Assembly (NCBI GenBank): GCA_002205965.3
Contig: NADL03000050.1
Location: 310,001 to 374,000 of the forward strand
Direction: 5' to 3'
DNA: 64,000 bases
DNA from: Kappaphycus alvarezii
Taxonomy: Eukaryota > Rhodophyta > Florideophyceae > Gigartinales > Solieriaceae
Shown here: positions 1-64,000 of the stretch, piece by piece
How positions within the stretch are numbered: the stretch's first letter is position 1
Layout of the letters: each line of letters opens with the position of its first letter
Notes under the pieces: model-generated
The model's input: the letters and a program-made list of their open reading frames with translations, nothing else
Databases searched by the model: none
Told to the model about the DNA's origin: nothing
Program-made: the position numbers and the translations under genes

Positions 1-275
1 CGACTGGTAACGATTTCTTCATCCTGATCGCCTCCATCTCGCTCGCTCCCTCCACCCCAAGAAGCGAGCTCATTTTTGCTCCCACTATTCTCGAGCAATC
101 ATTGGTGATCTCCCAGTGACCTTGTGTTGAAATTGCGGGCCACAATGGCTCGAGAGGATTACTTTCGACTATCATTGGTGGAAACATGGTCAGTGCTTGG
201 CACTGCTTCAGGACCTGTTTCGGAGGTAAACAAGATTATTTGATGCACTTTGGAACACAGGGTAACCTATTTTTC

Positions 276-341
276 AATCAGTAAAACACCCCAACTTTAG
301 CATGCATTAAAATAACCCAAAAATTCCCCCAATTTTCCTCC
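276..341 (+). repeat. SR1 short element, 3'-end copy (double)
   Basis: Two overlapping versions of the SR1 3' end lie back to back. The first runs AATCAGTAAAACACCCC and the second GCATTAAAATAACCC followed by a C/T-rich tail. The same tail recurs at 458-548, 1461-1530, 11590-11659, 13866-13955, 16166-16222 and 63920-63988. No target duplication could be defined here. Confidence 0.7.
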
Positions 342-457
342 TTCACAAGATTATACACGCAGCACTGCTGGCGCGGCATAGTTTCAAAGGGCCAGACAGT
401 GGGCCCTGTGGTACGATCGCGTGCAATAACTCCCTCATTGCAAGTTATTTAGCGCTA

Positions 458-548
458 CTCAGTGACATCTCCCGCGTTATGCACTTGCAGCGGCGTGGAT
501 ACAGCGGACCAAATCTTCCATACAATAAAATAACCTAAAATTTCCCGA
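458..548 (+). repeat. SR1 short element copy
   Basis: The order matches the copies at 13866 and 63920: an upstream CAGTGACATCTCCCGC block, then CGGCGTGGATA, then CTTCCATACAATAAAATAAC and a T/C-rich end. Because the upstream block is shared with 13866, this copy is longer than the 70-bp copies at 1461 and 11590. The flanks show no clear duplication. Confidence 0.75.
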
Positions 549-867
549 GAATATTTGTTCTCCGAAATCTCGCTGAAAAGTCTGTGTTTCTGGATAACGA
601 GGGTCACTGCGTATACCTGAGACGACTGTCGATCGGCAGTCTGGTCAGGAGGTGCAGTCAATCGAAGCCCGATTACTAGGGATACACAGTTAGTAATCGC
701 GACTACAGTACACTCTCACGCATGCCAGGTCCCGACTGATCCCAGTGCCGACACGCACTATTGGTGGTGGCACCCGGACGCATTCGCGGCTGACAGACGT
801 CGCTAGGCACGTCGCCGTGCGAGCCATGGAGACCTCCGGCTGGTGCGATCTTTCCTTACGCAAAGAC

Positions 868-1056
868 ACGCTGCGGTGACGGTTTTGTCCAACGCAGCAT
901 GCCTTACGGCTGGCCTCACAATAGCCTTGTGAAGTCGTACCTTATGACTCGGCCTCATTTTTTCAGACTCTCTTATACACATACCTGCCCCCCTGGTCTT
1001 GTAAAATAGCCGTCTAACATCTCCAGTCAGTAAAGCACCCCAAATTTACCCCCTTC
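868..1056 (+). repeat. SR1 long copy with 5' block
   Basis: The 5' block (about 877-925) contains TTGTCCAACGCAGCATGCC followed by ACGGCTGGCC. It matches blocks at 63800-63860 (plus) and, reverse-complemented, at 1615-1660, 1770-1797 and 40620-40655. About 100 bp downstream is the 3' block CAGTAAAGCACCCC with a C-rich end at 1012-1056. The same 5'-to-3' order and spacing at 63790-63988 and 40508-40655 suggest a full-length SR1 of roughly 190-210 bp. Confidence 0.6.
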
Positions 1057-1460
1057 AGTCATAGTGATGCGAAAGAGAACCTCTCCAAAGTTTTTTCTTC
1101 CTTTCAGCTATGCTCTCGAACATATACTATCCGTCAAGAGCTCCAGGGTCGGACTTGGACACCCAGTTCCTATGCACCAGCGACAAAAAGTGTGAAAGGA
1201 TTAAACTAAGGAGTGCTGGGCAGTGCCAAACTTTACGGGGAAATGCCCTTTTGCAAGGAACTCCGTTTAGATTCCCCCCGCTAGAAGTGTCACACGACGA
1301 ATTAAACTACACCATCATTCCCCCTTTTGCAAGCGACCTCTCAAACCGAGTCAGCGTTAGCAGCCCGCGAGCAGAAGCAGTTAAATCTCCGTCGCACCAT
1401 GAAACTTGCCCGAAGGCGCACACAGAGAGGCTATACAGGCGTTAGGTTCACTAGATGCAC

Positions 1461-1530
1461 GTAACGCATTAGCCGCGTGGATATAACGACCACATCTTCG
1501 ATGCATTAAAATAACCCAAAAATTCCCCTC
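1461..1530 (+). repeat. SR1 copy, 70 bp
   Basis: It starts GTAACGCATTAG and ends in AATTCCCCTC, the same two boundaries as the copy at 11590-11659 whose insertion is proven by a split protease gene. The flanks GATGCAC (1454-1460) and GATGTGT (1531-1537) may be a decayed target duplication. They share only GATG exactly, and the remaining differences are mostly transitions. Confidence 0.7.
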
Positions 1531-1592
1531 GATGTGTTACAAGTGGGAACGTTTGGGAAGTTTAATATTTGGAAAGTAATGTCATTTTCTCA

Positions 1593-1800
1593 AGGAACTA
1601 CGCTTCCTAAAATGCTACCTTCAGGCCAGCCATCAAGCAGGCCGCATTGGACATGACGGCTCAAGTGAGGCCACATGTCCCATTACGGATTGAGGCGAGT
1701 AGGTGTACGCTTACACAGTAAGAGGTTTGAAGCGTGCCCACGTCAACATAGAGAACAGGCTGGGGCCCAGCCATCAGGCAGCAGCATTGGACATTGATAC
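1593..1800 (-). repeat. SR1 5'-block fragments
   Basis: The stretch 1593-1660 matches the 5' part of the 145-bp copy at 33080-33224: AAGGAACTACGC, a CCTAAAA block, then CTACCTTCAGGCCAGCC. It continues into GCCGCATTGGACATGACGG. A second, shorter copy of the CCAGCC to GCATTGGACATT block lies at 1770-1797. Both are in reverse orientation relative to the 3' tails that define the plus sense of SR1. Confidence 0.55.
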
Positions 1801-2474
1801 CGCTGGGGCGTGCCTTTAAGTGACTCTTTTAACCATTCCATGTGTCTCCATAGTCCGTACTGCCACATTCCGTGCGACGTCACTTAGCACGCGTAAGCAT
1901 CCGGGTGCCAATCCGAGGGTGTAGATGGGGACGGGAATAAGTCTATCTCTGGCAAAATTCGCTATGAATGACTAGTATCTCCTACTTTTTTTTGCTACAC
2001 TAGGGAGCGTAGTTCCTCCCCCATTACTTTGTCGACATACCTTTTTGAGTCGATTGTGGTTGTCTGGAAAACCTTAGGATAGATTGAATATGACTTCAAA
2101 GAGTAAAACACCCAAACCTTTTACCCTTGAGTGAGGTCAGCGGGTTGTTAAAGTCGCAAACTCTCCTGCGGGAGGGTTCCAAGGGGTGAGGAAGGTGTTT
2201 TTCAAGAAGCCCGTTCCGCCGGTATTCCCTAATGCGGTAATATCGGTTATGGTGCGTTGAAGTCCTTCTCGCAGTTCCACGACTCGGTGTCGGGCTGTCT
2301 TTTTTCAAACCACTGGCAGTAGAATGACCTGACGGTCTTGACGCCGCTTCCCATTAATACTTGAGCCACAACGAAAATTCTTTCCGTTCTGTGCCAGTCC
2401 AAAGTCCGGAGATGGGGCTCAGTACACCCATTATTTCTTACAGGGGAGAGCCGTAGAGGCCCGAAAATCCTGCC
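1801..2474. other. Noncoding, one SR1 copy at 1990-2122
   Basis: The only recognisable content is an SR1 copy in plus orientation at about 1990-2122. Reverse-complemented it matches 33080-33224 and 43418-43522: TTTGGGTGTTTTACTCTT, AATCTATCC, TTTTCCAGACAACCACAATC, then a run to GGAACTACGCTCCCTA. It has lost the GGCCAGCC end. The ORF at 2096-2308 (minus) overlaps it and has no recognisable product. Confidence 0.6.
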
Positions 2475-3027
2475 TCATTTTGTCGCCGAGGGTAGCTCTT
2501 GTTGCATCCTTTCGTGATTCGGTGGTTCGAGGCGTTCGGCGCATTGTGAACAATTTTGGAACCAGCTCGCAAATTGCTCTTCTATCAGTGGACTTGAAGA
2601 ATAACTTTAAGATGTGCAGCCGCTCTGCATTTTTCAACGCCGTTCGAGCTTCTTCCCTGGGAGTCGTATTGCCACAACACCGACCAGGTGTTCCTCTGGA
2701 CAGGCTTCGAGACAATACAGAGTGTTGTGGGTACTCAGCAAGGAAACCCGCATAGCAGCCTGATATTTGCACTTGTACTTCACCCCATTGCTCTTGAGAT
2801 CTAAGAATATCTGCTGCATGCGGTGAGGAGGACACAGGATCGGATATACTTCTAGAGTTGTGGTATCATGAAAACGGCTATATTGCCTCTAAACACAACG
2901 TAATGGTCGAGGCGATAGCTAATGTCTCTTTGTCTGAGCCCAAATGTCGTACCCTTCATTTGGCAGTCTCCAAATGCAAGGTGCGGTGGCCCATTAACCC
3001 TTCCACGTCGGTTCAGACCGCACACCC
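2475..3027 (+). pseudogene. Non-LTR RT remnant, family X
   Basis: This is a broken copy of the RT domain seen more fully at 16935-18455. In order it shows the segment DLKNNFKMCSRSAFF (equivalent to DLRNAFN..SRSAFF), a frameshift, then TQQGNPHSSLIFAL, more stops, then a third-frame stretch from LWYHENGYIASKH. The catalytic YRDDG of the better copy reads YHENG here (tyrosine codon at 2864), so both aspartates are lost and the copy cannot be active. Its end at 3027 is the exact left boundary of a copia LTR, so the LTR element inserted into, or truncates, this pseudogene. Confidence 0.75.
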
Positions 3028-3588
3028 TGTAAAATTTAAATGATATGCGTAGATCCAAAATAGATGATTCGAAATAAGTGAATAATTAATTACTTGAATA
3101 GGATTGACGATAACAGTAAAAACGAAACAAATATTTATTGGTCTACGGGGTAGTTCGATCGCCCGAGGCTTGCAAAATTTTTCTGACAGTCTAAGACTAA
3201 TTGTACTGCAGATCAGAGCAGAAAAGCTACAAAGATGATTCCGGTAGTATATCAGTTTTTGTAGACCAAATTCATGCCCAGTAATAATTGTTGAATAATT
3301 CTTCAGGTGATCAATAATTTAAATAATAATTTGCTGGCAATATAATTTCAGTAATTATAACTGCAGAATTTAAAAACCAACTGACAGACATAAAAATTGC
3401 TTCTTCTGTAATACAGTATAGAACATGGACCAGTGAAAATAGATACAATTATTTTCGATGATTCACAATAAATAAAAATTGTTGACCTCCGAAAAAAATT
3501 GTTCCACAATTTTTCATCACTGTATTCGATATGGAAAACCAATCAAATATTTTTCCAATACTTGCAAAAATATTTTCCATTTTTCGCA
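3028..3588 (-). repeat. 3' LTR of copia element B1
   Basis: This is a 561-bp AT-rich LTR read on the minus strand, bounded TG...CA. It is homologous along its length to 44546-45199, 48824-49362 and 61057-61623. Shared landmarks are the start TGYGAAA followed by GGAAAATATTTTTACAAG, a TAGTTCGAT to CCCGAGGCTTG block, and an end of CATTTAAATTTTACA. A polypurine tract flanks it immediately upstream in the element's sense. Confidence 0.9.
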
Positions 3589-3602
3589 CCACTTCCCCTT
3601 TG
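3589..3602 (-). other. Polypurine tract of B1
   Basis: On the minus strand this reads CAAAGGGGAAGTGG and directly abuts the first base of the 3' LTR. The equivalent site of copy B2 (48809-48823) reads AAAGGGGTAGTGG, also directly before its LTR. This is the expected position of the plus-strand primer in LTR retrotransposons. Confidence 0.85.
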
Positions 3603-6600
3603 AAATTTATGAATATTATATATTATTATCCTGCTGACTGAAATGAATCACGGGATAAAGTATTGCTCATATCCATAGGTGTAGATCCATCAAATAGAAG
3701 AAGCTTGAGTGTATCGGACGCAGGACTTCCCTTTTTTGTTAACGGGTCGGATGGATTAACTGAGCCAGGTATCCAAAGCAGATTCTTCATTTTGTTTGAT
3801 TCAAAATCATATCTCATTAACGGGACATCAGCTCTTATAGAATTGTCTCCAGTTACACGACATGTGGAAGGAGATCTGAATAAATCCTTCGAGTCCACAG
3901 CAACATGTAGGGGAACATGAATATTGAGTATCTTACTGTATGCTGCTGCAATAATTTTCCCTTCTTCAATAGCTTTACCAGCAGCTAATATTGCACCAGA
4001 TGCAATTGGTAACAGGGCGCCGTGATAAATGTTAATGCCAATAAATTGTATGAAATATAGATTTGCAATTTAAGGAACCAATTAAGAGTCCAGCAATACA
4101 TCCAACTTGTGCATTTGTCAGGTCTGTAGATTTTCGTGCATCAGAAATGACAAAAACTGATAAATTAAAATTTTCAGAATTTTTAGGGCGTCTATATGTA
4201 CTAGTAGAGACTAAGGACTTTAAATTTAGTTACATAGAAGATTGAATAGGAAAATCACGAACCAATGGATTCGACCTTCTTTGTTGCAAGTACTGGCTGT
4301 AAATGCAGATATAGGAGAACCAGCCATGCCCAAATAGACAATCGAACTATTCAGAGAATTAAAGGGGAAATATTCAAAAAAATCATTTCATCTGATTGTT
4401 TCCGGAGATTTCCGGAAACATTAATCGAGCGGTGTAATTTTAACACCATTACAATTGAAAGTACCAGGCATGTGCACTATTGATCCAAAGCTTATATTTG
4501 TTTCAAAGGTTTTGAATAAACTTTCGCTTGAATTGATCCTGTCCATCAATAAGAATATAATGCACCAATTTCACAACAAGTAGTATCAATGACCTTTTTG
4601 AGCACATAAAAAATAATTGAGGTACATAAACGACTAATTTTAAACTAAGATAAAAAAGGTATTATCCGAATGTATTTGCCATTTTGCATTCGCGTTGACT
4701 AAGCCATTCCATGCAGAAAATAATAACCAATAAAAGAATTTCTGTGCATTCTCGAGGGGGCCTCACGTAAACATCGCGAAGTTCTGATCCAGATTGTAAA
4801 AATGCTGATTTGACGTCGACCTTTGATAAATTCGTTGTTTTGTTTTGTTTTGTTTGTATTTTATTGTTTCAACTTATCCTCATTTCCATGTGGAGTAGTC
4901 CGTGCCTTGTAATAAATTTCCGTCATCTAAAATTTCAATCTCGTATAAAACCTGAATGGATATTACATTTGAGTCCGGAGGAGTTTTTGAAACATAAATT
5001 TTCGAACAAGTTCTTAAAAGCCGTTTTCTTCTGTGCTGTCTGCATTCAAAATAATGTGACATAGAAGTCCCGATGCTTGATGAAGTAAAAACTCTTTAAA
5101 CCAAACCTCTTATAATAAAAATCGAGATCTTGTTTTTCCGAATATCTCAATTCTGTTCTAGGCAATATTTCAATTTCATGAGCATCAACTGCACTATTTT
5201 CATTCAATGGAATGTGAATTAAATTTTCAGGCTTAAGAAAGTAATTTACGGTTTCAATCGGTGCATGTTAAAAAGATAATACATTTTTAGATTCTGAAAT
5301 ATTATCATCATTTTCTGCTTCAATTTGGTTAAAGTCAGGGTCATAGAAATGTTCTTCTATATTGTTTCCACATAAATTACTGATTTCATGAGTACTTAAT
5401 TGTTCACAATTCTCTGAATTTCATCAAAGAACTACCAATTGACTCGTTCAATAAATTATTCGCTTTTTGAGTTTGATACGCGAGTTAATTTGACGAGACT
5501 GAGTGACGAACGTATTCAATTGCTGCATTAATAAATCTTCCATTAGATCCAGGAACTGTAGCAATAAGATATTTTTTGTCTAATTTCATGACTGGTTTTG
5601 GAGATGACCACGATCATCTTTTTGGTTTGGCGGATGAATATAAACTTCCACAATATCGCCAACAGTAATTGAATTATCGGACACAGACTTCGATTTTAGG
5701 ATAACATTTAATTTCCTCTTGGCAATGAGCTCATAATTAGCCCTTTTTAAATCATTCGGTATAATTTTAGGAACAGTATTATCGATGGGTCTGATGTTAC
5801 CAGTGGCGAGTTCTTATGAAGAGACAAAATCGTTTCCATATATCTCATTCGATATTTGAAACATTCGAGCAACGCGAACCGTATCATTTCCATGTGGTTC
5901 GGATGATTTTAAACGTAGGACTATATCTCTAAATATTTTGTGTTTCGATTCAATAGAATTTATGTTGTGGCGGCGGGAACCAATAGGACAAAATAAAATC
6001 CTTTTTTCTTCTATGTAGCTTTCAAAAATATCACTGTCAAACACCTGATCTCCCATTATATTATTAGGGTCCCAAAAGGTTGTTAACCAGAGAGTTCAAA
6101 ACAATGGATACAATTTTCCATTTTCAAGGACGGCACAATAGCACCAGTGGAATATCTGGTAACTGAGTCCATGCTGTGAAAAATATCCAAAATTTCCACA
6201 AAAAAAGTGGTCCACACATACCAATTCATTACATCAGCGAGATAGAGAACTTATAGATACTTTACGAGGATGCGATCTTTTCTTTGTGACATCTCAAAAT
6301 TTGCAAGAGTCAACTATGTTTGATAAATATATTTTGTATTCATCGTCCCAGAAAAAAATTCTTTGTAATAATAATTACATACCGTATCATAATAATTTGA
6401 GTGACCACATACATGTTTTTGGACCTTATTAATTATTTTCTTTTTTTCCGCCCAAGATAGTTTTTTTTGCTGTACTGATATTGTTGGAACACATTGTTGA
6501 TAGAAGTGAATTTTCCATACGGTCGGAGGTTTGTATAAATATATTTCCGGGAACATAACAATGATGACCATGATCCACCAATATTATTAAATCGGTTGAA

Positions 6601-7118
6601 TTATTTGCGGAATTGAACTCTATGCGGTTACCCGCCATAGGAATAATATTTGACTTTTTTGTAACATTTCTTCCGATAATCCATTGCGATTATTCACTAA
6701 TTATCAGATGCCTTATTTTGACCTGATTACCATTATCCCAAATAGCGGATACAAAGATAAAGCCGTCTATATTTTTTTTGCTTAAATGAGCTCCATTTCC
6801 ATATTGCCATAAGGGAGTTCCTCTGAAAGATTCTGGAGAATCATTTATATTTCCACTCTATTCAGGTAACGTAAAATCTGAAAGTGCCCGTCATTCGATA
6901 ATTCCCATTCAGCTATACGGTGCTCCATCATCAAGTAAAGACCTGGGTAAGATTCGTTTGATGGAGAATCAAGCACAGCTTTAGCCATATGAAATGTTGC
7001 AGAACCAGACATATATTGTTTTTATTATTTCCGTATTTTCCATTTTTGATGATGACCCTTTCAAATTTTTAGTATCCTTGCATTTATCTTTTCCGTAAGC
7101 CCAATGTCCAATTTCAGC
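3603..7118 (-). pseudogene. Copia-type gag-pol remnant B1
   Basis: This is a decayed internal region read on the minus strand. From its 5' side (high coordinates) come: a gag zinc-knuckle trace near 7080-7118, matching CDRCDEIGNW of copy B2; a protease region near 6550-6650; an integrase core around 6060-6200 with DSVTRYSTGAIVPS; an integrase end at 5814-6056 with RRHN..SIESKH and FRDIVLRLKSSEP; and an RNase H tail at 3626-3898 ending in NLLWIPGSVNPSDPLTKK. The order protease-integrase-RT-RNase H is that of Ty1/copia. Stops and frameshifts occur throughout and no 5' LTR is visible, so homology to B2 stops at about 7118. The base composition is strikingly AT-rich. Confidence 0.8.
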
Positions 7119-8029
7119 CAGAAGTCCTCAAGTATTCTAAGTGACAAGCTAATTACTATAACCGAACCGCACTTTCAAACATTAAAGAACTAAATCGATT
7201 ACTATAGCACTTCTTGCATGTATTCCAGTAAGCGATATTAAAATTTGAAATTTATTTAGCACGTGTACTGTAGAGTCAGCATACTACTTGTGTGGCCTGT
7301 AGCGCACCAATACAGGGATGGTCCAAAAAAAACATGGCACAGTTTGTCACCATATTAAACAACAAAAACCACGAAAAATACAACAAAGAGGGCGACCTGT
7401 GCGCTATTCGTTACCCGATCAGCGAAATAAAAGTCATTACGCGAACTATCTACACCGAAACTTTGTACCGAAAGACCTGAATGATTCCGCTCTTTCGATT
7501 TCACTCCATACTTGCACTACAAGGACCCATCGACAATAGTAAAACAGCCTTTTAAGTCCGTTTATACCACAGCCAATCCATAACGGAATCAACGAAAGAA
7601 CGCCAATTTCAATGAGCGGCCGGTAAGGTACAAAAATCCGGATGCTAAACAATGAGAGATAGCTCAAAACGCAGAGGCAGGCCAAATTGACACAACAAAT
7701 GTCATATACTAGATCCCCAACCACTGGATGGCACCAAGCATTAATATTGTCATATCGGAAATGGGTTGCGGATACAAAGGAACCAAAAAAGGTCAATATA
7801 AATCTACAAAACAAGATGCGTCGTGTATGGGGATAAAATGCTATCCCACTTAGACGACAGCCCGAAAAAGACAACCATACAAATGGACGATCGGTCACCC
7901 ACCTGACTGCCGCTTGCAATTGATACAGCCTAGAGCTTGTAGTTGGAACAAATTGGCGCAGGGGCGTTGTGACTTCTCGAAAAATTAGACCATAACTCTA
8001 CGGTTTATGACCGAAAAATATTTCTAATT
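7119..8029. other. No recognisable gene; one shared short repeat
   Basis: Frames here, including a 157-codon minus-strand frame at 7446-7919 without an ATG, resemble nothing known. A 44-bp stretch at 7162-7205 containing CCGAACCGCAC and ATTAAAGAACTAAATCGA recurs, with a few differences, at 33474-33521. It may be a piece of a further dispersed element. Confidence 0.5.
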
Positions 8030-9650
8030 TTGGAACGTGCAAGCACCATGGCAACGCAAGTTTACTCCACGGATATCTCTAAGGGAAAAAAACCGACTGC
8101 TTTCATATACCTTAAAAATGTGCTAAAACCCCTGCTTTCCATCAAATTCATTCAATCTGACAAATATGCATGCATATTCTATCGATCTACGGTCCATTCC
8201 TTTGTCCTTCTGTCGATCATCAGAACGACTTCCTAGTCATCTCTTCAACAATTTCCGCAACCAGCACCTTCTCCAACCGACTAAAAAAAAGTAAAAGGCA
8301 AAAATATTTGGACTGTCAAGCAAATTTATGGACTATTGTATGCCCAATCTTCCCAAAATAAGCTTCCACCTTTCCGAGGCAGTCGCTATCTAACCTATAC
8401 TCAAGAAAATCAGCCTATCATCCTGCAACGGAAAACCATCTCCAAACCCTGGCAACTAACAGCTACAACTGGCCACAGATACACAAGAAGAGAATTACTA
8501 CATCCGATTCCTTACAAGAAAATAATCAGTGGGGCACGGTACATAACAGAATGAACCCACCCAGATATTTACTTCGTTTCCAATATCCTTGCAGCCGCAA
8601 TTTCAGCGCTCAATCTGAGGAACTATAAAATTTTAGAATGGGTCTATGATAGCTCTGGAAAACCAGCAAATGGGACTTCTCATGCCGTCTTAATAAACGA
8701 TTTTGCTCTCTCAATTCATAAACCCTGCCAACTCCCATCTAATCTCATCCTCTACATACCCCAAACTTACTTCTTACTTCGACGCATATTTTGCATCAGA
8801 CCCAATAGACTAATGCTCTATATCTGGCGCCATGCAAGTTAGAATGTGCCCTGACTATCTGCCTATCTGTTTCGAACAACACAATGATCTAGCCGTAGTG
8901 TTCAAATGAGTTACTGCAACTACGTTCCCAGCCCTGATTATGATTGGGCTCAAGATGTCGATGGTAATCTTCATGAGATGAATTTACTGAATATATTTTG
9001 ATCAACTGTGATGAGCCACTCACGGGAAGCAATGGAGGATCAGGAACCTTATTATATTGCCGTGTACTCCAAGTGACTCAGTGGATCAAGAACTAGTCAG
9101 TGACCTAACTACCCGGATGAGTTACGATGACTATACAAATGCCCACTCCATGTAGTCCGAAACGAAAAATGAGAGAATCTATAGTAGACACAGGTAGTAT
9201 AAGAAATGTGCTTTACGACCAATTAGTTAGAGATGAAAAAGAGGTACTGAACATGCACACAATATCATCCACAGACCTACGTCCAAATCTATTTATGCAG
9301 CTATGCATTGGTCTAATATATCTTTCAGTAGTAAAAAAACCCAAACTCCCCTTATAAAATGGCAAACGAAACTGTTGGAGCCCATACAACCAAGAAATCG
9401 TGCCCTGTCAACGTGTGAGGAATAATATATCTAAGCCTTCAGCGCAGCACAACTCGCACTTTGGCTCAGCCAGCTCTTCCACAGCATCCACGTACAACAC
9501 TTAGGCTACACCATATTCTTCATCGACAATTCATCTGCCATTCGCATTGCTGAAAATTCCAGCCCAGCCAAGAAACGCAAAATTTTCGACCTCTGAATCA
9601 ATTTATCCAAGGTCAAATCGCATCAAGCATGTTCTAAATTCCGGGACGCT
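8030..9650 (+). pseudogene. Copia RT/RNase H remnant E
   Basis: Three blocks in plus-strand order fit the end of a copia polyprotein. At 8130-8330 is FIQSDKYACIFYR, then a frameshift into NDFLVISSTISATSTFS; this is the RT segment around the YVDD box, here replaced by HQND. At 8530-8680 is a block like the RPDI segment after the RT (THPDIYFVSNILAA). At 9438-9620 is an RNase H block with ALWLSQLF, FIDNSSAIRIAENSS and KKRKIFDL, matching the DN.SAI.IA.NP..H.R..HI pattern. Each block is broken by stops. It is not closely alike to the B, C or D elements. Confidence 0.65.
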
Positions 9651-11100
9651 CGCAGAAATCTTCAATGAACCTATGCGAGGAACATAAGACAAACAATTAG
9701 TCACATATTTGCATGTCGGTACTGCCAATACCAGACAGAATTTTTCCTACACGACTTCAAATAATTCCCTTTTGCTGACTTTTGATCGCTCAAACTCGGC
9801 ACTCGACGTGATGTTCGTGATTTACTTCGCTTTCGAGGCGTCTATATTCGAAAAGGGAGAAATTTTTCCATTGCCCAAGCACTACACCGCCTTGTTCATT
9901 AGGTTATTGCTTGAACCGATGGAGACACGGACCGTCATTTTTCCAATGACAGTCAGGTTACCCGGTTTCCGGCAGGAGCTACTTCCGGCGGCTATCCAAC
10001 TCCCCGACCAACTGCCACCAATGAACTTTGTGCTTGTAATTATCTAGCTAATGCTGGAGGTTTGCAGGATACTGGAAACACTGAGGTACTTACTCCTCAT
10101 AAACCAAATCTTTTCTGCCTTTTCAAGGCTTACGGTAACAATTCTGATCGTTACAATGGATCTTTTTTCCGATAAATTTGATCGTGAGTTCGCGATTTCC
10201 AATGAGCGATGCGATGAATCAGACATCATTGGGAAGAACCGCCTCAATGCGTTTTCGATCATGCTTTCAGAAGGTTACAGCCAGTTTTATTCCGCCAGTT
10301 GTAAGGCACAGGGGACGACCTCGACAAATTTTTTTTCGTCGTGCGGAACTGGTTTGAAACAATAGGTAGAGCCTGTGCGCTACTTTAAGAATGAGAGAAT
10401 GTCATTATACATTCAATTATTGAGCAGAATTCAGCGAATTCAACATCAGTGTCTCGAAATTCTTATTTCACGACTGGTTGATATTCAAGTTTACGTATAG
10501 TCAGAGTGCATGAATGAAAAAATTCTAAAATACAATCTACTTAGCTTCGTTAAAGATGCACCCTCTTTCCGCCTAGCATACAGCAAGCAGGGCAACACAT
10601 TGCAGGGCGTCATATCGGACATCATGCATCCGTGGCTGCGGAGAAGAGGCAGAACATAGATGATATATTTGACCATCTCACGGAACGTCAGTGCTATTCG
10701 TGCAGGTTACGTTTGATGGTTTGCTCTCTTTATCTTCACTTAGCATGGAGACTAATTCACTAGCAGATTGATTGTGAGATAGTTCTACTTATACTAAATC
10801 GAGTTCACTTTTCTGTACTTCTACTCCATATCCAGTAGTCAGGAGGAACGCACTACGTAAAGATTAAAGATGTCACCAACTGAGGTAGTCAGTGACCTCA
10901 ACTCTTCTAGTACACATGTATGTTCTTACTAAGGATTTCGGCGCCCTTTAAATGGTTGATTCCACTGCAATGTAGACTCATGATATGTCACAAGTCACAA
11001 GCATACGTGTAATTTTTCAGTAGTATAGTCCAAAAGGATGCATCACGAAAGATGACGTGATCTGTCTGTGACTTTCCCCATCAACTGTCGGAATGGCACT
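9651..11100. other. Unrecognised region with two adjacent ORFs
   Basis: The plus strand has frames of 112 codons (9709-10047) and 104 codons (10051-10365) separated by one stop. The minus strand has an overlapping 72-codon frame at 10044-10262. None shows a motif I recognise. The region lies between two copia remnants, so it may be gag-like debris, but nothing in the sequence proves that. From 10380 to 11100 I see nothing identifiable. Confidence 0.4.
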
Positions 11101-11129
11101 ATCCTAACAAGTGCCACTTACATAAGCAA

Positions 11130-12720
11130 ATGGGATTGGTCTCAAAGGGAAGAGTTGTTCTGAAAACAAGAGATCAGGCTGTTGGTCGACCCATCACAAC
11201 ATGGAGGAACCTATGGAGGCAATTCGCAGAAATAAGACCAATCGTCAGTTCAAGTGCGCAGTCCGCAATGATGTTGATGAGACAGACGAAGATGCCGCCA
11301 TAGTCAACGAACTTGAGGATATTGCATCGCATATGATTACCATTGACGGCTCCAACCTGGATGAGAACTCTGGTCTTTCAGAGCATAGGACAAAATGTTA
11401 AGGAGGACGAAGTGTGAGCAGATTTTGCTACACAAATACGTCAGCCTGTTGCAACATGTACTCTAACTAGTCAATCCCATCAACCGTATCGCAACCGTAA
11501 GGAAGTTTTTATGATCTCCTGGTCGATACAGGGGCCGCTAAAGGGTGTACTCGTAAAGACCAGTACATGGCATACTGTCGACATGTTGGGTAACGCATTA
11601 GCGGCGTGGATATAACCGACCACATCTTCCACGCATTAAAATAACCCCAAAATTCCTCCTGTTGGACAAGCTCCAAACATTGACAATTACGCTCTGCTAG
11701 CTGCTGATTTAGTATAGTGTCGACGTCTGGAGGGATCCCACGAGTAGACTTTCTTATCGGAAACATTGTACTGACTTTTTACGTTCATATGAAGGATGTC
11801 GACATCCCTTTACTGCTCTCTTTAACATGGACCGGCTGGGGATTCATTACAATAATCTGGAAGATCAATTGGAGCACCCTGCTTAGGGTTAACATGCCCC
11901 CTTCAGACGTAAATTTGGACATACATTTATCATTTGGAATGCACCATTGCATTGATTTTTCAGCGAGAACGAGCTCAGGAGGCTCCATTGCCGTTTCGGC
12001 CACCCAATTGTCGACAAGCTCTACAAATTTCTAGCCAAATCTGATGTACACAGCGTAGACACTATTATACGCAGCATGTTGGAGATTATTGCCCGTACTT
12101 ATCACCCCGGCCAACGACATTCACCAAAGCCCCGTATACTCAAGTTCTCCTCCGTGTAGACAAACATTTCAACCACACTGTCTACACTGACATATTTTAT
12201 ATCAGCGTGCAGTCATTCTTTCTCGTAGTCGACGAGTCTCCCAACTACCAGGACGGACGTTGTTTTGAAGAGAGTTACATTGGATAACTTATTGTGCGCC
12301 ATTAGATTGTGCTGGATCGACGTCTAACATTTTGTCCCGCGGGCGTTATCGCCCACGATGCAGGTAAGGAATTTATGTCAAAAGCCTTCCAGGCAAATAC
12401 AGATTTGGTCCATGTCGAGACTGATCCGATTCCAGTTGAATCTCCCAACTCGAAGACTGTAGTTGAGATATACAGCGGGCCAGTACGCAGAGCCTACAAG
12501 ATAATCAGGGAAGCGGCCCCAACCGTGGAAGAAGAAGCAGCATTAAAGTATACCTTTAAGTCAGTCAATGACTCGCCGGGGCCGGACGGGCCAGTTCCCA
12601 GCCTCTTCATGTACGGTTCCTTGCCGCGTCTCGGCTTCCCTCTGACCCTTCGACCCGTCCATGTAGTAAAGGTCAAAAATGAGCCCACTCAACCCGCCTG
12701 TTGCAGGGGGAGTATCATGA
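11130..12720 (+). pseudogene. Copia gag-protease-integrase remnant D
   Basis: Domains follow in plus-strand order. A gag knuckle and acidic linker lie at about 11150-11395 (GCWSTHHNMEEP, then NDVDETDEDAA). A retroviral-type aspartic protease at 11508-11700 has LLVDTGAAKGCTRKDQYMAYCR, split here into LLVDTGAAKGC and KDQYMAYCRHVG by an SR1 insertion. A pre-integrase block near 11950-12015 has FFSENELRRLHCRFGHP. The integrase core at 12170-12650 has VYTDIFYI, FLVVDESPNYQ, KEFMSKAFQ and ESPNSKTVVEIYSGPVRRAY. The same order and motifs occur in copia C at 55.3-57.3 kb. RT and RNase H are absent and several frameshifts are present. Confidence 0.85.
11590..11659 (+). mobile_element. SR1 insertion, 70 bp, in copia D protease
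   Basis: The protease frame reads ..YCRHVG up to 11589 and resumes with QAPNIDNY after 11659, so the intervening 70 bp are an insertion. It is flanked by TGTTGG at 11584-11589 and again at 11660-11665. If the duplication is taken as 10 bp, TGTTGGGTAA versus TGTTGGACAA match at 8 of 10, both differences being transitions. The inserted sequence starts GTAACGCATTAGCGGCG and ends CCCCAAAATTCCTCC. Confidence 0.85.
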
Positions 12721-13038
12721 TTTCCTTCAATACCTGTAGCCAATTTCGGAGTATGCGGGGTCTGAAAGATAAATCTGAAGTATAAAAACAGGTCAAAATC
12801 AATCATGATTCAATTTCATCTATTAGAGTACTGCACCAGTCACAGGCAATATTACACCGACATCCCGACGGCGCCTACCTAACCGCCGGATGGAGTCATT
12901 GATCTTCACCGCACCTATGAAGTTGTGGGCGTCTATGGTTTTCGCGGACTAAAGTGCGCAATCGAGAAAAGTGGAGGAAATCTTTATAAGTATGAAACAA
13001 AGCACTCAGACATCCAGAACTTATTGAAAAAATACTAC
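12721..13038. other. No recognisable gene
   Basis: These 318 bases between copia D and a family Z fragment hold only short frames. An open plus frame at about 12910-13020 (LHRTYEVVGVYGFRG and onward) matches nothing I recognise. Confidence 0.5.
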
Positions 13039-13852
13039 TCAAGCAGAAGTCGGGTGCTCACCTGGCTGGCTTGCATCCTTGAAGACAGAATAAAAAACGA
13101 GTAACGAAATCTCGCAACTCGAGCGTCGCGGAGGAATGTCGGCGGCTGGCAGCGAACGAAGCGAGGATTCGAAAAATTTAGAACCATTCTCCCCTACCGC
13201 ACCATAAGTATCGATGCCGAAGGGCACCGTTAAGATACCATTGGCGTCAAAGTAGTCGCCAGAGCGCGAGAACTTTGCGTGTTCGGCGAGAGACGCAGCG
13301 GTTCCGAGAGACAAGGCGCTGGTGGACGCCAGTGGGGGTCGCATTAACATCCAATGCGATACCCTTGGCGCAGAGGCCGAAGGCGACAGGTATGTACACG
13401 TTCATACGGAGAAAAGGCGAGGAGTGTGAGGGGGTGACCGGAGCTGGTGTTCAACGAGCGCACTAATACCAAGTTCGTCTCAGTAGGTATGGAGGGCATT
13501 GCGAAGGACGCTGTGACGCTGGGTTTGTCCGTCATCGTACTTGCAGGTCACTGCGTGTTGCCATCGGGTCCAGAACTAGAGCGACGTCAATGGAGCGGCG
13601 AGAGCAGACCGGTGGGGAGCGCCCCTCAGCTAGGTGAACAAGGCTGAAAGAGGCGACAACATTTGGGCCACAAGCGAAATAAGGCGGGTAAACAGAAGTT
13701 ACATGTGGAAAGACGAGTTTGGACCTTGCTTCCCGGCGAGATTCATTAATACAAACAAAAATGTCCGTACGTATAGGATGAAGCCCAGGATTCTGCGTGC
13801 TTAAGGGATTCTTTAAACGCTGGCATTGAGCCGCCCCTGTAAGGAATGTCAT
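13039..13852 (-). pseudogene. Family Z CCHC/RLE fragment
   Basis: Read on the minus strand, the fragment begins near 13620 with CSRRSIDVALVLDP, the start of the CCHC block also present at 31620-31680 (CSRRSADIAPVLDP). A frame change follows, then an endonuclease-type tail at 13039-13350 with GTAASLAEHAKFSRSGDY and GIDTYGAVGENGSKFF. The corresponding stretch of Z at 31061-31447 is GAAATLAEREKHRHYG with GIDIYGALGDDGKGFF. The fragment is 5'-truncated and frameshifted, as expected for a dead non-LTR copy. The stretch upstream of 13620 has no recognisable content. Confidence 0.75.
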
Positions 13853-13865
13853 GTAGTGTTACCCA

Positions 13866-13955
13866 TCAGTGACGACTTATCCCGCATGACGCATTAGCGG
13901 CGTGGATATAACCGACCACATCTTCCATGCATTAAATAACCCAAATTTTTCCCCC
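13866..13955 (+). repeat. SR1 copy with upstream block
   Basis: It contains ATCAGTGACGACTTATCCCG, then GACGCATTAGCGGCGTGG, ATAACCGACCACATCTTCC, ATGCATTAAATAACCC and a T5C5 end. The upstream block matches 458-475 and, more loosely, 63920-63945. No convincing target duplication is visible. Confidence 0.75.
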
Positions 13956-15370
13956 TTCTTTAACCTGTAGCGAAATTCTCACGGCACAGATGGCTGTTTT
14001 TGAAGCGCGCGGTGGTGGGACAGGGGATCAATTCGTTGGCTCGCGGTCGATTTATTGTGGTTTGGAATGCTTGTGTGCGCCAATCACAATAAGCTAAACC
14101 AAATTACTTCAAAAAAACACCCGCGACAAGCTTTTCATTCACTGTGGCATAAAACTGCGCCAGGCAGCTTGTTTTGTGAGGAAAAATTAGGGAAAAAAGT
14201 ACTGAAAGGAATCTTGTCGAGAGGGTATAATGGGCCGGTTTATTGCAAGGAGTACGAATGCTGAGAGTCGTTTCAACTATAATTCAAACCGATTGACAGT
14301 ATTTACAGTAAAATCACCATACAAGTGGGTAACGCGTGTTCACAAACTGTAACAGATAAGCTGGCCTACATCCATACAAGCTGACTGGGTTTCAGCCAGC
14401 CTATCAGATAATCTTGCTGATACCCATACAAGTTGAATGGGCATCATCTAGCCTAACTATTCCAGTGAATGAACCCCCTGTGTTGTCGTACAAATATCAA
14501 AGCATTATATCCCGAGCTAGAAGTGTCAGACGACGAATTAAAATACCCATCGTTCTCCACCTTTCTATCAACTAAGAGTACCAACCTGTCGAGAGGGCGG
14601 CAAAAATAATTCCATTGGCCGAATGCCATTTTCGCCACAGGGTACGTTTCCAATTTGGTCACTGCAGACAGTAAGCACCGCCCACTGAGCTTGATACCGC
14701 GAAGGTGACATTGAAGAGATTTGTGCCTCCACTGCTATCTACGGTAGAGCTTTGACTCTGCCCTGTTTCTCATGTAATCGTTTTGACCTGCCTCTTCGAT
14801 CTACAGACTACGGCTTTCTCCAGATCTGATCTGAGCATTTGGTCCCAGCTAAAAGTTTATGAAGTCGCACAAAGTATTTCTGGAAACAGTATGTCGCGCC
14901 CGTTGACTGTATAAGGTGATCCTATGGATAGATCGGATAGATGTTCCGAGTTAAACACCGAAACCTTCCACCATAATCCTATCCCGCTGTCAAAAATTCA
15001 ATCGTTTGTTGAACATCCGAGATGGAATCGACTGAAAACATTGGTGAGCTGCGGTAACGAGGGTTTTCTTTTCTCTCCTCTCTTTTAATCAATCATCAAA
15101 AACTATTGCATGTATTTCATCTGAAACTTTCGGAACCTCACTCGTCGCCGGTAATGCGATTTCTTCCCCTTGATACGGCGACACTTTACAAATCATTCAC
15201 CGACCCATTCGCCGGATCTGTCTCTCACAACATACTTTTGTCAATTTCGACCCTCCGGTTAACCTTCAATGGATCGAAATACAAAATTCAAACCTACTTG
15301 TATCAATTTTGAATGAATAGACCCGTACTAGCGGCCTATCGCGAGTATCTCTGCAACAAAATCTTCGGTT
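13956..15370. other. Unrecognised region with local repeats
   Basis: No frame resembles a known protein. At 14350-14455 two degenerate tandem units share CATACAAG(C/T)TGA(C/A)TGGG and AGCCTA. At 14515-14545 a 30-bp stretch, GCTAGAAGTGTCAGACGACG followed by AATTAAAATAC, repeats the sequence at 1280-1310. Its AATTAAA tail resembles SR1 ends, but the relation is unproven. Confidence 0.45.
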
Positions 15371-16102
15371 TCATCTTGTCCATCTCATCCTCCTGCAACA
15401 GGAAGTAACCGTTTTCAACACGCAACAGATTTGCGGAGGCGTATCAGGCTCCAGATTCTTCGTCACACTTTTGCACAATGAATCAGACTTCTCCTGTAAT
15501 TGCAAGTCCTCTTTTAGAAGGTCTCGATCAGATGACAGAAAAGTTTCATAAGATTGCAGGAGTCCCTCCTTGTCCTGCAATGGGTCTATAAATTTCTTCT
15601 CAAGACTAAAAATGTGCTCTTCAACCGCCTCAATGTCAAGTTCCATATCCGTAAGTACATCCTCCACACCTGCCTGAAAGTAGGCGAACTGCATGATCAA
15701 CTCTCGCCCAGCTCTTGAGAAACAGCTTTTTCTGACTGATAGCACCTACCATGCTCGGGGTGATTTGCAGTAAACCACGGTGGTTTCGGTACTCGTGCGG
15801 TAAAGTCTTCGGATCAGTGGTTCACAAGCTTGAGGAAAGCTCCCATAGTCGTCTTTCTCCTTAGAAACTGGTAGACATTGAATCTGGGGAGAACAACACT
15901 GATCGCCGTCAGCCTTCTTATCACAATGGATTGCTGACCCGATGACCTGGTTGGTAACAGGGATTCCAACCTGTTCTCTTACATGACACGCGTTGAGTAT
16001 CAGGGCAGAAAGGGGTTGCAGAGGTCCATTATTGTTGTCCGAGGAGGGCTCATTCATCATGTCCAGGTGAATAAAGTGTTTTCTGATCGCACTGGCGATC
16101 AA
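15371..16102 (-). pseudogene. Unrecognised ORF pair in one frame
   Basis: Two minus-strand frames (15746-16102 and 15371-15745) are in the same register and separated by a single stop, giving about 243 codons with one interruption. The first frame has no ATG at its far end. The second part, after an ATG at 15745, is rich in acidic and hydrophobic residues (DVLTDMELDIEAVEEHIF and onward) and looks able to form a coiled coil. I recognise no family. It could be a decayed host exon or an accessory ORF of an element; an SR1 copy begins 64 bp beyond it. Confidence 0.35.
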
Positions 16103-16165
16103 GTCGAGCTTTGGTACTTTGCTACTCGGACTACCAACCAGACAGGACAGTCATTTATCACCTCC

Positions 16166-16222
16166 AGCGGCGTGGGCAGAACCGACCACATCTTCATGCT
16201 TTAAAATTACCCAAAATTCCCC
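16166..16222 (+). repeat. SR1 copy
   Basis: The core AGCGGCGTGGGCAGAACCGA, CCACATCTTCATGC, TTTAAAATTACCC and AAAATTCCCC follows the order of the 11590 copy. The flanks show no obvious duplication. Confidence 0.75.
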
Positions 16223-16489
16223 TTTTTTCAATCCCAGAAAAAGATTTAAATTAGATCTTACGTAATGATCAGTAAGCACATCTTATGTACTTGCAATTTG
16301 AAATCGCCATCCATTCGATTATTTCTGCACCGTGACAATATTGCCGTTCTCAAGAACTACTGTTCTACTACACACTTGTTCCACGTCATGAAAACTCGCG
16401 TCCTTTATCTCTTCTAACGGTTCATATCAAACACAGTCAACCTTTGGAGCTAGAATAGCGCAGTTTAACGCTATTATACGGGGACGCCG

Positions 16490-16870
16490 CTCCGTGCGCA
16501 CATCTTCCTCCACGTCTATTTTCTCTTCGCTTCCTCACCCTTACCGCGGTACGTACATGCCCTCCTCTGCGTGGAAAGTCGCTTCGGCTCTCCGTCTCGA
16601 CATCGCGCTATTCCTTGATGTAATTGCTGTGCGGTCTGCTCCCGGCGCTCGGTCGACGTCGCACCCGTCTTAGATCCAAGCGCCAACACTCGTTGACCTC
16701 CAAATACGAAGACGGAATGACTCGGCGACATCACGTCCTATGTAATGTCCTCGCACGATTCTACAAGGAAGTCAGGGTCGTCTCCCTCGTCGAGCATCCG
16801 GTCCTTTACCAGGTTCCAGCTTCATTCCAGTGCTATCACACATACCCACACGCTTCCGATCCGTCCTAAG
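16490..16870 (+). pseudogene. Family Z fragment (pre-CCHC and CCHC region)
   Basis: On the plus strand MPSSAWKVASALRLDIALF matches SSSTWKVALALRLGIALF of Z on the minus strand near 31740. The CCHC segment follows in broken frames, with CSRRS.DVAPVLDP and a relic of the histidine-cysteine part (tccaaatacgaagacggaat is the counterpart of CKYEDG). It ends at about 16870, before the endonuclease. Frameshifts make it nonfunctional. Confidence 0.7.
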
Positions 16871-16872
16871 TT

Positions 16873-16932
16873 AATCGCGGCAATTACCATGCGCGAAGCA
16901 TCGCGGCAATTGCCATGCGCGAAGCATCGCGG
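16873..16932 (+). repeat. 26-bp tandem repeat, 2.3 units
   Basis: Units 16873-16898 and 16899-16924 are identical except one base (ATCGCGGCAATT, A or G, CCATGCGCGAAGC), and a third unit begins ATCGCGGG. The array sits exactly at the junction between the family Z fragment and family X. Confidence 0.85.
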
Positions 16933-16934
16933 GC

Positions 16935-18455
16935 ATGTATGCAAGGGCATACCGACGCCGCAGTGAAGTGGTCCAAAGTGTTCTTCTCTCCTTCTGTGAT
17001 GCTTTCGAACACCTCAGATCCTCAAAAGATCCTGGTTCAAACGAGGCCCAATCCGGAAGTGACAAAATGAGGGAACGGCTTTAGCTATGAAACGCAGGGC
17101 AATTCCAAACATTGTGGCAAAAAGCTCTTGAACACGCAACTTCCCGAGCTAATACGACCTCAACGCCCGGAGAGCAGAAACAGGTTAGCCTTCGCCGACC
17201 CATGAGACTTGCCAGAGAAGTTGCGTATGGCAAAGCGCCACAGACCCTAGGTTCATTAGGTGTTCTTCCGGAAACCAATGCTGTGTCCGGCGCCCTTCGC
17301 CAAAACATCCTCAAACTCCAGGAGATGACGAAGAACGCTTCTTTTCTCCCGCGGACCCCCCCCCGCATTCATACGACCACGAAAGATGAAATGCTGCGAG
17401 CTGCTCGTTCTTTCAACCTGAGTTCAGCCCTTGGTGGATCAGGCCTTCGCTCCTTTTACGTTGAAGAGCTATTAAGGGCCCCTTCATCATCGTCCCAGGG
17501 GGGTTCTTGGATTCCCTCACAGAAGTCGTGAACGTATTGGCCCCTGGGAAAGCTCCCCTAACCCTCGCGCCCTGGATCTCTGGCGCCCTACTCACGCCAC
17601 TCGCGAACAAGGACAATGACCTCGCGCCCCGCGGATGTGGGGAAACTTTAAGAAGACTGATGAGCAGCTGCCTCGCGAGTTGAGTCAATGACAAAGCAGC
17701 GCGCTACTCTCAGCCCTTGCAGGTCGGTATTGCCACAAAATCAGGAACTGACAATGTGGCTCACGGGGTTCTCCGCATTGTCAGCAAATTCGGTACTAGT
17801 TCCGGCTATGCTCTGCTCTTCTATCTTTGGACCTAAGGAACGCCTTCAACCTCCTCAGCCGTTCGGCTTTTTTCAGGGCGTCGGGAATCTTTTTCCCCAG
17901 TTGCTACCGCGGATGTTTGTACTGCTACAACGGCGACCCGGCGTCCCTATGGACTGGATTCGAGACGATACCGAGTGTCGTGGGAACTCAGCAAGGAAAC
18001 CCGCTCAGCGGCTTGATTTTCGCTCTGGTCCATCCTCTTGCTACAAAAATTCGAGATTTGTTATCTTCATTCCCCGAAGAGGACACAGAGTTGGAAGCGT
18101 TGCTTTTGGAACTTTGGTACCGTGATGATGGTTATATTATAGCCAAACATACCGCAGTACTCAAAGCCATCGAACTTTTGTCCTCCCCGGAAGCCAAACT
18201 TCTTGGGCTTCATCTCGCCATCCCAAAATGCAAGATCTGGTGGCCCAAGCTCCGGTCGCCTCAGTTCAAGCTGCTTACCCCCCTGACATGTTGCAGGAAT
18301 ACTGCGAATGGGTTGTTCTTTTAGACGCTCTAGTAGATTCTAAGGCGTTCAAGGCAAAGCACATCTTGGACCATGTCTACAATCTTGAACCTCTTCCCAA
18401 CGCTATTATGGAGCTAGAAGATTCGCAAGTTTCGTTCCAATTACGTCGAAACTGT
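16935..18455 (+). pseudogene. Non-LTR retrotransposon X, RT part
   Basis: This is the best copy of family X. In order: a pre-RT region with KWSKVFFSPSV and an LGSLGVLPETNAVSGALRQNI block (17112-17531); RT block 0-1 with LSSALGGSGLRSFYVEELL; a frameshift, then RGCGETLRRLMSSCL near 17630; RT palm with DLRNAFNLLSRSAFF, VVGTQQGNPLSGLIFAL, and LWYRDDGYIIAKH with the catalytic tyrosine codon at 18118; then KCKIWW and the thumb start (LRRNCSG). It ends abruptly at about 18455 where Rep-1 begins. The YRDDG box keeps both aspartates. At least three frameshifts inactivate it, and no CCHC/RLE end is attached. Confidence 0.85.
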
Positions 18456-18597
18456 TCTGGTGTCTGCTCGTTGTGATATTTCTGCGAGTCGTTCCGCCTT
18501 CCTGTAGAAGGAAAGGGTCCGGGTACTTCGATTGTCTGCTCGAGAATTGTGTCCGAGAGTTAGATTAATATTAATAATTGTAGTCGAAGATGTACTA
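18456..18597 (+). repeat. Rep-1, left fragment (copy 1)
   Basis: This 130-140 bp matches 49363-49500 at the left end of Rep-1 copy 2. Shared landmarks are TTGTGATAT, CTTCCTGT, AAGGAAAGGG, CTGCTCGAGAATTGTGTC, TTAATATTAAT and GAAGATGTACT. In copy 2 the sequence continues straight on. Here it is interrupted after GATGTACTACTC by element Y, and Rep-1 resumes at about 20661. Confidence 0.75.
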
Positions 18598-20226
18598 CTC
18601 GTCCTGTCAACCTCGCTTCTGAGGTTCTCCGCTTCATCTCAGACCGTGGAAAGCCACTCGGGTTCTCTATCAACATGGCCAAAACAACGCTATGGCGTCC
18701 TGGCCCGGATCCCCTCCCCGAGTCCCTTCGGTGTGCCATACCCTGCACGATACGTTCCCACAATTTCGTGACAGTCCTCGGATCCCCAATCGGCACCCCA
18801 AAGCTGCCAGTCTTTTCTTGCCTCCCGCGTACATGCCATTTCCGAGGTTTGGTCGCGCATCTCCGGATTGAATGACCCTCAACTGGGCTACCAACTACTG
18901 CGACACTGTGCCAGTTCCTGCCGCCTGATCTATGTTCTTCGCTGCACCCCGCCGCATCTCACTCTTTCCGGAGCTCAAACCTTTGACTCTGGAATGCGAA
19001 GGGTGTTCGAAGACATGCACCGTCGTCTCCCAGACAGTGCCTGGCTCACCGCCCAGCTTCCACTACGTATGGGAGGGCTCGGACTTCCCCTAACCGAAAC
19101 CATCGCAGAGGCATGCTACGCTGGCTCTGTTCTCTCCTCCTACCCACTTCTTCGCCTCCTCCTCGGTGATTGCTTCGACGTCTCGCCCTTGATCTCAACG
19201 CCTCTCGCCTCTATCCGGGCCAAATACAGCCTCCCCGACAGTTTCTCCCCCCGCCGTCCTTGCTGGCCTCGCGCCTCTTCTTCCCCGGCCTGTCTGACTT
19301 CCAGACAACTGCTACTGCTGAGATCACAAAGGCGCTTCGCGCCAGACTTCTCTCTTCCGTCGACCTCTCCTCCTCCGAAGGCTCCCGGCTACTCCGCCGC
19401 CTAGCTTCCGTCGCTTCTTCCCACGCCTCCCGTCCCTTTCACAACCTCCCGCAGAGCCATCTCGGTACCCGGGCCGCTCCTGAAGTATGGCGAACCATGG
19501 TTTGCCTCCGTCTTGGTGTCCCCATCTTCTCTGGCACACAACCCTGCACCTATTGCGCCGCCGCCCACTTCCGCACTGTCCCCACCCTGGATTCCTACGG
19601 ACACCATGCCTCTGTCTGTCCCTGCGCCGACGGCTCCATTCGGCGCCACAATTGTGTTCGCGACCGCCTCATTTCCGAGGTATCACGCTTATCAATTGGG
19701 ATTCGCCCTGTCCGGGAATGGACCTTCCCGCAAGACTTGCCCCGACCCTCCAACTCCCGCCGCCGCCTCGACATCTACATCGATGATGTCCAGTTCTCTC
19801 CCGTCCCCAGGGCTACGACGTCACTGTCATCAGCCCCCACTCCGCTCCATACGCCCAACAGCGGATTCACACGCCCCTCGCTGCCCTTACTGCATCTGAG
19901 CGCGCGAAATCTCTCCGCTATGGCCACCTCTGCGCCGAACTACGTATCGACTTCCACCCGATGGCTTTCGATATATACGGGTCTGCCGGTCCCGGTGCGA
20001 ACGAGGTCTGTCCAGAATTGCTGAGTACATCGCTCTACGGAAAGGCAGTAGCCTGCCTTCGAGCGCGATCGCTTGTTCACGATTATCAGTTCGCTCTACA
20101 ACAACGAACTTCTGTCGCGATCAACCGACGACAACTCAACCTCCTGGCTCGGATAGATTTTTCCCCTTTTGAGGGCCGCTAGCCCCCTTTTCTGCTTGGT
20201 AAAGTCTTCTACTTCTTCTTCTTCTA
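18598..20226 (+). pseudogene. Non-LTR retrotransposon Y, CCHC and RLE end
   Basis: This element is 5'-truncated and starts just past the RT active site. Order: RT palm/thumb (FVTVLGSPIGTP, 18675-18875; LNDPQLGYQLLRHCASSC, 18868-19404); a CCHC knuckle near 19545-19620 with CTYC and GHHASVC (C-x2-C ... H-x4-C); then an RLE with RRLDIYIDDV (about 19757) and, after a frameshift, YDVTVIS (19814), ASERAK and FHPMAFDIYGSAG, ending at 20182 with FSPFEGR. The usual R/KPD motif reads RLD. The 3' tail ends in a (TTC)n stretch at 20208-20224, a common non-LTR terminus. It lies inside Rep-1. About three frameshifts are present. Confidence 0.85.
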
Positions 20227-20660
20227 GTGTCTACCCGTCCAAGTACTGTCCTCATATGAAGCACACTTTGTCCTCATATGAAGACAGTTTCCGTTACATT
20301 TTGGAAAGGTAAATGTTTTGGAAGCTCGAAATTTTTACTGCAAAAAAGGTTTTTTTGGTAAGTTACAGTACAGTAATTCTTACTGTACATGCGCCTTCGT
20401 TTTTGAAACCCCCACGATAATACGAACTATATTTTCTTCCAAAATTAAGCCATTTTCACAACTTCTTGCGAAGAGCGGAAGCTGGTGTGGGAAAACTGCT
20501 CTAGCCTTCACTGAGGTCAATAATCTAGAACATTTTTTTTGATCGGCCATCTACACTCATGAACTAATGCTAAGGGACAAGAAATGCGCTGAGGTAAAAA
20601 ATTATATTGTAGAAAGTGCTAAAAGTAGTCCTCATATGAGGACAACGGTCCAATAGACAC
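20227..20660. mobile_element. 434-bp TIR element (MITE), TA duplication
   Basis: The left end GTGTCTACCCGTCC, then TGTCCTCATATGA, is mirrored by the right end, whose reverse complement is GTGTCTATTGGACC then TTGTCCTCATATGAGG. A TA dinucleotide flanks both sides (20225-20226 and 20661-20662), as for Tc1/mariner-type targets. The palindrome TCCTCATATGA occurs twice at the left and once at the right. The interior has no transposase frame. It shares the terminal GTGTCTA with the 9.1-kb element at 50251-59389 and sits at the 3' tail of Y. Confidence 0.85.
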
Positions 20661-22521
20661 TAGCTACGTACTGTAGTTACAAGAGGGATATTTTTGGGGT
20701 GCTTTACTGATTAGGAATGCATTATGGCTATTTTCCGAAGGCTAAGGGGACAAGTCTGTGTTATGTAATGGTAATACAATGCAATCTACTTCCTTTTTAA
20801 AGTTCTATTTAGAGTGGGATGTATCTTCAAAACTAATATTTACAGTAAAATTAGAATATATACTCATGTATTTAAGGTATTGCCTTAAATGAAGTTTTTC
20901 ATGCTACCACTTCTGGATTGAAGTTTTTACTAGAATTTTAAGGGCCTTGAAAGGATTTTTATTCGGAGGTAAATTCATACAATTTCCAGGTACTACGTAC
21001 AGATATTATTTAAAAATTAAAGGTATTCATGAGCTTAAATATATAATAGTAAGTGCCAAGTGTTCCGATCTATATTCCTCCCTTACGGTTCCTAAATTTC
21101 TCAAAATACGAGGCTTAGATCTCTCTGCAATAATACTGATGTACTGTACAGTATACCGAGAATCACAAGGATTATAGAATCTACGCTTAGAGTTGGGTAC
21201 GAACGGAAATTTTATTCTGGCTAGGCATTAAATTTTATTTTGTTTACCTCCAAGTGCTCTGTAATTGTAAAAAACATGAATTGGTAACAAGTTTTCTAAT
21301 TTGGGGTACGTAATACGTGTTCCGGCTCCCAAACCTCCAAATTTCCAAAACTTCAAAATCTAGCGTTGATTATAGCCAATTTCGTTCTGGGTTTATTTTC
21401 GATTTCTCAATAAACTGCGACATTAGTTCTGCATCTCAGATCTCGTTGATTCTTTTTTGTCCTCATTTCCGATTCAATGGCTACTAATTAATTAGACAGA
21501 CCTATTACCGTGATGAAGGATAGTTGTGCTGCGAAAATGGACTAACTCGGGAAGTATACCAATAAATATTGACATAAGCTATCTTTCGTTGCAAATGAAG
21601 TGAAAAGAGAGGTTATAACCATTCAATACTGGTTTATAGCACCAATGCTAGTCGATCTAATGACGAAGATAGATTATGGGCGAATATTTCGCTACCTGCA
21701 CAAACAGTTTGGAGTTGATAGCGTGACCACTGCGGGCTTTACTTTCAGCATTGATATATTTTCAGTGTGACATTTTTTAAGGGATTCAACAGAACAATGC
21801 GTCAAGGAGGGGTAAATTGGTACTATAGATGAGTAACTCAAGGTTTTGTATGGAAATAGTTATCTTGATATGAAGAGAATAACTAGTGGAGCATATCCAT
21901 ATCCCGGTGGTGCTACTTGTAACAACAGTTGGGCAATACAGCTATGGATGGGACAGCAAAGTTGGTGCAGTGGTTGATTGGTGGTTGTTCCGTACCTCTT
22001 TACTCTTTGCTGCACTTCGCTCTGCCTTAAGTACCCTAGGCTGGGCTTCCCTTCCGTTCGGCCCGGGCCTCCTTTTCCTTTCCAGCTGAGGCCCTTGGGT
22101 CACTTCGCCTCGATGAATACTGTGGGTCAAAGTTTCTACATTAGCTAATTTCCCAACTGGAATTGTCAGCCACACTGCTATGAATTCCCAAATCACCAAC
22201 GTATTAAAATGGGGCCTCAACTACACCCTATTCAATTACTCAACTGATATGGTTACAGCACGGCAACGAACGCGCACCGCTACATACTGTCAGGGTGGTG
22301 TCCTGGATTCATGTTATGATTCCGTGATATTTTCATCAGTGAAAGTTGCTTGCACAGGCAGACAGACTAATAGTTTTAGAATGCGTTTCTCCAGCCGACA
22401 GAGAGACATGCGTTTATGACAGCAGAGTTCACCTGCGTTCACCTGGTGCTTACTATATTCGAGGAAACAGCAGTAGATTTGAAGTAGTAAACTGAGATGC
22501 ATCAAAGACCTCCCACTACGC
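20661..22521 (+). repeat. Rep-1, main part (copy 1)
   Basis: It is collinear with 49500-50250 and then 59390-60653. The shared sequence includes GAGTGGGATGTATCTTC, CATGAGCTTAAATATATAAT, CCGATTCAATGGCTACTA and, beyond the break in copy 2, TATTACCGTGATGAAGG, GGTTATAACCATTCAATA, GTAGATGAGTAACTCAAG and CAGAGAGACA. Copy 1 carries its own extra segments: an SR1 tail at 20685-20722 and about 370 bp at 21916-22285. No coding potential is recognisable. Homology ends at CTACGCT (22521 and 60653). Confidence 0.85.
20685..20722 (-). repeat. SR1 3'-end copy
   Basis: Reverse-complemented it reads CATTCCTAATCAGTAAAGC then ACCCCAAAAATATCCC, like 1012-1056. It lies in a roughly 90-bp segment absent from Rep-1 copy 2 (compare 49515-49545), so it is an insertion relative to that copy. 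A decayed duplication (TGTAGTTACA versus TGGTAATACA) is possible but weak. Confidence 0.6.
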
Positions 22522-25500
22522 TTCCTGTCAGAAAAATAAGGTAACGACAGATAACGTCACGTCGGAGACTAAAAATCCATTTTGCTTAAGTTGTATTTTC
22601 CGCCAGTTTTAATTTTGATACTTTCGGCCCTGGTATGTGTATGTACATCCTGAAAAAGTATTCAAACTTAAGCAAACAGGAGTTAATTGTGTAGGTACAC
22701 TGTAAAATTGTCATTTCGGCATCCAGCCTGGAAATAATTTACGGTGTTGAAGTCTTTTTCTGGCTAGATAAAATTGCTCTCCAAAGGGACTAAGTACAGG
22801 TTTGTATTTAAACAAGTGGTCCGGGATATTTTTGTTTCAGGGGTAGTTCTCGAAAACATACTAGCTGTAGTCTTTTGAGATTCCATTTCTATTTAGATCA
22901 TCCAAATACATCTTAGACGATTTTGTACTAAACAAGGCCTCTTGACATTCTAAACAGTGTTAAAGTTAGTACTACTGGCAGAAATGACTCTTTTTTCGGT
23001 TCTGTGCTAAACTATCCATTTCTACTTAATTTTGTTTTTTAAATGGTAGATAAATCAATAAACTTTGAGATCATTAAATAGTCTAACACAGACTCAGAAC
23101 CTTGCAATTATTATCTCTCTGACTGTTTCCCCGGGAACGGTTTTTATCAATCCAATTATTCAGTAATTCAAGAGGGACTATATCTTTTGCGATTCCGTCG
23201 AGGATCCAAAAAAACTTAACTTTATAGAGCTGAAAATTGATGTTTATCTCAAAATGTTTTCATTTATGCAACAACTTCGGAAACATTCCCATGAATTGCT
23301 CACAAAGCAGATCCTGTCTACTTTTCAAAACTTGTAGGATCTTTTTAACCTAACATTTTCACACCATTAACGCTTTTAGGAATCTGTCTGCATTTTTTAG
23401 CTGATACAAAAAGTCTACAATCTTCAACATCTTTCAGATCAAAACTCTCTTTGTCTGAAAAATAGCCGTAGCGACACTATTTCAGCAAAAGGTTTCTGAA
23501 ATGAAATATTTTGCTGGAATAACATCGATAATCACCGCACTAGAATTAAATGATAATGTTCTCAGAAACTAGAGGCTCAGGTGCGATTATAGACACCTAA
23601 TGGAACTAATTTCTTAAAGTATTTCTCTTACGTTTTCTATATTTGAGCAGGCATGCCAACTTTCGAATTTCTCAAGGAAATATAAGAATGGCTAATTTAA
23701 GATTAAAAGTCACTTCTACATTTTAGTTTTTATTTCGAATGCAGTTTATGACGAATAAGTACTTTTAAAATCAGTTTCTATCAAGTACGCCTCAAGTTCT
23801 GACTTCTCCAGTTTCAGTTTGCTACCCAATTATAAACTGATTCAAAAAATTGTGAGCAGTAAGTAAATTTTGCCTTCCTCAGCACTTATAAAACTTATGA
23901 AATATTCTTCAGTCCTAAAAGAAAGCAATCAATTAAGAATTGGCATGATATCATCGAAACATGTTTTTAAAAAACAGAACAAAATTATGAAATTCAATTA
24001 CACTTAAAATGTTTTTGAGCTACCTTTCTTTGCTACATTTTGAAAAGTAAATAATAGCTAATATTGAAATTCGTCTTGGGTTTGAGCCCAATTCTATAAA
24101 GCCTAAGTCAGATGTATCGGATTCCTTGCGGAGAAGAGTTGGAAGCTGTTTCAATGAAGAGTACTGCATGAGTCTTTGAAATAAAACAGGTGCCAGTTAT
24201 ACATATATTGATACGTTCAGAATTTAACTGCTCTCAACATAAGCGAAAAAAGCAACGACATCGCGGATGAATTTTTTACCGTTCAGTGAAACAAAATTGT
24301 CATTGGGGAGCTTTTATCGAGAAGATTGCTGAGAAAGGAGTTGTAGATGGGGAAATGGATAAAAAAGTCATGCAGTAACTAGTAAAATCAACAGAAACGG
24401 AAAATTCCGGTTGCGAAAATTAGTCGTTCAATATCTTTCCAGTTGAATAAAATCTGATGATTTTTTTTAAAAAAGTGAACAGCTTCAGGCGAAACTAAAT
24501 GTACTTGGGTAGCTTTGTAAAACTTTTTTTCTTTTGTATTTTCTTCCCACGAGATAAATAATAAATTAAAGTGTTCTGTAATTTTCAATCCAATAAAAAG
24601 GTCTGCATCACTAATCACCCAATCCGAAGCTCTTAATATCCCACCAAATAACTTGAACTAATTCAAACTTTGTCTAAAATGTTTCCAATTTTAATCTTCC
24701 TACCTACAACACATCCAGTATGATCTTTACTTGTGCTTAATACTTTGGAATTTCATCAGATTGTCAAGAAGAGAAACCTTTATCAAATTCAGTGTTTTAC
24801 GAATATCTGCGCAGTTTTGGTACTCCAGTTACATCTTTTTTCTAAACATTTTTTTGCCATTTTTCCTAGCTATCCCTCTTGCTTTCTTTGAAGTTCAATA
24901 TTATTACAATTTTCGTTTCGGAATCTTGCCTCAGCCCTTAATAATGCATGTATTTTCTTCTTATCATGATTTATATCGTAGATACATTTTGATCTAATTT
25001 CGAATTCATACTGCACATTCTCTTAGAAATCCAGGAAATATTATAAAACTCTCAATAATCCTGAATAGTTTAACCCCCTAAACGAAAAAGAATGATTTAT
25101 TTTTCATACACTTAAATCACCATAACCAATGAGTAGGAGAAATAATCACCCTTATTGGTAGGTAGTTGTTCAAAAATATTGGCAGGATCAACCATTTATC
25201 TCAAAAAATGCCATTGATGCAATTGTTGGAACCGCTGTGCCGAAAATATTCAACTGAAAATGTAAGTTGAGCTGATTCAGAGAACACACTGAAGCCGCTA
25301 AACAAAAGTTGTTTTGCCTTTTGTATTCATATTCCGAGGCATAATTTATATTTTTTCTCCTAATAACCATCTGCTCGACTCCTGGATTACTTATGAAAGA
25401 GTATTGAAATGCTATTTTGTTCCATGGCCGTTTGGACGAGTTGATTTTCTTCGAGAAACTGTATCCGAGAGGAACTATGTGATGCATTCTTTGATCCGGA

Positions 25501-25999
25501 TGTTCTGTATCTTTGTGTTCGTTTTATTTTTACAAAAAAGCTTAACAAAGAACAAAGGTTTGAAACGAGGTGGAAAATAGATCTTGCAATTTTACTCAGT
25601 TCGTTTTTCTTAAAATTACTCTTAAAGGTTTTGAGAAACAGAATCCCATCACAGAAATTCAAAATACAGCCGCATTACTAAGGGTGCTTATTTTCCTTAT
25701 GCACTACATTATACACAAAAAAGGTAAAAATATTTTCCTTGGATGAAAAGAACGAGTATATGACATATTGATAATTAAGATATCAAACAGGTAGTTTGAA
25801 GGGATAGAATAGGATCGCTCAAAATGTGTTGAAAATTGATGCCTTTAACTGAAAAAAATTGGTGAAGTCAGAAACCATTGATACCAAGGTTGTCGGAATG
25901 AGCGTTATTACTCTTTTCAAGTCCATTGGTTTTTTCAAATCCAAAAATGCTCCTGTAAACCTTTTATTCAGGTCATAGACTTTTTTTAATGGTTGTTGC
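22522..25999. other. AT-rich region, no recognisable gene
   Basis: These 3.5 kb of AT-rich DNA have only short frames. Minus-strand frames at 24388-24618, 25188-25487 and 25387-25662 are the longest, and none carries a motif I can assign. I found no LTR, inverted repeat or SR1 copy. The AT-richness and many stops resemble the decayed copia B sequences, but I could not align them. Confidence 0.5.
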
Positions 26000-28890
26000 T
26001 ATCTTGTTTTACTTTGGTGTTTTCCTTTAACGTCTATTTGCTGCACATTCCACTTCTTGTAGACGGAAACGGTAATTATCAGGCGCACGAGCTCGATGCA
26101 GGACATAGGCGCATACAGCTGAGCATAATCGGTAACGTCAGCTTGCATATTTCCACGGACTTTGGGTTGTGTTTTGTACTTTGCCACGTTGCCGTCGGCG
26201 TCCCGCTTGACCCGCAGGACTATACCTGACGGCAAGACATCTGCTTCTTTCGGAGGATTGCGTCCACCTCCGTTAGTTCAGGTCTTATTGCGCTCGATGC
26301 TGTCAAACTCGTCCTTGATGGCTTCGAGCCACTTCTGACTGTAAGCCGACTTGAGCGCACGTCCCAACTTGGGTTAATCAGGCAGTTCGACGATGTCCAT
26401 CCGTGCAGCACAACTGTAGTTAATGTCACCACGTGTCCGCAGATTGTACCCACCAATGCTTAGCGGTTTGTCGTCATCGTCGTTGTCACTGTTTCCGCTA
26501 TCGTCGGAGAAGTCTCGATTGTTACTCTCTCCATATTGGCTCGGCTTGGAGGGAATGTGTGTCAGGTACTCCTCAACAAAAGAGTCTGTCGGTCCGTCCT
26601 TTGGCGTGTCGTCATGCACGCCGATTTCGACCAGGCGGACGTCGACCGAAGGACACTTGGTACGGTACCTCCCTCGTCGCACTGTGTCGAACAAAGTTTT
26701 TACAGTCTGCGAGGTGTCGTACCGCGTGGTCCCAGAAGCGGAGCGGAAGCTTGGCTTGTGCGAGATATGTCCTTGTGAGGCCGAGAATCGTCTGATGCGT
26801 GCGCTCGGCAAGTCCGATTGACTCTGGCTTATATGGCGACGTAATCGACACTTGTGAACCTTAGAACGCCAGCGCTTCGGGCGCGCGGGTGAACTTGGAC
26901 CCACCATCGTTTTGGACCCGTTTGACCGTACAGCCGGTTTGCCTTTCTTAGAAGCGTACGAAGCGGAGGACTGCGGCGGATGCGTCGGCCTTCGACTTGA
27001 TTGGGCGGAAAGCAGCATAGCGCGAGTATTAATCGACTATACAGCCAAAATAGTGGTTTCCGCTGACGGATTTCGTCTCGATCTCCCCCTTTGTGTCAAA
27101 GTGAAGCGTGCCTATCTCAGTAGCACGCGTCAAGGAGCCGGCGAATCGGCGACGATACTTGCCTTGAGACAGTCTTTGCAGTCCGTCGCCGTGCAAGACG
27201 TCTGTTGCAACAGCCCGGACTGGACTTCACGTCTCACAGCCTTCAAGGGGAGTGCGCGACCCAATCGAAGGTGCCACAGTTTGAAGGTACCATCCTCTGT
27301 CTTGATTGGCTTCTGCCTTTTTGGTTTTGCAGGAGTTGTTGGTTCGTCTTCAGTGTCGTTAGCGCCCCCTGCACTGTTAGTGCTAATGTCGCTGTCGGTT
27401 CCGTCATTTGTCACGGCCGGATGGGGATATACTGTCTCCCGCATCTTCTGTGGCTACGCAACTTGTCGGATCCGTCTCGAGCATGTCTCTCGCGATGGCC
27501 ATCATGGCGGAGACCTTCTCTTCATCCGAGTCGGAAAGGCTAGGCAGCGATGTCGAACCGTCGTCGCATACGTAGAACAGTCCGTCGTGGTCTTGTTCAG
27601 CGTAGCCTAGTGTCGACATGTCGTCTCGCAAGTCGAAGAGGATGGCACTTCTCGGGATGAACACTGCCCCAATGTCTTTCCTCACCAACGACGGTACCGA
27701 CAATAGGCTCATGCCTGCATCAGGGACAACGAGTGTGTCTGACAGGCTAACTTTTCGCGTGTCGGGGTCGGCCGGAAAGCGTACTTTGCGCACGCCTTTG
27801 TGTCTGGCGCTAACTGCAGATTCGTCAGCCAATGAGATCTTTGTGTAGCATGGCGATTTCGACTTTAAGAGGTCTTAGTGCGGCGTGATGTGCGACGTCG
27901 TCCCGCTGTTAAGCGTCATACTGTCGGCTTTCAGTCCGTTCTGTGACGTACCGCCGCGCGCCATGGCGGAACGCTCTTCGCCCTTCCCTTTTTTGCGATG
28001 ATTGTCAGATTCTCGACCTTCCTTAGGCTTGCAGGGCTTCCCATCCAGGATATCCTTGACGACTTAGGACGGTACATCAACGCGGCTATTCTCAGTAAGC
28101 GGGTTGAGGAAGCACTGCGACGTCAAATGGCTCGTCTTATGACAGATCTGACAACCATTTTACGCCGCGCCCTCCCTGCCGTTTTGCGACCCGTTCGACG
28201 ATAACAACTTGGGTTCTTCAATCAGACGGCTCGTCATTTATTCCCACGTGATGTCGGATTTTGCCAGTGTCTTGAGCGTGGCAGTCACCGGCTGCACGTT
28301 GAGCACGTCAACGGATGCGACAAGTATGCCAATAGCGAGCGAGTCATCGAACGTCGTCCCGATGCTGCGGAGTTGCCCCACCAGCGCGGCCATCTTGTCG
28401 ACGTGTTTCGTCATGTTGTCTTTCAGAATACTGTACCGCGTCGAAACGAGTTCCGACATCTTGGCAATCCTCGAAGCAGTAGAACGCGAGTCGTACCGTC
28501 GATCGAGTTTTGCCAATATCTCCGCCGGATTTCCAATGACAGCCCGGACTCCTAGCACCTGATCGCTAAGCGTACCGACAATCAGGTTGCTCCTGCTTTG
28601 CGTTGATGTTCCGCGTCGTCGGTGCCGACATCTGCGGCAGCGATCGAGGCGGTTCCCTCGGTGCTTGATGACGATATTGACAAATTCTTTCTCAGTCCTT
28701 TCGCGTCGATAGCGGAGACGATGCAATTGCGCCATAGCGAGTATTTGCTTTTGTCGTTTAGCGAGTGGATGCGATTGTCCTCGTCGTGATCAGCCATGTT
28801 GAGACGGTTCCGGCAGGAGGGTTGATAGCGTGTGGATGAACGTTGCTGAGCAGGTTTCAAGCTAGCTCTGGGGCCATAACCTTTTGGCAT
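26000..28890 (-). pseudogene. Copia polyprotein A, truncated in RT
   Basis: Read on the minus strand, gag comes first (28238-28890: SKYSLWRNCIVSAI, then the UBN2-type block IGNPAEILAKLDRRYDS). The protease box near 27895-27920 reads LNSGTTSH: the catalytic aspartate of DSG is asparagine (codon 27908-27910). The region 27404-27832 is the protease-integrase linker. A pre-integrase LWHLRLGR with C..C follows at 27130-27444. The integrase triad is visible as LHFDTKG, QNDGGSKF and GLAERTHQ, with in-frame stops between. The C-terminal linker and the RT start (WLEAIKDEFDSIERNKT) follow. RT ends after QQIDVKG at about 26020, so the catalytic palm and RNase H are missing. No LTR identified. Confidence 0.88.
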
Positions 28891-29041
28891 CTGGCGAAAG
28901 CCGTCTGCGTACGATGCCCCCTTTTTGTTTTACTAGAGACGATCCGGAAGTACCAGTCGTGTCGATGTTTGCGTCATATTTTGGTGACGTCATCGACAGT
29001 TAGCATAATGCATGTGCAACTCTAAATAGGCGTTGCTAAAT
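28891..29041. other. Junction of copia A and element W
   Basis: This 150-bp stretch carries a T-rich run and a TGACGTCATC palindrome near 28984. It may include the 5' leader of copia A, but no LTR partner exists in the window to confirm it. Confidence 0.4.
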
Positions 29042-30915
29042 CTAATAAGGGGATGGATGTACAGTCTGCATGGCTGTACGCCAGTGGAGGAGGAACTGTC
29101 GGACAACTTGGGTGTAAAAGCCGGCGCGCACTAGCGCACGCGTGCGCTGGAAGACAGTGCACTGGCACCGGCCGACACATCTCAGCAGAACTCGAACAAA
29201 AAAGAGCCTAGAGGGCTCACCGTACAAGTAGTGGATCCATTGTGCGGCTTGAGGGATGCGAGCAACTGCTTTGTCCAGAGTCTTGGCACGCTCAATCGAA
29301 TTAAAGGCATTCCGGGCGTCTACTTGTATGAGGATATGCTGGGTCTGTGCAGAGCTGAGCTGCTGTATGGTGGCTCGCGTGGCATGAACAATTGCCTCAG
29401 TTGCTCTTAAGACACCGACGCCAAGCTGTAGAGGTTGTAAGTAGGAAGCGAGGACTGTGTCATTGCGGATACGTTTCATAATGATGCGTCCTGCTAGACA
29501 GCGAATTGCGAGGCCGATTGCGATTGACCGGGGACTTAGGCAGGCTGCATCCTCGGGGGACCAATGAGGGTGGCGCTAGCGATGTAGTACCTGCTCGGTG
29601 GGGTGTTTCCGTCGAGGAGGCAGTTAATAAAATCTGTGAACCATTTGAGTGCTGAATGTGAGGGTTCCGCGCCACCTGAGAGGAAGGAAAGGACCTTCAG
29701 AATGGAAGGACGGAGACCAAGGACCAGGGCTGCTGTGGCGCGGGAGACGCCGGAGCTCACGACGCACTTCCGTTGCGGTGAATTTGTACGCACGGGAAGA
29801 GCACCACGGGTACAAAGAGTTACAGGAGCAACAGGGTCAGGTTGAAGGGCACGAAGTTTGGGGGCGTTGGCGGGAGTTGGCGGAACAGGTGGGGCATGAT
29901 ATGTCAGAGCTTGGGCGGCTTTCTTCGGGAGCCTTGGAGGAAACAGCGCTTGCATCTTTCCGACGGGGTGGGTGGTGGGGGACCTTGCGGGTAGCTAGTG
30001 CGCCAAATGCATCCGTTGCCTCATCGAAGAGGCGGGTCCATTTTCCAGATCGGGCGAGAGAGATTCGGCGCTTGAGCGAGGCGAAAAAGCTCGGGCGGTG
30101 GCGGTTCCGCGGCTCCGGCATGTCGTTTTTGCAAAAGACGAGTTTCCCTAGCGCAAGCATTTGGTTGAGACTGTCCATCCTTCGTTGGGTGGATCGAGAT
30201 TCAACGTATCGCCGGCAGATGTCGGCGACAAGGGAATGGAAAGGTGCTCGGAGGGAGTTTCGGAGGTAAGGGAGGGCAGGGACAGGAACTGGAAAGACAT
30301 GAGCGGGAGTAGGGCATTGTTGCGGGGGTTTCTGGGCGTATAACCCCATTAATTAGAGGGGAGAGATCGGCGGTGGCCCATGCTTAGGAAAGCGGGGAGC
30401 GGCGGGACGCAGGCCCTTGTAGGGAATGCAGCTAGTGTTGAGGGGGGATTGGAGCGGGAGAAATGGGAGCACGGTCAGAATTGATTGGGTCGGGAGGGGG
30501 AAGGGGGTCAGGGGGGCGAGCCCCAGGGATGCGGGGAGGATGTCCGAAATGGAGATGCGCAGTACGTCAATGAGGTACTGCTCTCGCCGCCAAGCACAGG
30601 AGGGGTGCATAATGCGGGAAAGCTCTCTGTTGAGGGTCGGGAGGAGAGAGCAGGAGTCGTCGACTTTTTTGCAATGGTCAACGACCACGGAGGGAGAGGA
30701 GACCGTGATAGAGGGTAGAGACGACGGGTAGTGTTTGCGAAAGGCATCGTAGGCGGTTGCTGTGTGGCGGAGGGTGTCGCTGGCAGCGCACACGAAAGCA
30801 GTGCGGGGGTCAGCGGTGGGGACGACGGTAACGGGGCCCGAGAATCTTCCGGCGGTGAGAGCTTCCCGGAGGGAGGGTCATTGCGAAAGGGACGCTTGTC
30901 TCGAGGGGTCACCAC
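29042..30915 (-). pseudogene. Non-LTR retrotransposon W, 5' half
   Basis: Four minus-strand frames chain together. A Pro/Ser-rich N-terminal region (30508-30915) is followed by a basic segment SFFASLKRRISLARSGKWTRLFDEA (29837-30349; quoted parts SFFASLKRRISLARSGKW and TRLFDEATDAF). Then come FTATEVRRELRRLPRHSSPG and the start of RT (29624-29815), and finally RT palm at 29042-29479 with LQLGVGVLRATEAIVHATR and QVDARNAFNSIERA. It stops before the Y.DD box, so this is a 3'-truncated or internally deleted copy. The family resembles V, but W and V do not overlap enough to be sure. Confidence 0.75.
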
Positions 30916-30949
30916 TTAGACGAACTGTTTGGGACCACGGTTAACGAGA

Positions 30950-33075
30950 TGGGAGCCAATGCCATTGATGCTCCGTTGGAGGTTGCTTGAAGTGTGGTGG
31001 TAAATCTTTATGGTTTGTACAATGTTGCACAGAAGCGTGCGGAGGGTATTCATAAATCAACTACGGATGCGGGCGGCGGGTAGAAACTTGTCGCGCCCGC
31101 ATTACTTGGAGACTAAACGCGAAACGGGTAACGAAGTCGCGGAGCTCCTGTTGAGGGGAGGAACCGCTACGGGAAGCAGCGAAGGAAGCAAGGCGGCGGA
31201 AAAAACCCTTGCCGTCGTCGCCCAAGGCGCCATAGATATCAATCCCGACGGTGGAGAGGAGGATATCGTTTTGGTTGCAGTAAGTGCCGTAATGACGATG
31301 TTTCTCGCGCTCTGCGAGTGTTGCGGCAGCGCCTGCGGTAACCGTACTTGGCGAAATGTGGCGGCGTGCAGAGGGGTGGGCAACAGTAACGTCGACGGCC
31401 GTATCGGCACTGTGAAGCCTGTATGTAGCGGGTATGTAAATGTCCATTCGTAGCGCGGGGACTCCGAATGCCCAGATGAGTTGGGAACCTGGTAGAGGAG
31501 CGGATGCTCGACAAGGGCGACGATCCCAACTTCTTTGCAGTAGCGGGCAAGAACGTTGCGGAGGATGTGATGACGACTAGTCAGTCCGTCTTCGTATTTG
31601 CAGGTCAACGCGTGTTGACCACTTGGATCTAAGACGGGTGCGATGTCGGCCGAGCGCCTGGAGCAGGCCGGACAGCGATTAGATCCAGGGAATAGCGCGA
31701 TGCCGAGACGGAGAGCCAGAGCGACCTTCCACGTAGAAGAGGACATGAACGTACCGCGGTGGGATGAGGAAGCGAAGAGAAAACAGGTTAGGCGGAGGAT
31801 GTGCGCACGGAGAGGAGCCGTGCTCGGTCGTGGGCTGCCGCGGACGAGAAGAACCTATCGGACTTCGATAGCATGAGTTCAGTTGTGATCGCAGACTGGA
31901 GCCTTTCGCCGGGGACCGGCAATGAACAACGCTCGAAAAGAGCCGTAGCTGTAAGCGACGAAGACAGCTGTGGGTGGTGGAGGATAAAAGCGAGATGGCG
32001 GACCGAGGGATCTCTTTCAAGTGGCGGTCTTGGGAAAGAGTGAGCAGGTCGGAGATAAGTCCAAAGGAATCAATTACAGATGCTGCGTAAGCAGCCTCGG
32101 TAATGTCTGAAGTTTGCAGGAGACCTAGACCGCCCATGGAGAAGGGGAGAGAGGCTTGGAGCCAGACTCGCTCTGGGCAGGGCAGCTGCAATTGGTGGAA
32201 CGCCTCCCTCTGCTTCTGGTCGAAGCTAGCGGCGAGAACCGCAGATTGAGTGGAGGGAAGCGTACGTAGCAATGCAGGACCTTGGAGGCGTTCGCGCAGA
32301 AGCGGTGTAAGTGGAAAGCCAATTGAGCATCATCCAAGTCTCGAAGGGATTGGAAGATGCGGTCGACTGCGTTTTGGCGACCTGCGAAAAATTGGGAAAC
32401 AAAAGGTTCCGAGCCAATCGGGGATCCCAGCACGATGAAACCAGAGGGGGTTGAAAGGGGCAAGGAAGTGCCAAAGGGGAGTGGGAAGGGGAGAAGCAGT
32501 AAACTTGGGTCTTGGCCAGGTTGAGCTGGAACCATAGTGGGCCTCCTTCAAGCTGGATGAAACGGATTGCAGCGGCGGCTTTGGACGTGTGGCAGCGTTT
32601 GGTCGCGGAGGGGTGGTAGAGCGACCAAGGATAGGAAGGTAGGTTGGCGGCGAGGAGGGTTGCCGGGCGGCGTTGCCGGGCGGCGTTGAGGTAGGGGTGT
32701 GGGACGGTTATGGCTGCGGGGCGGGGTCGGTGCTGCCATTGTCGGAGGCAACAAGGGAGAGAAAACGGACGACGTTCTTAGCCGCTTTTGTGATGCGCAA
32801 GCAGCCACGAGCGGTGGCCAGTGCTGTGTCTTCCTTATGAAGCTCAAAGATCAAGGAGGGAGCATCCGTTGCGGCGAGGTCAGTAATTGGAGCAAGAATT
32901 CTAATCATGTCCGCAACGAGGTCCAAGGAGGCATGAGCCGCGTCGCACATAGATTTCTGCGAGTTTACAGGGGTGGGAAGGCCACTGGGGCCCGTCGCTG
33001 CGGGGGCAGCAGTGGGCATGCAAGGGAAGGGACAAAATAGGTAAGATGTTGATGGAGAGGTTTGAGAAGTGGAAG
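30950..33075 (-). pseudogene. Non-LTR retrotransposon Z
   Basis: Minus-strand order: an N-terminal helical domain (32708-33069; HASLDLVADMIRILAPI and LHKEDTALATARGCLRI); a deletion; then the RT after its active site (GFIVLGSPIG, DDAQLAFHLHRFCANASK, 32125-32570); the thumb and linker (LPFSMGGLGLLQTSDITEAAY); a CCHC knuckle (CPAC ... HALTC, 31610-31680) followed by TSRHHILRNVLARYC; and an RLE at 31061-31447 with RMDIYIPA, AVDVTVAHP and KHRHYG. The R/KPD motif is RMD. The RT palm with Y.DD is missing, and frames change at least four times. Confidence 0.85.
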
Positions 33076-33079
33076 CGAG

Positions 33080-33224
33080 GAAAGGTTTGGGTGTTTTACT
33101 CTTGGAAGATATATCTGATCTATCCCATAGTTTTCCAGGCACCACAATCACCTCAAAAAGGGTATACCGACATAGTAATGGGGAAGGAACTACGCTCCCT
33201 AAAAAGCTACCTTCAGGCCAGCCA
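33080..33224 (-). mobile_element. SR1 insertion, 145 bp
   Basis: This is the longest SR1 copy with a recognisable duplication: TGGAAGCGAG at 33070-33079 and TGGAAGTGAA at 33225-33234, 8 of 10 with two transitions. In the SR1 sense (minus) it starts TGGCTGGCCTGAAGG, passes GGAGCGTAGTTCC, CTTTTTGAGG and ATAGATCAGATATATC, and ends AAAACACCCAAACCTTTC. Its 3' end is shared with 43418-43522 and 43224-43284, which start further downstream, so copies differ in 5' length. Confidence 0.85.
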
Positions 33225-33234
33225 TGGAAGTGAA

Positions 33235-33586
33235 AGGTGAATGGATATGCGAGAAGGATCTTTACTCATTATCAGATATTTCTTCTAAGAGTACAATACC
33301 CAAACCTTTTCCTTCCTCTCATTACTTATCTTCTGGTTTTAACCCAGAGGCATGCGGGAGCAGCAGTTATGTCCAATGCATCATGCCTGCTGACACGCTT
33401 TGAGCCAGCCATTTAGGCACACGAGCGACATTACCCATTATCCTGAACACGTCTAACCTAAACCGGGGGATAGCCAAACCGCACCTTTCAAAAATTAAAG
33501 AACCAAATCGACTTTCCTTATCTTGTGTGCAATACTTTTAATCATATGTTATTTCGAGTGTACAACTGCCTGACCGCCTATTAACA
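33235..33586. other. SR1 debris and shared short repeat
   Basis: No gene. It holds an SR1 3' end at about 33284-33316 (plus; TACAATACCCAAACC), 5'-block relics at about 33358-33405 (TATGTCCAATGCATCATGCC) and at 33474-33521 a stretch shared with 7162-7205. Confidence 0.55.
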
Positions 33587-34571
33587 TTAAGATCTAATGG
33601 GATGGTCCACAACGGTCACGCGCAGTGGCGCGCGCGAGACGATGGCCATTGCTATCGACGACCACATGATGCAGCTTAAGCGTTGATACAGGCGTGTGCG
33701 GAAAATTGTGGGAGAGACGTGACATTTGTTAGCAGCTCGGTTGATAAAACGTTCAAGGAAACGGATGGTGTCAGGGCATGCAGCCATGCAGCTCCTAGCG
33801 AGTCAAAAGCGAGGGGCTGAAACTGGAAGCAATGGTCGCCTGTATCGCAGGCCGGGTCCAGGGAAGCAGGGACAATTCGCCTGGACAGCTCGACTTCCAT
33901 TTTCTGAATCTTCCGGCAATATCCTTCAGCAGCGGAGCCGCCTGCGACTCGCGTCGCACTTGTGGCGGCGGACAACGTAAACGGCGACGTAATGACAACG
34001 TCACTTACGAAGGTTTTCTCACGGGTGTCAGCGGGGGAAGCAGGAGGATCTACGAGAACGGCTCCAGGCCGAAGTTCGGAACCAGGGATAAGGCCAGGAA
34101 CCTCGAGCTGGTGTCCAAACTAGCGATGCGGAAAAGGTGATAAGCGATGGCGTTACGAATGGCGTCATGCCGGTGTCAACGTCCAAACTCAGAGGGGCAG
34201 ATGTCAACAGCATGATCACGGTAGACATCCAGTGGTTGCTGGCAGTGGTGACAGTTCAGTGACATCGAATCTGTGTAGACTTGGAGACCGAGGTGGCACC
34301 GTAACATTATGCTCCAATGGGCGGAGGAAACTTGTGTGGCAGTCGTTGGTTGCGCTCGAAAGAAAGCAGCGGCACCACTGTGTCGGAAGGCGAGACCATG
34401 TATCCGCCGACGGCTCCTGTAAGCACAATGATGTCCCGGGCATGGTACATCCCACAAGAAAACGTCCTCCCAAAACTCCTTGGCCCTGGCCTCATGCTGT
34501 GCCCTGTTTAGAAGTGTTTGGAGGTTGCCGGGCTTATCAGCAAGTGCGGTAGAGTCGAAGAGGCCGTGCAA
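33587..34571 (-). pseudogene. Non-LTR V0, CCHC/RLE end (diverged copy)
   Basis: Minus strand: TLLNRAQHEARAKEFWED, then AYRSRRRIHGLAFRHSGAA, the knuckle LNCHHC ... DHAVDIC (34176-34290), a frame change, then a weakened endonuclease with ELRPGAVLV (V1 and V2 have ELRPADILV), VVITSPF and FQPLAFDSLG at 33676-33975. Replacement of the RPAD aspartate suggests loss of the active site. The 3' tail reaches 33587. Divergence from V1/V2 marks it as an older insertion or a subfamily. Confidence 0.8.
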
Positions 34572-35939
34572 AAGAAGAAGTTTAATGCATTCAGTACCTA
34601 CTGGGGACTGCGCACGTCCTAACTATACGGTAAGATATAACCGGATGTACCTCGTCGTCCATTCATTGGGGCTCGGACAGGATAGCTTGAGCAATGGATG
34701 ACCAGAGGGTGCATCAGTCGCTGGTAGATACGGCGGCGGATAGCGCAAGTCGAGTGACACTTGGACGCGATCCGCGGAACTAACTCCTCGATAAACAATT
34801 GTTCCAGGGGAAGGGGCACCTAGGGAATCAAACGCCAGAGGTCGAAACGTGAAGTTCGGCGTGTAAGGCGCAGAAGATGGGCCAGTTGAGGGAGCGGAGG
34901 CGTCGGGCGATGTTGCGTTCCAGGTTGTAACCTTGTCGCGGGCCGCCAGTTCAGCAGCGCCTCCGGCAACCTGGGTCGCCTTGGTGCGAACTGCGGCCTT
35001 AAACGGTGAGACGACAGTGATGTCACAGCAATGGGGCGCAACGTTGTGCCTTCCGGGGTTGGGGGGTTGTACAAGGATATCGGCGGGCCGGAGCTCAGTG
35101 CCCGGGACGAGGAACGGAACCTCGTGCCGAGTATCCAGACCCGCGGCGCGGGTAACGTGTGTCGCAATCGCATTACAGAGCGAGTTATGGCGGTGACGAC
35201 GGCCGAAACCAGGGCAGCAGAGGTCGGCGGCGTGATCCCCGAGGGTGTCCAAGGGGTGGTCACAGTGGTGGCAGTTGAGGGGCATGGAGTCATCATACAC
35301 TGGCAGTCCGAGGTGACGGCGGAGCATGGTCTGCCAGTGTGTGGTGTGGACCTTCGTAGCTGCCGTGGGGTGAGCGAAGAGAAACGCCGCAGCGGGGCTG
35401 CGGCGGAACGCTAAGCCACGGATGCGATGTCGAATGTCGGCGTCGCTATGGGCGGTCGGGTTTGGGGCATTCGCCCAGGAGTCGTCGTGCCAATGTACTA
35501 TTGCCCGCGCCTCTTGCTGCACCCGTTTGAGAAGGGTTAGAGTGTTGGTGGGTGAAGCAGCTAGAGTTGGAGGGTCAAGGGTGGAAAGGTCGACTATCCC
35601 GGGGATGGAGAGGGCGAAACGGCGGAGAGAAGGCCCAGCCTGACGGAGGAGGAAGGACCGGTCGCCGCGGTAGCGGCCAGAAGCAAGTGCACAAGCACGC
35701 GGCGTGGCGTATGCGGAAGTTCGCTGCCGTGCGGGCGCAGCATCAATGATGCTGGCGGCGGCAGCGCCGTGGAGGCACGAGGCGATGCTTTCGAAGCCCT
35801 GACCTCCGAGGTGCATGGGGAGGCAGACTTGGTCCCAGGCTCGGTCCGTGAGAGCTATGCCGTGTAACTTTTCATATGATGACCGTTGTAGATCATCAAA
35901 TTCTTCTGCGGCGGACTCGGCTAAGCGCGGATCTGAGAG
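34572..35939 (-). pseudogene. Non-LTR V2, CCHC/RLE end
   Basis: A 397-codon minus-strand frame at 34623-35816 is the longest open C-terminal part of any non-LTR element here. Order: thumb (LGGQGFESIASCLHGAAAA), linker with VQQEARAIVHWHDD and IRHRIRGLAFRRSPAAA, a CCHC knuckle (LNCHHC, nine residues, H-x4-C), then RLE ELRPADILVQ, HCCDITVVSPFKAA and PLAFDSLGAPSPG. It keeps R-P-A-D plus D, as expected for an RLE active site. It is nearly identical to 36483-37851 in V1 and is 5'-truncated at 35939, exactly where the tandem 3'-tail array begins. Confidence 0.88.
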
Positions 35940-36482
35940 AAAACGCTTTACCTCATTGAGTATCTATCGTGTACACTGCAAGACTGACTATACGGCTAAG
36001 AACTAACCGGATGTTCCACGTCAGGCACGTGCAGTGGGGCTCGCGATAGAATCGCCATTGCAACAGAAGACCACAGTAGGAGTAACTTTATGGCATCAGT
36101 AAAACGGGTGTCCGCTGCAGGATCCGACTATATTGCTAATATCTATCTTTAGAAACTTTACTTCATTGAGTATCTATCGTGTACACTGCAGGACTGACTA
36201 TACGGCTAAGAACTAACCGGATGTTCCACGTCAGGCACGTGCAGTGGGGCTCGCGATAGAATCGCCATTGCAACAGAAGACCACAGTGTGCAACTAATGC
36301 GCTGATAAATACGTCTGAGAGCAACTTTATGGCATCAGTAAAACGGGTGTCCGCTGCAGGATCCGACTATATTGCTAGCTAGGTGCTAACGGGGTGGTCC
36401 ACGTCGGCCACGTGCAGCGACACTGAAGAAGAAGAAACTTTACTTCATTGAGTATCTATCGTGTACACTGCGGATGGAAGGA
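35940..36482 (-). repeat. Tandem array of V 3' tails
   Basis: The block TTTAC(C/T)TCATTGAGTATC, TATCGTGTACACTGC, ACTATACGGCTAAGAACTAA and GGATGTTCCACGTCAGGCAC occurs at about 35950-36131 and 36156-36378, and its start again at 36437-36472. It is a diverged version of the 3' terminus of V1 and V2 (TTTAATGC(A/G)TTCAGTA, ACTATACGG). Each unit therefore looks like a severely 5'-truncated V insertion, all in one orientation. Confidence 0.75.
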
Positions 36483-38165
36483 AGGAAGTTTAATGCGTTC
36501 AGTATCTACTGGGGACTTGCGCACGTCCTAACTATACGGTTAAGATCTAACCGGGTGTGCTTCGTCGACCATGCGCATCGGGCTCGCGACAGGATAGCTT
36601 CAGCGATGACCAGAGGGTGCAACTCAGTCGCTGGTAGATACGGCGGCGGATAACGCCAACTGTCGAGTGACACTTGGACGCGATCCGCGGAACCAACTCC
36701 TCGATAAATGCAATAGTTCCAGGGAAGGGGCACCTAGGGAATCAAACGCCAGAGGTCGAAACGTGAAGTTCGGCGTGTAAGGCGAGAGAGATGGACCAGT
36801 TGAGGAGCGGGGAGGCGTCGGGCGATGTTGCGTTCCAGGGTTGTGACCTTATCGCGGGCCGCCAGTTCAGCAGCGCCTCCGGCGACCTGGGTCGCCTTGG
36901 TGCGAACTGCGGCCTTAAACGGTGAGACGACAGTGATGTCACAGGCAATGGGGCGCAACGTTGTGCCTTCCGGGGTTGGGGGCGTTGTACAAGGATATCG
37001 GCGGGCCGGAGCTCAGTGCCCGGGACGAGGAACGGAACCTCGTGCCGAGTATCCAGACCCGCGGCGCGGGTAACGTGTCGCAATCGCATTACAGAGCGAG
37101 TTATGGCGGTGACGACGGCCGAAACCAGGGCAGCAGAGGTCGGCGGCGTGATCCCCGAGGGTGTCCAAGGGGTGGTCACAGTGGTGGCAGTTGAGGGCAT
37201 GGAGTCATCATACACTGGCAGTCCGAGGTGACGGCGGAGCATGGTCTGCCAGTGTGTGGTGTGGACCTTCGTAGCTGCCGTGGGTGAGCGAAGAGAAACG
37301 CCGCAGCGGGGCTGCGGCGGAACGCTAGGCCACGGATGCGATGTCGAATGTCGGCGTCGCTGTGGCGGTCGGGTTTGGGGCATTCGCCCAGGAGTCGTCG
37401 TGCCAATGTACTCTTGCCCGCGCCTCTTGCTGCACCCGTTTGAGAAGGGTTAGAGTGTGGTGGGTGAAGCAGCTAGAGTTGGAGGGTCAAGGGTGGAAAG
37501 GTCGACTATCCGGGGATGGAGAGGGCGAAACGGCGGAGAGAAGGCCCAGCCTGACGGAGGAGGAAGGACCGGTCGCCGCGGTAGCGGCCAGAAGCAAGTG
37601 CACAAGCACGCGGCGTGGCGTATGCGGAAGTTCGCTGCCGTGCGGGCGCAGCATCAATGATGCTGGCGGCGGCAGCGCCGTGGAGGCACGAGGCGATGCT
37701 TTCGAAGCCCTGACCTCCGAGGTGCATGGGGAGGCAGACTTGGTCCCAGGCTCGGTTCGTGAGAGCTATGCCGTGTAACTTTTCATATGATGACCGTTGT
37801 AGATCATCAAATTCTTCTGCGGCGGACTCGGCTAAGCGCGGATCTGAGAGCTTGAATGCATGCGATAGGAGGCATGCAGAGGCACAGATCCGGTGCATGT
37901 GGAACCGGGCGCGGGCGTCGCGGACCAGCAGGAGGCGGTCCAGGGTCCGGCGGCACTGAGCAATCTTGGACCGGAGAAAACTCTCCGTGAACGCTTTGTT
38001 CCCAATGGGGCCCCTAGAAGCGGAAAGCCGTCCCGCGAGCATTCTGCGAGAGGGAATTCCGCTAAGAGGGCTGCTCGATCCTGCGGCATGACGTGAGGCC
38101 AGTATATGCGTGTCGATCGTGTACAGGGGGATATATAAATAATAAATTCAACCAATGCCAAACCC
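36483..38165 (-). pseudogene. Non-LTR V1, RT thumb to 3' end
   Basis: It extends further 5' than V2. Region 37832-38179 carries RT sequence just past the active site (IYWPHVMPQDRAALLAEFP, SRDGFPLLGAPLG), and 37506-38042 the thumb (FHMHRICASACLLSHAFK, WDQVCLPMHLGGQGFES). CCHC and RLE follow, but small indels split them into several frames (36734-37406) that are continuous in V2. The 5' truncation falls at about 38112-38165, within 75 bp of the tRNA gene. The 1.37-kb segment shared with V2 lies in direct orientation 1.9 kb away. Confidence 0.85.
38132..38141 (+). promoter_or_regulatory. TATA-like box upstream of tRNA-Val
   Basis: TATATAAATA lies 46-55 bp before the first base of the tRNA, a position where Pol III TATA elements are found in several fungi and plants. 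It also falls close to the truncated end of V1, so the match may be fortuitous. Confidence 0.45.
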
Positions 38166-38186
38166 CGATGAGATCGCAAACACTAC

Positions 38187-38260
38187 GCTCTTGTAGCTCA
38201 GTTGGTTAGAGCGCCAGCCTAACATGCTGGAGGTCTGGAGTTCGACCCTCCACAAGAGTA
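38187..38260 (+). tRNA. tRNA-Val (anticodon AAC)
   Basis: This is a complete cloverleaf. Acceptor GCTCTTG pairs with CAAGAGT (the first pair is G-U). The D arm is GCTC/GAGC. The anticodon stem CCAGC/GCTGG encloses CTAACAT, with anticodon AAC at 38221-38223, which decodes GUU valine. The T arm is TGGAG/CTCCA with loop TTCGACC, and A is the discriminator. The A box TAGCTCAGTTGG (38194-38205) and B box AGTTCGACCCT fit eukaryotic Pol III promoters. There is no intron and no encoded CCA, and a T8 run follows. It is the only clearly intact host gene in the window. Confidence 0.96.
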
Positions 38261-38268
38261 TTTTTTTT
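38261..38268 (+). terminator. Pol III terminator
   Basis: A run of eight T residues directly follows the tRNA discriminator base, the standard RNA polymerase III stop signal. Confidence 0.9.
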
Positions 38269-38342
38269 GGCGATTTTTTATCGCTAATGAACCAAATAAC
38301 CATGTCACACTTTCTACCGCAACTAAATGAACAGACCCAGGT

Positions 38343-39880
38343 ATGCGTAGCTTTTCTGATCCAAAGGTCATTCTAATTACGTCCACTTTACATGCAATAT
38401 TTGATGACCTGGTATTTGCCTCTCCTCGCCCACTTCCCTGTTCTCACCTTCATTCCTCGTCCAGTCAAAGCCGCGGCTTACAACTTATACTTCGCACCCT
38501 TCTACTCCGTTGTATCCGCTCCCTCGCCAGAGCACTGGACTCGAGCCCTCCTACAACCTCTTTCCATCCCGAAGCTATTTTCCGCGCTCTTGGCCGAAGT
38601 CGCCGAAAAATCGCTCCAGCACCGATGCAATAATTCATTCTGTGCGTCGTGTTTCTCAGAGATCCAAGTTTCACGACCACGTGCTGGTCAAAATTGACGC
38701 TCGCCACGCTTTTAATTGCATTACTCGCCACCGCATTCTGGAAGCCGTACAAAAGAATGCCCAGTGTCCGCACGGTGGGTACACTCTTGTTACGATGCTC
38801 CTACAGAGCTTGCTTTCAGACTCTACTGTATCCGCAGTTCAGAGAGAACTCAGCAAGGGGAAATGGGGGGTTAATTTACTGTGGTAGATATGTGGGTTGG
38901 TACCCAGTATATTTGTACCGGATCGTAGATACCTCAGCAAGGTGATCCCCTTGGTCCGTTGCACTTTGCCCTGGCTCTTCATTCTCTCTTACTATCGTTA
39001 CAGAGGTTCTCACCTGCCTGAATGCTTGGTACGCAGGTGACGCTAACATTTCCTTCCTCGGTCCCAAGCCGCCGCCGCCATCCGTTTCATCCAGCTTGAA
39101 GGAGTCCACTCGGATTCCAGCTCAACCTGGCCAAGACCCAAGTTTACGGCTTCTCCCCTTCCCCACCCCTTTGCCACTTCCCTGCTCCTTTGTACCCCTC
39201 CTCGGCTTCATCGTGCTGGGATCTCTGATTGGCTAGGACTCTTTTGTTTTCCAATTTTTCGCAGGCCGCCAAACAGCAGTTGACCTTATCTTCCAATCCC
39301 TTCGGACTTGCATGAAGCTCAATTGCTTTCGACTTACACTGCTTCTGTGCGAACGCCTCCAAGGTCATGTACTTGCTACGTACGCTTCCCTCCACTCAAT
39401 CTGCGGTACTCGCCGCCAGCTTCGATCAGAAGCACAGGGAATCGTTCCACCAATTGCAATTGCCCTGCCTGGATCGGGCCTGGCTCCAGCCTCTCTCCCT
39501 TCTCAACGGGCCATCTAGGTCTCCTGCAAACTTCAGACATTACCGAGGCTGCTTACGCAGCATCTGTAATTGATTCATTTGGACTGATCTCCAACCTGCT
39601 GACTTTTTCCCAGGACCACCACCTGGAAGAGATCCCTCGGTCCGCCGTCTCGCCCTTATCCTCCCGCCACCCGCAGCTGTCTTCGTCACTTACAACTACG
39701 GCTCTTTTCGAGCGTTGTTCATTGCCGGTCCCCGGCGAAAGGCTCCAGTCTGCGATCACAACTGAACTTATGCTATTGAAGCCTGACAGGTTGTTCTGGT
39801 CCGCGGCAGCACTCGACCAAGCAATGGCTCATCTCCGTGCGCACACATCTTCCTCCTCGTCTATTTCTAACTTTATGGTG
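38343..39880 (+). pseudogene. Non-LTR Z-prime, RT part
   Basis: This is a plus-strand relative of Z. RT order: IHSVRRVSQRSKFHDHVLV and KIDARHAFNCITRH (38630-38730); TVSAVQRE..TQQGDPLGPLHFALALHSL, interrupted inside the TQQGDPLG motif by an SR1 insertion; AWYAGDANISFLG at 39024-39056, where the Y.DD box reads YAGD, so one catalytic aspartate is lost; then FQLNLAKTQVYGF, the thumb (FDLHCFCANASK) and RTLPSTQSAVLAASFDQK, which matches Z at 32272 downwards. It ends near 39880 in the linker, so CCHC and RLE are missing. Frames change several times. Confidence 0.85.
38859..38932 (-). mobile_element. SR1 insertion, 74 bp, in Z-prime RT
   Basis: CTCAGCAAGG occurs at 38849-38858 and again, perfectly, at 38933-38942. 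Removing one copy and the 74 bp between restores the codons for TQQGDPLGP, a conserved RT motif, so the pre-insertion state is known independently. In the SR1 sense (minus) the insert starts GTATCTACGATCCGG, contains ACCAACCCACATATCTACC and AGTAAATTAACCCC, and ends CATTTCC. Its closest relative is 44716-44805. Confidence 0.95.
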
Positions 39881-40507
39881 ATTTCGTACGAGACTATTAA
39901 GACCAGCGAAAGATGATATATAGAGGTTCCTACCGATGCAGTTGTCGAAATAAGCTTCAAGAAGCCTCCTCCAGTTATCCAGTGTAGTTCATTTGACAAA
40001 CCGCTAATAGCACAATCATTTTGGCAAAACCCGACTACTCAGTTTCCTCCGAGTATGAGAGCTGATGACGCGATCTAAGTAGATTCCCAGGGGTCGTGTG
40101 GCAGAGTTGCAATGCTGACATATGTATGCAATCCCAATGGATTTAAGGGCAATTGATGGCGACCTTTTCTCTTTATGGTACGCCAAGTTCGAACACGAAG
40201 CTTTAAATTCAGTTGACGGCTGCTACTATATGCTACGGTCCTAACACCAACACCTATATGGCCGCGCGCCGAGCTTTTCCTCCCACTGTAGGCGCCCCGA
40301 GGGCCGATCCCTCGGATATGCCCATCGCTTTCCCTGACACACATCACGGTATTTCCGACCTAACTCACCTCCCCTTCTCACTTTTTACTTTTCCCCTTTG
40401 CGTTGTGCGCAATACCTATCTACTCAACGATCCGTTTCTGCGTTCACGTCGTTCGTTTATCTACACGTGCCGCGTAACGCCTGGCGATTCTCCGGTGCCT
40501 TTCTCTG
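39881..40507. other. No recognisable gene
   Basis: This stretch holds overlapping frames of 103 codons (plus, 40213-40524) and 90 codons (minus, 40075-40347) with no motif I recognise. I see no repeat relation to other parts of the window. Confidence 0.5.
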
Positions 40508-40655
40508 AGGGGAAATGTGGGTAATTTAATATTTTAAAGATATGGTCGGTTGTGGCACTGAATATCCTACAGGGTTACCAGTAATATCTCTTAAATTACC
40601 CTAAAAGCCGGCTCAACGCCAGCAGACAGCTGCGTTGGACATTACGGCCGCGGCA
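40508..40655 (-). repeat. SR1 long copy
   Basis: In the minus sense the 5' block (GCCGTAATGTCCAACGCAGC, 40628-40650) is followed about 70 bp later by the 3' block ACAACCGACCATATC, TTTAAAATATTAAATTACCC, ACATTTCCCC at 40508-40565. The order matches 868-1056 and 63790-63988. No duplication could be defined. Confidence 0.6.
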
Positions 40656-40740
40656 GCATGCCTCTGAGGAAGTACCGCACGACTTACCATATGCCTCCAT
40701 CGCCCTAACGGCCACGTTCCGCGCGACGTCGGTTAGCACC

Positions 40741-43213
40741 CTAGAACGTCCGGGTGCCAACCTCCGAGAGTAATATAGGGATAGACACGAGCTTACTTCT
40801 CACGATGGTTGCAATAAAAGATTCATATCTTCTATGCTTCGCAGAGACGGCCGCATTGAGGGAGGTGAGCGGATTAAACTTTGGCGCTCCTGTGGGAGGG
40901 CGGCAGCGGGTTGACGAAGTCACGTCAAAGAAATCCGTACCTCCAGTGCTTCCCATCGCCCGGATGTCTGGCCTCTGCGGTGGCCCCGTCCCGCGGTTCG
41001 ACGGCGGAGTGACACAGCGCTTTCTGGAGGTCTTGCGCATAGAGGGCCACTTGATGTCATGCCGTTGATTCTGTGCCCACCATGTTGCAGTGAAGAAGGT
41101 GATCCCCGAAACAGTCGAGGGTTTCGGGCAGTTTCGTCTCGGGCACGGACGTCCGAAGGGAACAGCGGACTTGGCAGAAGTATTGGAACCACTCCGGGAA
41201 TTCACGGGGGTCAATACTGGTCTTGAGGCCAGGGCACGGGTCGCAGTACACCCATTCCTTGGTGTCCGGGATGGCCATAGAGCGCGGAACGCCTGCCTTA
41301 TTGAACGGGGGAAATGCTTTCTTGCACTGCTGCAATTGGCGTCTGTTAGTTTCTTTTGCGATGGTGTGTTGCGCGAGCAAAGGCACTAAACGGTATCCTT
41401 GACTGCAGACAGGAAGTGACCGATTCTAGTGGGCGCCCAAAGCCGTTGTAGGTGGCGAGGCTCCTGATAGGAGCGGGCAGAACTTTGCACAACCTGTTGG
41501 TGGCCGCGCTGGAGGCGAGGAAGGCGACCGCGGCGATGTTTTCGGCGGAAGTCAATCCGATCCCAAGGGAGGGCCGCTTCGCATCCAGTGATTTCACTGG
41601 AAGTTGAAGTTCACGAAGACGTCTGAATCCAAATCCCCCCTACAAGTGTGCGGACGCAGCGCTCCATCGTATCGTCAAACATGGCAGCACCCTCTGCGGT
41701 GGACGACGTCGGGACTATGCGCAGTAGGTAGCCGAGTTTGCAGACTCCGAAGCAGTTTCGGAGCAGCTGGAAACGCTATTTGCGTATCGTCCAGGTCAAT
41801 AATGGCCTCAAGGAACGGTTCGAGGGACTTCACGTTCGTAGAGAAAGTTCTCTTGGTGAAGGTCTCTGGCAATTGGAGCATTGAGGACGAGTGTGCCCTC
41901 ACTATAATCTTGTTTGAGGATATTCGGGTAGAGGCGCTGCACGGACTCTGTAGGGGCCGTCGGCCACTAGACCTTGCATTTTGGCAAATAACGGTGCAGA
42001 ACCCTGCTGGTGGCGTCAAGAGACGAGAGAATTTCAACTGCGCAGTGGAGTTGATCGTGGCGCGCGATGATATACCCGTCGTCATGGTACCAGAGTTGGA
42101 GCAGCATACGGCGTATTAGTTCGTCTTCCTAGTCTTGGGAACTTAAAAGATCTTTGATCTTGAGTATTACGGGATTCAAACCAAGTCGAAAAGCAGGCCG
42201 CCGAAGTTATCCCCTTGTTGCGTCCCTTGCATGCTTCTGATGGTATGGAGACTGGTCCGCAGGTAAGCTGGCTCGAGATCATAGCAGTACGAGACCCACG
42301 GTAGTAATTCTGGGGGAGCGTCCCCACAGCTTCCAAGAAAGCAGCGCGACTGTACAGGTTAAACGCGTTTTTCAGGTCCACAGTCAGCATCCCGTATGCG
42401 GAATCCGTTTCAAACTTTTGAGCAACCCGTCGAACGCCGTGCACAACTGTGTCCGTTCCAGCTCGAGTGGCTATCCACATTTTGAGGGGCTGAAGGTACC
42501 TGGCTGCTTCGCGGTAGCCCGCTTCATAAGGCATCTACCTACCAGTCTACATAGCGTCTCACCTGTAGCGATTGGTCGGGGTGTGCTGTCGTTTTTTACT
42601 AACGGCGTAAGGGGCGCGCCGCCTATCACCGGATTCAGATCTGCTGGGGCTTGACCTGCGGCAAGTATGTTCACCACCCTTGTGAGTGCAGCTAGGAATC
42701 CACCTGTCAGATGAGGATGGAGCTGGCACAGGTCAACCAGATGGGATGGCCGAAGGCCGGAACCTCCGGCAGAGGAACCGGGTTTGAAACTTCTGACAGC
42801 TCTCAGGACGTCCTCTTCTGCGAAGTTGTGGAACGGCCTGTTGGTTTCTCTCGGAGAAAATCCCCCGTCCCGTTTGGGGGCAGTGTCTCGGGATGCTTGT
42901 CGAGCTGGGCCTGAATGACGCCAGGGTAGTGGGAGGAACCTAGCGAGCCTAGGCCTTGGGCTGCCTTACCAAATGCCCCTCCTTAGCCAGTCTTGTGGCC
43001 CGTCTAATATTCAACTGATGCTGGTCGCTGTAGTTGAGGCTGTCAGTGAATCAGCAGGCCGTTGGGTAGCTGCTCCCACATTTCTTAGAACTGCCTTAGT
43101 TCCAAAGTGTATCCGCTCTCTCATTTTGTCCGCAAGAGACAGATGTTGGTTCCGGGGTAGGTCGGAGTCGGGGTGGGACAGTGTGGCGAGCATGACGGCA
43201 GGGAACAGGGATA
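40741..43213 (-). pseudogene. Non-LTR retrotransposon U, RT-CCHC-RLE
   Basis: This is the most complete non-LTR domain series in the window, read on the minus strand. RT blocks: SFKPGSSAGGSGLRPSHL near 42780; ILAAGQAPADLNPVIGG, then PLVKNDSTPRPIATGETLCR and LVGRCLMKRA (42471-42677); ATRAGTDTVVHGVRRVAQ and LTVDLKNAFNLYSRAAFLE (42300-42480); then GTQQGDNFGGLLFDLV in another frame near 42200. The post-RT region follows (41675-42085). The knuckle at 41057-41386 has VYCDPC and FGDHLLHC. The RLE at 40741-41000 has QRPDIRAMG, DFFDVTSS and KHRRYE; RPD with an aspartate 14 residues on fits the RLE pattern. Frameshifts and stops are present. Confidence 0.85.
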
Positions 43214-43223
43214 ATTTGTGAAA

Positions 43224-43284
43224 AGAAAAGGGTTTGGGTGTGTTTTACTCTTGGAAGATGTATCCGATGTATCCGATCATCCAT
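43224..43284 (-). mobile_element. SR1 insertion, 61 bp
   Basis: TTTGTGAAA is perfectly repeated at 43215-43223 and 43285-43293, with a tenth base differing. The 61 bp between are the shortest defined SR1 copy. In SR1 sense it starts ATGGATGATCGGATACATC, with a small internal duplication of CGGATACATC, and ends GTAAAACACACCCAAACCC then TTTTCT. It lies 133 bp from the copy at 43418-43522, in the N-terminal region of U. Confidence 0.88.
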
Positions 43285-43293
43285 TTTGTGAAA

Positions 43294-44024
43294 GCGTGCG
43301 AAGCTCCCGGGCCTCCAGACTAGTAAGCTTGGACGGCGCCGTTCATGACCTGTGCATATGTTTCGACCAAGCAGCCGCGGAACGTCGTGAGTATATGCGC
43401 CATGACAGGGGTGTAAGGGGAAAGGTTTGGGTGTTTTACTCTTGGAAGATATATCCGATCTATCCATGGCTTTCCAGACAACCACAATCGACGACTCAAA
43501 AAGGGCATACCAACACAGTAATGGGGTGTAAGTGGTGTAAATATGTGCCAGGGAGGAGAACCCTTGTAACGGGAGTTCCAGAGGGTTGAGGGTGTCCAGC
43601 TGAGTTACGGGGCCCTTCGGGGATTCGGGGGTTGGCACCAGTGGGGCGGGGACGTCTTGCAGTTGGACAGCTGCGGCTGTATGTTCCTCTGAAAGGCCAT
43701 CGGGGGTAAGATCCGAGCGCGTCGCACGAGCGTGGTGTGCAGTTGTGGCACTTCGTGCCGTAATTGGGTCTCGTGGAGGGTTTGTAGAGTATTGCTGCTG
43801 TGCGCACTGAGCATTTGGGGCACTGGGAGTAGGAGAACCTGTAGAGCCCTGTATGGCTGAGGTGATCGGCGAGGAAAACCTAACTCGTCCTGGGCTTCTC
43901 TCATCGCTACTGCGCAAATCTCGAGGACGGAGCTCCTCTGGCGAGTTCGAGTTTTCAAACGGTCAATTTCTTTCAGCCTTGCGTGGCTGGCATTCACGAA
44001 CGCCACCGGGCTCCCTGGAGTCAA
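43294..44024 (-). pseudogene. Element U, N-terminal region
   Basis: Minus-strand frames (43096-43917, 43496-43807, 43605-44024) lie upstream of the U RT and together encode a Pro/Ser/Thr-rich region with cysteine pairs (CPKC and CHNC in different frames). These may be relics of N-terminal zinc fingers typical of RLE-type elements. They pass through an SR1 insertion (43418-43522), so the long frame 43096-43917 is partly artefactual. No ATG is visible at the outer end (44022-44024 encodes TTG). Confidence 0.5.
43418..43522 (-). mobile_element. SR1 insertion, 105 bp
   Basis: A perfect 10-bp duplication, GGGGTGTAAG, flanks it at 43408-43417 and 43523-43532. In SR1 sense it starts ATTACTGTGTTGGTATGCCC, contains GATTGTGGTTGTCTGG and GATCGGATATATCTTCC, and ends GTAAAACACCCAAACCTTT then CCC. 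It is collinear with 33080-33224 but begins about 40 bp further in, a 5' truncation with a shared 3' end. Confidence 0.93.
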
Positions 44025-44040
44025 AACCTTATACTAAACC

Positions 44041-44128
44041 TGATACTGTAAATGTCACTCTTGGTGACATTTGCTGATACTGTAAATGTCACTTGTAATT
44101 GTCACTCTTGGTGACATTTACAGTATCA
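44041..44128. repeat. Inverted repeat / long hairpin
   Basis: TGATACTGTAAATGTCAC at 44041-44058 is the exact reverse complement of 44111-44128. A second direct copy of the left arm lies at 44075-44092, and GTCACTCTTGGTGAC occurs twice (44054 and 44101). The whole can fold into alternative hairpins. It starts 17 bp outside the U N-terminal frame. It may be a foldback element or a structured end of U; no target duplication is seen. Confidence 0.85.
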
Positions 44129-44545
44129 GAAAGGGAGGTGTGATGTGCATACCGGCGTACAGGGTCGGCTTCCGAGGATTGGCATACAGTGCAGAACTGT
44201 AAGAAGTCCAATCGCTTACAGTAGTAGGGTGCTTTGGTTTAGGACCTCAGTGAGGTGGAAGACTGCCACCAGGACTTGACTTTAGCACTAAGGGTAAGGC
44301 ATAAGGGAACGTGGAAGCGGTACTTCAAGATATAAGGGCAGGTGGAAGCTTTACAGTCCTTCACAATCATGGCAGCGAGACTAGATCTGGCGATTGCCAG
44401 CACATTAGAACATCGACCGACGAACGACTAAGCCAGCTTCTGTCTCTCGCCCACACGGTCATAACGCCGCAGTCGAACAGGCAACTACCCACTCCTGGCC
44501 GCTGCCCCTTTGTAAGGAGCCGAAACCTCGGATTCAGACAGTCTC
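44129..44545. other. No recognisable gene
   Basis: About 420 bases between the hairpin and the B2 LTR. A 79-codon plus frame at 44311-44550 runs into the LTR and matches nothing known. Confidence 0.5.
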
Positions 44546-45199
44546 TGTGAAATTTGAAAAATATTTTTAGAAGTATTGGAAAACTATTTAATTGGGGGGG
44601 GGGGATAAAAATTGTGGAACATTTTGGAACAATTTTTTATCAGAGGTCAACAATTTTTATTTATTGCGAATCATCGAAAATAATTTTATGTATTTTTTCA
44701 CCGGCCAAGTTTTATTGGCTTGACAATGATACGATATCTACGCTTCGGTAAAATTTACTGGATACCAACCCACATATCCACCACAGTAAATTAACCCCAC
44801 AGTTACAGTTTATACTGCATTATATGTGAAGCAATTTTTATGTCTGTCAGTTGGTTTTTAAATTATGCAGTTATAATTACTTGAATTATATTGCCAGCAA
44901 ATTATATTTAGATTATTGATCACCTGAAGAATTATTCTATACTTATTACTGGGCATGAATTTGATCTACAAAAACTGATGTACTGCTGGAATCATCTTTG
45001 TTGCTTTATACGCTGATCTGCGTTATAAATAATCTTAAGACGTTAGAAAATTTGGCAGGCCTCGGGCCATCGAACTATCCCGTCGATCAACAAATATTGG
45101 TTTCTCTTTATTATTTATTCTCAATTCTATTCAGGTAATTAATTACTCATTTATTTCGAATTATCTATTTTGATCTAGGAATATCATTTAATTTTTACA
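44546..45199 (+). repeat. 5' LTR of copia element B2
   Basis: Bounded TGTGAAA ... TTTTTACA. It is 654 bp instead of about 561 because of an SR1-bearing insertion at about 44716-44805. It otherwise follows 48824-49362 and, inverted, 3028-3588 and 61057-61623. A G11 run at 44588 is not in the other LTRs. Just inside, TGGGCCCAGATC at 45204-45215 could be a primer-binding site, but I could not match it to a tRNA. Confidence 0.9.
44716..44805 (+). mobile_element. SR1-bearing insertion in B2 5' LTR
   Basis: The other B LTRs read straight from a CACTGG..C block into TATACTGCATTAC; here about 90 bp intervene. The insert contains GATATCTACGCTTCGG, TACCAACCCACATATCC and AGTAAATTAACCCCAC, closely matching 38859-38932. 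The flanks CAAGTTTTAT and ACAGTTTAT are an approximate duplication. Its absence from LTR 48824-49362 of the same element shows it arrived after B2 integrated. Confidence 0.8.
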
Positions 45200-48100
45200 G
45201 TTATGGGCCCAGATCACCCCAAACTTCCTTAAAGGCCGAATATTCATGGGATTTCAGAACGGCTCCTTGGACGGATGGTAAAGGATCTCAAGAAAAAAGA
45301 TTTGATGCTGTACAAAAATGGAAATTTGTCCATATTATTACCAGCATCTAATTCTAGTAAGGTTCCGAAAACTGTACAAGGTCTTGTTTAACAATCATAT
45401 TTGTAATGGACGAGCTCTTGATATCTATAAAAAAATTCCAGATACAGAAATTAAATCTGAAATGGTGCATTGGCGATTGCCAACGCTATTCATAAGCTGG
45501 ATCCTCTACCATATTATCTCATACATTTCAAAAATTCCTGGATCTTTGCCGACTACTCGTGGTGATATGACTTTCAAAAATTTTGAATCACGGTTTGATG
45601 CCATATCGTCCGATTTCATTCATTTACTGGCACTTCGAAATTACCTGAAGCACTGATATCATTTCTACTCCTCGCTAACTCGAAATTGATTCAAAACAAC
45701 GAGTATCTATTTTGGCTGCTGTATCTCCGCAGCACAATGAAGAAGCCGATATGGAAAAAGGAAATTCTTAGAATTTTTCAAATATCCCGAAAATTATCTA
45801 TTATTTGTGCATTCCATAAACTGAAAAAAAGTACCACAAGATAATGGGAATTCGCAAAAATATGTTTCTTGAAATCAACTAAATATTTTCATACGGAGAA
45901 AAGAAAAACCTCAAGGAAAAACCTAAGCATATACTACCAACCCCTGAAGAATTCGCTGCACTGAAGACAAAATCAACTTGTGACCGATGTGATGAAATTG
46001 GAAATTGGGATTATGAAAACGATAAATGGAAGGGTACTACATATTTAAATGTCATCACCAAAAATGGAAAATCCGGAAAATATTAATAGCAATATGCCTG
46101 GTCCTGTAACATTTCATATGGTTAATACTGTGCATGATTCTCCATCAGCGAATTTTACCCAGGTCCGTTACTTGATGATGGATCACCGTATAGTAAAATG
46201 GGAATTGTTGAGCTACGAGCACTTTCAATATTTATTTTACCCGAATGGAATTGAAATCTGGATGATCTCCCGAGTCTATCAAAGAAACTCCCTTCTGGTA
46301 ATATGAAAATGGAACTCATTCAAGCAAAAAAGAAAAATTATCGCTCGAATTTCTTCAGCTATTCCAGATAATGGTAATTATGTCAGAATAAGACATCTTG
46401 TAATTAGTTGATCATCACAATGTATTATCGAAAGAAATGTTACAAAAAATTCAAATATTACCCACATGGGCGGGAAACCGCATAAAGTTCAATTCCGCAA
46501 ATGATTCAACCGATTCAATAAAATTGTGGATCATGGATTCATTGTTATGTTTCCGGAAATATATATACAAACCTCCAACAGTATGAAATTCCTTTCTATC
46601 ACAATATTCAACAATATCAGTACAACAAAAAATTTATCTTGGGCGAAAAAAAAGAAATTATTAATAGGGTCCACGAACATGTATGTGGTCACTCAAAATA
46701 TATGATATGAAATTATTATTACAAAGAAATTTTATCTGGGACGGTGAATGCAAAAAATATTTATCAAACATAGTTGAACTCATGCAAAATTTGCGATATA
46801 ACGAAAAATCATCTCATCCTCGGCAGTATCTTTAAGTTCTCTACCTCGCGGATTTAACAAATTGGTGGGTGTGGATCACTTTTTTTTGTGGAATTTTGGA
46901 TAATTTTCACATCATAGACTCAGTTACCAAGATACTCTACTGCTGCTATTGTGCCCTACTTGAAAGTGGAAAAATGAATTAATTCTTTTGAAACTCTCCG
47001 GTTAACACCTTTTGCGACCGTAATAATATAATGGGAATCAGGCGTCTGACAATGATATTTTAAAAATATCTAGAGAAATAGGGATTTTGTTTTTTTTGTG
47101 TCCTATGGTTCTCGCGCGCCCAATAAAAGTTCTATTGAATCGAAACACAAATAATAATAGATATATAATTACGTTTAAAATTATCCGAACACTTGGATAT
47201 GATACTTTTCGCGTTGCTCGAATGTTTCAATATCGAGTGATTTTATATGGAAACGATGTTTCTCTTCATAGGAGTCGCCACTAGTCCACCAGACCCATCG
47301 ATAATACTGGTCCTCAAATTATATCTTATGATTTAAAAAGGGCTCATGATGAGTTATTTACCATATGCCAAGAATAAATTAAATCTTATCCTGAAATCGA
47401 AGTCTGTGTTCCGATATTCCAATTAGTGTTGGCGATATGTGGAAAGTTTTATTCATACGCCAAACTGAAAAGAGGATCGTGGTTATCTCCAAAATAAGTC
47501 TTAAAATTAAGACTTATTTTGGACGACAAAATGTCTTATTGTTACAGTTCCTGGATCTAATGGAAGATTTATTAATGTAGCAATTGAAGACGTTCGTCAC
47601 TCAGTCTTGTCAAATAAACTTGCGTACCTAACTCAAAAAGCGAATGATTTTGGACGACTCCAGTGGTAATTCTTTTGATGAAATTTCAGAAAATTGTGAA
47701 CAATTAGTACTCATGAAACCAGAATTTATGTGAGAGCAATATTCAAAACATTTTGATGACTATGATTTAATCAAACTGAGCCAGAAAATGATGAAATATT
47801 TTCATCTAAAAATGTATTATCTCTTGACATGCATTGATTGAAACCGGAATAGCTCTCTTAAGCCTGAATGTTTAATTCACATTCCATTGAAAGAAAATGT
47901 TGCAGTTGATGCTCATGAATTGAGTCATTACCTGGAACAGAATTGAATCTTCGGAAAAACAATATTGGATATTTATTATAGAGGTTTGGATCTAAAGAGT
48001 TTTTACTTCATCAAGCATCGGTACTTCCATCTTAGATTATTTCAAATGAACACAGCACAGAAGAAAGACATTTTCTAAGAATCTACTCAAAAATTCATGT

Positions 48101-48808
48101 ATCAAAAACTCCTCGGACTCAAATGTAATATCCGGTCACATTTTATACAGATTAAAATTCTAGATGATGGAAAATATTATTGCAGGCACGGATTGCTACG
48201 CATGGAAATGAGGACAAGAAAAAAAAATATAGAGACAGATTCCTAATGTTCCTCCCCAATGGCAATTAGAATGATTATATCCATTGCTACAATTTTAAAA
48301 GGGATTTTGTCAAAGGGATGCCAAATCAGCATTTTACAAAATTGCATCAGCACTACGACATGTTTATGCAAGACCTCCTCGAGAATTCACGAAATATAAT
48401 TTTATTGGTCTAGTTAAGCGATTGATAAATGTCAGTTACATTCGGATAATAGTTTTGTTGAACATGGTTTAAAATCGGTAGTTTATATCCTCAACTATTT
48501 TTATGTTTTCTAAAACGTCATTATTACAGCCTGTAGTGAAGTTTGGTTGATGATGTTTTTTATTACTGGACCGAAAAAAATTTTGGTCGACATTTATTCA
48601 AGAATTTAGGAAATTTTACAAGCTTGGTACAATCGTACATACTTCTGGATCTTTTAATTTCAATTGAGTTAAAACTAAAAAATTGATGCATATATGGTAT
48701 CCAAAAACTACTTTCAGTTGAGGTATTTGTATTCATGGATATAAACAAAAAAAATTACCTCGTGATTCATTTCAGTCAACAGGATATTAATATATTTATT
48801 CATAGTTT
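45200..48808 (+). pseudogene. Copia-type gag-pol remnant B2
   Basis: It is collinear with B1 but in plus orientation. At 45310-45660 is a gag-like frame (112 codons, WKFVHIITSI-type context). The zinc-knuckle relic CDRCDEIGNWDYEND lies near 45980-46020, where the expected histidine and last cysteine are changed. A protease to integrase region follows at about 46450-47000, and an integrase end near 47100-47270 with RVARMFQYRVILYGND (B1: RVARMFQISNEIYGND). RT/RNase H debris runs to 48800. Stops occur every few codons and the base composition is very AT-rich. It is certainly inactive. Confidence 0.78.
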
Positions 48809-48823
48809 TCAAAGGGGTAGTGG
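48809..48823 (+). other. Polypurine tract of B2
   Basis: CAAAGGGGTAGTGG directly precedes the 3' LTR start TGTGAAA at 48824, as in B1. Confidence 0.85.
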
Positions 48824-49362
48824 TGTGAAATTTGGAAAATATTTTTACAAGTATTTGAACACTATTTAATTGGTTTTCCTTATCGAATATAGTGATGAAA
48901 AGTTTAGAGCAGATGATGAAAAATTGTGGAGACTATTTATTTATTCAGAGGTCAACAGTTTTTATTTATTTGGAATCATCGAAAAACATTTCATCTATTT
49001 TTTCACTGGCCTATTTTTATACTGCATTACATGTGAATCAATTCTTATTTCAGTTGCAGAGTTTTTGTATTATGCAGTTATAATTCCTGGAATTACATTG
49101 CCAGCAAACTATTTTTTAGGATTACTGATCACTGAAGAATTATCTATTCTTAATACTGGGCATGAATTTGGTCTACAAAAACTAATGTACTGCTGGAATC
49201 ATCTTTGTTGCTTTTTACTCTGATCTGCGGTATAAATGGTCTTAGGCGGTTAGAAAATTCTAGCAGGCCTCGAGCCATCGAGCTGTTTCCGTCGAGCAAT
49301 AAATATAGGGTTTCTTTTTTATTTTTTCTCAGTTCTATTCAGGTAATTTATTATTTATTTAT
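48824..49362 (+). repeat. 3' LTR of B2, truncated
   Basis: It is homologous to 44546-45170 but stops at about 49362, losing the last 40 bp or so that end in TTTTTACA in the other LTRs. Rep-1 begins at the break. No continuation of the LTR is found beyond Rep-1 at 60654, so this is a truncation rather than a clean insertion. Confidence 0.85.
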
Positions 49363-50250
49363 TTGGTCTGCAGGTTGTGATATCTTCTTCGACTCTTTCC
49401 GTCTTCCTGTGCAAGGAAAGGGGCCGAGTATTTTGACGTCCTGCTCGAGAATTGTGTCTGAAAACTAAATTAATATTAATGATTGCAGTTGAAGATGTAC
49501 TGCTCTCAATACTTACTGTATTTACAATTCAATCTAATTTCTTTCTTCAGGTCTCTTCAGAGCGGGATGTATCTTCAAAACTAATATTAACGGTAAAATT
49601 AGAATATATTCTCACATATTTAAGTTATTGCCTTAAATTAAATTTTTCATTCTACCCTTCTGCACTGGATATTTTATTAGAACTTTAAGGGCCCCAAAAT
49701 GATCAGTTTCATTCGGAGGTAAATTCATACATTTTCTAGATACTAGATACAGATGTTACTTAAAAATTAAAGGTATTCATGAGCTTAAATATATAATTGT
49801 AAGTGCCAAGTGTTCCGATCTATATACCTCCCTTACGGTTCATACATTTCTGAAAATAAGAGGTTTAAATATCTCTGCAATGATATTAATGTACCGTATA
49901 CCGAGAATAAGAAAGGATTCTAGAAAATCGCTCAGAGTTGGGTAAGAACGGAACATTTATTTGCTGACCAGACATTCAGTTTTATTTTATTTACCTCCAA
50001 GTGCTCTGTAATTGTAAAAAACATGAATTGGTTACAAGTCTTCTAATTTGGGGTACGCAATACGTGTTGCTCCCCAAAACCACTATTTCCAAAACTTTAG
50101 TATCTAACGGTGATTATAGCCAATTTCGTTATGGGTGTATTTTTTACTTTTTAATAAACTAGGACATTAATTCTGCATCTCAAATCTCTGTTCTGTATCG
50201 AAGATCTCATTGGGTGTTTTTCGTCTTCAGTTCCGATTCAATGGCTACTA
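49363..50250 (+). repeat. Rep-1, left part (copy 2)
   Basis: This is uninterrupted where copy 1 is split by element Y, and so gives the original order: the 18456-18597 block followed directly by the 20760-21488 block. It ends at GGCTACTA, where the TIR element starts. It resumes at 59390. No coding potential recognised. Confidence 0.85.
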
Positions 50251-50319
50251 GTGTCTATTCGACAAGTTCAATGTCATCAATTGATTACATTGTTGTAATC
50301 AATTGATGACATGGGTATT

Positions 50320-50610
50320 TGCACAATTTTCTCAAAAATACTGCAGTTACTTTTACGCATCTTTGTGCATCAGCCTGTCTATCGACCCCAACGCCAGTCC
50401 TGCTGCGGATGTCTTCGACGCTCCATAGATGTCTTGCTACCAGGCGCTGTACGGAATTGCTCTCACCGACGCCGGGGCTCGAGGACAGGGTGTCGGGCGG
50501 CTTTGGAGAGGTCTGCGACAAACAACTGTGTTTGCGAGTCTTGCAATATGCACAGCGCAGTGCGTGGTCTCCTTACTAATCCATGAGTGCCGTGCATCTC
50601 ACCTTGTGGC
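50320..50610 (+). pseudogene. Family V RT-thumb fragment
   Basis: Plus-strand frames give HLCASACLS (V1: HRICASACLL) and, after a frameshift, CYQALYGIALTDAGARGQG (V1: YEKLHGIALTNRAWDQV). It is a short, frameshifted piece, starting only about 70 bp inside the left end of the TIR element. Confidence 0.65.
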
Positions 50611-51848
50611 ATTTTAAAGCGGGAGGAAACAGTGGTGCCCTGAAATAGAACTGCAACCAGGTTTTATAATTGCGGTCGAGATATAGGTGCACAGGCCTGC
50701 AGCCGGTTGGCATGAAAGACAGTCCTTGCAACCATCCACTGACAACGAGGCTCTGATTGCCACGGTCCTCTCATCCCCCTTTGCCATGGCGGTAAAAGGC
50801 CTTTTCCTCAACTGGGCGAGCTAGTTGCCCTTGCCCAAAGCGCTGCGTTGAGTCTATAGCCGTGGACTGGACAACCTTCTTGGGTACCAATTGTGTCTCC
50901 CACTCATCATGTGCCCGGACTGCGGATATGTAAGATTACAAAGTAGTGTTCGATAGCACAGGGAGGAGGGTGGAGCACAAGGCATGCGTGAGTTATATGG
51001 TGAAAAGGAAGGCAGCCGCCGCAGTCAGCCTAGCGGAGCGGAGCCGATTCCAAATGTTGGCTTGCGGGCCCCAAAGGGCGCAAGAAGAAGTTCCCAAAAA
51101 GTTTCGGCGTCCTGAACACGCCTACCAACCCCCGCATTGTGTATTCAACAGCGGTGTAGAATTCCGTAGCTCCCTTGAGAGTGGAATTAGGGATAACTAC
51201 ACGTAAGAGGTAGTTGATTCGACGTACACCAAAGCAGGTCCATCCTCCAGGGTTAACAGGGATATGAGTAGAGGCAGTAACAAAGTGACTGCGTTATGAG
51301 CTCGCTCCGTGATTAGTTCTGACCAGATGGAGCGCGAAGCACTTTTGTCCCACCGTCATAGTTCTGCCGAAGCTTATGTTGTTATAAAACCGGCCCTTCC
51401 CGCGAATTCACTTTCCTCTCATCCCAAGATGCATAAATGACCTCTACCGTTTCAAATAGATTTCGTACCTTCTTTTTTTTAAAAAAAAGAAACTCAAAGG
51501 GGCTCTCCCCTTTGAATCCAAATGCAGTTCCTATATTCTGTCGAGCAGAATTTTTTCGAATTTGCGCAATTTACAATCACAACATGTCCTCACATAATTT
51601 TATTTTCTCAAGGCCATGGAAAGGATCAAATCATGTCCTATATAAAGCGTTACCGAAAAGTCATCTATGCACCACCCTACCGTCAACAACCACATCAACT
51701 CACCGGAACAACCCCCTCCCTTTCGCCATCAACATGACCCTCCTCCGCCCTTCTCTTACCATCCATAATCAACGAGGGCCCCGCGTCCCATTAACGGTTT
51801 AGCATTAATGGAAAACGGCCAACTGACTACGACGAGTGCTCCAGGAGG
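50611..51848. other. Unassigned region inside the TIR element
   Basis: The minus-strand frame 50614-50811 and others to 51300 have a cysteine-bearing, GC-rich character like the C-terminal parts of non-LTR elements, but no motif is clear enough to assign. From 51380 onward the character changes: GTTATAAAA at 51380 and CTATATAAA at 51640 are TATA-like, followed by a short ATG frame at 51667 (MHHPTVNNHIN and onward, 34 codons). Confidence 0.4.
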
Positions 51849-52034
51849 ATGGGTCGGGAGCGTGTTTGGGAGTGGGCTCGTCGACATTTCTTTGAAAAGG
51901 CGGAGGAGTCAGAGGATATCGAGGTGGACACGGAGGGACCTTATGATGAGGAAGCCGGGGTAGATCCGTGGGAGGTGATTGTGTACAGCAGTGAGGAAGG
52001 TGTGGTAGGGGGCGAAGGCAGAGTGAGGGAGTGA
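51849..52034 (+). CDS. Unrecognised acidic ORF
   Basis: A 61-codon frame begins with an ATG (MGRERVWEWARRHFFEKAEE) and becomes strongly acidic (EESEDIEVDTEGPYDEEAG). In another register just downstream (52040-52110) the acidic character continues (SDGEEGEDCMEGLEDLDISE), suggesting a longer acidic protein broken by a frameshift or an intron. No family recognised. It lies in the part of the TIR element that is neither copia nor RT, so it could be cargo, or a host exon carried inside. Confidence 0.35.
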   Translation: MGRERVWEWARRHFFEKAEESEDIEVDTEGPYDEEAGVDPWEVIVYSSEEGVVGGEGRVRE

Positions 52035-52299
52035 TTATTATCTCTTACACTTCGGATGGAGAGGAGGGTGAAGATTGCATGGAAGGGTTGGAGGATCTTG
52101 ATATTTCCGAAGAAGGCTATTTATCATTCTGAGCCGTTCGAGGGAATTTGTGGGGATTGTATTGGGAGTATGGATATTTTAAAGGAATTGCTCAGTTCGG
52201 ACTTGAGGATAACAACTGTGAGGAGGCAATATAGATATTTATCTCGGAAGTATCTCTTCGCTAGTCTCTATAGTCCACATGATTCGTTTTAGTGCATTT

Positions 52300-52650
52300 T
52301 ATGGTTTTTAGTATGTTTATTTGAGACTTTAGGGTTAGCCAAAAAGTCTACATGAGCTAAGTAAAATGCATCCTCTTTTGGAGGTGAAGCAAGTTGGCAG
52401 AAAACTTCAAGTCAAGTCCCGAATAGTAGGAAGTTGAGACTCAACTTCAGACCCAGGAAACATTTTTCCTACGCTTTTCACAGAGCATCAGTAGTAGACG
52501 CTGCCCCTTCTATACTTGCTTGTAGCCCTCTCAACTTTCTTCCTTATTCAACCCTTTTTCTTCGTTCAGCTATACCACGGTAGCACTTTTGTCGCTTGCA
52601 ACACCTCCTTCTTGGGTAGTTAGTTCTGAGTATCTTTTTTCCAGATGATT
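52300..52650. other. No recognisable gene
   Basis: About 350 bases of mixed composition, with no frame or repeat that I can assign. Confidence 0.5.
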
Positions 52651-53194
52651 TACACCTATCAGCTCATATAGGAAGGGCTGATGACCAGGTAGGGGCGGGA
52701 TGGTTGGCCACCAGCCGGCACACTTATCAATGTGAGGTCTAAACCCAAATTGCGCACCTCCAGGGAGAAGAGGAACTGTAGTGCCTTTTGAATGGCTTCA
52801 TGGTTGTCAACTACAATACATTTAATCGTCACGTACACAGATGTAGGAGTACAGATGAAGGAGTAGGGAAGGCCCGCCTGTGGTGGTGCCCACATTTTCC
52901 AGGAGGATGTTGAGTTCCTGCGTCACTTCTTGCAGCGTCACTTCTTGCAAGCGTCACTTCTGCAGCACAAGGGAGAATTAAAGAGGACCCAGCGGATCCC
53001 CCTGCTGCACGCCTGCCACGGTCCGTATCATATCATCCCCACACCACAGCTGACCCCAGTTTACCGCGTACGTGTATTAGACCCAAGAGAAGAGCTACGA
53101 GAATCTCTGTTCGACCCCGTCAAAATCGCACTGCGGCTGACCAAGTCAAAAGCGTTTTGAAGGTCATCCGTCAACAGTTCATACTCGCCGATTC
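52651..53194 (-). pseudogene. Non-LTR RT remnant, split by copia C
   Basis: Minus strand: GEYELLTDDLQNAFDLVSRSA immediately beside the copia C boundary, quoted as GEYELLTDD and LQNAFDLVSRSA. A frameshift follows, then MIRTVAGVQQGDPLGPL near 52980-53030, then a region past the active site (52659-52895: IKCIVVDNHEAIQKALQF, LGLDL). The Y.DD box is degraded. The sequence just outside the other copia boundary (58756-58840) encodes STRSMVNR on the minus strand, the segment expected immediately upstream of GEYELL, so copia C inserted within this RT. It is related to U and X. Confidence 0.8.
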
Positions 53195-53640
53195 TGTCGA
53201 ATAACCTCGACGTAAGAATCTCGCGGGGAGGCGGATGTGTCCGCAGTCCAATGCGATTTCTTAAACCTCGACCGCCTTCGCCGTCCCTTCGAGAGAGAGG
53301 CGGTTGGATTCGCGGTGTAAGACTTGACCCGCTAGATGCGGCGCGTAGTGACGACTTCTGTTCAGATTCCTCTTTTTTCAAATTGATCGATAATCTTTTA
53401 CTGTGAATGTTGTTGTCGAGATACTTATCACTATTCGCCTCTATTTCGAGTCTGGCGTGTGCGTCCCTCCTTGATTCATTGTGATATTAATCTCTCAGAT
53501 GATTCCCTCCGTGAGTTAGTGAGATAATTACTCACTCTCACTCTCACTTTCCAGGTAATCATTACAAACTTGGAGCATCCAGTATCAAGTCAAATATCCC
53601 TGTCACTAAACAGTAAATAAGTATATGTTAGTCAAAGACA
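53195..53640 (-). repeat. 3' LTR of copia C
   Basis: A 446-bp LTR, TGTCGAATAA ... GTCAAAGACA on the plus strand, differing from 58307-58755 by scattered single bases and small indels. It is flanked outside by GATTC (53190-53194). Confidence 0.95.
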
Positions 53641-56600
53641 CTCACTGATTTTCTTTTGAAGTCCAAACTTCAACTAGTAATACCCTACTCCCACCCTGTG
53701 GCTGTGTGTCAATAGTGTGTTAGTCGATATCAGTTTCAGCAAGGGATGAGATTCCTGTAAGAGTTCTCTTCTTGTTAACCCTTCAGCCGGGTTGAGTCAA
53801 TATACGCTCCAACGGGTTCTTTTCGGCATGCATGAGTCCAATGTGTGCTGCATTAAATACGCCAGATCATAACCGTATACTAAAGCTAGCAGTTCAGCGG
53901 CCATAATCGATCTTGTAACACGCCGACATTTGGCCGAGCCATAAATGAAGAACATTAGCGAGGCCTGAGGCATCAGCTAGGACCAGTACAAAACCAAGCT
54001 GAGAAGATTGGCCCTCAGCATTTGCAAACGGCATCTGTGAACAGCATCAGCCTCAATGAGTTCAGGTCCAGTTCTACGAACCTGAGGGCAACATCTTTAG
54101 CGCGGCTTATGTAATTTTGACTTTCTTCATGCGGTTGAATGTCTCCGTTGTGGCTGCTTATTCACACATAAAGTGTATAGGTCCTGCAATATCAGGACGA
54201 GAGCAACCAGCGATGTATTGAAGTTTAGCACGGAGGCTGACAGCATCTGCTGCGGTTTTAGGGATACTTAGCGACAGCTTATCAGATTGGGAAATAGTGT
54301 AGTCGCCACATGGAAGTCTAGAAATCTTGATACCATTGAATCGTACAGATACTACAGGCTTCAAAATTCTCGGTTTTTGATAAAGCGCTCAACTGCTTTA
54401 GCTTTGTTTTTCAGAAATTTATCATTTCCAGTACCATATGAATCATCCACTTGTAGGACTGCTATGTCGGGAAGTTTCCGAGGTAGTTACAGTTGATATA
54501 TTCCCTTTGAGGTCCTCTTACGATAAGAAAATCATGGGTGCTGCTGCAGCCTCCATTTTAAGATTGCTGACGTGATGGTCATGGTAAGTCTCAAACCAGT
54601 AGAAGCCCGATTTAGGTATACCATGCAAGGGCTTCACAGCCCGAAGGACGTAGTGCGGTCCAAGATTCATCTCCTCTGGAGCTCTCGAGATAGACAGGAC
54701 GGTCTAGTTCTGAATCGCTCTGAGTATAGCCTGGGAAATATCCCGAATGTAAGAAAATCAGTCCTTGCACATGGCTGCAATTGTAATGACAAGGCGCTGA
54801 GGCCCACCGGGTTACAGTGGGTAAATTGGTCGAAGACATCCGGCAGCTGCACTCGGTAGTTTCAGGCTACCAGGCGAGACTTCAGGTATTCCGTGCTGTC
54901 TGGGTGCTTTTCTCACCTCGTCAATGAATCCAGTCTTGTAAATCCTGAGTCCTTCCGGGTTTTGAGACGCGATACAACTTTAAATACTTTGTTACTTGCC
55001 AGAAAATCGAGCTCTTTCTTCCTGGCAGCTGTGAAATTGAGAGCTTTGGTCCGCTTAAGATCTGATGTTGCGATATCATTTTCACCATCATCAAGCATAT
55101 TGTAAACAGTATCTAGGTTGTGAAAGTCATCTGCAGGTTGTGGTGCCTTTTTCACTGCCGTTGATCTGAATATTGTCCTTTCCTGCGGCATTTGGACACA
55201 GACCGTTTCCCCTTCTTTGTCAATGAAAGTGAACGGCCCTTCTCATTGCTTGCTTTGATTCCGGTATATGAGTACCTGAGATCCTGGGAACATCTTTTCC
55301 AAGTCTGGTCGCTCTCTACCTTTAGGTCCAACGTGCCTCAACCAAGCTGTACCCTATTCATCGCATGAATTCGTCGCACTTGTTTCATTGCTTTGTTGAT
55401 AGCAATTGCCCTTTCCTGTTGGCTTGGGGTTGGTGTTTTCCGGAGTGGTTTCGGTATTGCTCCGAAGACCAGCAGTGTTGGGCATAGACCTTCAGGTCTT
55501 ACTGTATCATTCACAGCTTTAACTGCCATTCGCAATACATCGTCATCCGATATTCTCTTTGTGTTAGACTTGATCTTCATGAAAGCAGATCGGAGTGGAC
55601 TGTGGTACCGTTCGACATGGCTCATTGTTTGAGGAGACTCAATAGGTGCCTCGAGCACTTCAATCCCTTCAGACTGCGCGCAAGATTTGAATTCCTCTGA
55701 TATAAAATTGCTCCCTTGATCAACGCGGAGGTAATCAGGTGGTCCGAGGTAAACTAGCGACCAGCATCGTAGTAACGCCTTCCATACGGTTTCTGATTTC
55801 ATATTGCGCAGGATGCTCGCCGCTTGAAAATGCGTCGATTCATCCACACAGTGCAGTACGCGAATAGAGCCAATATACATAATGTCAACAGCCAATATGT
55901 GATTAAACTTGGTTTCCTCCGTTCCTACTGTTAGTTTGAAGCGACGTGGTTTGGATGCGTGTTTAGCACAAGTTTGACATTCCTTGACTATTTGCTCCAG
56001 TTCGCTACGTACATCTGGATCATGGGGCCGAGCTCGTTTAAGTACTGAAGCCAAGGCGCGCGCAGATGGTGTCCAAATGAGCGATGCAGCTTCCGCAGTT
56101 CCGATTCTGAGTATAGGACCTGGTCTACCGGGTTCCACCTCAACCAAAGTAAATCGTTCTCTACCGTAAGATCGTGTCTTCTCCCGTTCATCAGCAAGGC
56201 ATTCTTTTGAATTGAGATTTCTGCTCCAATTTTTCTCATGTCTCTCAGGCTCAGCGCAGTAGTGCATTCGTGATCAACAATGTGGAACCACACATTTGCT
56301 GTGGTCTGCAGTCCCTCAATTGGTATCCTGACCAAAGCTTGTCCCAGCGTAGTCCTTATGCCTCCGAATCCCTGTATTTTCTTACGTCTTGACGCATCAA
56401 TATGTGGCGTCTCCAGAGCAGCAGGGCATAAATGTTCACGACAGTACGCTTTGTATTGGGACAGGCTCATGACACTGGATCTGTTAGCGCCAGTATCGCA
56501 CATTACCCCTTTAAATTCGGACTGGTAATCCTCATCACGGGACAGTTCTTCGTTCATTCTTTCCATTTCATGTGCCTTCCTCATTCCAAACCCATGCATA

Positions 56601-58306
56601 AACGTACGATTGGCTAACTTCCCTTCCAATTCGTTGTTAACAACATCAAGTCCATAGTTGACGCTGTCCGTGGCGCTGTCATCATCGCTGTCCGAGTCAC
56701 TGTTATCTCCATCTCCATCTGACAAGTAATCACAGACGTTAGCTACTTCATCCCGGGACAGGTATACACTTCCATGGCTCTTACGCTTAAAGCGATTTAG
56801 GGCTGCCTTAATTTCATGCGGAGGGTGCTTGTCTCTTGCAAAGTGGTCCTTACCACAGACATAACATCCATCAATAATTGCCTTACTCATCTTATTTCCA
56901 GGGTGGCGTCTATTGTTCCGGTATTTGCGATTCGCACGGCCACCAAAGCGGCGTTCAGCATGGTAGTTAATTTCATCATTAATAGCATTGTGGTTGTCTG
57001 AGTCTATATCAGATTCCAACGACACGTATGTTCTTGCAGAGTTTGGTTCCGAAGACAGCAATGCAGCTATGCGTTGGTTCGCCTCATGCGAATCGGATGG
57101 CACTCTTTCCCTGAAGGCTCTGCGCATTTGTGTATTATCAGCGCACCTTACCAACTGGTCTCGGAGGAACATGTCCTTATGGTAGTCTGGATGTAGTTGA
57201 CGCTGTATGGAGGATAGCTTAGATGTCAGCAATCTAAACACAGCCACCTGTGACTTCTCTGGATTTAGACTCATGTAAGTGGATAGCTTAATATTTTGCC
57301 ATTCCTGAAGTAATCTGCTGCGTTTTCATCAGAGGTGTACCATGCGATGAGCTTCTGCGCACACTCCTTGTACGAAGTGGATGTTTTCTTGATGTTCGCA
57401 GTGAAATAGTCCAATGCGCATCCGTCCAACATGGTCGGCATTGCACGCCATTTGTCCGAGTCCGTCAATAAGTGCATCTCACAGAGCGTGTCAAACATAT
57501 CCAAAGCAGCAACAACATCGTCGTCCCACTCACCTTTGAAGCGCTTGCGATTTCCATACTCTTTGCCAATGGCTTGTATAGCTTGGTGGTTCTCCCTCGC
57601 AATTTTCGCCTGGGGAATTGCTTTTGTTTGTAAACCAGATTGGCCTGTTGCATCACCAGAAATATCGACATGAATGTTCGTATGCTGTTGTGCATGCATC
57701 TTCGTGGGTCTTCTACTGTAGGGATACCGTATTTTCTCCTCATGATCGGTCTGCGATAAGGTGGAGCTTCCATATCAATTACTTTAGGCTCGGGTACAGA
57801 TCCTTTCTCACTTCTGATCTGACGGTCACCTGTTGGTGCAGATATCTGACGGTGTATATCAGCATCAGCAGCTTCTGCTCCTGGGTTGGTTCTGGCAAGA
57901 GGACAAGGTGACGCTCGAAGACAAGCTATTAAGCATCTGCTCTAGTGATTTGTGAGCCCTTCTCCACACGCAGTCCCCCTTCTATTAACAATTTTCGTAG
58001 TTTGACGAGGAATCCACTACTTATGTTTCCAATTCCTACATCAGTCCATGATCGCGATGCTTCGTACCATAGTTCTTCTCCTGTAATCTCACACTCCTTC
58101 AATGCGTCAATGACGTCTTTAGTGTAGCCTCCAAGTTCCCTCTTGTATTTTGCAAGCTCATCTACATTGGCATTTCCCCAGGGTGTCCTGTTCGTCACCA
58201 TCATACGTAATAGTACCTTCCGTTTCCAACAGTGCGTTCTCCATTCCTCCCTCAACGATTCCTGTTCTTTCTCCCATTTCGACGTTAGATCTAACAGTTA
58301 TATAAC
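53641..58306 (-). pseudogene. Copia C gag-pol, all domains present
   Basis: Minus-strand order: gag (57929-58255 and 57271-57699, WRAMPTMLDGCALDYF); zinc knuckle CYVCGKDHFARDKH near 56825-56870; protease CDTGANRSS near 56490; pre-integrase LRKLHRSFGHH; integrase AVDIMYIG, VDQGSNFISEEF and MSHVERYH (D, D and E all present); RT from 55191 with SDSELDRPVYLE, a Y.DD-equivalent LQVDDSYGTG near 54441, and AKLQYIAGCSRPDI; and RNase H at 53850-54364 with FANAEGQSSQLGFVLVLAD and, after a frameshift, GSAKCRRVTRSIMAAELLAL. Several frameshifts and stops are present, so it is inactive as read, but it is the least damaged element here. Confidence 0.93.
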
Positions 58307-58755
58307 TGTCGAATAACCCTCGACGTAAGAATCTCGCGGGGAGGCGGATGTGTCCGCAGTCCAATGCGATTTCTTAAACCTCGACCGCCTTCGCCGTCCC
58401 TTCGAGAGAGGGGCGGTTGGATTCGCGGTGCAAGACTTGACCCGCTAGATGCGGCGCGTAGTGACGACTTCTGTTCAGATTCCTTTTTTTTCAAATTGAT
58501 CGATACTCTTTTACTGTGAATGTTGTGGTCGAGATACTTATACACTATTCGCCTCTTATTTCGAGTCTGGCATGATTGCGTCCCTCCTTGATTCATTTGA
58601 TAATTAATCTCTCAGATGATCCCTCCGTGAGTTAGTGAGATAATTACTCACTCTCACTCTCACTTTCCAGGTAATCATTACAAACTTGGAGCATCCGGTA
58701 TCAAGTCAAATATCCCTGTCACTAATCAGTAATAAGTATATGCTAGTCAAAGACA
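58307..58755 (-). repeat. 5' LTR of copia C
   Basis: A 449-bp LTR paired with 53195-53640 and followed by GATTC at 58756-58760, which completes a perfect 5-bp target duplication. Next to it on the inside is a GTTATATAAC palindrome. No clear primer-binding site was recognised. Confidence 0.95.
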
Positions 58756-59389
58756 GATTCACCATGCTCCTTGTAGAGTCATCGTAGAGCAAGGACAACT
58801 GGCTCAAATCCCTCTGACGTTGATACTCCCAACTATAAGAATTTGGAAGCCTATACTCACATAGCAGGTATAGTAGTTCCCATTCTTCGTCACGGGTACG
58901 GAACTCTGGCCCACGGACATACTGGTTCTACCCTACTACCCTCCCCACTGCTGACCGTACCACCACCAATGTCACGATGGTCTCGCCATTCAAGGCCGCC
59001 GTCACTAAGAAGACCACCCAGCACGGACGAAAACAATGCCAACATGATGCTGGAGGGAATAAGAAAAGAATGAGCTAATTGTTGAAATTTTTAAAAAATG
59101 ATGCATATTGCATCTGATTTTTTTGATTTTCAGCTACTCTATAACACCTCAAGTAAATTCAGGTGCATCCGCTACAACATATCTTGCACAGGAGTAAATT
59201 GGTTTCACGAGGCAGTGAACGCGCGAAAGCTCTGAACAGCAACCTTACACAGGTAGCAGAGACGTGAAGGAAAATGGAAAGCGAGGAAAAGGTGTTAAAA
59301 GAATATTCTAAAATTATTTTTTTGTTCTTAGAAAATGCCACCAATTGATTACATATGTAATCAGTTGATGAAACTTGTCGAATAGACAC
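58756..59389. other. Right arm of the TIR element
   Basis: 58756-58840 (minus) continues the RT remnant of 52651-53194. From there to 59340 I recognise no protein; a frame on the minus strand at 59159-59485 crosses the TIR boundary and is spurious. 59341-59389 is the subterminal palindrome and TIR. Confidence 0.6.
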
Positions 59390-60653
59390 TAATGAATCAG
59401 ACAGAGCTATTACCGTGATGAAGGATAGTTTTGCTGCGCAAAAGTGGGTTAACTCGGAAAGTACTGCAATAAATGTTGATATCAACTATCTTTCGTGACA
59501 AATGAGGTGAACAGGGAGGTTATAACCATTCAATATTGTTCTAGAGCACCAATGCTAGCCAATTTAATGAATAAGATAGATTATTGGCGAATATTTCGTT
59601 AACTGCGCGAACAGCTTGGAGGTGGTAGTGTGACCAATGCGAGCTTCAGTCTCAGCACTGGTATAGATATGCAGTGTTCTACAAAAATAAATGGAAGACT
59701 AAGGGGTTATGTAGGCTTGAGGGGTCTAAGCACTGCTTGAGTTGTGCTCTTCCTCTACTTAAACAAGACGCAAACTACAAAACAACTTTCTTATACTAAA
59801 TCAATAATGATTCCCCCGATTCATTTAATAACCAGTTGGGTGAAATTCACTGCTATCAAACATGTGTTCGTCATTTTTCCAACGTTATCCTCTCCATTCG
59901 TATAACTCAGTTCTAAATACTTGAATGTGACGAGTAGCCCACAACTAGGGGCTTCACACAACACACAAATACAGGCATACGAACAGACACAGTGGAGCCT
60001 GACGGAGGGATAATGGCGTACATGGAGTCATAAGGGCGGTTAAAGTATTGAGGGCGCATGTGTATATAGAGGTAAAGAAAACGTACCTTAATCAAATAGA
60101 ACGCTTAAGCAAGGAATTTCGCGAAGTGATTCACTAAATCTCAAACATCCTTCCATCTCTATCACCTTTGGAAAGGGCACAAAGAATTGATTGGCGTAAC
60201 TCCTCATGGCTTGGAAAGACTCATTTAAGACATGAAAACACAGGAAAGATTCACATTATAACACAGCGCGGCATTTGTTAAGGGAGCCAACAAAACCTTG
60301 CGTGAAGGAGGGTTAGGCGGTACTGTAGATGAGTAACTCAAGTTTTTGTAGGGAAATAGTGACCCTTTTATGAAGGACAAAACTAGTAGAGCTTATCTAT
60401 ATCTCGCTTGTGCTACTGTCTTAGTAGTGTCTTGGATTTGTGCTATCATTGCATGATATTCTCACCATTGAAAGTTGCTTGCAAGGGCAGATAGACTATC
60501 AGTTTTAGAATACATTTCTCCCAATCGACAGAGAGACAAGCGTTTATGGCAGCAGAGCTTACCTGGGTTTACCTGGTGCATGATATATTAGAGGCTGCAG
60601 CAATAAAGTTGAGGTAATAAAACTGAGGGGCACCACAGACCTCCCCCTACGCT
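59390..60653 (+). repeat. Rep-1, right part (copy 2)
   Basis: It continues Rep-1 from 50250: GACAGAGCTATTACCGTG, GGTTATAACCATTCAATA, then, after a copy-specific insert of about 590 bp (59671-60263), GGAGGGTTAGGCGG, TGAGTAACTCAAG, AGAGAGACAAGCGTTTATGG. It ends at CCCCTACGCT. The insert is absent from copy 1 at 21760 and is not recognised. Confidence 0.8.
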
Positions 60654-61056
60654 AGCCGACCAACTGTACGATACAGTACTGTACCAGTGTACAGATATCT
60701 CTTTGTATCATTTTTAACTATACGGCACTCCTTTAGTCTCCTTAGAGTGTAAATCTCGAAGTTTTCTAGACATCTGTATTCAAATTCTATCGCTTGGCAT
60801 TTAGTAAATTTTAAAAATTGACCGTCATTGAAAGGCCTACCCACTTTCTTTTGGGTTTCAGACTATTTGATAGCCAATTATCTTCCTTCAATCTCTTTTC
60901 TGTCAGGTGATTCGAAACTGCAACACCCGTTGAGCCTGCAGAACTGGTAGACCCATCAGTGGTTCTCAATAGGAGGAAAATACATAAGATCAACTATGTA
61001 TACCGTTCCTGTGTTTTAAAACTCTCATTTACTACCTTCGTTACCAGTGTAATTGT
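60654..61056. other. No firm gene; possible gag trace
   Basis: A minus-strand frame at 60811-60993 contains LTEKRLKEDNWLSNSLK, which resembles the L..DNW..W segment near the start of copia gag proteins but is too short to call. It lies next to the solo LTR. Because that LTR has a clean 5-bp duplication, the trace is probably unrelated to it. Confidence 0.35.
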
Positions 61057-61623
61057 TGTAAAAGTAAAATGAATTGCGTAGGTCCGAAATAGATAATTCC
61101 AAACAAATGAATAATAAATAACCTGAGTAGGACTGAGAATAACAATCAGAATGAAAACCAATATTTATTGATCGACGGGAATAGTTCGATAGCCCGAGGC
61201 TTGTTAAATTTTTCTAACAGTCTGGGACTATTTATACTGCAGATCAGAGAAGAAAAGCTACAAAGATGATTCCACCAGCATAATATTTTTAGACCAAATT
61301 CATACTCAATAATAATTATAGAATAATTTTCTAGGTGATCATTAATCCGAATAATAGTTTGCTGACAATATAATTTCAATGATTATGACTGTAGAATTTG
61401 AATCAATTGACAGGAAAAATTGCTTCATGTGTAATAAAGTGTAAAAAGTGAGGCGTTGAAAAAAGATAAAACTATTTTCGATGATTCGCAGTAAGTAAAA
61501 ACTGTTGACCCCTGATGAAAATGGTTCCATAACGTTCCACAATTTTTGATGACTGTATTCGATACTGAAAACTAATTAAATAGTTTTCCAATACTTGTGA
61601 AAATATTTTTTTCAATTTTCGCA
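61057..61623 (-). repeat. Solo LTR of copia B family
   Basis: A 567-bp LTR homologous to 3028-3588, bounded TGTAAAA ... TTTTCGCA on the plus strand. It is flanked by ATTGT at 61052-61056 and 61624-61628, a perfect 5-bp target duplication. The internal region is absent, as after LTR-LTR recombination. Confidence 0.92.
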
Positions 61624-62168
61624 ATTGTTCACTACTTTTACACCTTAGGTATTGGTCTATTTACAAAAGTATTTGAGTTTTACGTTAAACGATATATGTG
61701 CTGCTTTCATCATCCATGACATTCCCATCTTAATTACGCATCCTGACTTTCATTTTATGACTTTGCACACCTATCCAGTTCCAATCTGCATCAAAAGTAT
61801 AGATGGACGGAGTTGTGTATTGGTTCTTAATAATAACAGCAGTGACCGAATACGACATTCGACAAAATGCCGATGCAAAAGAGTGGTACTTTTCGGATGA
61901 ATAAAATCTTTACAAATCTCACATAATTTCATAAAGGTTTGCAGTTCGTATCACTGTGCTCCTCTTCCACCTTACAATATTTTCTACCTTACAATATTTT
62001 GATGATCTGTTTCTTTACTGCAGATATTAGTAAATGAAAGGCGTCATGTCGCACGAAAACAAGTCTAATCATTATTTGTACCACATCCCACCATCGGACA
62101 CAAAGTAAACATCCCTCGAAATCCTATTTAACTAGTCCATTCTATCCATTTCACAAGCACTTTTCCCA
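61624..62168. other. No recognisable gene
   Basis: AT-rich sequence with an 82-codon plus frame (61652-61900) of no recognisable family. A short direct repeat of CTACCTTACAATATTTT lies near 61970-62000. Confidence 0.5.
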
Positions 62169-62540
62169 TCAGCAGTGCTTGCTTCGCTCCTCAGAACGCG
62201 GGACATGACTGATATGCATATTCGTACGATAATATGAACAAGGGATTTCACAACAATCAAATTGTGGTTTTAGTGCGATATCTACGAGAAATTTTCCACA
62301 CGTTTGTGCTGGCGTAGAAGTTAAAGCGCTTGTTGTGTCTGTTGTATGAAAGATAACCCTACCATCACCCATGAATACATGCATGGCTCCAAAGCTGAAT
62401 ATAAATGTTCGTTGAACAGGAAGAGACAATAAAATCAGCAGATTCTGTCGTGCTCTACGGTCAAACCGAAAGACGGAAAGGGATTGGATGCAGCTGACGT
62501 TACCATCAAAGCAAACCTGTACATCGGGAGATTCGTTCAA
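62169..62540 (-). CDS. Unrecognised ORF, possibly an exon
   Basis: A 123-codon minus-strand frame bounded upstream by a stop; its outer codon is TTG, not ATG. It is cysteine- and hydrophobic-rich (SLSVFRFDRRARQNLLILLS, FSFGAMHVFMGDGRVIF). No family recognised and no repeat relation within the window. A potential 3' splice site (TGTACAG, about 62518-62524) precedes it in the minus sense, so it could be an internal or terminal exon of a host gene. This is weak evidence. Confidence 0.3.
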   Translation of the reverse strand: MNESPDVQVCFDGNVSCIQSLSVFRFDRRARQNLLILLSLPVQRTFIFSFGAMHVFMGDGRVIFHTTDTTSALTSTPAQTCGKFLVDIALKPQFDCCEIPCSYYRTNMHISHVPRSEERSKHC

Positions 62541-62788
62541 AATGCGTCAAGGCTCTAAGTTTGACACAACGACCTTATCGCCTGTCCAGTCAAAGCGCCA
62601 GAAAACAACTTTTTTCTTCGACATTCGCAAGATCCAAGCTGCCAAATGCATACAACCGATATAATTGGCATTCGGATTTCGTTTTGACGCCCAGTTTCAT
62701 CCAAAATCAGCACAGATTAGCGGCAAGATTTTAGCAATGCAACATTCGCTGTTGATGAGGTCGGAAACCTCTTCAGTTCCGCACTGAG

Positions 62789-63127
62789 TCACAACCCTGT
62801 GTAACCTGTTCTGCTCTTCAACAGAGTAAGCAGGAGCTCTCGTTGATATGAATTGTCACCATTCTGCCTTGGTTTCATTCTCGACGGTCTCACACTCAAA
62901 ATCCTACTGTTTGTTGAGTTGATTCCTACGCTTGCGAAGGCATCGATGGCTTGCAAGTGATGGAGGAATGCTTTCGATTTTTCCTTACTCGAAGCGACAT
63001 TGATGCTGCGGTTTTTAGAGGACGGAAGGGCGCGGGGTGGAGTGATGGGAGGAAATAAGCGAAAAAGAGAGCTAAGGATTCGGCGCACCGCGTTGTAGCC
63101 AGTTAAGAGGCAGTTGAGGAAGCTCAT
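62789..63127 (-). CDS. Unrecognised ORF starting with ATG
   Basis: A 112-codon minus-strand frame with a true ATG at 63127 (MSFLNCLLTGYNAVRRILSS) and a basic, serine-rich middle (SKNRSINVASSKEKSKAF). Upstream in the same sense is pyrimidine-rich leader-like sequence. It ends about 250 bp before 62540; the ORF at 62169-62540 might belong to the same gene if an intron separates them. No family recognised. Confidence 0.35.
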   Translation of the reverse strand: MSFLNCLLTGYNAVRRILSSLFRLFPPITPPRALPSSKNRSINVASSKEKSKAFLHHLQAIDAFASVGINSTNSRILSVRPSRMKPRQNGDNSYQRELLLTLLKSRTGYTGL

Positions 63128-63789
63128 GAGGGCTCGAGCGGGATGTAGAAGGTGTAGTACAGGTAAGTATTGTTGTAATGGAGTGTATATTTGCTGGTTG
63201 TTTGATGACCCGGAAACGGTGAAGATGGAAGGGTTGCGTTTGGGTTGGTGAAAAGTTGAGGCTTTTGTATTTGTTTCAAGGGAAGGTAGCGACTTCAGAA
63301 TTGATGCCTGTGTTTTTATGCATAGTCATAAACTGAACTATGTTGAGATCCGCGAAATGAGATACACCCATACATAACAGCTACTTGCGATACGGTTTGC
63401 GAATCCTCTGATATTTTACCTTTGTTTCCTTCAAGGTCTTTCAGATGAACTGTTTCAGGCGGGAAAGCAGAGGAAGGTGGTACAAACAATGCGCGTGGAA
63501 TTAAGATATTGTATAGAGGCGCGGAATTTTGCAGGGCTAATAGATTCAAATCGCGTTGGGTTCAACCCAGTTGCCGCCATGAAGTTTATGCATAGGGCGC
63601 ATTGCTGCTACGTATACGGTACCGCTATTTTCCTCACCGGATCGGACTTTTCACGTGACATGAGGACGAAACTGGGAATATTTTGTGCTGTACATTACAG
63701 TACAGTACTGTACTGTACATTATCGCCCAACCGAAAATTGAATGGAAAATTACTTGTGTGGCATAAGTTGCACCGCTAAACGAAACTCA
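63128..63789. other. No recognisable gene
   Basis: Short frames only. A palindromic stretch CAGTACAGTACTGTACTG lies near 63695-63712; a similar shorter one is at 60668. Confidence 0.5.
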
Positions 63790-63988
63790 GTCTTAACACA
63801 GCGTCATGCCGCAGCTGCAGCGATGTCCAATGCGGCGTGCCTATTGGCTGGCCTCTAGCCAGTTTTCTAGCGTTTTGACGGCTTCCCGCCAATCCTTTAT
63901 ATCGTAAGCTTTTACCCACATCACGACATCACTCAGGGAACAGCTGACCACATTTTACATGGATTAAAAACACCCCAAATTTTCCTCC
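63790..63988 (+). repeat. SR1 long copy
   Basis: The 5' block GCGATGTCCAATGCGGCGTG then TTGGCTGGCC (63810-63855) and the 3' block CAGCTGACCACATTTTACATG, quoted as CAGCTGACCACA and ACATGGATTAAAAACACCCC, with TTTTCCTCC end (63940-63988), are about 90 bp apart. The upstream CATCACGACATCACTCAGGG matches the blocks at 458 and 13866. With 868-1056 it gives the best view of a full-length SR1. The window ends 12 bp later, so the right duplication may be cut off. Confidence 0.65.
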
Positions 63989-64000
63989 GAACTGAATCGA

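Follow-up and report, generated by a model that had tools for sequence, protein, structure and literature searches.

Truncated LINE copies, such as those of human L1, have a common 3′ end, a variable 5′ end, and flanking duplications. Among LINEs related to R2, 5′-truncated copies are described as common for R2 itself (PMC7650587), and recognition of its 3′UTR is described as primarily structure-dependent (PMC12203849). Insertion need not be confined to one target in LINEs with a restriction-like endonuclease (RLE), as accounts of the group describe many non-specific families in the HERO clade (PMC4640811) and randomly located BLAG elements in the German cockroach (PMC7650587).

The window considered here is the whole 64-kb stretch of Kappaphycus alvarezii contig NADL03000050.1, from which an earlier note had described SR1, a putative family of very small mobile sequences with a short 3′ block common to at least 15 loci. 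In fact, the block occurs at about 20 places, since 17 profile matches (E≤0.01, the weakest at E 0.008) were obtained with 3′-end models of lineages A, B, C, D, and c built from other contigs only, and five further short copies (245-292, 301-330, 14924-14972, 20761-20685, and 33276-33312) were found by eye, by blastn, or with another model. The same 3′-end models gave 1 match in 20 dinucleotide-shuffled windows pooled, against 17 in the real window. Two of the 17 matches (1591-1662 and 1666-1937) do not reach the model 3′ end. The SR1 3′ end itself is slightly ragged, being a C or C/T run, and no poly-A tail was seen there, just as the earlier note had reported. A 30-base piece of lineage A had no exact match in viral contigs.

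The earlier note had regarded SR1 as an unusually small unit, and this is the part of its account that is not supported. A search for a longer autonomous element with the same 3′ end, which it had proposed, finds one both in the window, where it is damaged, and elsewhere in the genome, where long open copies occur; a full-length unit measures about 4 kb. The window element, a lineage D LINE at 40509..43414 on the minus strand, contains a reverse transcriptase (RT) and a putative RLE-type region at the C-terminus and terminates with the SR1 block CACAACCGACCATATCTTTAAAATATTAAATTACCCACATTTCCCC. Its identity to three long genomic copies (L048, L052, and L057) is 79% over 43217-40509 and 76% over 43414-43334; beyond the aligned part, which ends at 43,414, it probably extends 5′ towards 44.2 kb. 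Because such a longer element exists in window and genome, the best reading of the small pieces is as copies of it truncated at the 5′ end.

Twenty regions were fetched around RT matches in the 336-Mb genome, a sample biased by the picking of loci for RT or lineage A similarity. Stop-free frames of 1,031-1,230 aa were found in 10 of the 20; in the other 10 the longest frame is under 1,031 aa (438-642 aa in four of them), so many long copies are damaged. A simple motif search placed the block downstream of the longest frame in 14 of the 20 regions, while a profile search found a lineage 3′ end in all 19 long copies searched, a near-duplicate (L043) having been dropped. Related LINE lineages, at least five in number and probably six (A, B, C, D, E, and c), supply the 3′ ends seen as SR1 sub-types, with c lying behind the same protein end (SNAACLLAGLPS) at one locus, L033. 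Long lineage A copies are 97.6-99.7% alike over 2.4-4.1 kb and those of lineage C 97.1-99.4% alike over about 4 kb, while lineages B and D include some pairs above 99% as well as more distant copies. For lineage E, whose model is the window copy itself, no long open copy was found among the loci fetched.

The protein encoded by the long copies has features that point to an RLE-type LINE. Pfam PF00078 (the RVT_1 family of RTs) scored above its gathering score in four of four long proteins (E 7.7e-10, 2.5e-9, 9.8e-8, and 1.1e-9), and a profile of the element's protein matched R2 proteins best among solved structures (E 4e-13), these being R2-type matches only, which do not discriminate between RLE clades. 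A PDB search gave chance-level matches only for a 458-aa piece and none for a 305-aa piece. In five of five aligned proteins, the C, C, H, and C of a CX4C-X9-HX3C motif are invariant, as is RPD-X13-D, a motif-level likeness to the RPD-X-D that we take to be the RLE signature. The C-terminal match to R2 has an i-Evalue of 10 and is not significant alone. Judged from their sequence, then, these protein motifs are like those of restriction-like-endonuclease LINEs.

The 9-10 bp target duplications that the earlier note had placed at four insertions are all present. They match at 10/10 positions for 38859 (CCTTGCTGAG), 9/9 for 43224 (TTTCACAAA), 10/10 for 43418 (CTTACACCCC), and 9/10 for 33080 (CTTTCACTTC/CTTCCACTTC). 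The 6-10 bp duplication it had claimed at 11590 is also there, as TGTTGG (6/6), with a score below 7. Across truncated copies, 27 of 52 reach a duplication score of at least 7, where a permutation control expects 3.7, and 12 of 52 reach at least 10, where 0.16 are expected; the remaining 25 have no duplication that reaches a score of 7, and chance alone would account for about 4 of the 27 positives. Duplications are mostly 8-13 bp long. These figures supersede those of an earlier test (21/45 at score ≥7, 2.25 expected), in which the windows were narrower and the lineage c model shorter. The test excluded matches more than 14 bases from the model 3′ end, matches too close to a sequence end (such as 63786-63985), long copies whose matches start in the first 5 model positions, 16 largely duplicated loci, and L001, which lies inside the window; four copies from the window were included manually. 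Nine of the 17 truncated window copies tested reach score 7, while those at 245, 447, 1450, 2000, 11577, 16114, 20685, and 44713 fall below it. Long copies can have similar duplications of 10-11 bp, namely CTTCCTCACC at a 2.4-kb copy (L044), CTTTCGTTACC at one of 3.3 kb (L046), and CCCTTTTAAG at one of 4.0 kb (L050), though in this test, run without a control, only 3 of 18 long copies have a duplication of at least 10, and a fourth, L052, matches at 9 of 10.

The individual copies in the window range from fragments of coding region to little more than the block. LINE 3′ fragments include one of lineage E at 747..1059 (+), with the end of the coding region, the 3′UTR, and the block; a C-like one at 1666..1937 (−) that stops before the model's 3′ end; and a D-like one at 33333..33504 (+), ending 13 positions before the model's end, where CTTATCTT on both sides may be chance. 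A lineage C copy of about 200 bp at 63786..63985 (+) also contains the end of the coding region and lies too close to the window edge for the duplication test. A B-like 3′ fragment at 1531..1662 (−) was recognized by profile over 1591-1662 and by eye for the block below 1591.

Lineage A supplies a 3′ end of only 28-30 bp at 301..330 (+), flanked by CCCCAACTTT/CCCCAATTTT and identical over 302-329 to 1501-1528. It further supplies a 70-bp copy at 11591..11660 (+) with the TGTTGG duplication, a 139-bp copy at 13816..13953 (+) with a TTCTTTAA duplication, and three plus-strand copies without a clear duplication (447..546, 1461..1530, and 16155..16221). Lineage B copies with duplications occur at 14924..14972 (+, 50 bp, ATCCTAT), 33079..33227 (−, 151 bp), 33276..33312 (+, 46 bp, CTCATTA), 43224..43283 (−, 61 bp, nested in the LINE), and 43418..43527 (−, 105 bp, flanking the aligned LINE on its 5′ side); another, at 2000..2125 (+), has no clear duplication. 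Lineage c is represented by a 74-bp copy at 38859..38932 (−) and by a copy at 44716..44810 (+) inside an LTR-like repeat, and lineage E by a copy at 20685..20761 (−) without a clear duplication. A weak, E-like short block copy at 245..292 (+) was identified by eye.

The variable starting points that the earlier note had described are borne out, the 27 best-supported copies, from the window and other loci, having 27 distinct lengths from 28 to 218 bp. Taking SR1 and LINE copies together, 5′ ends lie from 28 bp to about 4 kb from the 3′ end. Unoccupied sites are also available. For 44716-44810, they lie in further members of the LTR-like repeat that it occupies, clear at 3380-3480 and 48960-49060, with a third candidate at 61400-61520 in a gappy alignment, and for 43283-43224, they are other copies of the same LINE (L048, L052, and L057). 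The evidence therefore supports the proposed origin of SR1 through target-primed reverse transcription and 5′ truncation, because duplications lie well above the permutation control, 5′ ends span 28 bp to about 4 kb, and unoccupied sites exist.

A bias in the target is also evident. CA precedes the duplication in 12 of 27 copies, compared with 27 of 189 mismatched-pair controls, and CA has a share of 6.7% among dinucleotides overall (12/27 against 6.7%, binomial p 6e-8). Two details are new, namely this bias to CA|CTTT and the C-rich nature of the 3′ end.

Could SR1 instead be a genuine SINE, transcribed separately as a short unit that has a 5′ end of its own and borrows its 3′ end from the LINE? 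Window copies under 220 bp are far more numerous than long ones, and two lineage A copies (1461 and 11591) begin at nearly the same base, as a SINE would have it. Yet the copies with duplications have no common 5′ end, 27 copies being of 27 different lengths, and the sequence upstream of one copy's “start” occurs in longer copies, where it runs into the LINE reading frame. Nor did ARAGORN or Rfam find any tRNA or Rfam match within SR1 copies at the thresholds used, the one tRNA gene that both report in the window (38187-38260) lying outside them. The SINE reading was thus rejected for want of a common 5′ end and of a tRNA or Rfam match, and we consider it very improbable. Still less credible is the idea that the block is the end of a DNA transposon or an LTR element. 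Mutator-like elements make 9-11 bp duplications, close to the roughly 10 bp seen here, and LTR-like repeats are frequent in the window, but the longer element encodes an RT matching R2, the 5′ end varies from one short copy to the next, and, in the single instance examined of a block within an LTR-like repeat, it lies there as an insertion. Both kinds of end were set aside because the block terminates RT-bearing LINEs.

We therefore read SR1 copies, with a probability of roughly 95%, as 5′-truncated insertions of an RLE LINE superfamily of five lineages or more, probably six, target-primed and biased to CA|CTTT. The element's protein would nick a single strand of the target, with CA|CTTT as the commonest site, and the nick would prime reverse transcription of the protein's own RNA from the C-rich 3′ end, the terminal block of about 38 nt presumably serving as the recognition signal and the terminal C run perhaps pairing with the nicked target. 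Reverse transcription would often halt within 30-200 nt, early enzyme stops giving the short products, and a cut in the second strand about 10 bp away would create the duplication of mostly 8-13 bp. A more ambitious and tentative version, to which we give somewhat less than even odds, is that this is an undescribed group of RLE LINEs that chooses its templates by a primary-sequence 3′ block common to six lineages, pairs its C run with the CA|CTTT nick, and yields as its main product abortive insertions of less than about 200 bp, leaving thousands of tiny tags in the genome.

SR1 is mostly ordinary, because the short inserts are the 3′ ends of a LINE of known type present in window and genome; a known mechanism accounts for it, and a candidate “smallest retroposon” is removed. 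Its copies nonetheless form a natural archive of target-primed reverse transcription that stopped early, left by an RLE-type LINE whose insertions are dispersed, and the CA|CTTT bias and C-rich 3′ end offer concrete, testable handles on how such LINEs choose sites when sequence specificity is not strict. Most repeat annotation would probably miss copies of 30-80 bp.

Set beside known systems, the Kappaphycus LINE resembles R2 in its central RT and downstream Cys/His motif and, at the level of motif, in a putative RLE-type C-terminus. Unlike R2, its insertions are not confined to 28S rDNA, the sites being an LTR-like repeat, a LINE, and diverse flanks, and its lineages resemble one another in the sequence of the final ~38 nt, with no common RNA fold predicted among 12 of the 3′ ends. 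To judge by published descriptions, it shares dispersed insertion with HERO, BLAG, and other RLE LINEs that are non-specific. Finally, SR1 has the common 3′ end, variable 5′ end, and duplications of truncated L1-type copies, but differs from them in having a C-rich end in place of a poly-A tail and in the small size, below about 220 bp, of most copies in the window.

The earlier note had described SR1 copies as sharing a short 3' block, and this was borne out, the block being present in about 20 places in the window. SR1 sub-types correspond to the 3' ends of several related LINE lineages, and profile models of five of these (A, B, C, D and c), built from other contigs only, gave 17 window matches at E ≤ 0.01, of which 15 reach the 3' end of the model to within 14 positions. 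The same models returned one match in total from 20 dinucleotide-shuffled windows. Five additional short copies were located by eye, by blastn or by another model. The TTAAAATAACCC copies belong to lineage A and the TAAAACACCC copies, at 2000, 33079 and 43418, to lineage B, while the copy at 63786 is assigned to C, the one at 40510 to D and those at 38859 and 44716 to c. Copies at 768-1059 and 20685 represent lineage E, the model for which is the window copy itself; models of other lineages also matched this copy (747-1049), and one lineage E copy with a 12-bp duplication occurs at a locus elsewhere in the genome (L019). Another such locus (L008, 1939-2138) carries an inverted pair of lineage c copies with short AAATTTAC-like repeats between them.

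A longer element sharing the SR1 3' end, which the earlier note had suggested seeking, was found both as a damaged LINE in the window and as open-frame copies elsewhere. The window LINE lies on the minus strand, is 79% identical over 43,217-40,509 to three copies elsewhere, yields translated pieces that include VDLKNAFNLYSRAAFLEAV and C-terminal motifs, and has the SR1 block as its final bases. The genome searched comprised 336,021,096 bases in 884 contigs. One SR1 copy and a lineage c copy as queries gave 1,636 and 1,039 first-look candidates, respectively (40 scored in each case; candidates rather than confirmed copies), and several genome copies from the SR1 search had a reading frame upstream of the short homology. 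A reverse transcriptase (RT) piece gave 8,122 first-look candidates, of which 129 were scored, and open frames reached 1,230 aa among the 130 matches listed. Twenty regions around RT matches were fetched. Ten contained a stop-free frame of 1,031-1,230 aa, and by a simple motif the block stood immediately 3' of the longest frame in 14 of the 20; a profile search, which left out the near-duplicate L043, found a lineage 3' end in 19 of 19 regions. Lineage c is linked to the same protein end through a single locus, L033, in which the c 3'UTR comes after SNAACLLAGLPS.

Translated stop to stop, the proteins of A, B, C and D are 1,051, 1,030, 1,185 and 1,229 aa long and match RVT_1 (E 7.7e-10 to 9.8e-8), with B, C and D being 68%, 67% and 72% identical to A, and P0010, a protein taken from the database, 43%. 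Relatives at E ≤ 0.001 numbered 13 in one protein database search and 32 in a second, with about 8,000 candidates scored in each search, and no relative bears an informative name. A profile of the four lineage proteins and P0010 matches PDB R2 proteins across the RT (E 4e-13), and a second, C-terminal stretch of that match is not significant alone. Downstream of the RT, CX4C-X9-HX3C and RPD-X13-D are both invariant. The knuckle fits the pattern of LINEs with a restriction-like endonuclease (RLE) approximately, because the spacing published for these is CX2-3CX7-8HX4C (PMC5678591). By these motifs the C-terminal region is a putative endonuclease.

The duplications proposed in the earlier note (CCTTGCTGAG, TTTCACAAA, CTTACACCCC, CTTTCACTTC/CTTCCACTTC and TGTTGG) proved correct, and 9 of the 17 truncated window copies tested reached a duplication score of 7. 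Among 52 5'-truncated copies, a duplication scoring at least 7 flanks 27 (expected 3.7) and one scoring at least 10 flanks 12 (expected 0.16); the expected numbers come from mismatched pairs, in which the 5' flank of one copy is set against the 3' flank of another. The 27 copies with a duplication are 28-218 bp long, no two being equal, and their duplications span 7-16 bp (8-13 bp in 21). Similar 10-11 bp duplications flank the long copies L044 (~2.4 kb), L046 (3.3 kb) and L050 (4.0 kb); in this uncontrolled test of 18 long copies, no duplication of at least 10 was seen for the remaining 15. The copy at 44716-44810 interrupts an LTR-like repeat, and three further copies of that repeat have an empty site there, clearly so in two. 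The 43283-43224 copy is absent from three loci elsewhere (L048, L052 and L057), and for 43527-43418 the alignment is ambiguous at the 5' side. LTR-like repeats (3027-3676, 44546-45199, 48735-49364 and 61057-61623; pairwise identity 72-86%), with an internal part common to 4435-7116 and 48677-45993, are the window's best marker for unoccupied insertion sites.

Insertion also shows a target bias. CA directly precedes the duplication in 12 of 27 copies, against 27 of 189 mismatched-pair controls and a dinucleotide background of 6.7% (binomial p 6e-8 against background). The duplication's first base is C in 17 of 27, with T-rich sequence thereafter. The placing rule extends a duplication into the element's terminal C run where the flank has C, and it therefore raises C at the first base and disfavours C, hence favouring A, just before it. 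The C one base earlier is unaffected by the rule and precedes A in 12 of 16 cases, compared with 27% expected (p 9e-5). The C-rich end of the LINE RNA can probably pair with the nicked target strand; for R2, PMC12203849 reports that such similarity of RNA end to target is not required. When twelve 3' ends are aligned, their final ~38 nt resemble one another by eye, but no more than 7 of the 105 alignment columns are invariant and mean column identity is 56%; no fold common to the twelve was predicted. We infer that the LINE protein reads this ~38-nt block.

Other elements share the window. A second, RLE-like LINE group (38147-33580, minus strand; 17756-20240, plus strand) encodes a protein, P0004, with CX2C...GDHAADLC and ELRPADILV and without a Pfam match. 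Its 3' ends merge into TTC repeats (CATTAAACTTCTTC, AAAGTTTCTTCTTCTTC, CTTCTACTTCTTCTTCTTC), as if TTC microsatellites were targeted, and it is duplicated locally (34577-35939 and 36485-37850, 96% identity). Inverted copies at 31790-32586 and 39857-39061, 88% identical across ~800 bp, flank this group and a tRNA-Val gene. Retroelement frames on the minus strand at 55338-57325 carry a zinc knuckle (CYVCGKDHFARDKH) together with a protease-like DTGA motif, and they match the rve integrase core just under the Pfam cut-off (E 1.5e-7; 32.0 versus 32.6 bits).

Among the titles listed by literature searches that covered few subscription journals, none describes this LINE family. Dispersed insertion by RLE LINEs is already known, as reported for HERO (PMC4640811) and BLAG (PMC7650587), and the latter paper also describes 5' truncation in R2.
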